64,000 nucleotides of DNA. It comes from Steromphala cineraria (lineage: Eukaryota; Mollusca; Gastropoda; Trochida; Trochidae). The notes below the pieces were generated by a model. It searched no databases. It was not told where the DNA came from and was given only the letters and a program-made list of their open reading frames with translations. The stretch is from contig OU744721.1 of the NCBI GenBank assembly GCA_916613615.1, positions 85,131,060 through 85,195,059 on the forward strand. Reading direction: 5' to 3'. A program made the position numbers and the translations under genes. Numbering within the stretch: the first letter of the stretch is position 1; every line of letters starts with the position of its first letter. Shown here piece after piece: positions 1 to 64,000 of the stretch.

Positions 1-254
1 GTTAAGGTCTTTATGAGATTAGTTTACATTTTTACATTTGTTTATTTAAGTGAATGTAGTGTGCGCGGTTTATGTACTGTTCCCCTTCAAACGTAAAGTC
101 CATGTTCAGAAAACCTTTCAACGTCCAACGCACTGATATGGACAACGTTAATACCTTAAATGTAAGAATTTTGATACTTTCTATCAAAAATAAGACATTT
201 ATGCTCACAGGAAAACAACAAACTCCTACGAAAACGTTTCCTAGTTATTTCACA

Positions 255-600
255 TGCTCTTATTGATAGCAATCAATAGATCGATTGTTTCCATAACCTA
301 CATCTTACTCCGATCCTTTCCCATTTACAGAGGTCACTGCAACCAATCACATCTTCATCCCTATTATTGGACTGGTCAGTTGATTGGCAAATCATGACCA
401 GTGTGGTCAGAGATCCTTGAACCTTTCAGCATGCTTACTCCTCACAGACAGAGTAGGATTTTCTGCTGTATACTTTAGACTCAGGTATTGCGTTTAAAAG
501 CTTTAGGTTTATTTGATGTCTGTAGCGTCGAGAAGAAAACGCGATGATATTTGTATCATGCATTTACAAGGGTTGAAATAAAGAACGAATGTGACCTGCA
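255..600 (+). repeat. Segmental duplication block I, copy A
   Basis: It shares ACATCTTACTC, GATCCTT, GGTCACTGCAACCAATCACA and TTGATTGGCAAA with 9485-9830 in the same order, with many substitutions and small gaps. Noncoding. It marks the left end of the long copy A (about 255-8100). Confidence 0.75.
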
Positions 601-2819
601 AATTAAAAAAAATCAACTGTGACGAATTATTTTCTTGATATGTGGTAAATAAGGTTGCTTTAATGTATGTTCACGGAAAATATATATCACTAAACATTCG
701 TCAAAATACCTGATTTCAAATTATTGATTAAGGCTAGGATCACTGCCAACTTAATTATGGCTGAAGTTTATCTCTTTGATATGAATCTAGTAGAGATATT
801 TTTGTAAAATCTATTTAGGTAGATTTGAATATAAAAAAGAAAAAAAATCAAACGCAAGGAAATAGATAGACATTATGAGAACCCTTGTTTTTAATCAAGT
901 GACAAACATAGGCAAATTCTTTTTTTTTTCAACTGATGGGATTAAGAATTTGACAATTCAAAATAACGACGTTTGCATGAATTTAATATCACAATGAAAA
1001 TCACTTCTACTTCTAAATGCTAGAATCAATCTTAAGAAAGGATTTCGATCTAATAGACCATAATAGTGGCAAGTACTGTTAAGCCACATGACAGTCATGT
1101 GATGATACCTCTTTTGTCAGGAGAGTTTTGGTCATATTGGAAATAGTACGATCTATCATAGTACCAATTCTTAAGAATGCTCTATGGGTTAAAATAGTTC
1201 TTAGCTAAAAGTCACTCTAAGATTGGTTATAAATGGACTCCTAGGTGTTACTTTTAGCTATGTTCTTAGAAAATTCTAAGAATCTTTATTAATACGGCCC
1301 CTGACTCTGAGGGGTAGAGTGTCACTGTTCATAAGCCGGGACCTTCAAATGGAATGATGGACAGGACCGGAACTTCAACAAAAAAGTTTGGTTCTTTCGG
1401 ACAAATTGTGGCAAGTGTAAGATTAATTTACACTTTTAAAAAGTGTACGTTTACTGTTCTTTTGGATACTTATTGATACGTTCGTATATTAATACGTACA
1501 AGAATAGAAAAATTACCTGTTCTACAAACAAACATAGGAGAACAGAATCGAGTGCCTGTTCAACATGGACGATGTAAATATGGTAAATCCTTCAACTCAC
1601 AACTCAATTCGAATATAGAGATAGATGTTAAGTTACAACCCCGACAGCAAAACATTTCAATTATTTAGATTTATACAGAACAATTTCATAACCTAGATTT
1701 GAGATCAGAGTATACGGATCCCAATCACATAACTCTCTTCTTTCCATAGTTGTATTTATTTAAAGATATGAATTTTTGTCATAATTAAGTTTTCCATTGA
1801 TCAGCTTAATTGAACACCAACACCGCTTTGTACAATGTTTGCAGTGTCCATAGGGCTAAACGAAGGCATAATGGATAATTCTCAAGGACTCCTCTATTAC
1901 CAGCCTCATCAATAAGCTGACTCAACACATAAAACGATAGTACCTTAAGTCTGCTGCGTTCATTTCCGGAGATGTAGGTTTATGTGAGCACTGCGCTGCA
2001 ACTGTCACATAAACTGTATCTTGACATGTAAATAATCCATTATCCTCTCACTTATTTATCTGCTACAAACTAATCATCAGATGGAAAAGACACGGCAGTC
2101 ATGCAATGTAGTAATATGTATTATATGCCCATCTTTGTTTTACATTATCATTAAGTTTATATATATTTATATACGGTAAACTGTATGCAACTGTATCCTA
2201 AAATGTCGCTAAAAATCTATCATCTCTAATAATAAGAGTTATGAAAAAGATTATGTAGAATTCAGGAGGTTTTTTTTATAATCATAAAGAATTTTTGCAA
2301 TATTGTGTTATCCATTCAATTCTTATCATTATAGGTTGGTAAGGAAATCATTGTTTTAGTGATACGAGTATTATCATTGTCGCATTGTTTAATTGGTCAA
2401 ACTTGCACTTGTTGATGATGCAAACTATAAGAGACTGGAGTTTTCAATGCGTTTTTGAATAACTAGACTTCTAGTGATTGAACTCTGTGATATTATCTGT
2501 CCTTACAATGCAGATTCCTCTTTTGGCTTTAAAAATTCCATCGATTGATTTTTCATTTGTCTTCATCTTTTTTGTACCCAGAAACACCTTGATTAAAAAA
2601 ATAAGGAAATTGAAATTGTTTCTTTGCTGGCTTGACTGGGAACACTTCTAAATTCATCTACAAATTCTAAATTCATTCAGAAATCAGGGAAAGCATTAAA
2701 AAGTAACTAAATGTGTTTGTCATAATCTTTAAACAACCTGTCATTGACAAATAGACAATTTCTAAACCCAAAATGATCACTAAATTATAAAAAGGTTGAT
2801 CTTTTCAAGACATCTACTT
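600..2819. other. Gene-free AT-rich stretch
   Basis: No credible coding frame. It holds the possible foldback MITE at 1160-1303; otherwise I see unique-looking AT-rich sequence with short homopolymer runs. Confidence 0.6.
1160..1303. mobile_element. Possible foldback MITE
   Basis: TTCTTAGCTAAAAGT (about 1198-1212) and ACTTTTAGCTATGTTCTTAG (about 1250-1269) are imperfect inverted copies about 40 bp apart, flanked by a second inverted pair, TTCTTAAGAAT and ATTCTAAGAATC. The right side ends in ATTAATACGGCCCC. This looks like a short hairpin element, but no target duplication was established. Confidence 0.35.
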
Positions 2820-2831
2820 TCAATATGTTTA
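2820..2831. repeat. Left target-site duplication of the 2.8-kb retroposon
   Basis: TCAATATGTTTA, an exact match to 3145-3156. Confidence 0.7.
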
Positions 2832-3144
2832 CCACCACTGGACCTTATCGTGGTGTGGTGGTTTGTGTGCTTCGGCGACCCCGAGAGCTATGCCAGCTGG
2901 AGCTTACATGCTCCTGGTAGGGTCACCCAAGCTGGACAGGTCGACGGGTAGAAGCCAGACCAAATTTGAGTCCTTCTAAAACCTGCTTTCTATCTCTTAC
3001 TATGCCTTTCTTTCCGTCTTTTCCCTCATCCTTTCGATCCCTTTCTCCCTTATCTATCTACTCTCTTTTGGATGGCAACATCCACGTGTTTAATAACTGA
3101 AATATTGTTCAAAACACGTTAAACACCACCTCCACTCACTCCAC
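2832..3144. mobile_element. Short retroposon with 12-bp target-site duplication
   Basis: TCAATATGTTTA occurs at 2820-2831 and again at 3145-3156, exactly bracketing a 313-bp GC-richer insert. The insert holds TGTGCTTCGGCGACCCCGAG and CTGGAGCTTACATGCTCCTG near its left end, and a CCACTCACTCCAC tail at the right. A 12-bp duplication and a simple-repeat tail fit a SINE or a truncated non-LTR retroposon in plus orientation. It has no coding capacity. Confidence 0.7.
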
Positions 3145-3156
3145 TCAATATGTTTA
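3145..3156. repeat. Right target-site duplication of the 2.8-kb retroposon
   Basis: TCAATATGTTTA, an exact match to 2820-2831. The tail CCACTCACTCCAC directly precedes it. Confidence 0.7.
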
Positions 3157-4074
3157 AATCAGTATTTGCCATTTCAAACTAATATTAAAGATTGTACATT
3201 ACAATTTGATAATTCATCATATATGAATTTCTGCTGAAATCCTTTTCGAAATCTAAACAATGTGCAGAATAGATCAAGACTCTATCATACTTTATTATAC
3301 ATTTTTCATAAGGAAATTTATTGACAATTGCCATTGCATACGCAATAAAAAGACCATATGGACTGAATTAGTAAAACTTGAAAACAAGTACCCCTTTTTC
3401 AGTTTGCTTCATAAATGATCTAATCGGGACCTTCGACATTAAACAATAATTGTTCAAGCATCTGATAGATCTTTCAAATTAAAAATATGTTCAATGGATG
3501 TTAGACAATGATTAATGAAAGTAAACAGTTATTGACGACAAGATAATTTGAGCTTCTTTTCCATCACATGTATCTCAAACAAAATAATTGGTAATCTAAG
3601 CTGGGTTGTCGGATGAGGTCATTTCATTATATGTTTAGATTGAATATTAAGTATTCAAGGTGATAGGACTTTGAAAAACAGATTTCTAATCCTTTGCTAA
3701 ATCTGTCAATATGAAACACACATATAATTGAAATCCTAAACATTAATCACCATTTATGACATTAAATAGTTTTGAATGGAGAACATAGACATATATGTCC
3801 ATGGAATTAGCCATATTACACTACGAGGAATTTGTAAATAGTGTGTACATTGTTTCACATCAATTTTGATTAATTTTGATTTCTTTCTGTAAATAATAAT
3901 TTTCATATATTTTTGTGATAGGTTTTAAATTATCAAGGGTAAACTAATTGATCTATTATAGTTAAAAAGTTGTCTTATGAGTTTTTATTTTTTAAATAAA
4001 TTTACCATTTACATTATGTACATACAAAAGTGCCCTTTGTTGGCATCAATTCCTACATAATAAAGATTAGTTTT

Positions 4075-4330
4075 AGGGTAACTAGATAACACATAACGTC
4101 TTCATGTTAACAAAGCATTTAAAACGTTTCAAACAGGGAACGTGTTTGTGTATCGTTCAACGGTCATTAACACAATATTCCTCTAAACAACAAGTTTAGT
4201 AATGACAAATGAGACAGAAACTGTTCATACCTTCTCAAGAATGGAATATCAGAAGTTCATGTAGGAGAATTGTCACCATTTAACGTCCCAAGTCGTATGA
4301 AACAAACTATCTCTCACGGTTAAATAGAAG
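4075..4330 (+). repeat. Segmental duplication block II, copy A
   Basis: CAAAGCATTTAAAACG, GTCATTAACACAATATTCC and TCTAAACAACAAGTTTAG align with 11025-11275 and 49485-49730 in order. It is not coding in any copy. Confidence 0.7.
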
Positions 4331-5299
4331 AAGTCAAAATTTCAAAACGTTATGGAAGGTACTTTTCGTTTATCCCTTCTTCTTAAAACGGCTTGATCTG
4401 TTTGATATGTTCATACTCATGGCTTCATAGTTACTCACTGTTGTAGAATTCATTCAAGAGTGTACTTAGTTGATTGGTTGAAGAGGACATTATTGGCTGA
4501 GGGGATGTAATACCCTTAAAGTTGTCATCCATATATGTTTTCTCATTATCATCATTCCAACTTCTGAATGCCCCTTAAAGAAGCTACTTCTTACTAATTA
4601 AATAACCATTTGAATAACAAATAAATAGCTTTCAATGGATTGATATACAATACAGTCATATTTCTAGTGATTTATCTTTGATACAACTTACAGTATTAGT
4701 AACTTGCATACAAACTCTTAAACTGTTTATGCAGTTGATAAGGACTAGATTATTTGCGAATTATCATCAGACAGACAGACAGATACTTATATAAGCACAG
4801 ACCAATTTGGTCTCAGGCCATTTACATAACGTTGTTATACAATACAAACCGGTTGGCAAGGATGTACTGAACGAGAATTAATTACAACGGGTTTTAAATG
4901 CTTCAAAGCAATATTTTGCTAACATTTTCAATTCTTTTACATTAAAAGTCTCCATTAATGATATAAATGTGTAATAACTACAACTAATTGGTAATGGGCC
5001 CCTTATTAAGCCTATCGTATTTCAAACACTTATCAAAAACCTAAATTTCACATATTTACTGATATATGTTTAAATAAAATAATGAAGGAGTCTTTTGCTT
5101 ACTCTACTCATAAGTTTGCAAAGGTTTTAGAAATGCTTAAGCTTATTTATTGAATGAGGTTTTGAATAACGGAAAACGGATGTGTGATCTGCTGTCACTT
5201 ATTTCAGAATTTAAATCAATTATTTATCTCTCAAAGTCTTAACATGCATTTGTGATTTAAGCTAAAATGAACCGAAGTTTTCGACTGTTAATCTTGGAA

Positions 5300-5395
5300 A
5301 TGGTTGAAACGACAGCAGGGGTACTTCCCCTGAAAAGAGTTTAATGCCTCCTGGACTTTAAATCCATTTGCGACCACTTACATTGCTTCATTTCA
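5300..5395 (+). repeat. Segmental duplication block III, copy A
   Basis: CAGCAGGGGTACTTCCCCTG, TTTAATGCCTCCTGGAC and AAATCCATTTGCGACCACTT are conserved with 12305-12395 and 50655-50745. Block III is the best conserved of the blocks seen. Confidence 0.75.
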
Positions 5396-7364
5396 ACAGG
5401 GAATATGAAAAAACACGTTTGCTTAAGGGGAAATGTTGCATCGTAAAGTTTCCCTCTTATTTATTCTTTTTAATTCGATTAAAAATATCTGAAGAATAAT
5501 TTTTTTGTTAAACTTTGAAGCAATATATAAGATTAATTGCCAGTTTGTGATTTCAGTTTTTGCAAACCATTCCCAGAGGTATTAAAACTGTTTGTGGTGT
5601 CATTTAAACTAATTCTTTGTTTTGGAGAACAAATATTAAGTCATTTTAAGTTTCACTTTTTGAAAAAACTGATTGACATAAACGTGAACAGATGTAGATA
5701 ATTCATTTACAAATTGTTTAAAATAAGCTACAATTTAACTAACTTTCAGTTAACTATTTCATAATACAATTTGTGAAATCTACAAGAAAGCTTTAATTTG
5801 TTTTTGGCTTTGAGGAATGTCTTTGTGTTTGAGAATGTGTGAATATGGGATGTGTCCTCTTGCAGTTTTTTTACTTTGTCCATTATCTTAATCCAGCAAC
5901 CTATCACACGAAACAATACAGTCCTTTCTGGATCCAATGCGAGCTGAAACTAACAGGGTAATGGCTACAATGGTAAAAACAAATCAAAGACCACCCGCAC
6001 CATTTTGAACGGCTAAAAATCAAACTCCAACGTTCAAAGCCAAGCACCTGCAACTTCACAACAAGATAGTAAAGGCACTCCTAGTAATATCCTTTATAAA
6101 ACAAAATAATCTTGTCGGATTCTTCACGTCATAACAAAAGAGCAAAAATGTCATAATTAATTGTTTTATTTTACTGGAGCGTCATCACGGGACCAGACCC
6201 AATGACAGGTGAGATCATACAATAACGCCTAATTAATGAGAAACTTAAGAGTTGTAAGAAATAAAAAATCTAACTCCTGAGAATTTAATTGCTTTTAGGG
6301 AGCTTTATTATTACATTGTATGTAGTTTAAAACAAAACAGATGGCACTTTCCCTTCCATTTCAACTTTTGAAGCATTGACAAAAGATATTCCATACAACG
6401 AAAGGCCTAGAACATAGTTGTAAAAGCAGAATGAACTCTCTGATGATGTTTCCATCATCTACTCCAACCTATTGATTATCTATCTAACAATTAACGATGT
6501 ACCAACGAAGAAAATCAAACGAAAACGTAAATCTTGAGGAAGTCAGATCTAAGAATGTTTACAAATTGTCATTTTAGTTACGAGATGTTTATGGTGAGTA
6601 ATGAGTAACATTACTTTAAGATGTAGCATGGCATGGTATGTAATATAACAAAGAAACCATTATGATAACTTCATGTTTTGAAACAAGTCTTTATATATAC
6701 AACCTGATTAAATCACAAAATTTAAAGATGAAGTAATATGTATAACGCTTCTGAGAACTGTCAATACATTCATTCATTTAATTTTCAAGATTATGGTTCA
6801 TTGTGTGAGATGACCAGAGTATGGTGCAAAACAACGTCTTTCCATAATCCTTTTTTTGACTTTTCTACACGAATTACATGCATGTAATTTTCAGTACAAT
6901 GAATAAAGATTTTGCTAAAGTATGTCGAGCTTCACTGCATTGCATATATTTTTAAGACGATTCACAATTTTTTTATTCTAATATTTTTATTGTGTTTTAT
7001 TATTTAACTGGCGTAAATAAAGCTTGATGTATGACGGGAAAATCAAGATGAGAAACTGTTAATTGTTCGGATAATTGAACAACATCTGTTAAGCTTTTTG
7101 CTCCAAATCCAAAATCCAATCTCTATTTCAGGCAGTTCTGCTTAAAATTGTATATCTATAAATCCTAAATACCAATCTACTTATTACTACTTAGCAGTTA
7201 CTTCCATTACGTCACTCTTCAGTACAATGCTAAAGGGCTTTTTTAAATAATTAAAATATACAAAAAACTAGCCAGTAATCGTTTTGTTTAGTTACTTGGA
7301 CAAACTGTTATGACTCACGTTTAATGGAAAATGTGTGTTATATCCAATTCTTCACTCCCTTCAC

Positions 7365-7530
7365 ATGTGTTTGAACTCCCTCTCTTGTTAAGTCCCTCAT
7401 TAGTAAGAGGTGTATGTACTTGAGATTTGATTTCCCCTGAGACTGTGGTCAATCGTACACATGGATCAAAATATGGGATGGTCAATATCAAAGACACCCC
7501 CTAACACACTTTGTTTTACAACAAATCATC
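7365..7530 (+). repeat. Segmental duplication block IV, copy A
   Basis: TAGTAAGAGGTGTATG, TTTGATTTCCCCTGAGACTG and CAAAGACAC align with 13560-13735 and 44400-44580. Confidence 0.75.
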
Positions 7531-9484
7531 TGGATGGTAAGTGAAACTTCAGTTTAAATATTAAGCATCAATGATAACTATTCTTATGGTTTTCATTTCT
7601 CGGCAGATGAGCGGTGCTTTGAGCTTATTAGTGTAACTAGAGCTGGCAGTTGCACTGGCAAATGGCTCAGTCGTTGAGCTGTGTACAGGGGTTGATGAGT
7701 TATAATGTACATGAAGGGACTTTCTGTCTGATAAATCATATGGTCATCATGGTCATGGTATTTCTTATGCGTTCTCTATTATCAGTATATAGAACAGACA
7801 CATGAAATCAAGTGTGTCGTGGTAACAAATCATCTTATGTGTGTGCCCAAAGCACTGTGTTCTATCCTTTCAAAACACGTTTCAGGCATTAACGGTTCCT
7901 TGTGTTACAACTTACTCCTAGCATGTGAATTCATCAATTAATCAAAATGACTATTTTTCACTCTGTTATTCATGTCTTCACCTTCACTCTTTAATACATA
8001 TGAAATACATTGCAAATGTAAATAAAAATGCTAGTGTTTTGAACGTTAGGAATCTTTTGTTTAATATCATGTCAAAATCGACATGAAGCTGAAAATTTCA
8101 ATTACAATTTTTGTGTAACATTTCTACATAAAAGCGTCAAGCGTCAATACAATTCAAGTCACAGAGGTTTTGAGAAATGCTTTGCTGCATTGAGTAGTTA
8201 TTTTTCAAAACTCTTTTAAAACAGTTCTTGCTTGTGTTCAGAAATTTATGATTGATACATTTGACGATCTCAATAAATTTCGTTAAACATTTGTGAGAAC
8301 GAAATTCGCAGCTTTCTTTTTGTAGTATTTAGACAGCTGTAACATGTACTGCATATCCAATTAAAAATGTAAGGACAGCACGTACCAAGGATATATATTT
8401 AATTAACATAAAATAGTTTGGGGTTTCTTTGAAAGAAAGCTCATAATCCAGTGGACCCTCTGTGATATTCATTGTGCTACTGTCAGTTGAACTGGTAATC
8501 AGCTAGCTGACTAACTCTATTATGTGGTCATCATATTTCATATATGCATGGTTAAATAACAGTATGCAAAGGAAATAAAAAGTGCACTCCATTTACTTTC
8601 CAAATGACAATAAAAGCCGACAGAAACCTTGGAGTTATTAAATTATGCTTTAAAAAATCTCACAAGGGAATACGATGTCGGTGAGTCTTTTTGTGAGCTG
8701 ATTTAAGTAGTACGTCTCACTGATCTCATCTCATGAAAGTAGGTTATATTTCTTATCTAGCTCAGAAAGGAATATTTATATGGAAAAATATATTTCTGCT
8801 GATTTTTATCACTCCCTTTATCATTATATTCAGATTGAATAAGAGATTACCGAACAAAAATCCTATCCATATAAGATAGGCTATTGAATTTCTTGATTTG
8901 TACATGTAAAAGCAAATCTTATTAGAGAGGCTGATTGTTACTGAGGTACATCATAAGTAAGGATATCTTGAAATCACTGATTCTCACAAAGACATAATGA
9001 AAAAGGAATCTGTGTTATTTGCCAATCGTAAAAAAACTAGGTTATCTTGAAGCTAAGTTCTTTAAGTCTAATTTTATGTGGTTTAAACATATTTATTCAC
9101 TGAATGTGGTGGGATTGGCAAACAAGCACACCAGCGCTTATGTTAATGCCGCTCCCTAATTTTATGTTATAATGAAGAGGAATATACGGATGACACTTTC
9201 CTCGTTCATTGTATGCGACGTGTCGACACAGATTCTTGTGTCGTTCTCAAGCAGAATACAGAATAAAGAAGTAGGAACATATATTGAAGTATATATATAC
9301 AATACACAGTAAAAACAACTAATTAAACAGAGATAAGAAGCCAGTAATGTACGAAGCAGGAGATGAGCAGTGTAAATACCTTATATGTATGTATTATCAA
9401 ATACTTTTAAGAGAACAATACAGCTACGCTCACATGAAAATAATAGTAACTCTCATGTTACTCTCAAGGAAATACTCTTTTTTA

Positions 9485-9830
9485 GCTTCTTTGAGGTACT
9501 GTAATCAGTACTCGATTGTTTGCATCACTTACATCTTACTCAGATCCTTCTCCTTTTACAAGGGTCACTGCAACCAATCACATCTCCACCTCTAGTATTG
9601 GGGCGGTCATTTGATTGGCAAAGCATTACCACTGGTCAGACATCCTTGAACCATTCAGCACATTTGTCGTATTCTCCTCGATATAATTTAGTTTTATTGA
9701 TTGTTGTGCAAACGGTACGCTTTATTACCTGTCTACAGCTTTCAGAAGAAAGGTCGATAATATTTGCATCTTGCAGATACATTGTACATGTATTGAAATA
9801 AAAAGGTGAAAGTGACCTGCAAATCTAAGG
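9485..9830 (+). repeat. Segmental duplication block I, copy B
   Basis: Counterpart of 255-600, including GGTCACTGCAACCAATCACA and the following TTGATTGGCAAAGCATTACC. Open frames of 82 and 93 codons overlap it in different registers; neither is preserved in copy A, so I treat both as incidental. Confidence 0.75.
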
Positions 9831-11024
9831 GATTCAAATGTGATGACATATTTTCTTGAAGGCTAATAGGTGGCAAAAGAGTTTTATCAAAGTGAAGGGA
9901 CTTTACTTCAGACTAAATATCCCTCAAATTCCTGATTTCAGTTTATTGATTATGGTCATGATTGATTCCAATTTAATCATTGCTTGTTTACAAATGTATT
10001 TCAATTTTACTTTTATCCATCACCAACACATAATACTTATCCATTGCTTTATTTGCTACAACATAACACTACATACTTGATTTGATTAAAAGAAAATAAA
10101 CTTCCTCCTTTATCAAGACAGCTATAAAAAACGTGTATTGTTTAAGCCCTTGGGCCTTTCTATATGCAGATAGGCCGGAAACTAACTGGTCATAACCATA
10201 TATTTAGACTCGGTTTTGACAGTTTTCCCAAATAAATTTTTTTTAAAGAGAAATACCGAAATAACTTGATTCACCAAATAATGTTATTTAAATGTGTTTG
10301 AGAAACACATACAAGTTTGACAGAACACACTATATCGGCATTATTTTGTAAAACTTCATATCAATATTCTATGATTTTCTTTATTTAACTTTAAAATCTT
10401 TAAAAGATTATTTTACACGACTGTACATGTGTACACAGGTATTACAATAAAAATAGCCATTATCCTAAAACGAAAACTTGTGTATTTTTTCAAAAAAATC
10501 ATTGATTCATGACATTCAGAATAATTAAGGTTAACGTTATCTTAAATCTTAGATTAATGTCGTAAATTTGTAGTTTGATTTTTATATTTGAATAATCCCT
10601 CAATGTCTCAGTGGACTTACTCATTACATAAAATATACTCAAGCATCTAATAAATCTTTACAACAAAGGGGATGTTCAAACCATTTCACTTTGGTCTATG
10701 AATAATGAGAAATGAAGAATCTCAATCGTTAAAGAAACATAATTTGTTCTTCAAACAGTGGAAATAGACTCTCATGTATACATTCTTCGTGCAAATAATA
10801 CAAGATTTCGGTAAAGAATATTTTGTAGAAGTACATATAAGGATAAAAAGGATTGAACAAATTAACTACAGAATATTTTATGGTTGATATTCGATTATCG
10901 AAGTACGTTTATTATGAACATAAACAAATGCACATTGGTGACATTATTTCCTGAAATGTTAATCTTTCTATAAGGTATATCTTTGTATCTAATGGATAAC
11001 CTTTTTGCAATTTTCAAATGAAAT

Positions 11025-11275
11025 ATAACATTTTCATTTTAACAAGGCATTTAAAGGGGTTTAAACAGCGTTGAAACGTGTCTGTGCAGCTTTTAGCAGT
11101 GATTACCACACTCTTCCTCTAAACAACAAGGTTAATGGTGAATAATGAGACAGTAACATTGCTCCGGGAAAGTGTTCATCTCCTTCAGAATGAAATATTA
11201 CAATTTCGTGTGCGAGAAATGGAGCCATTTAGAGTCCTTGTTCCTGTATAACAAACTATATTTTTCAGTTACCTT
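11025..11275 (+). repeat. Segmental duplication block II, copy B
   Basis: CAAGGCATTTAAAGGGG, TGATTACCACACTCTTCC, TCTAAACAACAAGGTTAATG and TAATGAGACAGTAACATTGC match 4075-4330 and 49485-49730. Confidence 0.7.
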
Positions 11276-12304
11276 TTTACAATTGAACAATGGCTCTATC
11301 AATTTGTAATGTGGAATATTTGTGTAAGTTGAAAGATCTTTATGTATAGTGAAGGACACTTTTCTAATTTCATTCTTGATCAATTTCAAAATGGGTTTAT
11401 ATTGTTATTATTTTGATACTCTTGACAAGGCTCGCAAAATACAATGTTTGTTCCTAATGCAGGAGATTAACAATCCCAAACCACAATCGCATGATAATCT
11501 CAACATTCATTCATAATGAAAGACGGTTTATTTGGTTTATTTTTTTGTAAATGGTCTTGATCACCTTAAGAACTAGTTTAACTTAAGATAACTGGATGTC
11601 TCTGTATGCAATTAGAATGTACACTACATTAAATCAGCATTAGGTTCCTAATCTACGCCAATCGTTTCTCTCCGTGTGTAATTAGCCTCAAATAACAGCT
11701 TCTAAATCAGTCCTGTACACGAACAGTTTCAAATAGCATGACTCAAAGTATGAAGGTTATTATTACCAAAATATAACTTGTATTTTCACAAATCGACAAT
11801 AAATCCTTTGTCAACCCGCTGATGGATGTCACATCAACTATTTATAACCAATTGGATCAATTTGCTTTTTGATTAGTCAAAAATACCTTAGTTTTAATTA
11901 ATTCACGATATTATGCAATGTAGTCGTATATCTAGTGGTTAATCATAAATATAAATTACGTAACATTTTATTCAAGACATTATGAAACCGTTACTAAGGA
12001 CAAACCAACAAGTACTTGGAAGTTATACAAAAATAACATCAATCAAAGAGGAAAACATAATAGTAAAAATGAAGAATTATCATATTACGCATACATGTAT
12101 GTTAAACATGGCAGATTTAAATACCATCCTGTAACTTAAATGTTGCAATATTTAACATACTTACATTTCACAGCAACCAAACTAACTACCTAAACCTAAT
12201 TACGACTTTATAATACATACCCATGTTTCAAATTTGAGGGAGGGGGAAAGATCGTTAACTTAGCTTTAGCGAATTTAAGTTTTAAACAGGTAATCGTGTA
12301 CATG

Positions 12305-12395
12305 GTGGACGTGACAGCAGGGGTATTTCCCCTGAAACGAACTTAATACCTCCTGGACTTAAACTCCATTTGTCACCACTTATATTGCTTTATAT
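12305..12395 (+). repeat. Segmental duplication block III, copy B
   Basis: CAGCAGGGGTATTTCCCCTG, TTAATACCTCCTGGAC and CTCCATTTGTCACCACTTAT match the other two copies. The reading frame open in copy D is not kept here. Confidence 0.75.
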
Positions 12396-13559
12396 AAAAA
12401 AGTGATTGTTAAAAGGGAGATGTTCCAATAATGTCTGAAGTGTCATGTTACATTACCGTTAAAGCAATCTAAATTATTCGCCCAAAATGAAGAAATATTT
12501 TTGAATCAATAGTCAGTTTGTATTTTCAGGTTTTGCTAAATTGTGTTTGTTGTGCCGTTTCACCTAATAATATTACTTTAACTAAACATAATAGAACAAA
12601 GGACGACACTTTACCTTCAAAATGTGTTATAAAAACTTTTGAAGTTTTGACCTTAATTGTACACTATGAAAGGTAAAGGTAGTAATGTTTATAATTATCT
12701 ACATGTGCGTCCCGGGAACATTGTTTTCAAGGTATTGGTTACTCTCTTAAAATGCTTATTCACTCTACTCCAACCTATTGATTCTTCATCTATTTTGTAC
12801 TAACGAACAATGTAAACGAAAATGGTAAACCAGAGGAAATAAATCCAAAACAAAGTTTCAAATTTGTCATTATATTTAATTAATTATTTCAACAAATGAC
12901 CTCATACTTACTTACGGGATGTTTATGGTGGATAATGAGCAACATAACTTGAACATGTACAAAGCATGTAACTTGGCAATATGTTCAAAACAACAAAATC
13001 TAAAGATGCAAGATTATGGACAAGAACTGTCAAGACATTTATTTATTGATTTGTCAAGATCAAGGCAACTTCATATCCGCTATTGAGATGACAAATGTTA
13101 ATTATGCAACAACATAACTTCTTTCCAGTATTATAATTGCAACATTTGTTTGAGAGAATTAATTAAACATAGTCATGTCAAACAACGATAATTTATACTT
13201 TATAACAGTTATATATTTCAGCAATATGCTGACGTTGTTTATATTATATTTTCATCCTGATGTGAAAATGCCATATTTAAGCTTCTATTACTGCAGCACT
13301 GCAGGAAAATGTTAATTGTAAACGACAGAGATTTATTTTTATATTTACAATTACAATCTTGTCAAGAACAACATCAATAACCAATTGGTCTATTAAAGGG
13401 GATAACGGAATAAAGTGATAAACATGCAAGATTATTCAGTAAAAGTCAATATTTCCACAACACTAACATTTTTTTTACAATGCCAAAATGGTGATTTAAG
13501 AAAAAAATATTTGATTGGCTTCTTTTTCTTTAATTTAATTGTATATTCTGTCTTTTTCT

Positions 13560-13735
13560 ACACATGTGTCCGATTTGCTATAGCCAGCTGTTGACAAGAT
13601 TCTTTAAATTGGTGAGAGTTGTATGGTATATCAGAGGTTTGATTTCTCCTGAGACTGTGACCAATTGACACTTAGATCCAACATATGTAATGACCAATAG
13701 CAAAGACACGATCCGTTTTGTTATACAGCGAAATA
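13560..13735 (+). repeat. Segmental duplication block IV, copy B
   Basis: CACATGTGTCCGATTTGCTA, GTTTGATTTCTCCTGAGACT, GTGACC and GACACGATCCGTTTTGTTAT match copy C more closely than copy A. A short second echo of its end follows at 13835-13965 (ACCAATAGCATCCGTTTCGT, CTGATCTTCAGT). Confidence 0.75.
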
Positions 13736-14099
13736 AAACTGATCTTCAGTAAAAAGAATAATGCTAAATGATATTTTTCATATAGGAGATAATAGGAACT
13801 AGAAAAGTGTGCATGTGATGTCCCTAGTCCCAAACCAATCGTACAGTTAAATCAAATATACATGATGACCAATAGCATCCGTTTCGTTATACAGCAAATA
13901 ATTTTCCTAATAAGCTGATCTTCAGTGTAAAGATAATTGATCAATGTCTTTTTTCATATAGGAGATAGTACAAACTAGAAATATGTGCATGTGATGCACC
14001 GTGATGTCCCCCGTCCCAAGTTAGAATAAAACCTGTCATCTTAAACCTTATTTGTCAGTGAAGCAAGAGACATCCACCTAAGGTTAATATTTAAGAAAA

Positions 14100-14480
14100 C
14101 TTTATACAGAAAACAAATAAGTAAAGTAAAAGGGTCCACTCAATCCATGAATCTAACCACATTTTTAGTCTCAAAACATTATACTGAAAATGTTTGAGAA
14201 ATATGCCGAGAAAAGGCCGAATGAAAAATTCAGAATAAAGTAGCAAAAGGCACAACTCCACCACAAGATCAAACCACATACATGTACCAAGTTAAGCAAC
14301 ATAATGATAAATAAATGTTGAAATAGAGGCCGGTAAAGGACCCTAAACTCTGTACGACTTAAATTAAAATTGTAACCATGGAACATTTAAAATAACAAAC
14401 TCTACCACTAGATGTCTCCACGTACAAAGATTCATGAAAATGAAAATAACATTAAATTGTTTTTGAGATATGGCCCATCC
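14100..14480. repeat. Diverged ~115-145 bp tandem repeat, about 3 units
   Basis: Units share (A)CCACATTT/ACATACATGTACC-like starts and GAGAAATATGCCGAGAAAAGG, GAAATAGAGGCCGGTAAAGG or GAGATATGGCCC ends. The two overlapping minus-strand frames over it are noncoding by-products. This type of 'TATGGCC' repeat recurs in molluscan noncoding DNA by my recollection. Confidence 0.45.
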
Positions 14481-14831
14481 CCGCATGCACTAAACTCATT
14501 GGAACAAGAAAATGTAAAAGATCAGAATAACCAAATAACATTATAACAGAGAGTATGTCTTAATGTCTGATGCTTTTTTAGAATGAAAACCGTTCACACA
14601 TTTGTTTTCATATCAGATTTGAAAAAACCCATAAAAATATGATTATACTCCATGTTTTTATGTGTTCTATACTCGCTATGCGTGGTGGAAGTTTTGCATG
14701 TTCTATGATTCTTATCTATTTTCACTATGCAAACATGTCTCTGTATTCAAATATGCTATTAATAAAACACATAGTAACAGCGAGAAGTCCTGTACTTCGA
14801 ACATATATACCCAAGCTTGTTTTGGGTCTTG

Positions 14832-14905
14832 TCGACTTTTTGGCAGAAACTATACCCTTTTGCAATGCCGACATTTTGGCAAAAACCATACCCTTCTGCA
14901 ATGCC
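14832..14905 (+). repeat. Two-copy ~39-bp tandem repeat
   Basis: ACTTTTTGGCAGAAACTATA and ACATTTTGGCAAAAACCATA each run into CCCTT(T/C)TGCAATGCCG. It lies in a 118-codon open frame that I do not regard as a gene. Confidence 0.7.
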
Positions 14906-15232
14906 GTAAGTGATACTGAAGTGACGACTCAAAATAAAAAGTTAACAGTGAAATTAACTAGAATTATTGCATTTAGTAAAATTTCTTTCCTTTAGGCATT
15001 TTGTAATTCATGCCGCAGTTTAAATCAATCGATGCTAATTTAACTAAATACATGTCACAAGAACATGTTATAATACCTGTCTTATCTTTAAGTGATTTGT
15101 TCCATAAGGTTAAGATTTCGTTGTTCATTATGGCAAATCCTTGCATGACAAAAGCAGCATTTTTGTGATTAGGATATCTTTATCACTTTAACATTCTCAG
15201 TTGGCAAGGTCAAATCCAAAAATTTCACTTAA

Positions 15233-15241
15233 GAATTTATT
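15233..15241. repeat. Left target-site duplication of the giant element
   Basis: GAATTTATT sits immediately outside the left GGGTCTG terminus and is repeated exactly outside the right terminus. The two copies share no wider homology, as expected for a duplication made on insertion. The predicted empty site joins ...CACTTAAGAATTTATT to TATAAAATTCC.... Confidence 0.85.
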
Positions 15242-15247
15242 GGGTCT

Positions 15248-15431
15248 GTGAAGTTAGCTCCCAGTTCACGGTTCCCGGTTCATTATTCAAATTGTGAAGT
15301 TAGCTCCCAGTTCACGGTTCCTGGTTCATTATTCAAATTGTGAAGTTAGCTCCCAGTTCACGGTTCCTAGTTCCTTATTCAAATTGTGAAGTTGGTTCCC
15401 AGTTCACGGTTCCCAGTTCCTTATTCGAATA
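15248..15431 (+). repeat. 46-bp terminal tandem repeat, 4 copies
   Basis: Units begin GTGAAGTT at 15248, 15294, 15340 and 15386, so the period is exactly 46 bp. Each carries CTCCCAGTTCACGGTTCC followed by a TTATTCAAATT-like end. The last unit is altered (GGTTCCCAGTTCAC in place of AGCTCCCAGTTCAC). The units lie at the extreme tip, where transposases of related elements bind; binding here is inference. Confidence 0.9.
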
Positions 15432-15479
15432 GGAAGTAATAGCTCCCGGTTCTATGTTCAGTTATAATACCCGTTTACC

Positions 15480-15665
15480 CGTTAAACTGATATGTTTACC
15501 ATTGTCCAAGTATTAGGAATATGCCGAGTCTACTTCTGTACATGAGCAAAGGGCGCAAATGTCATGCACGGCTACCTATAGCATTTTGATTCTAATATAC
15601 ACAGTCGCAGTATCAGCCACACTATCGCTGTACCCGGTTTCTTATTCGACTCGCCCACACCCGTT
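15480..15665 (+). repeat. Divergent edge monomer of the 206-bp satellite, left
   Basis: This stretch aligns with the satellite monomer (ATTAGGAATATGCCGAGTCT against ATTAGGTCTATGTCCAGTCT, then CTTCTGTACATGAGCAAAG, and a TTCTTATTCGACTCG end) but carries private sequence such as CAGTCGCAGTATCAGCC. It is nearly identical, inverted, to 41046-41240. Divergent outermost monomers are typical of tandem arrays homogenised in their interior. Confidence 0.7.
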
Positions 15666-16089
15666 TCGTGAAAGATATGTTGAATAAGCATATATATGAT
15701 CTATGTCCAGTCTACCTCTGTACATAAGCAAAATGCAATATACGCTCGTACATTTACGTACAGGGCTATTAGATAGATGCAAGGTGCCAGCTCCCAGTTC
15801 CCAATTCAAAGTGTGAAGTTGGCACCGGGTTCATTATTCGACTCTAGACTCGCTCACACCCGTTTCAAGAAAGTTATGTTTATCATTGAATAAGCATATA
15901 TTAGGTCTATGTCCAGTCTACCTCTGTACATAATCAAAGTGCAAAGTATGCTCGTACATTTACATACAGGGCTATTAGATAGATGCAAGGTGCTAGCTCC
16001 CAGTTCGCTATTCAAAGTGTGAAGTTGGCACCGGGTTCATTATTCGACTTTAGACTCGCTCACACCCGTTCAAAATAGATAAGTTTGTC

Positions 16090-19000
16090 ATTGAATAAGC
16101 ATATATTAGGTCTATGTCAAGACTACCTCTGTACATAATCAAAGTGCAAAATATGCTCGTACATTTACGTACAGGGCTATAAGATAGATGCAAGGTGCCA
16201 GCTCCCAGTTCACTATTCAAAGTGTGAAGTTGGCACCGGGTTCATTATTCGACTCTAGACTCGCTCACACCCGTTTCAAGAAAAATTATGTTTATCATTG
16301 AATAAGCATATATTAGGTCTATGTCAAGACTACCTCTGTACATAATCAAAGTGCAAAATATGCTCGTACATTTACGTACAGGGCTATTAGATTGATGCAA
16401 GGTGCTAGCTCCCAGTTCCCTATTCAAAGTGTGAAGTTGGAACCGGGTTCATTATTCGACTTTAGACTCGCTTACACCCGTTTCAAAATAGATAAGTTTA
16501 TCATTGAATAAGCATATATTAGGTCTAGGTCAATACTACCTCTGTACATAATCAAAGTGCAAAATATGCTCGTACATTTACGTACAGGGCTATTAGATAG
16601 ATGCAATGTGCCAGCTCCCAGTTCCCTATTCAAAGTGTGAAGTTGGCACCGGGTTCATTATTCGACTCTAGACTCGCTCACACCCGTTTCAAGAAAGTTA
16701 TGTTTATCATTGAATAAGCATATATTAGGTCTATGTCCAGTCTACCTCTGTACATAAGCAAAGTGCAATGTATGCTCGTACATTTACGTACAGGTCTATT
16801 AGATAGATGCAAGGTGCTAGCTCCCAGTTCCTTATTCAAACTGTGAAGTTGGCACCGGGTTCATTATTCGACTTTAGACTCGCTTACACCCGTTTCAAAA
16901 TAGATAAGTTTATCATTGAATAAGCATATATTAGGTCTATGTCCAGTCTACCTCTGTACATAAGCAAAGTGCAATGTATGCTCGTACATTTACGTACAGG
17001 TCTATTAGATAGATGCAAGGTGCTAGCTCCCAGTTCCTTATTCAAACTGTGAAGTTGGCACCGGGTTCATTATTCGACTTTAGACTCGCTCACACCCGTT
17101 TCAAAATAGATATGTTTGTCATTGAATAAGCAAATATTAGGTCTATGTCAAGACTACCTCTGTACATAATCAAAGTGCAAAATATGCTCGTACATTTACG
17201 TACAGGGCTATTAGATAGATGCAAGGTGCTAGCTCCCAGTTCCCTATTCAAAGTGTAAAGTTGGAACCGGGTTCATTATTCGACTTTAGACTCGCTTACA
17301 CCCGTTTCAAAATAGATAAGTTTATCATTGAATAAGCATATATTAGGTCTAGGTCAATACTACCTCTGTACATAATCAAAGTGCAAAATATGCTCGTACA
17401 TTTACGTACAGGGCTATTAGATACATGCAATGTGCCAGCTCCCAGTTCCCTATTCAAAGTGTGAAGTTGGCACCGGGTTCATTATTCGACTCTAGACTCG
17501 CTCACACCCGTTTCAAGAAAGTTATGTTTATCATTGAATAAGCATATATTAGGTCAATGTCCAGTCTACCTCTGTACATAAGCAAAGTGCAATGTATGCT
17601 CGTACATTTACGTACAGGGCTATAAGATAGATGCAAGGTGCTAGCTCCCAGTTCCCTATTCAAAGTGTGAAGTTGGCACCGGGTTCATTATTCGACTTTA
17701 GACTCGCTTACACCCGTTTCAAAATAGATAAGTTTATCATTGAATAAGCATATATTAGGTCTATGTCAAGACTACCTCTGTACATAATCAAAGTGCAAAA
17801 TATGCTCGTACATTTACGTACAGGGCTATTAGATTGATGCAAGGTGCTAGCTCCCAGTTCCCTATTCAAAGTGTGAAGTTGGAACCGGGTTCATTATTCG
17901 ACTTTAGACTCGCTTACACCCGTTTCAAAATAGATAAGTTTATCATTGAATAAGCATATATTAGGTCTAGGTCAATACTACCTCTGTACATAATCAAAGT
18001 GCAAAATATGCTCGTACATTTACGTACAGGGCTATTAGATAGATGCAAGGTGCTAGCTCCCAGTTCCCTATTCAAAGTGTGAAGTTGGCACCGGGTTCAT
18101 TATTCGACTTTAGACTCGCTCACACCCGGTTTAAAATAGATATGTTTGTCATTGAATAAGCAAATATTAGGTCTATGTCAAGACTACCTCTGTACATAAT
18201 CAAAGTGCAAAATATGCTCGTACATTTACGTACAGGGCTATTAGATAGATGCAAGGTGCTAGCTCCCAGTTCCCTATTCAAAGTGTGAAGTTGGAACCGG
18301 GTTCATTATTCGACTTTAGACTCGCTTACACCCGTTTCAAAATAGATAAGTTTATCATTGAATAAGCATATATTAGGTCTAGGTCAATACTACCTCTGTA
18401 CATAATCAAAGTGCAAAATATGCTCGTACATTTACGTACAGGGCTATTAGATACATGCAATGTGCCAGTTCCCAGTTCCCTATTCAAAGTGTGAAGTTGG
18501 CAGCGGGTTCATTATTCGACTCTAGACTCGCTCACACCCGTTTCAAGAAAGTTATGTTTATCATTGAATAAGCATATATTAGGTCTATGTCCAGTCTACC
18601 TCTGTACATAAGCAAAGTGCAATGTATGCTCGTACATTTACGTACAGGGCTATTAGATAGATGCAAGGTGCCAGCTCCCAGTTCCCAATTCAAAGTGTGA
18701 AGTTGGCACCGGGTTCATTATTCGACTCTAGACTCGCTCACACCCGTTTCAAGAAAGTTATGTTTATCATTGAATAAGCATATATTAGGTCTATGTCCAG
18801 TCTACCTCTGTACATAATCAAAGTGCAAAGTATGCTCGTACATTTACATACAGGGCTATTAGATAGATGCAAGGTGCTAGCTCCCAGTTCGCTATTCAAA
18901 GTGTGAAGTTGGCACCGGGTTCATTATTCGACTTTAGACTCGCTCACACCCGTTTCAAAATAGATAAGTTTGTCATTGAATAAGCATATATTAGGTCTAT

Positions 19001-20620
19001 GTCAAGACTACCTCTGTACATAATCAAAGTGCAAAATATGCTCGTACATTTACGTACAGGGCTATAAGATAGATGCAAGGTGCCAGCTCCCAGTTCACTA
19101 TTCAAAGTGTGAAGTTGGCACCGGGTTCATTATTCGACTCTAGACTCGCTCACACCCGTTTCAAAATAGATAAGTTTATCATTGAATAAGCATATATTAG
19201 GTCTAGGTCAATACTACCTCTGTACATAATCAAAGTGCAAAATATGCTCGTACATTTACGTACAGGGCTATTAGATAGATGCAAGTTGCCAGCTCCCAGT
19301 TCCCTATTCAAAGTGTGAAGTTGGCGGCGGGTTCATTATTCGACTTTAGACTCGCTTACACCCGTTTCAAAATAGATAAGTTTATCATTGAATAAGCATA
19401 TATTAGGTCTATGTCCAGTCTACCTCTGTACATAAGCAAAGTGCAATGTATGCTCGTACATTTACGTACAGGTCTATTAGATAGATGCAAGGTGCTAGCT
19501 CCCAGTTCCTTATTCAAACTGTGAAGTTGGCACCGGGTTCATTATTCGACTTTAGACTCGCTTACACCCGTTTCAAAATAGATAAGTTTATCATTGAATA
19601 AGCATATATTAGGTCTATGTCCAGTCTACCTCTGTACATAAGCAAAGTGCAATGTATGCTCGTACATTTACGTACAGGTCTATTAGATAGATGCAAGGTG
19701 CTAGCTCCCAGTTCCTTATTCAAACTGTGAAGTTGGCACCGGGTTCATTATTCGACTTTAGACTCGCTCACACCCGTTTCAAAATAGATATGTTTGTCAT
19801 TGAATAAGCAAATATTAGGTCTATGTCAAGACTACCTCTGTACATAATCAAAGTGCAAAATATGCTCGTACATTTACGTACAGGGCTATTAGATAGATGC
19901 AAGGTGCTAGCTCCCAGTTCCCTATTCAAAGTGTAAAGTTGGAACCGGGTTCATTATTCGACTTTAGACTCGCTTACACCCGTTTCAAAATAGATAAGTT
20001 TATCATTGAATAAGCATATATTAGGTCTAGGTCAATACTACCTCTGTACATAATCAAAGTGCAAAATATGCTCGTACATTTACGTACAGGGCTATTAGAT
20101 ACATGCAATGTGCCAGCTCCCAGTTCCCTATTCAAAGTGTGAAGTTGGCACCGGGTTCATTATTCGACTCTAGACTCGCTCACACCCGTTTCAAGAAAGT
20201 TATGTTTATCATTGAATAAGCATATATTAGGTCAATGTCCAGTCTACCTCTGTACATAAGCAAAGTGCAATGTATGCTCGTACATTTACGTACAGGGCTA
20301 TAAGATAGATGCAAGGTGCTAGCTCCCAGTTCCCTATTCAAAGTGTGAAGTTGGCACCGGGTTCATTATTCGACTTTAGACTCGCTTACACCCGTTTCAA
20401 AATAGATAAGTTTATCATTGAATAAGCATATATTAGGTCTATGTCAAGACTACCTCTGTACATAATCAAAGTGCAAAATATGCTCGTACATTTACGTACA
20501 GGGCTATTAGATTGATGCAAGGTGCTAGCTCCCAGTTCCCTATTCAAAGTGTGAAGTTGGAACCGGGTTCATTATTCGACTTTAGACTCGCTTACACCCG
20601 TTTCAAAATAGATAAGTTTA
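16090..20620 (+). repeat. Higher-order repeat block, copy 1 (4,533 bp, 22 monomers)
   Basis: All variant markers I followed in this block reappear exactly 4,533 bp later, including an AAGAAAAATTATG monomer at about 16280/20813 and a CGGTTTAAAATAG monomer at about 18126/22659. The block is itself a 13-monomer plus a 9-monomer subunit. Boundaries are approximate because only sparse variants define them. Confidence 0.75.
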
Positions 20621-23600
20621 TCATTGAATAAGCATATATTAGGTCTATGTCAAGACTACCTCTGTACATAATCAAAGTGCAAAATATGCTCGTACATTTA
20701 CGTACAGGGCTATAAGATAGATGCAAGGTGCCAGCTCCCAGTTCACTATTCAAAGTGTGAAGTTGGCACCGGGTTCATTATTCGACTCTAGACTCGCTCA
20801 CACCCGTTTCAAGAAAAATTATGTTTATCATTGAATAAGCATATATTAGGTCTATGTCAAGACTACCTCTGTACATAATCAAAGTGCAAAATATGCTCGT
20901 ACATTTACGTACAGGGCTATTAGATTGATGCAAGGTGCTAGCTCCCAGTTCCCTATTCAAAGTGTGAAGTTGGAACCGGGTTCATTATTCGACTTTAGAC
21001 TCGCTTACACCCGTTTCAAAATAGATAAGTTTATCATTGAATAAGCATATATTAGGTCTAGGTCAATACTACCTCTGTACATAATCAAAGTGCAAAATAT
21101 GCTCGTACATTTACGTACAGGGCTATTAGATAGATGCAATGTGCCAGCTCCCAGTTCCCTATTCAAAGTGTGAAGTTGGCACCGGGTTCATTATTCGACT
21201 CTAGACTCGCTCACACCCGTTTCAAGAAAGTTATGTTTATCATTGAATAAGCATATATTAGGTCTATGTCCAGTCTACCTCTGTACATAAGCAAAGTGCA
21301 ATGTATGCTCGTACATTTACGTACAGGTCTATTAGATAGATGCAAGGTGCTAGCTCCCAGTTCCTTATTCAAACTGTGAAGTTGGCACCGGGTTCATTAT
21401 TCGACTTTAGACTCGCTTACACCCGTTTCAAAATAGATAAGTTTATCATTGAATAAGCATATATTAGGTCTATGTCCAGTCTACCTCTGTACATAAGCAA
21501 AGTGCAATGTATGCTCGTACATTTACGTACAGGTCTATTAGATAGATGCAAGGTGCTAGCTCCCAGTTCCTTATTCAAACTGTGAAGTTGGCACCGGGTT
21601 CATTATTCGACTTTAGACTCGCTCACACCCGTTTCAAAATAGATATGTTTGTCATTGAATAAGCAAATATTAGGTCTATGTCAAGACTACCTCTGTACAT
21701 AATCAAAGTGCAAAATATGCTCGTACATTTACGTACAGGGCTATTAGATAGATGCAAGGTGCTAGCTCCCAGTTCCCTATTCAAAGTGTAAAGTTGGAAC
21801 CGGGTTCATTATTCGACTTTAGACTCGCTTACACCCGTTTCAAAATAGATAAGTTTATCATTGAATAAGCATATATTAGGTCTAGGTCAATACTACCTCT
21901 GTACATAATCAAAGTGCAAAATATGCTCGTACATTTACGTACAGGGCTATTAGATACATGCAATGTGCCAGCTCCCAGTTCCCTATTCAAAGTGTGAAGT
22001 TGGCACCGGGTTCATTATTCGACTCTAGACTCGCTCACACCCGTTTCAAGAAAGTTATGTTTATCATTGAATAAGCATATATTAGGTCAATGTCCAGTCT
22101 ACCTCTGTACATAAGCAAAGTGCAATGTATGCTCGTACATTTACGTACAGGGCTATAAGATAGATGCAAGGTGCTAGCTCCCAGTTCCCTATTCAAAGTG
22201 TGAAGTTGGCACCGGGTTCATTATTCGACTTTAGACTCGCTTACACCCGTTTCAAAATAGATAAGTTTATCATTGAATAAGCATATATTAGGTCTATGTC
22301 AAGACTACCTCTGTACATAATCAAAGTGCAAAATATGCTCGTACATTTACGTACAGGGCTATTAGATTGATGCAAGGTGCTAGCTCCCAGTTCCCTATTC
22401 AAAGTGTGAAGTTGGAACCGGGTTCATTATTCGACTTTAGACTCGCTTACACCCGTTTCAAAATAGATAAGTTTATCATTGAATAAGCATATATTAGGTC
22501 TAGGTCAATACTACCTCTGTACATAATCAAAGTGCAAAATATGCTCGTACATTTACGTACAGGGCTATTAGATAGATGCAAGGTGCTAGCTCCCAGTTCC
22601 CTATTCAAAGTGTGAAGTTGGCACCGGGTTCATTATTCGACTTTAGACTCGCTCACACCCGGTTTAAAATAGATATGTTTGTCATTGAATAAGCAAATAT
22701 TAGGTCTATGTCAAGACTACCTCTGTACATAATCAAAGTGCAAAATATGCTCGTACATTTACGTACAGGGCTATTAGATAGATGCAAGGTGCTAGCTCCC
22801 AGTTCCCTATTCAAAGTGTGAAGTTGGAACCGGGTTCATTATTCGACTTTAGACTCGCTTACACCCGTTTCAAAATAGATAAGTTTATCATTGAATAAGC
22901 ATATATTAGGTCTAGGTCAATACTACCTCTGTACATAATCAAAGTGCAAAATATGCTCGTACATTTACGTACAGGGCTATTAGATACATGCAATGTGCCA
23001 GTTCCCAGTTCCCTATTCAAAGTGTGAAGTTGGCAGCGGGTTCATTATTCGACTCTAGACTCGCTCACACCCGTTTCAAGAAAGTTATGTTTATCATTGA
23101 ATAAGCATATATTAGGTCTATGTCCAGTCTACCTCTGTACATAAGCAAAGTGCAATGTATGCTCGTACATTTACGTACAGGGCTATTAGATAGATGCAAG
23201 GTGCCAGCTCCCAGTTCCCAATTCAAAGTGTGAAGTTGGCACCGGGTTCATTATTCGACTCTAGACTCGCTCACACCCGTTTCAAGAAAGTTATGTTTAT
23301 CATTGAATAAGCATATATTAGGTCTATGTCCAGTCTACCTCTGTACATAATCAAAGTGCAAAGTATGCTCGTACATTTACATACAGGGCTATTAGATAGA
23401 TGCAAGGTGCTAGCTCCCAGTTCGCTATTCAAAGTGTGAAGTTGGCACCGGGTTCATTATTCGACTTTAGACTCGCTCACACCCGTTTCAAAATAGATAA
23501 GTTTGTCATTGAATAAGCATATATTAGGTCTATGTCAAGACTACCTCTGTACATAATCAAAGTGCAAAATATGCTCGTACATTTACGTACAGGGCTATAA

Positions 23601-25153
23601 GATAGATGCAAGGTGCCAGCTCCCAGTTCACTATTCAAAGTGTGAAGTTGGCACCGGGTTCATTATTCGACTCTAGACTCGCTCACACCCGTTTCAAAAT
23701 AGATAAGTTTATCATTGAATAAGCATATATTAGGTCTAGGTCAATACTACCTCTGTACATAATCAAAGTGCAAAATATGCTCGTACATTTACGTACAGGG
23801 CTATTAGATAGATGCAAGTTGCCAGCTCCCAGTTCCCTATTCAAAGTGTGAAGTTGGCGGCGGGTTCATTATTCGACTTTAGACTCGCTTACACCCGTTT
23901 CAAAATAGATAAGTTTATCATTGAATAAGCATATATTAGGTCTATGTCCAGTCTACCTCTGTACATAAGCAAAGTGCAATGTATGCTCGTACATTTACGT
24001 ACAGGTCTATTAGATAGATGCAAGGTGCTAGCTCCCAGTTCCTTATTCAAACTGTGAAGTTGGCACCGGGTTCATTATTCGACTTTAGACTCGCTTACAC
24101 CCGTTTCAAAATAGATAAGTTTATCATTGAATAAGCATATATTAGGTCTATGTCCAGTCTACCTCTGTACATAAGCAAAGTGCAATGTATGCTCGTACAT
24201 TTACGTACAGGTCTATTAGATAGATGCAAGGTGCTAGCTCCCAGTTCCTTATTCAAACTGTGAAGTTGGCACCGGGTTCATTATTCGACTTTAGACTCGC
24301 TCACACCCGTTTCAAAATAGATATGTTTGTCATTGAATAAGCAAATATTAGGTCTATGTCAAGACTACCTCTGTACATAATCAAAGTGCAAAATATGCTC
24401 GTACATTTACGTACAGGGCTATTAGATAGATGCAAGGTGCTAGCTCCCAGTTCCCTATTCAAAGTGTAAAGTTGGAACCGGGTTCATTATTCGACTTTAG
24501 ACTCGCTTACACCCGTTTCAAAATAGATAAGTTTATCATTGAATAAGCATATATTAGGTCTAGGTCAATACTACCTCTGTACATAATCAAAGTGCAAAAT
24601 ATGCTCGTACATTTACGTACAGGGCTATTAGATACATGCAATGTGCCAGCTCCCAGTTCCCTATTCAAAGTGTGAAGTTGGCACCGGGTTCATTATTCGA
24701 CTCTAGACTCGCTCACACCCGTTTCAAGAAAGTTATGTTTATCATTGAATAAGCATATATTAGGTCAATGTCCAGTCTACCTCTGTACATAAGCAAAGTG
24801 CAATGTATGCTCGTACATTTACGTACAGGGCTATAAGATAGATGCAAGGTGCTAGCTCCCAGTTCCCTATTCAAAGTGTGAAGTTGGCACCGGGTTCATT
24901 ATTCGACTTTAGACTCGCTTACACCCGTTTCAAAATAGATAAGTTTATCATTGAATAAGCATATATTAGGTCTATGTCAAGACTACCTCTGTACATAATC
25001 AAAGTGCAAAATATGCTCGTACATTTACGTACAGGGCTATTAGATTGATGCAAGGTGCTAGCTCCCAGTTCCCTATTCAAAGTGTGAAGTTGGAACCGGG
25101 TTCATTATTCGACTTTAGACTCGCTTACACCCGTTTCAAAATAGATAAGTTTA
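20621..25153 (+). repeat. Higher-order repeat block, copy 2 (4,533 bp, 22 monomers)
   Basis: Register at offset 4,533 holds through this block and then breaks near 25170, after which the sequence follows the 2,678-bp (13-monomer) register of the previous block instead. The switch in register suggests a crossover or conversion junction within the array. Confidence 0.7.
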
Positions 25154-26975
25154 TCATTGAATAAGCATATATTAGGTCTAGGTCAATACTACCTCTGTAC
25201 ATAATCAAAGTGCAAAATATGCTCGTACATTTACGTACAGGGCTATTAGATAGATGCAAGGTGCTAGCTCCCAGTTCCCTATTCAAAGTGTGAAGTTGGC
25301 ACCGGGTTCATTATTCGACTTTAGACTCGCTCACACCCGTTTCAAAATAGATATGTTTGTCATTGAATAAGCAAATATTAGGTCTATGTCAAGACTACCT
25401 CTGTACATAATCAAAGTGCAAAATATGCTCGTACATTTACGTACAGGGCTATTAGATAGATGCAAGGTGCTAGCTCCCAGTTCCCTATTCAAAGTGTGAA
25501 GTTGGAACCGGGTTCATTATTCGACTTTAGACTCGCTTACACCCGTTTCAAAATAGATAAGTTTATCATTGAATAAGCATATATTAGGTCTAGGTCAATA
25601 CTACCTCTGTACATAATCAAAGTGCAAAATATGCTCGTACATTTACGTACAGGGCTATTAGATACATGCAATGTGCCAGTTCCCAGTTCCCTATTCAAAG
25701 TGTGAAGTTGGCAGCGGGTTCATTATTCGACTCTAGACTCGCTCACACCCGTTTCAAGAAAGTTATGTTTATCATTGAATAAGCATATATTAGGTCTATG
25801 TCCAGTCTACCTCTGTACATAAGCAAAGTGCAATGTATGCTCGTACATTTACGTACAGGGCTATTAGATAGATGCAAGGTGCCAGCTCCCAGTTCCCAAT
25901 TCAAAGTGTGAAGTTGGCACCGGGTTCATTATTCGACTCTAGACTCGCTCACACCCGTTTCAAGAAAGTTATGTTTATCATTGAATAAGCATATATTAGG
26001 TCTATGTCCAGTCTACCTCTGTACATAATCAAAGTGCAAAGTATGCTCGTACATTTACATACAGGGCTATTAGATAGATGCAAGGTGCTAGCTCCCAGTT
26101 CGCTATTCAAAGTGTGAAGTTGGCACCGGGTTCATTATTCGACTTTAGACTCGCTCACACCCGTTTCAAAATAGATAAGTTTGTCATTGAATAAGCATAT
26201 ATTAGGTCTATGTCAAGACTACCTCTGTACATAATCAAAGTGCAAAATATGCTCGTACATTTACGTACAGGGCTATAAGATAGATGCAAGGTGCCAGCTC
26301 CCAGTTCACTATTCAAAGTGTGAAGTTGGCACCGGGTTCATTATTCGACTCTAGACTCGCTCACACCCGTTTCAAAATAGATAAGTTTATCATTGAATAA
26401 GCATATATTAGGTCTAGGTCAATACTACCTCTGTACATAATCAAAGTGCAAAATATGCTCGTACATTTACGTACAGGGCTATTAGATACATGCAATGTGC
26501 CAGCTCCCAGTTCCCTATTCAAAGTGTGAAGTTGGCAGCGGGTTCATTATTCGACTCTAGACTCGCTCACACCCGTTTCAAGAAAGTTATGTTTATCATT
26601 GAATAAGCATATATTAGGTCTATGTCAAGACTACCTCTGTACATAAGCAAAGTGCAATGTATGCTCGTACATTTACGTACAGGTCTATTAGATAGATGCA
26701 AGTTGCTAGCTCCCAGTTCCTTATTCAAACTGTGAAGTTGGCACCGGGTTCATTATTCGACTTTAGACTCGCTTACACCCGTTTCAAAATAGATAAGTTT
26801 ATCATTGAATAAGCATATATTAGGTCTATGTCAAGACTACCTCTGTACATAATCAAAGTGCAAAATATGCTCGTACATTTACGTACAGGGCTATTAGATA
26901 GATGCAAGGTGCTAGCTCCCAGTTCCCTATTCAAAGTGTGACGTTGGCACCGGGTTCCTTATTCGACTTTAGTCT

Positions 26976-28357
26976 TCAAATTTAATCACAGCCTACATTG
27001 GAGGATTACGAAGACATCAGTCACTTCAAGGGACCTTGACATTATTTTCAATCAGATTCATTATCTTTGAGGCCAATGGTTCTGGTAATAATTTCCTAGC
27101 AAACAGTTCCTTTGTCTCATTTAAATCTGACATACCTAGGATAAATCCTGCAGACAATCATCCATTGATCATCCATTGTTTGACCAATAAATGTCTGTTT
27201 ACATGAGCACATCCTTAGGGATTTCTGTATTTTTAAATCTCGCTATAAATTAAGCAGGGGTATATGGTGGTCATTCCCTACATCATAATGTGGTTTTCTG
27301 CTGTCAATTTTCTCATGACCTGTAAGGTCAAGCTTACATTACACACTTTTTATTTGTTAACAATAACCTTCACTAGATTTTAGGCCAAATTTAATTTTGT
27401 TTCGCATTGAATTTTCTTTTGCGTTCAGGGAAACTTTACATTTCGGACTAAGTTAAATGGTATACAATAGGCACAGGTTTATGAGTAGATTTTTTTAGTA
27501 CACCTGATGATGCTCTTGATTGGATTTAAAATAATTTTCCAAAATAATTTGTTAATTGAGTTTTTGTCCCTGAACTTTTTGCAATTAACATTTCTATACT
27601 AGAATAAGATGGAAGCGATTTACACATAGATGAGTAAATGATGTCAGATGAGTAATCAAATATTTTCTATTATAAAAAAATTTAAATTTGTTTCAGATAT
27701 GATAACTTTTATTGACTCACGTTGCAAAGCCTATACCAGAGTGCGTTGTATATGAGCCATGCATATTTCATTCATGCTAAGATTTGTCATTTAAAAAAAT
27801 TATTTAATTTTAACATTTTTGAAAAATTTCATCAGCTGTTTGTAAAATGATGCTGATAGTGCCATTTGGGCATGGTTGTGTATAATTCCACTGCCATTGT
27901 AGTTCTACGTTACATGATGCATTTTAATGTTGACTTTGAATGATCCAATTGACTGCTGCTGCAGTTTTAAGTTAAACTATGCATTTTGATGTTGACCTTG
28001 AATGATCCACTTGACTGATGCTGCAGTTTTAAGTTAAACTATGCATTTTGGTGATGACTCCGTCCACAAACTTTGTGCACTTTTGACTTCTAGTCAATAA
28101 CTGAAAGGCGTAGAAAGCTGAAACTTTGTTTTAAATATCTACCCATGGACAAGATTGAGGCCACATACATACATATCCATGCTTGGTGGTACTGAAGAGG
28201 CACAAAAACACAAGCCAACACTGACAAGACAATGGCTTTAAGATAGAATTCTTCAAGAATTACCGATTTGAAATCTGTGAGACAAAAGGACAGAAGAAAG
28301 CCCTAGGTTGTTTACTGTCCTGAAGTTTGTGAAGAAGATATTGTTCACACTTCTATC
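26976..28357. other. Element core, left noncoding part
   Basis: This stretch lies between the left satellite array and the broken gene. It is AT-rich and without a credible coding frame, and holds the 62-bp tandem repeat at its right end plus a GGCC-family unit near 28080-28140. A promoter for the core gene would be expected here, but I see no convincing one. Confidence 0.6.
27902..28052 (+). repeat. 62-bp tandem repeat in the element core
   Basis: TGCATTTT anchors at 27918, 27980 and 28042 give a period of 62 bp. Units contain TGAATGATCCACTTGACTG and GCAGTTTTAAGTTAAACTAT. It lies between the left arm and the broken core gene. Confidence 0.85.
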
Positions 28358-31300
28358 ATGCAATATGAGAATGAATTGGACAATACAAAACTTTTATATA
28401 AAACAGCCAGGCTAATATGCAGAAGCATCGAGGACTTCATTGATGAAAAGAAACCGTCAGACATGATTTCCGTATTGAGCACTACAGAAGACGTTCCAAC
28501 AGAACTGTATAGCCTTATGCGTTGGATTTTGGTAGGACCTGATGAGGAATTGCAAACCGAAATGAGGCGCTAGACAGTCGACCAATCAGCACTTACACTA
28601 TGTCAGAGCATAATGTATGCCTTCAAAACCAAAAGGCAAGTACAGCACCAATCTAAGGAAGCAACAGCCACTTTCAGAACACAACATGCCCGAGAAGGTT
28701 GTGGGCCTATCACTTACTGTTCACCACGACACCAGGAACAAGACACTTGTAGACCTTCTCCATTCACAGAACTTTTGTGTGTCATATGGCCGGTCACTGC
28801 TCTTGGGAACAGCAATAGCAAATGCTGTTGTAGAAAATACACTACAGTTTGATGGTCTGTAGGTACCACCCTTTCTATAGGAAGGAACATTTGTGTTCTT
28901 TGCAGTTGATAACACAGACTTTGCAGAGGATACAGCAGATGGGAATGGCACAACACATGGGACTATCACTGTGGTTTATCAAAAGGAAAATGCTCAGGGA
29001 GAAGTAATTGCACCCAATTTAAAACTTTTTGAGGCAAAATCTCTAACAGTTGCTCCAAACAGTGTCTTAATCAGGCCGTGCAGCAAACCAAAACCTCGGG
29101 TGACAAAAAGAAGACAAGAATTCCAAATTGGCACTACAGGGATTTCAAAGTTTTATGAGCTGACTACCCTTGGCTGGATCATAGCATCTGCACTTTCGAG
29201 AGGAGATGAGGATGGAGAAGACAGCAAATGTCCTGGCTGGGCTGGATTTAAGTCCCTTTTCTCATCTCCCATGCCTTTGACCAGAGTTGGTGCACTGCCA
29301 CTGTTGCCTGAAGTTGCGCACGAATTGTCTTCAATGTTGACTGTTATTCAACAAGCATCAAAACTGAAAAGTCTAGTCACTAGTGAAGAACATCCAACAG
29401 TGATCACCTTTGACATGGCCTTATATAAGAAGGCTGTGCAGTTGGTAGATGCAAGGGACGATCTGAAAGGCAAAGTTCTTCCAAGGTTGGGTGAGCTACA
29501 TACTGTCATAGCTGCATTGAGGGCATTAGGAACATCTATTGAAAACTCTGGAATAGATGATGCACGGATTGAGGCTGATATATATGGATCTGCTACAACA
29601 CATTAGATCTTGAAATGTGCTCACTACAAGAGAACTACTCGTGCACACATTCATATGTACACGGCTCTATATGAACTGCTCCTTTAGAAGTTCTTTAAGG
29701 AAAAGCCACACCTTCAAGCCATCTTCTTCAAGCCAGTGAATGAAGTCCAGGATGCCTGTGTTAGGACGCTAAGTTCGAGCAATGAGTGCATCACTGTTGT
29801 CAATGAACAATTACTTCGAATCCTCACTGACGAAGCAGTTGTTAGTCAGCTTAGAATATGGGAGCAAGACAAATGCTCCAATATAATGTTTAAGTCAATC
29901 AAGATTTACCTCCATCACGTTGAAACCATCCTAGATCCTCCTCTTTGTAGAAGCTTCACGAAATTGTGATCTTCTTCTCCATCTACAAGCTGGAGAGGCA
30001 CTAAGCAAGCTCTTCTTTGCCCTAGATCGGATAAAATACCAGCGCCTTTGGCCACGGTACCTTGCGGACATGCAAGAATAGGAGCAAAGTCATCCGGAAA
30101 CCTGGCAGAAACTTCAGGATGGGAACATATCTGTCACTAAGAGTGAAATACCTTTCGTTTCCATTGGAGCAGATCATGCATGTGAACAAGTGAACAGGAT
30201 GATGAAGATCCACTCAGGTTTGATTGGTATTTCCAATAATGCCAATGCACGGCAGCGATTCTTCCTAGCTACACCAGAGATGTCACGCCTTTCTCAAAAT
30301 TTAAGGGCCAATTAGTTATCACTGCTCAGAAACGTGAGGTACAAGCAAGGGCTGTAACGAAAGAGCATGAAGATGTCAAGAAAATCAAGGCTGCTATTCT
30401 GAATCATGGAAATCCCTTTGAAGCAGAGGGAGATCAGCCTTACAAATTCATGACACATGCATATGTTCCCCAAAGATATGTTCCACAGATTCTAAACATC
30501 AATGAAGTTGGTCAGAAATTGTATGAAGACTATGTAGCCGAAAGAATCAATGGAGATGTAAGTCTATGAGCACCGGTCAAGAAGCAGAACAATGCTATGT
30601 TTCTGTAGGGAAACAAGACACAAACAGTCAAAATCCGTGACCAAGCCTTGGATCTGAGAAAATCAAAGAAACCTTTATGGTCGTGTGATGATTCTTGCCA
30701 AATCAAGTCGGGACATTGATCAGAAGAACGCAATTGGAAAGTTTGAGTTTACTCCAAGAGCATTGTTCGCCCCAGATAGATCCATCCTTCCACATACTGA
30801 TAAATCAAAGCTCATTAATTGCCTGGTTATGCTGGCAGCAAGTAATGGTACGGAACAAAATGCAGAGTATCCGTATTGGTGGATGATGTCGATGTCCTTT
30901 CTGAAACAAAAACCTCACAAGCTACCCTTGGAAGTCCAAAACATTGCTGTTGTCAACAGATGACAAAGCAGTCCAGGACAATCAGCTTGGTCAAAGATTT
31001 TGGTCAGCACTTCAACGACAGACTAATGATAATGACAGTTGACTTTGATGCGGTTATTCTTGTCTTTGACAACTACAAAGTGGATTCGTTGAAAACAAGA
31101 GAAAAACGGCGGCAAGGCGAAGAACCGATTCAGTACCAAATTGCAGACGACACGAACATCAAGCACATACCACTGGGACGTTTTTTCTCATTAGAAAACA
31201 AAAGCAAATTTGACTGAATACCTTGCTGAAGCGGTATTGAAGATTATTGCAAATTCCCAAAAGCTGGTCGTCGCATCAGCATCGGGCCACACGCGAAGCA

Positions 31301-32159
31301 ACTGCGTCATGCAGTTTGAAGAAACAAATCATGAAGAAGCTGATACATTGATGATCTGCTTGGCAGCAGCAGCATCACAACGGTATCCTGGAGCACTCAT
31401 GGTTTTCTTCAGCCTATATACAGACGTCTTAGTTTTAGCTGTTGCACACTGTGAGAAGCTCTCCAAAAACACAGCAATATCGATGGTCTCAGGTATTGTC
31501 GAGATTGGACCAATCTGGAGTGCGCTTGGAAGAGAAAAGCAACAGCATTACATGTTTCCCATGCCTTTTCTGGTGCAGATAATGTTGGAAGATTATCTGG
31601 ACTTGGTAAAACTAAGTGGTTCCAGAAGTACAAGAAGGCTGACGTGGAAGTCATCTCAGCATCTATGGAACTGACAGAGGAATGTGATGTACAACAGGAC
31701 GTGAAGGAGACACTGGCTAAATTTGTTTGCTCACTGTACTGTCGAAAGGACATTCATATAGCAAGTATTCCTGACCTCAGGTGGCATCTGTTTTGTAAAT
31801 ATCTGGCGGAAAGCAACAAGTTGCCACCTACAACTGGTGCCCTTGAGGAGCATATTGAACGTGCTCCTGACAAGCTAGGGTGTGGTCTCAAAGCACAGTG
31901 ATGTGGCAGCATCTGTTGGATCCCCTCAAACATGGCTATTAACAAATTGGAAATGGTGATGTACTCCCTACCACCGCAAAGGTGCTACCCCCGCCACAAG
32001 CCATTGTAGAACTGGTCAGATGCCAATGCAAAACCCATTGCACAAGCCAAAGGTGTTCATGTCAGAGTCACAACTTGCCTTGCATCGAGCTCTGTTTGTG
32101 AAAATGATTCTGACTACAACGCCGAATATGACACCCAGGACAGTGATGAAGATCTGTAG
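28358..32159 (+). pseudogene. Broken large gene of a multicopy invertebrate family: PIN/FEN1-like acidic motifs and Cys-rich tail
   Basis: This is a single coding remnant of about 3.8 kb split over all three plus frames by at least eight stops or frameshifts (stop near 28573, frame changes near 28700, 28880, 29610, 29970, 30570, 30960 and 32095). In order: an N-terminal segment at 28358-28573; FFAVDNTDFAEDTADG near 28894 followed by GTTHGTITVVYQ; an Asp/Arg-rich middle including ALDRIKYQRLWPRYLADMQE near 30025 and GADHACEQVNRMMKIHSG near 30165; NHEEADTLMI at 31327-31356 and TDVLVLAV at 31420-31443, acidic motifs like those of PIN/FEN1-type nucleases; and a Cys-rich stretch at 32021-32094 (CxCx3CxSxRCSC...LPC...LC) before an acidic end and stop at 32157. 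I recall similar long uncharacterised proteins as multicopy in corals and molluscs; exact function is unknown. It could be the element's own recombination protein or captured cargo. Confidence 0.75.
32016..32100 (+). other. Cysteine-rich (CXC-like) motif near the end of the broken core gene
   Basis: In one frame this reads VRCQCKTHC, then RCSC, LPC and ELC, with regularly spaced cysteines recalling the tesmin/TSO1 CXC motif, a zinc- and DNA-binding module. A frameshift just after it separates the motif from the acidic terminus ENDSDYNAEYDTQDSDEDL. The family comparison is from memory and unverified. Confidence 0.55.
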
Positions 32160-32339
32160 TAACACTTTCTAAATGATATAGATCTTGAAGATACTCCGGC
32201 AGGATTTGCCTGTTATCTTTCTTTTGAGATTCATATGAACACTACATTGATTGCATTCCCGCACTACATTGATTGATTGCATGTAATATGTTATGGAATA
32301 ATAAGTACATAAAGATAATAATGTCATATACCATTTTTT

Positions 32340-32670
32340 CTTATTTTAAATGCTTCTGATCATGTTTGTGTTGTCACCATTACAGTCCTAGACCACAAAA
32401 ACATAGAATTATCATTTTTATTCTAGGTTCTAAGTTGACAAGAAACTGAGATATTGCAAAATTGGATGGCGGCCATTTTGAAATAAAAAAATAGTCACAT
32501 AAATCCCTTTTCTCTACTTTTTAATGCCTCTGATCATATTTATGCTATCACCGTCAGCATCCTTGACCACAAAAACATGGAGTTACAATGTTTATTTTAG
32601 TTTCTAAGTTGTCAAGAAGCCAATTTATAGCAGAATTTGTGATTTATGGCGGCCATTTTGAAAATCATAA
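32340..32670 (+). repeat. Two-copy ~180-bp repeat downstream of the core gene
   Basis: The pair shares TGCTTCTGATCATGTTTGTG / TGCCTCTGATCATATTTATG, GACCACAAAAACAT(A/G)GA and a common end GGCGGCCATTTTGAAA. It is a possible 3' region of the broken gene or an independent repeat. Confidence 0.7.
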
Positions 32671-32749
32671 CGGTGTAAACGAAAATGCCAACATTGTTTT
32701 TTTTTTATTTTCTGTGCTTTCATCTTTCCAAAAATGTATAGTTTAAGAT

Positions 32750-33080
32750 TTAAAACCTATTTTCATCTGTTTCTCCAGGAACCTAATGCCTAAATAGCTG
32801 AAAGCTTGTGTAGATACTCCTTGACTAGTGAGGCTTTATATTTTATAGCTTTGCTGGCCCTATGGCCCCTAATAAGGGCCACAGGGGCCATACCCTTAAA
32901 ACATATTTTCATCTTCTTCTCCAGAAACATGTGACCTTAATAGCTGAAACTTTGTTTAAAGAGTCTTTGACTAGAAAGGATTATGAGGGCCAAAAGGGCC
33001 ATGCCTTTAAAAGTTTTTTTCACTTGCGAAAGGTCTAGAGAGCTGAAATCTTGGCGTACAGACTCCTGCAATTAACCCTT
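32750..33080 (+). repeat. Degenerate GGCC-type tandem repeat, right of the core gene
   Basis: Units carry TTTTCATCTTCTTCTCCAG, GAAAGCTTG or GCTGAAACTTTG, ACTCCTTGACTAGTGAGG and CCCTATGGCCCCTAATAAGG. Related units recur at 35370-35800, and a weaker one lies near 28080-28140, so the core gene is bracketed by the same repeat family. Confidence 0.65.
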
Positions 33081-33639
33081 TGGTCACTTAAACAGGTTTG
33101 GTGAACATTTGGATTCTGTACCTTAAATTATCAATTGAATTATCAATATTCGTTTCTGTATTGATTACAGTTATCTGAAATCACATGTATAATTATTTCT
33201 AGGATTTGTGACCCTGTTGTCCTTACAAAGGGCGAAACCACATTGGCCACACCCTGCAGTAATATCAAATATGAAGCCTGATAAACTATAGAACCAATCG
33301 CTCTGGCCTTATCTCCAAAACCTTTCATTATTTTCTTACAAAACTTTATAATATGTGGTTCATCCTTATGGTGGTGTGGTGCATTTTTTATTTGTAATTT
33401 TTTATCTAATGACATTGAACCTACATGTACATGTAACTCAGTGTTAGGAGTAGGTCACATAAACACTCAAGTTGATGACATGACCACAAAAGGACAATAA
33501 ATGCACGTTTTTTACGAGAAAAATGATTTTAATCAGTGAAATTTCCTAAATGTACATAAAAATACCCGTATGGTCTTGGGGTATTTTTTTGGGCATCAGT
33601 TACATCATGTTGACAACAAGAACATGCCGCAATTAACTT
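33081..33639. other. Element core between GGCC repeat and Tc1 remnant
   Basis: AT-rich sequence with no coding signal; a 90-codon minus-strand frame at 33143-33415 shows no recognisable domain. A GGGGTATT just left of the Tc1 remnant and a CACCCCTA right of it (about 34345) could be eroded Tc1 ends, but the match is weak. Confidence 0.4.
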
Positions 33640-34284
33640 CAAAGCAGAGAGGGTGAGCAAAGTGGATGCTTCAACTTGGCGCTACAAACGACCATGTCGC
33701 TAGAATCTTGAACTGCTCGAAGCAAACAATTGGTAGGCTGTTGATGCATTTTGGACAGACTGGCAGGACAATAAACAGGCCCAGGAGCTACAGACCAGAG
33801 GTGACCACCCCCATTGTAGACATACATTTACGGGTGCTTCCCCTGAGGAACATTTTCCTGACTGTGACGTCATCAGCTGCACACAGCCTGAATCATCGAA
33901 TCAGCAGATGGACAGTGACCAGACGACTGCGTTAACACGACATTTGAGCAAATCGACCTCTCAAAGCAATGAAGTTAAAGCATCAAATTTGACGTCGAAT
34001 ACTGGCTTTAGGGAGTACTGTTCGTCAATGTTGTGAATGTCTTGGTCTAGCCAGCAAGATCTCCGGATATGTATCCAGTAGAGCATCTTTGAGGCTACCT
34101 CAGGCGACGTATTCGACAACGCCAACAGCCTCCACTGAGAGTGCAGGACTTGAGTCGTGTTTTGCAGGGGAAATGGCACCATATCCATAGTCGTGTTAGT
34201 AGGCGATTTATGAACCATGTCCGCGGTCGTGTTGCGTTTCTTGTTGCATCACAAGGAGGCCACAGCCGATATTATGACGTTTAA
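33640..34284 (+). pseudogene. Tc1/mariner-like transposase, internally deleted
   Basis: The N-terminal half (33666-33935) is a paired helix-turn-helix typical of Tc1-like transposases: MLQLGATNDHVARILNCSKQ, then GRTINRPRSYRPEVTTP and LPLRNIFLTVTSSAA, then RRPL-like KAMKLKH just after a stop. The C-terminal end resumes at about 34047 with ARSPDMYPVEHL, the region carrying the last catalytic acidic residue, followed by RRRIRQRQQPPLRVQDLSR and a GGHSRY-type end at 34284. The central part with the first two catalytic aspartates is missing, and in-frame stops occur. The full family protein is about 340 residues, so this copy is dead. It is nested inside the core of the giant element, so it inserted there or was carried in. 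Confidence 0.85.
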
Positions 34285-35369
34285 GTAACTGAAGCAGTGT
34301 GATTTGTGTTTTGACATGTGATCGAATACCGGACAATACACCCCTAGTCAACTAATCATCTTGTAAAACGGTAAAAAAATGTCTTTATGTTTCACGAATT
34401 CTTGCAATTTGATAAATATACAACAAGTTTATAATAATAAATGTCAGAATATACAAGTAATAAATAAGGGGTATAGCAATTATAAGATTGAATCCCCCTA
34501 AGGAATCCAGAATTCGAAACAGTAAGACCTGTATTTAATTAAACTCAGCATATTACCCCATTAAGATTTTTAGGACATGATAACCTGTGCTGTATATCAA
34601 ATTTTGAGAAGTACCAAAAACAGGTTGCAATTGGCCATGGTCATGGTGACAAAGTCAACAGAAGTAGGGTATTGCATTAAAAGAACTATTAGCACTTTTT
34701 ATCTTTCATGATTCTAATAATAAACGAAAAGTGGTCATGGATTATTTAACCTTGAATATTAGGTCAAGGTCACTTAGGTATGGGTTATTGCTTCTCTACC
34801 CCCATATTAATCAAATTTTGAAAGTTTCAAACTCATTCAACTTGATTGTTCGTAACGCAGCCTGGGAATAGTAATGTTTAAAATACCCCTGGGAATTTGT
34901 TTGACCTGTTGACAATTGATGTCAAAGTTCAAGGTCATGACTTCTGAAATTCTATTATAATATGTTTAAAAAAAAAGAAAATGTAGTGTTATCTTTTTCT
35001 TTAGTTTTGCCTGACATTTTTGTTGTTGTTTTTTTTGTATTGCTTACCGCGGTTTTGAAAAAAAGTTGTACTGTCTTGCATCAACAGTTGTTAATTGCAG
35101 CATCAAAATTATATTATAACTATTTCAAATACCAAGTGATCATTTCGTAGCCTGTGTTGATATTTAACTAACAACAAATAATGTTAATTTTTTATATGAT
35201 GTACATGTATATGGAATTTTACATTTACGGCAATTCTGAATAAAATAATTGCAAGAAAATATATAATGTTTATATTATCCTTTCAAGATCGATATGTATT
35301 TCATATCCATAATATTTCAAATGGGATCATAAGTTGACTGAACACAAAAACGTTGGTACTGAAATGTTG
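34285..35369. other. Element core, right noncoding part
   Basis: No gene is seen. The stretch includes several AAGGTCA words (GGTCAAGGTCAC near 34762, TTCAAGGTCATGAC near 34929), common in invertebrate repeats and matching nuclear-receptor half-sites by sequence only. The 62-codon frame at 34962-35150 starts in a poly(A)-like tract and looks incidental. Confidence 0.5.
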
Positions 35370-35800
35370 GTGGCCCTGTGACCCTGTGGCCCCTAATAAG
35401 GGTCACAGGGGCCACACCTTAAAACTTTTCATCCTCATCTCCAGAAACATAAGGCCTAGAAAGCTGAAACTGTTTGTACAGACTCCTTGACTAGTGAGGA
35501 TTATTATTTATGGCTCTTTGGGCCTTATTTTCATGTTCTTCTCCTGAAGCATAAGGCATAGAAAGCTGATACCATGTGTTCAGACTCCTTGACACGTGAG
35601 GATTATAATTTATAGCTTTGATGGTCCTTTTGCCCCATAAAAGGGCCAAGCCCTTTAACTAATTTTAATGTTCTTCTCCAGAAGTAAAAGGCCTTAAAGC
35701 TGAAATGTTGTTCTAACTCGTTTTATTGAGGATTATAATTGAAAATTTTGATGACCATATGGTCCCTAACAGGGCCTTGTGAACCTATGGATCCTATACT
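35370..35800 (+). repeat. Degenerate GGCC-type tandem repeat next to the right arm
   Basis: There are three diverged units with CCTGTGGCCCCTAATAAGGG, TCTCCAGAAACATAAGGCC, AAGCTGAAAC and GACTCCTTGAC(T/A)(A/C)GTGAGG. It is the same family as 32750-33080, in the same orientation. Confidence 0.65.
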
Positions 35801-35880
35801 ATAAATTATCGATTGGATATTTTAGCAATTTCACCTTTTTATTTAAAGAGGTAGAGCTAATGTATTGTATTTTCTTTTTT

Positions 35881-38800
35881 CTTTCTTGAAACGGGTGTGA
35901 GCGAGTGTAAAGTCGAATATTGAACCCGGTGCCAACTTCACACTTTGAATAGGGAACTGGGAGCTGGCACCTTGCATCTATCTAATAGCCCTGTACGTAA
36001 ATGTACGAGCATACTTTGCACTTTGCTTATGTACAGAGGTAGACTGGACATAGACCTAATATATGCTTATTCAATGATAAACATAACTTTCTTGAAACGG
36101 GTGTGAGCGAGTCTAGAGTCGAATAATGAACCCGGTGCCAACTGCACACTTTGAATAGGGAACTGGGAGCTAGCACCTTGCATCTATCTAATAGCCCTGT
36201 ACGTAAATGTACGAGCACATTTTTCACTTTGCTTATGTACAGAGGTAGACTGGACATAGACCTAATATATGCTTATTCAATGATAAACATAACTTTCTTG
36301 AAACGGGTGTGAGCGAGTCTAAAGTCGAATAATGAACCCGGTGCCAACTGCACACTTTGAATAGGGAACTGGGAGCTAGCACCTTGCATCTATCTAATAG
36401 CCCTGTACGTAAATGTACGAGCACATTTTTCACTTTGCTTATGTAAAGAGGTAGACTGGACATAGACCTAATATATGCTTATTCAATGATAAACATAACT
36501 TTCTTGAAACGGGTGTGAGCGACTCTAGAGTCGAATAATGAACCCGGTGCCAACTTCACACTTTGAATAGGAAACTGGGAGCTTGCACATTGCATCTATC
36601 TAATAGCCCTGTACGAAAATGTACGAGCATATTTTGCACTTTGATTATGTACAGAGGTAGTCTTGACATAGACCTAATATATGTTTATTCAATGATAAAC
36701 TTATCTATTTTGAAACGGGTGTTATCGACTCTCTAGTCGAAAAATGAACCCGGTACCAACTTCACACTTTGAATAGAGAACTAGGAGCTAGCACCCTTGC
36801 ATCTATCTAATAGCCCTGTACGTAAATGTACGAGCATACATTGCACTTTGCTTATGTACAGAGGTAGACTGGACATAGACCTAATATATGCTTATTCAAT
36901 GATAAACATATTTTTCTTGAAACGGGTGTGAGTGAGTCTAGAGTCGAATAATGATCCCGGTGCCAACTTCACACTTTGAATAGTGAACTGGGAGCTGGCA
37001 CCTTGCATCTATCTAATAGCCCTGTACGTAAATGTACGAGCATATTTTGCACTTAGATTATGTACAGAGGTAGTCTTGACATATACCTAATATATGCTTA
37101 TTCAATGATAAACTTATCTATTTCGAAACGGGTGTTATCGACTCTCTAGTCGAATAATGAACCCGGTGCCAACTTCACACTTTGAATAGAGAACTAGGAG
37201 CTAGCACCTTGCATCTATCTAATAGCCCTGTACGTAAACGTACGAGCATATTTTGCACTTTGCTTCCTTCAGAGGTAGACTGGACATAGACCTAATATAT
37301 GCTTATTCAATGATAAACTTATCTATTTTGAAACGGGTGTGAGCGAGTCTAAAGTTGAATAATGAACCCGGTTCCAACTTCACACTTTGAATAGGGAACT
37401 GGGAGCTGGCACCTTGCATCTATCTAATAGCCCTGTACGTAAATGTACGAGCGTACATTGCACTTTGCTTATGTACAGAGGTAGACTGGACAAAGACCTA
37501 ATATATGCTTATTCAATGATAAACATATTTTTCTTGAAACGGGTGTGAGCGAGTCTAGAGTCGAATAATGAACCCGGTGCCAACTTCACACTTTGAATAG
37601 TGAACCTGGAGCTGGTACCTTGCATCTATCTAATAGCCCTGTACGTAAATGTACGAGCACATTTTTCACTTTGCTTATGTACAGAGGTAGACTGGACATA
37701 GACCTAATATATGCTTATTCAATGATAAACATAACTTTCTTGAAACGGGTGTGAGCGAGCCTAGAGTCGAATAATCAACCCGGTGCCAACTTCACACTTT
37801 GAATAGGGAACTGGGAGCTGGCACCTTGCATCTATCTAATAGCCCTGTACGTAAATGTACGAGCATATTTTGCACTTTGATTATGTACAGAGGTAGTCTT
37901 GACATAGACCTAATATATGTTCATTCAATGATAAACGTATCTATTTTGAAACGGGTGTAAGCGAGTCTAAAGTCGAATAATGAAATCTGTGCCAACTTCA
38001 CACTTTGAATAGGGAACTGGGAGCTAGCACCTTGCATCTATCTAATAGCCCTGTACGTAAATGTACGAGCATATTTTGCACTTTGATTATGTACAGAGGT
38101 AGTCTTGACATATACCTAATATATGCTTATTCAATGATAAACTTATCTATTTCGAAACGGGTGTTATGGACTCTCTAGTCGAATAATGAACCCGGTGCCA
38201 ACTTCACACTTTGAATAGAGAACTAGGAGCTAGCACCTTGCATCTATCTAATAGCCCTGTACGTAAATGTACGAGCATATTTTGCACTTTGCTTCCTTCA
38301 GAGGTAGACTGGACATAGACCTAATATATGCTTATTCAATGATAAACATAATTTTCTTGAAACGGGTGTGAGCGAGTCTAGAGTCGAATAATGAACCCGG
38401 TGCCAACTTCACACTTTGAATAGTGAACTGGGAGCTGGCACCTTGCATCTATCTAATAGCCCTGTACGTAAATGTACGAGCACATTTTTCACTTTGCTTA
38501 TGTACAGAGGTAGACTGGACATAGACCTAATATATGCTTATTCAATGATAAACATAATTTTCTTGAAACGGGTGTGAGCGAGTCTAGAGTTGAATAATGA
38601 ACCCGGTTCCAACTTCACACTTTGAATAGGGAACTGGGAGCTGGCACCTTGCATCTATCTAATAGCCTTGTACGTAAATGTACGAGCAAATTTTGCACTT
38701 TGATTATGTACAGAGGTAGTCTTGACATAGACCTAATATATGCTTATTCAATGATAAACTTATTTATTTTGAAACGGGTGTCATCGACTCTAAAGTCGAA

Positions 38801-41045
38801 TAATGAACCCGATGCCACCTTCACACCTTGAATAGGGAACTAGGAGCTAGCACCTTGCATCTATCTAATAGCCCTGTACGTAAATGTACGAGCACATTTT
38901 GCACTTTGCTTATGTACAGAGGTAGACTGGACATAGACCTAATATAGGCTTATTCAATGATAAACATAACTTTCTTGAAACGGGTGTGAGCGAGTCCAGA
39001 GTTGAATAATGAACCCGGTGCCAACTTCACACTTTGAATAGGGAACTGGGAGCTGGCACATTGCATCTATCTAATAGCCCTGTACGTAAATGTACGAGCA
39101 TATTTTGCACTTTGATTATGTACAGAGGTAGTATTGACATAGACCTAATATATGCTGATTCAATGATAAACTTATCTATTTTGAAACGGGTGTAAGCGAG
39201 TCTAAAGTCGAATAATGAACCTGGTTCCAACTTCACACTTTGAATAGGGAACTGGGAGCTAGCACCTTGCATCTATCTAATAGCCCTGTACGTAAATGTA
39301 CGAGCATATTTTGCACTTTGCTTCTGTACAGAGGTAGACTGGACATAGACCTAATATATGCTGATTCAATGATAAATATAATTTTCTTGAAACGGGTGTG
39401 AGCGAGTCTAGAGTCGAATAATGAACCCGGTGCCAACTTCACACTTTGAATAGGGAACTGGGAGCTGGCACCTTGCATCTATCTAATAGCCCTGTACGTA
39501 AATGTACGAGCGTACATTGCACTTTGCTTATGTACAGAGGTAGACTGGACATAGACCTAATATATGCTTATTCAATGATAAACATAACTTTCTTGAAACG
39601 GGTGTGAGCGAGTCTAGAGTCGAATAATGAACCCGGTGCCAACTTCACACTTTGAATAGTGAACTGGGAGCTGGCACCTTGCATCTATCTAATAGCCCTG
39701 TACGTAAATGTACGAGCACATTTTGCACTTTGATTATGTACAGAGGTAGACTGGACATAGACCTAATATATGCTTATTCAATGATTAACATAATTTTCTT
39801 GAAACGGGTGTGAGCGAGTCTAGAGTCGGATAATGAACCCGGTGCCAACTTCACACTTTGAATAGTGAACTGGGAGCTGGCACCTTGCATCTATCTAATA
39901 GCCCTGTACGTAAATGTACGAGCACATTTTGCACTTTGCTTATCTACAGAGGTAGACTGGACATAGACCTAATATATGCTTATTCAATGATTAACATCAT
40001 TTTCTTGAAACTGGTGTGAGCGAGTCTAGAGTCGAATAATGAACCCGGTTCCAACTTCACACTTTGAATAGGGAACTGGGAGCTAGCACCTTGCATCTAT
40101 CTAATAGCCCTATACGTAAATGTACGAGCGTATTTTGCACTTTGCTAATGTACAGAGGTAGACTGGACATATACCTTATATATGCTTATTCAATGATAAA
40201 CTTATCTATTTTGAAACGGGTGTGAGCGAGTCTAAAGATGAATAATGAACCCGGTGCCAACTTCACACTTTGAATAGTGAACTGGGAGCTAGCACCTTGC
40301 ATCTATCTAATAGCCCTGTACGTAAATGTACGAGCATACAATGCACTTTGCTTATGTACAGAGGTAGACTGGACATAGACCTAATATAGGCTTATTCAAT
40401 GATGAACATAACTTTCTTGGAATGGGTGTGAGCGAGTCTAGAGTCGAATAATGAACCCAGTGCCAACTTCACACTTTGAATTGGGAACTGGGAGCTGGCA
40501 CCTTGCATCTATCTAATAGCCCTGTAAGTAATGTACGAGCGTACATTGCACTTTGCTTATGTACAGAGGTAGACTGGACATAGACCTAATATATGCTTAT
40601 TCAATGATAAACATAATTTTCTTGGAAAGGGTGTGAGCGAGTCTAAAGTTGAATAATGAACCCGGTTCCAACTTCACACTTTGAATAGGGAACTGGGTGC
40701 TAGCACCTTGCATTTATCTAATAGCCCTGTACGTAAATGTACGAGCATATTTTGCACTTTGCTTATGTACAGAGGTAAACTTGACATAGACCTAGTATAG
40801 GCTTATTCAAAGATAAACATAACTTTCTTGAAACGGATGTGAGCGAGTCTGGAGTCGAATAATGAACCCGGTGCCAACTTCACACTTTGAATAGGGAACT
40901 GGGAGCTGGCACCTTGCATCTATCTAATAGCCCTGTACGTAAATGTACGAGCGTATATTGCATTTTGCTTATTTACAGACGTAGACTGGACATAGATCAT
41001 ATATATGCTTATTCAACATATCTTTCACGAAACGGGTGTGGGCGA
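35881..41045 (-). repeat. 206-bp satellite array, about 25 monomers, inverted
   Basis: The anchor AACTTCACAC recurs from 35934 to 40876, 24 intervals averaging 205.9 bp. Monomers vary more than in the left array. One subtype with GTGTTATCGACTCTCTAG appears near 36721 and 37134, and a GTGTTATGGACTC variant near 38163. I found no long higher-order period comparable to the left arm. Minus-strand open frames of about 76-81 codons recur because of the repeat; 206 is not a multiple of three, so they are not a repeated protein. Confidence 0.95.
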
Positions 41046-41240
41046 ATCGAATAAGAAACCGGGTACAGCGATAGTGTGGCTGATACTGCGACTGTGTATA
41101 TTAGAATCAAAATGCTATAGGTAGCCGTGCATAACATTTGCGCCCTTTGCTCATGTACAGAAGTAGACTCGGCATATTCCTAATACTTGGACAATGGTAA
41201 ACATATCAGTTTAACGGGTAAACGGGTATTATAACTGAAC
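41046..41240 (-). repeat. Divergent edge monomer of the 206-bp satellite, right
   Basis: This is the reverse-complement partner of 15480-15665, including the private GGCTGATACTGCGACTG segment. Its close match to the left edge shows that the two arms share ancestry across non-satellite sequence and not only across the satellite. Confidence 0.7.
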
Positions 41241-41279
41241 ATAGAACCGGGAGCTATTACTTCCTATTCGAATAAGGAA

Positions 41280-41540
41280 CTGGGAACCGTGAACTGGGAA
41301 CCAACTTCACAATTTGAATAAGGAACTAGGAACCGTGAACTGGGAGCTAACTTCACAATTTGAATAATGAACCAGGAACCGTGAACTGGGAGCCAACTTC
41401 ACAATTTGAATAATGAACCAGGAACCGTGAACTGGGAGCCAACTTCACAATTTGAATAATGAACCAGGAACCGTGAACTGGGAGCCAACTTCACAATTTG
41501 AATAATGAACCGGGAACCGTGAACTGGGAGCTAACTTCAC
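41280..41540 (-). repeat. 46-bp terminal tandem repeat, 6 copies
   Basis: AACTTCAC anchors occur at 41303, 41349, 41395, 41441, 41487 and 41533, again spaced exactly 46 bp. These are the reverse complement of the left-tip units, with two more copies than on the left. Three middle copies read GAGCCAACTTC where the outer ones read GAGCTAACTTC, so copy number has probably changed locally since insertion. Confidence 0.9.
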
Positions 41541-41546
41541 AGACCC

Positions 41547-41555
41547 GAATTTATT
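41547..41555. repeat. Right target-site duplication of the giant element
   Basis: An exact GAATTTATT copy directly follows the right terminus CAGACCC. It matches the left copy at all nine positions. In AT-rich DNA a chance match exactly at both arm boundaries is unlikely, though less so than in balanced sequence. Confidence 0.85.
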
Positions 41556-42382
41556 TATAAAATTCCGTATCAAACGCATACATTGAATATACGCTGCAAA
41601 TAGTCGCGACTTCCGTTTGGCTGCATCCGAATCTGTACTTAATGTTACCACAATGCTAATGTCGTCAACCATATTACTGTTAAGCTGCACTCCTACTCTG
41701 TTGTTCCATTAGGAATGTTCGTCAAAGTTAATAGTTAGATGCCTTTATCAGGCAGTGTGCGGTGATTCTTACTTAGGTGTGTAATATATAAAGAAGCGAT
41801 GAAAACATTTCATTTGATCCATTATCTATTTGACTTCATACATATTGATTTCTCTCTCATACTGTAATCCAATCCAATCCAATCATAGCATTCATTTGAT
41901 TTTGTGTCATAACATAGGACTTCAAAATGGCAAAATGGTTTCGGAGCTTTTTAGTTCAATGAATACAGACAATTTTCAGAAAAGCAGTGATGTTAGGAAA
42001 AAAAGATTATCTTAACAAATATTGTATATACATAATGAACAATGCTTTATGTGTTCTTTTCCTTTGTTTACCTTATAACAATGTATTGTGCATATTTTAT
42101 TTGTACTTAACAGCAAAAGAAACACATTGTTTTCTTCTTTATTGTACATAACGGCTTAGTATATTTATAAAAATAAAAATGCAGTTGAACATTAAAACAC
42201 GCCCTCTAAGATGGTACTGCTCATGTTTTCGGGTATTCTTGGCCAAATCATCAGTTTTAATGTTTTTTTCATGTTTTGCTGTTGTGAGATAAATCATTTT
42301 TCACTAGATGTACGTACTTTTTAAAAGTCGGGACATTCAGAAAACGTTTCACTTTAAACAATTATTGTTTCGATGAAAGATC
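41556..42382. other. Right flank of the giant element
   Basis: Noncoding AT-rich sequence with a tiny TCCAA tandem at about 41868-41883. CAATGAATACAGACAA (about 41958) and ATAATGAACAATGCTTTATG (about 42032) weakly resemble 45704 and 45736, suggesting that the duplicated landscape starts here. Confidence 0.45.
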
Positions 42383-42600
42383 ATGCCACGCTTAAACCAG
42401 CAGGACCAAGGAATTGTCATTGGAATGTAGGAGACTGGCTCAAGGCATCTGCGGTGGTCAGGCACTTTGGATGTGATCTTACAACCATCACTAGACTCCG
42501 GAGAAGGAGTGTGACAAGGCCAGCTAAAGATCAGTACTTTCTCGGAACCATCAACAACATGCAACGCAGACCTTATTGTAACAGTGAAATCAATGAAATT
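42383..42600 (+). pseudogene. Tc1-like transposase N-terminal fragment
   Basis: MPRLNQQDQGIVIGM runs to a stop at about 42428 and then continues in another frame as WLKASAVVRHFGCDLTTITR and LRRRS, the usual start and helix-turn-helix of a Tc1-like transposase. Only about 70 codons remain, with one frameshift and no catalytic domain. It belongs to a different subfamily from the copy at 33.6-34.3 kb, judging by the N-terminal wording. Confidence 0.8.
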
Positions 42601-42759
42601 TAACGTGTCTCTAGTATTTTCATAACGTTAATGTTATATGTATATAAGTATAGTTACTAACTGGTTAAGTTGAACATGAATTTATTTTGCTGTTAAGTAT
42701 ATTATTATGTAACAATTCCATGTATATGAAGCTGTTATTAGGTACATACTACTATCATT

Positions 42760-42905
42760 TATTTATGGTACATTTTCAATTTAGAAATAAAACAGATGAT
42801 TAAATAATATAGTAGAAACTTAATGTTGTTCGGAAGGTAAACATTAACAGACATAATCTTTCATGCTAATAAAGCCTTTTTGAAGACCAAAATTCCAGAC
42901 TTGTT
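42760..42905 (+). repeat. Duplicated ~150-200 bp unit V, copy 1
   Basis: GGTACATTTTCAATTTAGAA, ACAGATGAT, TTGTTCGGA and GCTAATAAAGCCTTTTTGAA recur in 42950-43125 and 47520-47715. Copies 1 and 2 are adjacent. Confidence 0.75.
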
Positions 42906-42949
42906 ATCTAAGCGTGGCTGGCTATGTTTACAAATGTTACAACCCATTA

Positions 42950-43125
42950 CTGCCATTTATTTACGGTACATTTTCAATAAAGAACCATAACAGATGATGA
43001 AATAATATAATAGACACCTAATCATGTTCGGATAGCATACATTCACAGACAAAATCATTCGTGTTTATAAAGCATTAATTAAGAGCACAATTCAAGACTC
43101 GTTTGTCTAGAATCTGATCAGGTTA
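42950..43125 (+). repeat. Duplicated unit V, copy 2
   Basis: CGGTACATTTTCAATAAAGA, CCATAACAGATGATGAAAT, CATGTTCGGATAGCATACAT and AGAATCTGATCAGGTTATGC; closer to copy 3 than to copy 1. Confidence 0.8.
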
Positions 43126-43439
43126 TGCATTAACAACGTTGAAAGGCTGTAAATATTTCATTTATATAAGCAGCTTGACATTTACTTGACAAGTAATTCT
43201 TAGTCTTTCTTGAAATCATTAACTACTGTGGATGAATAAAAGATTCCTTCATAACAATAGATTTAATCTCAATATAGAAAAATGTTATCTATATGATTAA
43301 AACACATTTCAAGAGATAATTAAACTTTGAAAAAAGTTAACTTTTTTCTAAATGACGTTTCGTGTTTGTTATAGAGTTGGTTTGTCACACATGTCATAGC
43401 AAAAATCAATTTTAAGTTTGAAAAAAACATTAGATTAAG

Positions 43440-43810
43440 AAAAATATGTTTATTCATCAACTCAGCCAATATTATTCCCAGAATTTAGAACCACAATCAA
43501 TACAACAATTGGAAATAATGTCAAAATATGACTTATATCCGTCAGTGGAATGATTGAAAGAATCAGAAACCAATATCTACCCTTTAACTGGATAATTACA
43601 CAAGTTCTTGAATAATTAGAATACCAAGTATTTAATCCTGAATGAACCTCAGATTGAACCTGCAAATTTGGTCGATGATTTATCCTTAACTCTGTGTACC
43701 TATTGATCGTAAGTGTTGCGTTAATTATGTTCAAAATAGATTCTTTCTTGGGTGGGAAAAGCGTCTTAGTATGCACAATGAGGGATAACGAAAACTTTGA
43801 TAAATTATTT
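43440..43810 (+). repeat. Duplicated block VI, copy 1
   Basis: GTGGAATGATTGAAAGAATC, AACTGGATAATT, ACACAAGTTC and CTGAATGAACCT match 47890-48240. The right part (GTAAGTGTTGCGTTAAT... to ATTTATCGGCCAAGC) matches 48717-48850 instead, so copy 2 carries about 460 bp of extra sequence between these points. Confidence 0.7.
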
Positions 43811-44399
43811 ATCGGCCAAGCAGTAATTTTCTGAATTCTGTATTACGTCCACAAGGCGTCAGTATTCTACTACATTGACTGTTCTATTTGTTTAAATTTA
43901 TCACTGTAGTTAATATCTCCAATTTTTTATAATCAATGCAAATCTGATAGCAACGAGACATTTTGGTCAAGTTCATTTTGAGGAAATCCGTTTTTTAGTT
44001 TCATCCGACACCATTTTTTAAGCACCAATCCAAATCCATTGAGACTTGTCATTATCTAATCGTAAACATGAAAAAGATAGCCTTTATAGCCTTATTTTAC
44101 TTAGTTATAACCAAAAACATATTTTTGATCTGATTTCAATAAACATTCACAAATTATATGTTTTTCAAAAACTATTTTCAAATAATATCGATTCATTTAT
44201 GTCGACCTTTTACCAAGAAAGGATAAATGCAGTTGCTTGACTGTCAGTCATCACAACAGCAAAACTTTGCCGTCCTTTTAAGGGAATAAACTGATAGGGA
44301 CTTTTGCAGTAAAAATCAATAGTTCCAAAACCTTAACATAATTGATTTGACAATGCCAAAATGGTGATATAAGAATAGATTCATAAATGTGGCTTCCGT

Positions 44400-44580
44400 T
44401 TCCTACACATGTGTCGGATCTCCTTTAGTCAGCTGTTTGCAAGTCTTAATTAGTGAGAGGTGTATGGTATATCACAGGTTTGATTTCTCCTGAGACTGTG
44501 ACCTATCGTACAGTCAGATGGAATATATATATATATGATGGTCATTAGCAGAGACACGATCCGTTTTCGTTTATAGAAAA
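44400..44580 (+). repeat. Segmental duplication block IV, copy C
   Basis: CACATGTGTCGGATCTCCTT, CAGGTTTGATTTCTCCTGAG and GACACGATCCGTTTTCGTTT match copy B. A short TA tract (about 44525-44539) is private to this copy. The LINE 3' end is inserted just after it. Confidence 0.75.
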
Positions 44581-44599
44581 TCATCTACCTAATACACTA

Positions 44600-44956
44600 A
44601 TAATTCGCTGTCTGAGTGATAAGTTGAACATCCAACAACAAAGGTATAATATTGATACACAAATGAGTAAACTCTTATGTGACAACTGTGATTGTAATGT
44701 TAAACAAGATGAATTTCATTTTCTACTTGTGTGTCCTTTCTATTCTGTACATAGACAATTGTATATACCCAGTTATTATCATACCATCCGAATTAAAATT
44801 AAAACAACTATTAACAACAACAAATGTACATTTCTTAAACGCAACCTGCCTGTGTAAATAAAAAAATTGTAATAACACTAGATGTTATCCTGTCAATACG
44901 CAAACTATTATTTAAATGATTGTACTCTTGGCCATGAGGCCTTCAATACTGAATAA

Positions 44957-44957
<1 letters not shown>
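44600..44957 (+). mobile_element. 5'-truncated LINE 3' end (reverse transcriptase C-terminus)
   Basis: The frame from about 44602 reads IRCLSDKLNIQQQRYN, then LCDNCDCNVKQDEFHFLLVC and CPFYSVHRQLYIPSYY, ending at 44857. This is the Cys/His-containing tail usual after the reverse transcriptase domain of invertebrate non-LTR elements (C..C...DE.HFL..C). The noncoding end (GGCCATGAGGCCTTCAATAC, TGAATAAACTTC) leads straight into a CTT microsatellite, the expected 3' tail. It interrupts a duplicated segment (compare 13.6 kb). Confidence 0.8.
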
Positions 44958-44987
<30 letters not shown>

Positions 44988-44998
44988 CTTCTTCTTCT
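44958..44998 (+). repeat. CTT microsatellite, LINE tail
   Basis: About 13.7 uninterrupted CTT units immediately follow the LINE 3' sequence. Some non-LTR families end in short tandem tails in place of poly(A); the tail marks the 3' boundary of the insertion. Confidence 0.9.
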
Positions 44999-46989
44999 AA
45001 TCTTAAGCATAAAGGGAAATATAAATTGACCCTATGATTTTCATTAGATGACAGTAAGAATAACAGTCATTTTGTCAGATGACTCGTTTTTAAGTGTAGA
45101 TTAAAACCATTGCCACATTTGTTTTCTTGTTACATTTGCTGGTATCGATGGAGGATTTTTCATCATTATTTCAAAGCACGCATAATATACATCTGTTCAG
45201 TGATTACACATCTGCTTCATGTAAGTTTTATGGCATGAGTTGTAAATTTCACTTTTGCAGATGCTTCCAGAGCACCTATACAATATACAAGCCTATTATC
45301 ACTGTCTCAGCTTAAAACTTTCACGTCCTGGTTAAACTGAAAATAATACATGACTTTGCATTTAACATAACAGAATTATTGATTTAATGTACTTTCAATT
45401 GAGTTTTTATACCAATATTGCTACATAAACAAATCTCACAAGAAAGAGATTATTGCGAAAGGCAAAGCTGTTGTTAAATGGTTTGAAAACTTCTTTTAGG
45501 AAATTAATTTTGGAGTAGTGAGATCACGGAGATGTGAGATCAATACAATACAGTACCAACTGAAATGTGAAGACCATAAAAGACAAAGCCTTTGTTAAAA
45601 CCAATCTTACTGTTTGTTTCTAACATCTGTATTACATACGCAATATAATTCATAAGATTTTGTGTAATGCAAAACATTGGACTGTAACATGCAAAAGTGG
45701 ATTCAATGAATACAAATGGAAGTTTCTGAATACATACTGAACAATTCTTTATATTCGTTTTCTTCGTTTAACCTATCACGATTTCAGATCTATGTCAAAT
45801 AGCCTAAAAAACAAACCCAGTCTTTCTATACCTGATATTTTGTCATTAACATTGTCATTGACTAAGTTACTGAGATGGTAGATTTTGTCATCCTATTTCA
45901 TATCTTGGCTGGTTGAATAGTTTGGAATGCAGAAAACCATGATTTAAATGATATAATCCGTGTGTACGTGTAACATTCAATCTTTAATCAATAATGATAG
46001 ATGATCGCCTTGAAAACACATGATCTTTCTTTGCCATATCCATATGTTGACAGTAAATAGTAAAACTTTGCATGAAACAACCTGTTTTCAGCGAGGTATT
46101 AAGAGGTATACAGTATTTATATCCACCAATTTTATTTTCAAGATAGATAAAATAATTACAATACAATGTTTCGTGTAATCAAAAATAAGTGTCACAACGT
46201 TTCGATAGCATGTACATTGTTCAACCTACATCTACATTGTAAATGTATTTTATATCAAAAAGTATTCCAAAGATACATAAGCATTCATTTTTATAAACCC
46301 TGTTTAACTGTGCCAAACACGAGGCATTTGGTTGATTTATGTAAGCAAATTAAACAGGATATAAAGTTAAGTTTACCAGATACTCTATACATAAAACCTA
46401 AGGCATTGTATATAGAAATTCCAAACCTTATATGCATATCCTATCTTGAACCTAGTAAGAATTGATAGGTCTTTTCGAGAGATGATGGAGATGGGTTATG
46501 AGTATGTTCAATCTTTATTTTAACATTGCATGAAATTGGGCCACATTTACAGTTGTTGTGATTATATACAATAGCTTTGTCTAGAATCCTCTATTTTGGA
46601 ATTTTCTCTCTATTTCGTGACTACCTTAGATCTGAGTCTTCTGATTGGAGTTTGTCGAGGAACTTTAATTGAAGAATTTTCTTGAATTGAACATAAAGTC
46701 TGTCATTAGAACTTTAGATCTTGCTTCTTACGATCATGTGTCTTTACTAGTTTTATTCATCTATCTACTTTTAAGACCCACTAACTGTTCCTACATTCAT
46801 CAACTGTGTGATAACGGTGAAAATATGTTGCCATCTTATTAGTGCGACTCATTTAATATTGCATAGAAACTTGTATTACCTTAATATTGTAACCTTAATC
46901 ACTTTGTATACAATTTTTTGTTTTATTTTGCTAGTTTGACTGGGGACATTTTCCTATTTTAAATTCACAAAACACTAAGGGGAATTTTG
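44999..46989. other. Gene-free stretch after the LINE tail
   Basis: I recognise no gene. A 99-codon frame at 46166-46465 is the longest here; it is Ile/Leu/Lys/His-rich with no domain or homologue I know, and is kept only as a curiosity. Confidence 0.5.
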
Positions 46990-47300
46990 AGGTGAGGTGA
47001 GGTCATTTAGGGTTTAACAACGCTTTCAAAACTATTTCACTTTATCACAGCTGCTATTGCAGAGAGGAAGCCCGCAACGTGAGACCGGCGCTCTTGTCGA
47101 CTGAGCTATCCCGTACCCCGAACCTGCGAGCATCGGTCAGAACAAGCAAACCATTGGTGGTACTGGGTTGACATTCAGTGTAGCCTTGCATCCAAACCTG
47201 ATTGCGTGTTGAACAGTTGGCTACTACAGACACAAATGCCGAACCCCGGACCTCTTGATCAGAAGCAGGACGCGCTGACGCAGCTGATTGGCTAAACTAA
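46990..47300 (-). mobile_element. tRNA-like SINE-type sequence
   Basis: This is a GC-richer island in AT-rich DNA. On the minus strand it contains GATAGCTCAGTCGACAAGAG, like a tRNA A-box, and separately CAAGAGGTCCGGGGTTCGGC, like a B-box and T-loop. The plus-strand left end is GAGGTGAGGTGAGGTC. The spacing does not fold into one tRNA, so this is more likely a SINE or two overlapping ones. It appears inserted into a duplicated segment, since the neighbouring copy near 42.9 kb lacks it. No clear target duplication was found. Confidence 0.5.
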
Positions 47301-47519
47301 GTTTGATGAAATGTTCTCGGTTGGTTATAGTGAAGGTTATATATGTTACACTTGCCAAAATGTTACATGTATATGTCGATTAAATCAGTTAACAGTCATA
47401 TTTTTCATGTCAATGGCAATGGGTAAATCAATTATGCTCTAATATTGATATTAATAGGTTCATTAATATTCACACATTAGCGTGGCTAGCTATGTTTGGT
47501 TAATGATATGATATGATGA

Positions 47520-47715
47520 TATTTGGTTAAACCCATTACTGTTTACGGTACATTTTCAATTAAGAACCATAACAGATGATGATATGACAGAATAGACATT
47601 TAATGATGTTCGGATGGCATACATTCAGAGACATAATCATTCGTGCTAATAAAGCCTTAATGAAGAGCAAAATTCAAGACTCGTTATCTAGAATCTGATC
47701 AGGTTATACATTTAC
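47520..47715 (+). repeat. Duplicated unit V, copy 3
   Basis: CGGTACATTTTCAATTAAGA, CCATAACAGATGATGATATG, ATGTTCGGATGGCATACATT and AGAATCTGATCAGGTTATAC, about 4.57 kb from copy 2. With the pairs at 43.5/47.9 kb it defines a tandem duplication of several kb. Confidence 0.8.
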
Positions 47716-47889
47716 AACAGATCAAAATGATGGAATGAAAGGTTTCCTCACAATTATCGATTCCTCCTATAACATACAGACATATGTTCTTTACATGATC
47801 GAAAATACATTTGTAAAACTGGCAATGACTTGGTGTTCGAGTGTCACCAAGGTGCGTCGGAAAAATGCTTATTAAGTTTTGGAAAACAT

Positions 47890-48240
47890 AAGGTCAATAA
47901 ATAAATGTTTATCTATCAACTCCGCACACTACTTCAGCTACTTCCTTGAAGTAGAACCATATTCAATAAGACAGGTTTAAATAAAACCAAAATAATAAAA
48001 TAAACTTCTATTCGTCTGTGGAATGATTGAAAGAATCGGAAATCATTATTTACCCTAAACTGGATAATTGCACAAGTTCGTAAGTAATTGAAAATACTCG
48101 ATGTTAAATGCTGAATGAACCTTTTACTCATTGTCTGGTTCAGTTTATCTGCATGGAGAAGGAGATTTAACCTGCAGATTGTGGTCGATGATTTATGCTT
48201 AACTCTGTTTACCTTCTAACCGTAAGGTCAGGTTTCATCA
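47890..48240 (+). repeat. Duplicated block VI, copy 2 (left part)
   Basis: GTGGAATGATTGAAAGAATC, AAACTGGATAATTGCACAAG and GCTGAATGAACCT align with 43440-43705. The homology resumes at 48717 after an insert. Confidence 0.7.
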
Positions 48241-48716
48241 ATCACACAAACCTTCTTATACAAGCCAAATATAACAGATTACTAAGACTCTATAACAGTT
48301 AGGGCAATGTTTGCCTATTGCAGTTTGTTTATATAGCTGCGCCCAAAGTGTAGAGTTAACAATCAATCTACGAACTTTCTAGATTTGTGTAATGTGGCAT
48401 TCCACCTTTATTCGCTCAATAATAAAAATCATTATAAATTCTAATCAGATTTGTTTCATAAAAATCTTTCATTTTGAATAAAATTGTGTAATAAGCAATT
48501 TTTCCCCAAAATTCCTCTTTTGATTTCGATATTGTGCACTTTATATAAAGCTTAATAGACAGTGGATTCACTGGTAACATACTGTAATTGTCATCAATGT
48601 CATGGATTTCCCTGTGGACGTCGTTCCAAGGATTCATATTTTTATGAGAAAAGCCAATTATAAATCTGATATTTCTTTTTTGTAAAAGTTAATGTTACCA
48701 AAGCTCGGAGTATAAC

Positions 48717-48850
48717 GTAAGTGTTACATTAACTATCTTCGAAATTAGTTCTTTGTTTGGTGAAAAAGCGTTTCGCATTTATGTTGAACTATTAAGTCTG
48801 ACAATGTGTAATGAAGAAAACGTTAATAAATTAATAATCGGTCAGGCATT
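48717..48850 (+). repeat. Duplicated block VI, copy 2 (right part)
   Basis: GTAAGTGTTACATTAACTAT, AAAGCGTTTCGCATTTATGT and AATTAATAATCGGTCAGGC align with 43706-43820. AGTTCTTTGTTTGGT with CATTTATGTTGAA also occurs near 55701 and in part near 58616. Confidence 0.65.
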
Positions 48851-49484
48851 CATGTTCTGATGACATATTCTTATGAACATATTTGTAAGTGGGTCTATTC
48901 TACATTTTGATTTGGCCATCTTTAGTTTGCTATTTTATGAGATGAAAATTCAGGGTAGATCTTCACGTTAATGGATATATTTTGTATTTTAGATCCTCCG
49001 GAATTACTTTGAACGTTTTATTTCCAATGGGTATTCTAGGATTCTTTAAAAATGTATGGGATTCCTTTAATTTTCACGAATAATAAAAAGTGTAAAAGTT
49101 ATTACGAACATTTGAATAGACATCAATTTCGTTTAGGTGCAAATAAAGGGCAGTTTCGTCACATTGCATAAGATAAGAAATAGAATGATACAGATGTTTC
49201 ATGTGTAAAACATTCACATTTTTGAATATGAAGAAACACTTGCGATGAGGAACTTTGAAAGATAAGTTGATAAATCTCAATAGCGTTATCAGCCACGGGT
49301 GAATATTTATATGAAAATATAATGTTTTCCGTACCAATAAATTTCATTTTACACCTTTAAAAAAATGATTAATGTGATTTAATGTGAAAAGTGACCAAAT
49401 TGAACAATACAAGTTTAAACACAAATTCCCTCAGATATACACGCATTTATGTTGTCCTATGGATAACATTTGATGTATGATTGA

Positions 49485-49730
49485 ATGAATGTCTTCGTGT
49501 TAAGGAACCATTTAAAGACAGGGTGCCGATTAGTACAGCTTTCAACAGTCATTAACACAGGCCCTTCTCTTAAATAACAGGATTAATGATGATTGATGAG
49601 GTAAGGCCCTTGCTCCAGGAAACATGCACTCTTTGTGAAGAAAATAGATTTCACGATCCTGTGTGCCAATGGTATCACTTTAAGCTGTCTTCACTCATGA
49701 AAAACAAATTGTTTTCCTAATTGACTGTAT
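49485..49730 (+). repeat. Segmental duplication block II, copy D
   Basis: GAACCATTTAAAGACAGGG, GTCATTAACACAGGCCCTTC and AACAGGATTAATGATGATTG align with blocks at 4.1 and 11.0 kb. Copy D lies beyond the giant element, so the duplicated landscape continues on both sides of it. Confidence 0.7.
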
Positions 49731-50654
49731 GCATATTGCATTCATCATTTTAACCTCAAAGTCGTTTATACCAATAATACCTAAGCTATGGTGCTTTATT
49801 ATTCTCACTTAGCATTTTGGAAATGCACAAGAGAAAAATCTGATATAGGTGTATTATTTGGCCAACGTAAGCATCAATCATTTGTGTGAGAGGTATGCCT
49901 GTATACGTCTCAAATAACAAATTATGGTTAACTGCAACGCAACTGAAATCTTTGCTTTAGAAGGATTTGGAGATGGTGTATAAAATGAAATTTTAATATC
50001 AAGGAGACGTATATCATTTATAATGTATTTCATAACAATGAATTTACAAACACAAATCATATACCATTAAGGTGAAAATATAAATGGGAAGACGTTTCAA
50101 ACAATAATTTCAGTTCTTGATTTGTAAAGTATGCAGAACGTTGAATTTACTTTCTATTATCTCCATCAACTGTTCTTGAACTTTCATTTAAAAACGAAAA
50201 ACGAAATACGTGAAAGAGAATGCCTTAACTTACACATGAATAGGCGGAACAATTCAAAATTATCATTATTGCAATGATTCATCCTGAAATATCTGATTTA
50301 ACCAAATGAGTATGTTTGATATCTTAGATGTATCGCTATCTTAATAAGAAATCATTCAATATTTTTTTCATTTTTTAATTCATGGTTTTTATTAGGCAAA
50401 TATGGCTACATGTCACCGCTTTCAGATTTCAGTTTCAAAACATGTTTTAAACAAAACAAGATGGTTGCAATTGATGAAACCGTTCACATTTCATAGTTCA
50501 AAATGATGCTCAACTGAAACACTGTGTTAGGAATTAGTGTTTTATTCTCTATGCAGCTTCGATAACTATGAAAGTTATTTGGATTATCGGGAAGTATTTT
50601 GTTAAATAACTACTTAAATAAGCTAAAATGTAAAGTGACTGTTAATGTAAGGAG

Positions 50655-50745
50655 TGGTGGAAGTAACGGTTGGGGTACTTCCGTTGAAAAGTCCTTAATG
50701 CTACCTGGAGTTAAATCCATTTGTGACCACTTAACCTGCTTTTCA
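50655..50745 (+). repeat. Segmental duplication block III, copy D
   Basis: TTGGGGTACTTCCGTTGAAA, TTAATGCTACCTGGAG and AAATCCATTTGTGACCACTT align with copies A and B. Here the block sits in a 65-codon frame (50599-50796) reading GTSVEKSLMLPGVKSICDHL; the corresponding frames in A and B are shifted or stopped. Confidence 0.7.
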
Positions 50746-51680
50746 TCAGATGAACAAAAACAACAAATGCTCCATTACGCTTTAACCTCCATGTAACGTT
50801 ACAGCTTTGACATTTGTCTGACTTCGAAACCTTGAAAAATATTTTTACACAAGCAATTGCAAGTTTGTGATTTTCTCCATTCTTCTTTCAGACATTAAAA
50901 AATCTGGATTAGTTTCTGCTTCGTAATTTGGCTTTCATTAAAACTTTACCACCAAAATGTAACATTGTAAACAAGAATTAAGTGGTTTTTTAAACCATTT
51001 CTTATCGTTTGTTAACTGGTTTTATTCTTATACAGTTATTCAACTACAGTTTTTAGCTACAAGCATTTGGAAATAAAATTATTTTACAGTTGTTTATATA
51101 TTTTACTAGTCGTTTAGAGTAATGCGTCGTGATAAGAAACCACCTGATCATGTGGCACGATATGGTGTTGAACTCATTTCAATCTTTTCTGTTAAAGTAT
51201 TAAGTTATGCAGTAAACACATGTTTTCTTGCACATAACAGAGCATCAATGCATTTACTGTGTCACACCATTTTTTCTGGCAGTTCTCTCTTACTTTTCTT
51301 GGGTCAATAAATACATGTATCTCTCCCTGCTGTTATAGAAATATAACATGCTTGCAAAGTAACAGAATCATTGATTTAATGTCGTTTCAAAATCGACCAG
51401 TAGCTGAAATTTAAATGAAGATGTTTGCATGAAACATTTCCTAATAAAAGGTGTTCTTAAAAATGAAAAGCTTGCGTAAGAGAGGGTTTTAGGAACATGA
51501 CGCTGAATTGATGAGTAAAATTTCCAAACTTGGTTAAAAGAGTTGGTAGTATCAGGCGATTTGAGATCAATACAGAGAATAGTGCTTTGTAAAATGAAGA
51601 ATAATGTGTGATGAAACACAGCGTAACACAGTAACTTCCTGACTTTTATATTCGTTCTGTACCGTAAAAATTACCTTTAA

Positions 51681-52034
51681 AGGGGCAGTAGCACGTTTTT
51701 GATAATTTCATATTTTAGATTTTGCACTGATAATTGTACGTTAATGCTAAATGCATTATTGTGATAGTGTCAAAAATTTCATAACACAAACCAATTATCC
51801 ATAGTCAGAGGAGAAAGTATGAAGATTCACCTAAAATCCATTGGCGGCCATTTTGTTTGAACACCTTTTATTCATTTTGTGTAAGAAAAAGGAATCGCAT
51901 GGCTAAACTTTACATTATATATTTGAATTCTTACTGCTCCATTTAGATTAGATGCATTGTCTTTCAATTGGAACCATTAATTTTATTTTCTTGACATCAA
52001 CTTATAGTCCCCCTAAAAACGTGCTACTGCCCCT
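51681..52034. mobile_element. MITE with TTAA target duplication (Kolobok- or piggyBac-like)
   Basis: The element begins AGGGGCAGTAGCACGTTTTT and ends with the exact reverse complement, giving 20-bp perfect inverted ends. It is bracketed by TTAA at 51677-51680 and 52035-52038. It is 354 bp long and noncoding, with a GGCGGCCATTTTG motif inside at about 51844. TTAA is the target of both piggyBac and Kolobok superfamilies; an AGGG terminus fits Kolobok better than the CCC terminus usual for piggyBac. Confidence 0.88.
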
Positions 52035-52038
52035 TTAA

Positions 52039-52998
52039 AACGTGTTGTTATAATAGCTATAAGTTTTATTCAAAATGAACGCTTATACGTACTTTATCAT
52101 AATTATTTACTTTTCATAGTATTGATTAATGTATGTTGTACTGTACAAAATTACTTGTCAGACTCAGCTTCGCCACTTATACAAATTAAACTTACGAGTT
52201 TCCATCAGGTTATAACAGTGTAGACAAACACATTACCAAACATTTCTGAAATAGAAAGATCTATCTATAAGATACAATTCAGAGTATGCATTGATTATAT
52301 TGTTAATCCTATTCCGTGGGAACAAGATCTCAATTTTTATGATTTTGAGCATAGGAATATACGATCAACTGTCCATTTGACTGAATTACTTTTATCATAG
52401 CTCAGCATTGACAAGTTTTACAAAATTAATAATCAATATATATTCAACATGTATATCTTTTTACATTTCAATTCTTAATGGAATGACTAATGACTATTCA
52501 TTACTAATTCCTATCATATGAACTAGGGGATAATTATTTTAAGGTTCTTACATTATCGATATATTTTGAAAGCACGATTTTTCTAGCATTAAACTGTGCA
52601 AAGACACTCTAATCAAGTACATATTTTGCAGGGTAGCAAAGTGCATCGATCAGCAATGTTCAAAACTTCCCATCAAAGGGTATGAGTATTTAACGATTTA
52701 AGATCATTCAGACCAACATGGTTAAAAGGACATTTTGATATTGATTTCCATGTACCAAAGAACGCTCAGAAATGTTGAATTATTACAGATGGGTTTCGTA
52801 AAATATTTTATCAATAATTCACATTTTCCCTAACCTTACGTAGTTAAATCGTGGTATTCATTAGTTAAGTTCATCAATCGAGGGCCATTCAACGACGACC
52901 TTTCACACACGAAATTCATGTCACATTCCTGCTGTATTGCTGCATGTAGTTCTTGTCACTGTGCATAATGATGATGTAAAGGTTGGTTTTAATATGTG
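52039..52998. other. Spacer between the MITE and the 1.6-kb transposon
   Basis: AT-rich noncoding sequence; no feature recognised. Confidence 0.5.
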
Positions 52999-53006
52999 TT
53001 TTTGTA

Positions 53007-53135
53007 GGGTTATGGCTGAAACGGCACCGTGCAAAACGGCACCAAAACTCATTGGCGAAAACGGAACCGAATTTTACTGGCTGAAACGGAACCATTTATG
53101 GCGAAAACGGAACCACCAATGAGACAAACAGAACC
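53007..53135 (+). repeat. Left inverted end with CGGAACC subrepeats
   Basis: Short units GGCACC/GGAACC preceded by GAAAAC or GAAAC recur about every 17-25 bp: six diverged copies between 53018 and 53116, then a weaker ACAGAACC. The arrangement is mirrored in 54486-54607. Confidence 0.75.
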
Positions 53136-54485
53136 AAATATTATCTTGCTATAATTCAAATTTTTTCATAATAATGTGTGTAAGTTGAATTTGGTTTTAT
53201 AGTTGTGGTTTCCATCAATCACAAGATTGTGCCGACATAACTAATTAATAAAGGACGGCATAAAAATATCCCTCTGTAATATCTGATTCGTAGAAATAAT
53301 TATGCTGAGAGGGTATGTGTAACAATCTAGAAACAACATTACCTTAAATGTGTGATCTTTCCCAAAGAATTTCTTCGCATGAAACATATGTATATGAATA
53401 ACATGACAAAATAGCCTTTTCTCATATTTGAATTTGAATCATTATCATATGTCTCTTATAGGCCCATTATAGCAGGATGGTTCATATTTAAAATGAAAAA
53501 ATGTCATGCTCAGGGGTAACAGAGGCAAACCCATTTCAAACTATGATAAAATGCCTTGTGTTCTTTCTTGTAAATACGTTCTTTTATCATATCAATTACT
53601 CTGAACATACATAAACAGATAGGTAAACCCCATTTACATTTATGCGTCTCCTTATCAAAGGAATATGCATCCGATGTTCATTTCGTCTTCTATATACCAA
53701 AGTACATTATCAATAAGCGTAAATAAACGTCAAGCAAATGTACCCGAAGGATCTATTATTCTTATTTGTACTAATGTATTTGATATGACAAAGCCTTTAT
53801 TACGACAATCTTGATTACGACAGTCTTGATATGCACCATATGAATTTTTGTCATTTATCATGTTTTTGTTTGTTTCTGGTATTTCATCACTTTGTGATAT
53901 ACTAACTAATTGACATATGCATTTATCTCGTGCACGTCAACATCATCAAGAACTGTCATCTCAGAAATGTTGATGTCTGACTATTCATCTGTTGTACACA
54001 GGTGATTGACAGCCTACATTAATAGTACCCTGATTAGCAAAGGACTAGTTAAACTTGTCCCTTACTAAATGGTTCCTTCTATCAATCATTTGACAGTTAT
54101 TATCATAAAAACAAGCTTATTAATGTTACACACCAGAAACGACTTGTTATATCTGGTTAAATTTATGTTTGAATATACGTTTTTCTCATAATTATGTTTG
54201 CAAATGATTCACAATCCGATTCTATGCACAAGTGTTCATATATGTTATCCATGTACAGAAGTGAGACGACGTTTTCCAGTTTAAACACACAAACTTGCAT
54301 TCATTTCTTTGCCTTAACATGCGATTGTATCATACAATAGCATGTTAAGGAAATCATATTAACCATAATGATGTAAAAATACATTTACATTTGCCTAAGC
54401 CAACCATTACCATTCGTGAATAATCAATTATTCTTATTTATTATATATTTCTTTAACATAAATAATCATGTATATTATTTCCTGT

Positions 54486-54607
54486 TCAGGTTCCGTTTTG
54501 TCTTGTCCATGTTACCGTTTTGACCATCAATAGAACCGTAAAATAGGTTCCGTTTTCGCCAAAACATTTTGGTGCCGTTTTTCACGACGCCATTTTAGCT
54601 TGCACCC
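54486..54607 (-). repeat. Right inverted end with GGTTCCG subrepeats
   Basis: GGTTCCGTTTTG, GTTACCGTTTTG, GGTTCCGTTTTCGCC and GGTGCCGTTTTTC are successive diverged copies, the reverse complement of the left-end units. The end runs to the terminal CACCC. Confidence 0.75.
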
Positions 54608-54615
54608 TTTTTGTA

Positions 54616-56475
<1,860 letters not shown>

Positions 56476-56754
56476 TAGCTGAAGGTAGTATTTGTCAGCA
56501 CTTGCCTTTTATCGTACCGTTTTGAGCTTCAAGGCAGTATTAAAAAATATTATCATTATCTTAACCTTTTTCGTTTTTACCATTTTCAAGTGAAATGAAA
56601 ACGTTATGATGCGCACTTAGAGAATCCCTCCTACGAGCAGTTTTTGCTCAGTAAATATCCAGTAAATTATAACCACACCAATCACATTGCCAAATCATTG
56701 TTGCGGCATACATGACCCTGCCTTTCTATTCCCTGTTGCCTCGTTTCGAAAAAA

Positions 56755-57345
56755 ATACTCCAAAGCTTTGGTTTATCAAGCTTCAAAATGGTTTTTAACC
56801 TTAAGATCACAAAGCTATGTTAATCACATATGCAGGTGCCCGCTGTGAAGCTAGAAATTGAAACTGTTTGACTTGTTAATTAATGTATTGGACGGAGACA
56901 AAGTGGCTGGAAATATATGATCCACGCAAACGTAGTGTAATAAATGCATTATCAAGTTGATAATTAACTGTTTTAAAACAAAAAAAGGTAATTGATATAT
57001 AATTTGAACTAAAGCACTAGTACCACATTGAATAACAAACATAGAGCTTATGATGTGACTATAACAAATATTTGCTTCTTAATTTTTATTCGGGGATGAC
57101 GTTAGTTGCATTCACTGTTCCAACAAGACACACATTTAGCTGTGACTTAGTAATAAATGTCAATTAACTGCCGTTAAAATTGAAAATAGTAATTTTAGAT
57201 AATCACCATCAACTCTGCAAAGCATTATCCTTGACTGTCAACACGCAGAGTATTACGTGAGTGTCATTTAAACTATTTTTGAATGCAGTTCTTTGTATGG
57301 TCATAATTGCGTCCTACATTTAAGATTAAGGAAACCCGAATACGG
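56755..57345 (+). repeat. Tandem segmental duplication VII, copy 1
   Basis: GATCACAAAGCTATGTTAAT, CACATATGCAGGTGCCCG, CACCATCAACTCTG, TATCCTTGACTGTC and GGTCATAATTGCGTCCTACA recur in order in 58085-58725, about 1.3-1.4 kb away. It has no coding content. Confidence 0.75.
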
Positions 57346-58084
57346 TTTACAAATGATAAATGGGTGACAAGATGATGTTCTGCTGACATACATGTACATT
57401 CAAAGAGATAATCTACAGCGTGATGAACCAGCTTACATCTAAATTCAGATTATTCTGCAACATTTCTAGTCCATTTATAATTGACATAAAAAAACTATTT
57501 TCCTTTTTCCTATTTCCTCTAAGCGCATGTACATTTCTTTTAAAAACCTGTACAGCAAATTGCAAAATGCCTGCATGTTTTATTTATGCATTTAGGTTAT
57601 AAAAGATAGATTTGTTCTCAATCCGATTCCTAACACATTAGACATCGATATACAAAAAAGAAATATGAACATGATATTCAAGACTATTTCACCGACTATT
57701 TATCTTCCAAGGTACATTTTTTTCCTTTATAATGTTTTTACGATTGGAGCAGAAACCATTTTTACAAAAAGGTTTTCTCGTGGCTACATGCATTCAATCA
57801 AATCTAATTTGAACTTTTAGTCAAAAAAATCTTTTTGCAATCACTCTGAGACCAGAAATGATTTCCATGTATGTATTCTCTTTATGCTATTTGTTTTTGC
57901 ATGTTATGATGCTTATACGTATAAAATTATCATCAAATAGTTACACATTAATTGTTATCACGATATTCATAACATAACATGGTCTGTCATTATTATTATG
58001 ATTATTCTATCTATGTAAGTTTTTGTAAATGTCCAATCTAAAATCGATAGTGCATTGTTTTAGTACATTGTATTTATTCAGCCT

Positions 58085-58725
58085 TCTCAAATATCAATCT
58101 TCAAAAAGGGTTCTAAAACTTCAGATCACAAAGCAATGAGAATCACATATGGAGATGCCCGTCGAGAACCTAGAAATTGGAAAGAAATGAATCATATTGA
58201 ATCCTATGATTCACGCCGACTTCTTACGTAGAGTCATGGCTTGAATATCAAGTTTTTGTAAGTTATTCAATATAATAATAATTATATTCACTTCAATATA
58301 AATTTGTCACCAACAAAATCTTATAAGTTAAAATTAAGCTTATGTTGAGAATAAATCAACTTTTTGCTCTCAAATTTGTTTGCATCTCCTGCCCTAAATA
58401 GACACTCCCTTAGCCGTGATATAGTAGCCAATGCGATTAAATTGCCTTTTGAATTAAACTAGTGCTTTTAGATGAACACCATCAACCCTGAGGAGCTTAA
58501 TGCACAATAGTGAAATTTAGTCCTTATCACATCACAGATAAACACCATCAGCTCTGAAAAGCGTTATCCTTGACTGTGCACACGCAGAGTGTGATTTAAA
58601 CTATTTTTGAAAATCAGTTCTTTGTTTGGTCATAATTGCGTCCTACATTTATGGATAAAAAAGATCCAAAAAAGGCAAATATCAAATAGGTCACACGATG
58701 ATGTTTTGGTGACTTACATTCAAAG
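58085..58725 (+). repeat. Tandem segmental duplication VII, copy 2
   Basis: GATCACAAAGCAATGAGAAT, CACATATGGAGATGCCCG, CACCATCAGCTCTG, TATCCTTGACTGTGCACACG and GGTCATAATTGCGTCCTACA match copy 1. Confidence 0.75.
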
Positions 58726-60229
58726 ACTATCTACAGTGTGGTTATCTTAGTTACATATGGATTCAGATTTGACCGGTAATATATGTACTTAAACTTGGAA
58801 TGTATTTTGAAATAGATGATTTTTTTTCTATTGGCCAATGTAGGTCTGGTCATCGGTGCAATGATAAAAATACACTAATTGTTTCCTACAAAATGCTGAA
58901 CCAATAATTAATTTCAGCTTTGTCGAAACATATTGCAAAGAAAACTCAACAGTTTCTTTAAATAACGTTTTGTGCGGCAAGATTAAAATTATATTTTCTG
59001 AACATTTCTAGTCCACTTATAATTGACTATAAAACTTTTTTCAAAATTTACAGAATTGTCTATCTCTATGTTCATCTTATACTATCTATGTACGTTTTTG
59101 GAATGTCAAAAAAAAATCGATATCACATTGTTTTAGTTATGCAAGTCTGTTACAAGACCATTCACCATTTCTTTCTGTGTCTATGGTAAATGTGAAACGT
59201 ATACTCAGCCTTCCTATATAAAGGTAGGATATCATGCTTCATCATTTGTTCATTCCACCAAGCTATTAAAGTGTCATGTTATTCCCAATTCATGTCCATT
59301 TTAACCCTTTGTCCAACACATAGACTACACAATATGACTTGTCTTATATAAAAAAATGTCACTGTTGTAGACGAGTGCTTCAAGGCAAACGTGGAAAATT
59401 TATGAGAATAAAGTTAAATCTGAGGATTTAGCAAGTGAGAGTAACGAATTTTCCCCTAATCCGTTTTATATTCTTTTCAAGAAGGCACATAAAGCTTGAT
59501 ATTACTTTAATTATGACAGATCTATACATATAAGTCCTCAGCAAAGAATAATTAATCAAAAATGAAAAAGGGCTTTTGCAAAATAACAATGAACAGAAAC
59601 CTTCAAAACGAATGTCGTGACAAAACGGCATCAATAATTTTAATGTAATATCAAGGCAAAACAAATTACTTCCAAGTGCGATACAGATATCGCCTACGCT
59701 GTCAAAGAGACATGACTTGATTAAAAGGATCGCACTCGATAGCAGAATAAGATACTATTTTATTTATCATGTCGGTAATGCAATGAATAAAACAGAAAAA
59801 CATGCCCAATGTATCAAATTTAGTGCAAAAGGTTATTTTTATTACCTTATTGTTATAAACAATCCCTATGAGACTATGAACTTGCATTCTGAGTGTAAAG
59901 AAGGCGGTAGTGCACATGCTGTTCCCAGAGAGTGTCATTGACACAAACATAGAATCTTTACTGAAGGTCGTTATCTTTTCTATGTTTATAAGGTTACTCA
60001 GAAAAATATACTCCCGAATATATGCGTTAAAAACTTAATAAGCTTCCCCTGTGCCATAAAGACACTGATACATCAACTGTCTAACAAGTCTCGTTTGCAT
60101 TAATTTTTGTGTGGAATAAGTACATGTTATTCGAAATAGTTTGAGCATAATGTGATTATTTTGTGCTACTAGAACCAAATAGCAATAGGTTAAACGACAT
60201 GAATTCGGTATAAGTATTTAATTATTGAT
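58726..60229. other. Gene-free stretch before the SINE-like cluster
   Basis: Opposed, overlapping open frames at 59702-59950 are incidental. I see no repeat boundary or coding signal. Confidence 0.5.
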
Positions 60230-60575
60230 GTCTCAGTTTCACAATGCCGACTGTCGTGCAATTCGTGGTGACACTGTTTCCTGTACATAGCTCAGTTCGA
60301 CCTCCATCAGAGTTGTTCAGCAACATCGGGCGTGGCTCGACAGATGGGTTGATGACCCCTGGCTGGATGTATTCAGAGTTTGAAGAGTGTGTACCAAACC
60401 GAGACATGAGTGGCAAGTGATTTAACTCACAATGTGCCCCTGTTAACAGAGGCCGTGCAAATGGATACCTGGAACACCTTTAGCGACTATATAATGAAGC
60501 ATTGAGTGCTTTGAGTCCACAAAGTTGAGATTTGATGCTACATAAAAGCTATCCATTATTATTATTATAATCAAT
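60230..60575 (+). mobile_element. SINE-like retroposon with ATT tail
   Basis: This is a GC-richer segment containing CGGGCGTGGCTCGACAGATG, TTAACTCACAATGTGCCCC and GAGTGCTTTGAGTCCAC, then GATGCTACATAAAAGC and an ATT microsatellite at about 60554-60569. A tRNA-like front, a structured body and a short A/T-rich tandem tail fit a SINE. The 64-codon minus-strand frame here is a by-product. The family name is unknown. Confidence 0.45.
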
Positions 60576-61374
60576 TGAAAGTGATTAGTGATAGACGAGG
60601 CCATATCAATAACACCCCATACAGCAAGCTTAGTTGTTGGGGTTATGCAATCTTTCTGCGGCAGAATAGACGGGTGTCACCTAATAAGCATGCCTATTTC
60701 TTGACTTTAGGCTTAGATCGCTTGTTTTATGTAGTACATATTCGCTAAACTATGAGTACAAATGTGGATAAAACTTAGGACGGTAAAGAATCAATTACTT
60801 TACTGTGTTTGTAAAAATAAAGATATGGGATTTAAGATAGCTGGAAAAAAGTAATTGAATCCAATGGGCAACACATGCTCACATTTTTACTTCAACTTGA
60901 ATTCTACTGTGTATCCCTGAGAGGAATATAAATTAAAATATTTGCTAAGAATTCTTTTCGTGTTAGGGTCAAGAAAAACATGATCTGCTCAGGGACTCTG
61001 GACTTTAATGTATTAGTTTTAGAGGGAATCGGTGCTCCAAGGTGATTAGTTTTCTAAACATGACTAGGCTACGGCTAACGGCACGTAAAGGCGGTCTTAA
61101 GATTATACCCTCATTCCCGTGAGCGGCGTGATAAATCTGCCCAGACTGACGGCTTTTGTGGAACCATGTGGACAGAAATACTATTTTTTGCCATAACTTG
61201 CATCTTGCATTTTTAATGTTTTATAAATCCAACACATCAAATATTCCAAAGGGAGAAGTCGGTGTCTCAAGATACTGAGTCTATAGATATCGTTTTATCA
61301 TTGCTAGTACAATTCCTCAGTGCAATATGCAATTGTATATTACACTGAATGGAATAACAAACCTGTTGATTTGT
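60576..61374. other. Patchily GC-richer stretch between SINE-like sequences
   Basis: It includes CTGCGGCAGAATAGACGGG near 60657 and CGTGAGCGGCGTGATAAATC near 61119, richer in GC than the surroundings and so probably eroded retroposon sequence. No element ends were recognised. Confidence 0.35.
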
Positions 61375-61545
61375 GTCTGAGCACACCGTCACGAATAAGC
61401 CGGAGTGACGGACAGTATACCACTGGAATCTATTTAACCAGTATTGACTTTATAAGAACCACAGGACATCGTGAGCGACCACTAATCCATGTACCAGGGG
61501 ACTCGACGCCTTGTACACTCTAACCACTTAAAATACCTATCCAGC
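61375..61545 (-). mobile_element. tRNA-like SINE fragment
   Basis: Read on the minus strand it gives AAGTGGTTAGAGTGTACAAG, like an A-box, then GGCGTCGAGTCCCCTGG, like a B-box, then GGATTAGTGGTCGCTCACG. The upstream GC-rich patch at 61060-61170 may belong to the same insertion. No target duplication was recognised. Confidence 0.4.
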
Positions 61546-64000
61546 ATTTAACGATATAAACCTCCGACTATTTCATCCCTTGTCTGACATGTGAACTTCG
61601 GCACTTTCAATTCAACTTGACATCTTCTTAAAGTGTCGCCTTTCCGTGAAGCGTCAGGGGACGCTGTATCCTGGCGCTGTCAGCCATACTGATAGGCAGA
61701 GTTGGAATAAACGTCTCCACTGGGGATTCCTTCTTTGATCACAAGCGAGTTGTTCAAATGTGTTTTTATTGTGGAAGCCTGTTTTTATAGCGACCACAAT
61801 TATCTTTGTTTGATTAGAATTTGCAACAAATAAGCTTGCTTGTTGAGGTCCGAGTTAATGGCCATTTAAAAACTATGTTGCACATGTAAGAACGTCTATT
61901 TGTACTATTTATCTCATGATTTTGATTAAATCAACCTCAAAATCCCGTTATAAAAGAATGGTTTTGGCCATGCTGTTTAAATATCATCAATCACTTTTAA
62001 AAATTCATTGCCAGAATTACTTCCAAACACGGCCATTGCAAAACGAGGCCAACTTTCCAGAAACGATAAAGTACGGACTAACTTGTTTGCTTAAAGACAC
62101 TGTCCTACAAACTTTAGGTCCGCGATCGTGTTTATCTGAGAAATTTCACCATAAAATACTACGTTTTCCATTTTATTGAAATAAACTTTTTGTATTGAAA
62201 GAATATGCAACATCTATAAATTATCAGAGATAACACTTAGCACAATGCTTTGTTTAGCCGCAGTTCACACTCTTTGCGCCCAGCAATGGCTTCCCTTATC
62301 ATTGCTGTTTGTTTTACCGATTGTACGTTTTCCCGTCATAATATTGTTAACAAAAATGTTACCACCAGTAAATATTTCAACTAGAATGTGTTATAATCGA
62401 ATACTTATAACATAATATGAATAAACTTGAATGTCCCCTTGAATTTTGTTCAACAAAATACCCCGATAGCACTGTACTTTTATCTGTAGCAACTGTACTG
62501 TTCTACACTACTAGCGTATGGTCAATGAATAAGAATGATAACACTGGAAATAAGCGCTTGGTATTGATTTGAAAACATGTGTATATAACTGAGACAGTCA
62601 TACCTACATGTAGGATAAACAATCTACGAGTTGGCATTTTCATTCTGCAATGATATAAACGAATCTTATCAATATTTTTCTCTTTCAAATAGTGTTCATA
62701 AGTGATCATATATGCAGTTGTTAAAGAAACACGATTATAACATAAACGACGACGATGATTTCCTGCATATACGATACCCTAGAGGTGCGATGATGGCGAT
62801 ACAAACCGCTACTACACTGGTGTCCCAGAGACTAAAATATTTATCAACGTGAAGTCAATATATGTATTTGGTCTATAGGGTTATCCGCTTGGGATTCATT
62901 CAGTCGTACGGAGTTACGGAGTTCAAAGTAATGCAATATGAAATAAAGGAATTCGATAATGGTACAGTGCTTCACCTCATTCAGTAAATCAAACTGCCAA
63001 TAAAATGTTTAAATCGTTGTGGATTTAAACATTAAACCCAATGTTAGCATTTCTGAAAAAGTCAGATATATCACTTTGAGCGTGCCCCGAGCGATGTGAA
63101 ATTAAGCGCTCTACAAATACCCTTGTTGCCACTAAACATTGAACTGTTTTGCTTTTTCATTGAGGTCTAGTGAGCTTTTAAGTGTATGAAATTACGTCTA
63201 ATAGCAAAATTAAAGATTAAAAACAGTGACGTATGTTGGCTTATACTTTGGTTTACAACCACTGACTACTAGTTGTCAATAAAAACGTAATAATAATACA
63301 CTCGCTTGTAAAAGCAGTTTTAGATTATGCGCCGCTAAAGAAATTACTGTCTTATTCTATGAAAGATTATTGATATCACACTTAAAACATACATGTACGA
63401 TAATCTCTATTTTTACGAATCAATTACTCCCAACGCACTTTCGATTCAAGTCCTTGTATGACTTCACGAATCTTTGTCCACATTTTACATATATTATTTA
63501 CCGTTTACAAACAAAAATGCTGATTCATCGGGTATGGCGAGTATTACCATTCTTCCTCGCCGGCGATGTGATTTACAACTCATGCGGGGTGCATGTTGCA
63601 AGTGCTTGGCATGTTCTCCTCGTCTACAGTCAAATTAACAATACATGTAGGTTACATACTGACAAACAAACATTCTAGAACTGTGTGCCATCCAAAGCCT
63701 GGTGGATGAATACACTGAGTAAACATTTGGAGAATTGAATGTTCGAATCAAGACATACGTCCTTCCAATTGTTTGTTTCAAATTTAAGTTTTGTTAATCG
63801 TGAAGCTTTTGAGGAGACTCAATGCTAACAACCAAACAATATTATTAATACCATACAATGCTAACAACTAAAGTACACGGACAGTGAACTAGCAGTGGAC
63901 TCTTTAACAATAATTCACTGTTGACACAAAGGAGTGAAGCCATCACCATAAAACAATCAGTAGATATGGAACAAAAAGTATCAAGAGATATATAATTGCA
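61546..64000. other. Gene-free right end of the window
   Basis: It holds the short SINE-tail-like fragment at 63.06 kb. Frames of 87 codons (61916-62179) and 102 codons (63370-63678) lack any domain I recognise and have no supporting context. Confidence 0.5.
63060..63125 (+). repeat. Short SINE-tail-like fragment
   Basis: CTTTGAGCGTGCCCCGAGCG followed by GCGCTCTACAAATACCC resembles the 3' portion of the sequence at 60515-60550 (GCTTTGAG..., GCTACATAAAAGC). It is short and diverged. Confidence 0.3.

What the first reader, a model, noticed from the sequence alone, without database searches (positions are those of the whole stretch)
15233..41555. A 26.3-kb inserted element whose inverted ends are whole satellite arrays
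Perfect termini (GGGTCTGTGAAGTT and its complement) and a perfect 9-bp duplication, GAATTTATT, bracket two inverted arms of 11.7 and 5.7 kb and an 8.9-kb core. In an annotation pipeline these arms would be masked as simple satellites and the transposon missed. The layout matches the Foldback theme (long, internally repetitive inverted ends, 9-bp target duplication) but at very large size and with a new-looking core gene. This may be an undescribed family.
Basis: partly seen in the sequence, partly recalled or inferred. Interest (0 to 1): 0.92.

Follow-up and report, generated by a model that had tools for sequence, protein, structure and literature searches.

The report
Foldback transposon with giant satellite arms
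This 26-kb insert is one copy of a family of mobile DNA elements whose two mirror-image ends are themselves long satellite arrays; 26 of 33 copies checked carry a perfect 9-letter insertion scar, and the enzyme that moves them is likely encoded elsewhere in the genome.

Summary
The element spans 15242-41546, with a perfect 9-bp target duplication, matching tips, arms of 11.7 and 5.7 kb built of 46-bp and 206-bp tandem units, and an 8.9-kb core. It is not a one-off. The 14-base terminus occurs 113 times in the 1.27-Gb genome. All 33 forward-reverse pairs among the 100 listed places were checked: 26 have perfect 9-bp duplications, all different. Ten whole copies (7-30 kb) share the two-tier arms, with 8-62 units counted per arm; other pairs run from 102 bp to 66 kb, the largest probably swollen by a nested repeat. 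Two copies at different sites with different duplications share arm units in the same order, so long satellite arms moved as arms rather than only growing after insertion. Nearly every unit carries a degenerate, inward-pointing copy of the transposon end. The core gene is a relic: truncated and broken in all six cores compared, with one break shared by all six. Intact relatives have a predicted FEN-like nuclease domain. Most likely this is a non-autonomous foldback family, probably moved in trans by a Mutator/Rehavkus-type transposase that I did not find. Foldback elements with satellite arms are known (Tetris, Rehavkus); the arm length and the evidence that whole arrays moved are new.

The parts
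15233..15241 (.). left target-site duplication GAATTTATT
   Evidence: identical to 41547-41555
15242..15452 (+). left tip: terminus GGGTCTGTGAAGTT and 46-bp tandem units (about 4.5)
15453..15679 (+). left inner tip segment (non-tandem), near-identical to its right counterpart
   Evidence: alignment; 2 differences between W left and right over the 245-bp segment compared
15680..26972 (+). left 206-bp satellite array, about 55 units; 50 of 54 extracted units have an identical twin in the same arm
26973..35880 (.). core, 8.9 kb, shared with five other fully read copies (longer matches about 92-99.7% identical)
28136..32156 (+). broken, 5'-truncated relic of a gene (matches residues 256-1611 of the 1,611-aa homologue P0121; homologues have a weak DUF6589 match and a predicted FEN/XRN-type nuclease domain)
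33657..34290 (+). relic with weak helix-turn-helix hits, none over the curated cut-off (looks Tc1-like, my reading); approximate end
   Evidence: longer ORF of the same relic in copy E11
35881..41016 (-). right 206-bp satellite array, about 25 units, inverted
41017..41546 (-). right tip: inner segment, 46-bp units (41259-41541, about 6) and terminus AACTTCACAGACCC
41547..41555 (.). right target-site duplication GAATTTATT

Best explanation
It is one copy of a multicopy foldback-type DNA transposon family whose inverted ends are long satellite arrays and which inserts with 9-bp target duplications, and it is likely moved in trans by a Mutator/Rehavkus-type transposase encoded elsewhere. Shown: common termini, 9-bp duplications at 26 of 33 sites, two-tier tandem arms in 10 of 10 whole copies, a copy with no core, and two sister copies at different sites whose arms are collinear unit by unit. 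Shown: the core gene is broken in all six cores compared. Inferred: the transposase recognises the 14-20-bp tip. Inferred: the inward-pointing copies of the end motif in nearly every 46-bp and 206-bp unit are extra binding sites. Inferred: unequal exchange or slippage lengthens each arm separately, as block duplications of about nine units suggest.
For: Termini and duplications. Architecture of ten whole copies, 7.1-29.8 kb. Core-less 7.1-kb copy E3 with a perfect duplication. Short copies of 330, 540 and 741 bp with perfect duplications, and 102 bp with 8 of 9; in the 330-bp copy the right inverted end is only about 20 bp. Moved arms: right-arm units of the window copy align in order with left-arm units of copy E5 (C2:68.06 Mb; duplication AAATCAATC; inverted core 99.7% identical over 6.4 kb), 21 of 23 aligned units at 99% or more, and 0 of 60 unit shuffles reach the score. 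Units identical between the two arms of one element were found only in E7, while units identical within one arm are common. End motif TGTGAAGTTRGC (up to 1 mismatch): forward only in the left arm, reverse only in the right, in 10 of 10 copies (55 and 31 in the window copy); the 206-bp unit aligns to the 46-bp tip at score 37 against a maximum of 33 in 500 shuffles and 16 for the reverse complement. Mutator-type mover: 9-bp duplication and G-rich tip; MULE domains are abundant in this genome (144 matches); published foldback families with duplications of this size have been assigned or likened to the Mutator group (PMC3169594, PMC4079207, PMC6446971).
Against: No autonomous partner was found. 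None of the 144 MULE-domain matches lies within 200 kb of any of the 100 listed 14-mer places (compared by eye; 150 of 276 MULE candidates were scored, and 13 of the 113 places were not listed). The tip search (40 of 200 candidates scored) listed mostly ends of known copies; five further places in it were not examined. Six of 33 pairs lack a convincing duplication (C35:43.31, 43.65, 43.76, 56, 58; C32:21.23) and one has 8 of 9. The 65.7-kb copy contains a high-copy repeat, probably nested, so its size is probably not its size when it moved. Unit order in the non-matching arm pairs (WL-E5L, WR-E5R) also beats all 60 shuffles, by small margins and at far lower scores. Only ten copies were read whole.
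Confidence: 0.72

Rival explanations
1. The core gene is the family's own former transposase (an RNase-H-like plus FEN-like double nuclease), now dead in the copies read, so the family belongs to an undescribed transposase class.
Confidence: 0.13
2. Small tip-only insertions gained their satellite arms afterwards by local amplification, so arrays do not move.
For: Arms differ in length between sisters (24 versus 58 and 54 versus 32 units) and many units are identical within an arm only. Short copies of 0.1-0.7 kb exist.
Against: WR and E5L are collinear over 23 aligned units, 21 of them at 99% or more, although the two copies sit at different sites with different duplications; WL and E5R share 20 of 32 aligned units at 99% or more. 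So arrays of about 20 or more units were present before at least one of the two moves. This rests on one sister pair.
Confidence: 0.06
3. A P-superfamily (Galileo-like) foldback.
For: Galileo has long internally repetitive inverted ends (PMC3573991 and PMC4168063, start of abstracts seen in the search listing).
Against: Duplications here are 9 bp in 26 of 33; Galileo's are 7 bp (recalled). No P-type transposase was looked for by a genome search.
Confidence: 0.03
4. Assembly artefact or segmental duplication of inverted satellite blocks.
For: Inverted tandem arrays are hard to assemble; six tips on C4:73-76 Mb share one outer flank and look like a duplicated locus.
Against: 26 different perfect 9-bp duplications at 26 sites; the joined flanks of the window copy matched nowhere else in the search.
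Confidence: 0.01

Closest known systems
Rehavkus-1_TC (Tribolium castaneum), Rehavkus group, outgroup/relative of MULEs
   Same: 9-bp duplication for the group; inverted termini of the element hold a satellite (TCsat23, 164-bp unit, short arrays of mostly 5 and 8 units) (PMC6446971 and PMC10218199, passages read)
   Different: 9.5 kb in all; inverted ends of the group listed as 26-400 bp; PHD-finger transposase. Here arms reach 13.4 kb with up to about 63 units of 206 bp, and no transposase was found
Tetris (Drosophila virilis) foldback
   Same: Outer flank domain plus about 220-bp tandem units in the inverted ends, 8-10-bp duplications, unit sharing a stretch with the outer domain, no transposase found, allelic unit-number change (PMC4079207, passages read)
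   Different: Only three structurally complete copies and inverted ends up to 1,735 bp; the authors suggest that larger arrays may have disrupted transposition (passage cut off there). Here 26 copies have perfect duplications, and arrays of about 20 or more units moved with the element
Tm1 (Meloidogyne) Mutator/Foldback, Phantom subclass
   Same: Composite repetitive inverted ends of variable length, 9-bp duplications, MITE-like to larger copies (PMC3169594, abstract and part 1 of the discussion read)
   Different: Unit of about 14 bp; one class encodes a 496-aa putative transposase; judged inactive. Here the same tips span 102 bp to tens of kb
FB (Drosophila) with NOF
   Same: Foldback ends with internal tandem repeats, 9-bp duplication, some copies with a core and some without (recalled)
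   Different: Much smaller repeats and arms (recalled)
Helentron-borne satellites of oysters
   Same: Satellite-like arrays dispersed by a mobile element (PMC7492417, title and abstract start seen in a search listing)
   Different: Helentrons do not have inverted satellite arms with a 9-bp duplication (recalled)

Membership tests
Foldback-type structural class | Long inverted ends with internal tandem repeats, variable between copies | tested here: met
   10 of 10 whole copies
Foldback-type structural class | Copies with and without a central segment | tested here: met
   9 of 10 with a core, E3 without
Mutator (MULE) superfamily / Rehavkus | Target duplication of 8-11 bp, mostly 9 (range partly recalled; 9 bp and 9-11 bp in the table passage of PMC6446971) | tested here: met
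   26 of 33 perfect 9 bp
Mutator (MULE) superfamily / Rehavkus | MULE-type DDE transposase between the same ends | tested here: inconclusive
   None in the nine window ORFs scanned; none of 144 PF10551 matches near the listed tips (by eye); most copies not fully read
Rehavkus | PHD-finger transposase | not tested
   No Rehavkus protein or profile was at hand; the nine window ORFs gave no PHD hit in Pfam
Rehavkus | Minisatellite or satellite in the inverted termini | tested here: met
P superfamily (Galileo) | 7-bp target duplication (recalled) | tested here: not met
   9 bp
TA-flanked element carrying a distant relative of the core gene (L071/L072) | TA duplication and GTCTGGGAGCCA ends | tested here: not met
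   Window copy has a 9-bp duplication and GGGTCTGTGAAGTT ends

The most novel reading that the evidence does not exclude
The family was founded by an undescribed transposase class, a protein fusing an RNase-H-like domain to a FEN/EXO1-like flap nuclease, that evolved satellite arms as multi-site binding platforms. When the gene died the arms kept the family mobile, making it a machine that plants ready-made satellite arrays across the genome.
Probability: 0.12. Interest if true: 0.86.

Novelty: new variant of a known kind. Interest (0 to 1): 0.63.

Why it matters
Transposons are often proposed as seeds of satellite DNA, usually from a few repeat units. Here, in the one sister pair that could be compared, arrays of about 20 or more units were in place before at least one of the copies inserted at its present site, so a ready-made satellite array was delivered to a new place. 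The family gives 26 insertions with intact scars, sister copies with known unit order and a size series from 102 bp upward. That makes array growth, arm-arm exchange and the size limit of cut-and-paste movement directly measurable. Repeat maskers that label the arms as simple satellite could miss elements of this kind.

Tried and rejected
Looked for an autonomous partner in five ways: by MULE domain; by tip DNA similarity (40 of 200 candidates scored, five new places not examined); by reading 20 unpaired tips; by three neighbourhoods behind tips that lack 46-bp repeats; and by sampling 10, 8, 6 and 4.5 kb of the cores of C40:57.2, C32:22.78, C37:48.6 and C4:29.3. No transposase for these ends was recognised, but the last two were judged from ORF lists without a family search. 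C40 carries long ORFs that look like a DIRS-type or other retroelement (no family search was run), and C37 a repeat with many copies. An empty-site search for the window locus found only its own two flanks. The empty-site searches for two other loci did not complete, nor was the count with mismatches in the terminus.

Relatives of the core gene in viral contigs and genome contigs: none confirmed. The 29-base tip in viral contigs: none. A 726-bp core piece in plasmids: none. Rejected: the core gene as current mover, Galileo-type (9-bp duplications), assembly join, and mutual homogenisation of the two arms as a rule: identical units between arms of one element were found only in E7, and unit order of the two arms beats all 60 shuffles only in E7 and E11 (shuffles reaching the score in the others: E5 1, E3 2, W 4, E2 10, E6 31, E9 39, E10 49, E1 55).

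An untested lead: the distant TA element's end GTCTGGGAGCCA shares GTCTG with the tip here, and CTGGGAGCCAA with the 46-bp unit in opposite orientation.

Full report
The element proper is 15242-41546, inside the duplication GAATTTATT at 15233-15241 and 41547-41555. Each arm has two tiers: an outer run of 46-bp units ending in GGGTCTGTGAAGTT, a short non-tandem segment, then a 206-bp array (54.8 copies left, 24.9 right), around an 8.9-kb core. The two outer ends are nearly identical: three substitutions and a different number of 46-bp units.

The window lies in an unnamed 1.27-Gb genome of 281 contigs, at C2:85131060-85195059. The exact 14-base terminus occurs 113 times there, against 14 for the reversed control. 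Among the 100 places listed, 33 forward-reverse neighbours lie within 70 kb of one another. I read both flanks of all 33. Perfect 9-bp duplications: 26 of 33, all different; one more has 8 of 9; six have none (scripted count). Mixed left-right combinations agree in 1 of 1,056, and that one joins C32:21.06 and C32:21.23, which share a right flank. The duplications show no strong consensus. This is a real insertion family.

Ten copies were read whole (the window copy W and nine others). All ten have the same plan: sizes 7.1-29.8 kb, with 8-62 extracted 206-bp units per arm and 32-90% of the element in 206-bp arrays. There are two subfamilies, whose units are about 92-96% alike inside each and about 80% between them: A (W, E1, E3, E5, E6, E7, E11) and B (E2, E9, E10). 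E3 has no core: its arms meet. Short copies of 330, 540 and 741 bp have perfect duplications, and one of 102 bp has 8 of 9. In the 330-bp copy one inverted end is about 20 bp, so a very short end probably suffices. The largest pair is 65.7 kb with a perfect duplication, but a 2-kb slice of its middle has 20 further full-length matches at 96-98% elsewhere among the 40 of 6,128 candidates scored, so nested insertion has probably swollen it.

Did the arrays move, or grow in place? W and E5 are sisters: their cores match at 99.7% over 6.4 kb and 98.9% over 2.5 kb in inverted orientation, at different sites with different duplications. The order of units in W's right arm follows E5's left arm: 23 of 24 units aligned, 21 of them at 99% or more; score 8.43 against a shuffle maximum of -0.75, 0 of 60 shuffles reaching it. 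W's left arm follows E5's right arm: 32 aligned, 20 at 99% or more, 0 of 60. The crossed arm pairs score far lower (-14.55 and -6.28), although they too exceed all 60 shuffles by small margins. Arrays of about 20 or more units were therefore present before at least one of the two insertions; this rests on one sister pair. Since then the arms have changed length separately (24 versus 58 units, 54 versus 32), with repeated blocks of about nine units in E5. Units identical to another in the same arm are common (50 of 54 in W's left arm), while units identical between the two arms of one element occur only in E7 (1 unit). Unit order of the two arms beats all 60 shuffles in E7 and E11; in the other eight elements 1 to 55 of 60 shuffles reach it.

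The satellite unit looks like a descendant of the transposon end. The 206-bp unit aligns to the 46-bp tip over 42 columns at score 37, against at most 33 in 500 shuffles and 16 for its reverse complement. The end motif TGTGAAGTTRGC (up to one mismatch) points inward in both arms of 10 of 10 copies and never the other way, in roughly one copy per unit: 55 in W's left arm (54 extracted 206-bp units plus four 46-bp units) and 31 in its right (24 plus six). The Tetris paper reports extra transposase sites in Galileo's repeats and suggests the same for Tetris (PMC4079207, passages). By analogy I infer that the units here are extra binding sites. That is not tested.

Mover. Nine-base duplications and a G-rich end fit the Mutator group, to which published foldback families of this kind are assigned or likened (PMC3169594, abstract and discussion part 1; PMC4079207 and PMC6446971, passages). 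MULE domains are abundant here: 144 matches, 150 of 276 candidates scored. None lies within 200 kb of the 100 listed tips (by eye), and I recognised no transposase for these ends in the sampled cores (ORF lists only). So the mover is inferred, not shown.

Comparison. Rehavkus-1_TC (9.5 kb; a 164-bp satellite in its inverted termini, mostly 5 and 8 units; PMC10218199, passages) and Tetris (units of about 220 bp, inverted ends up to 1,735 bp, 8-10-bp duplications; PMC4079207, passages) have the same design. Surveys give MULE inverted ends of 14-500 bp (PMC6446971) or 13-1,193 bp (PMC13359780), and a review notes that none of a set of Pack-MULEs exceeded 7 kb (PMC6431247; all passages). Arms here reach 13.4 kb (E1 right). 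I therefore call it a new variant of a known kind and do not file it as Rehavkus, because the transposase test is inconclusive or not made. No paper on this family was recognised in the listings; Repbase and Dfam could not be searched.

Noticed in passing
L071:373-7588 and L072 (C32:10.13 Mb, C38:19.18 Mb): An apparently autonomous 7.2-kb transposon type: one uninterrupted 1,560-aa frame distantly related (28%) to a protein family with weak DUF6589 and predicted FEN-like domains, ends GTCTGGGAGCCA, apparent TA duplication, two copies 98.9% identical. It may be an undescribed superfamily.
   Followed up: partly
C4:73204587-76211621 (L076-L081): Six tips with subfamily B sequence on one strand share an identical 20-bp outer flank over about 3 Mb, so one insertion seems to have been multiplied with its surroundings.
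   Followed up: no
C35:43.31, 43.65 and 43.76 Mb (L051-L056): Three 4.2-4.4-kb pairs within 0.45 Mb have AT-rich, similar flanks and no clear duplication; they may be units of a larger local repeat.
   Followed up: no
copy E7 (C3:56.15 Mb), element positions 20858-25596: Right arm interrupted by an insertion with a 1,155-aa frame that looks like a non-LTR retrotransposon (my reading, no family search); it splits the satellite array in two.
   Followed up: no
L069 (C40:57207000-57216999): Core of a 25.5-kb subfamily B copy carries long frames (916 and 621 aa) that look like a DIRS-type or other retroelement (my reading, no family search).
   Followed up: no
C32:19501742-19521480 (L037, L038): This copy interrupts sequence that reads as a coding exon (MDSTEELYSNLR...) with duplication GAGAGTTAC; possibly a gene interrupted in the sequenced individual.
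   Followed up: no
L096 (C37:48665500-48671499): Stretch without long frames inside the 65.7-kb copy; a 2-kb slice has 20 full-length matches at 96-98% elsewhere: a large high-copy repeat of unknown type.
   Followed up: partly
window 56364-56473 and 44958-44998: Pure GA (55 copies) and CTT (13.7 copies) microsatellites in the right flank.
   Followed up: no
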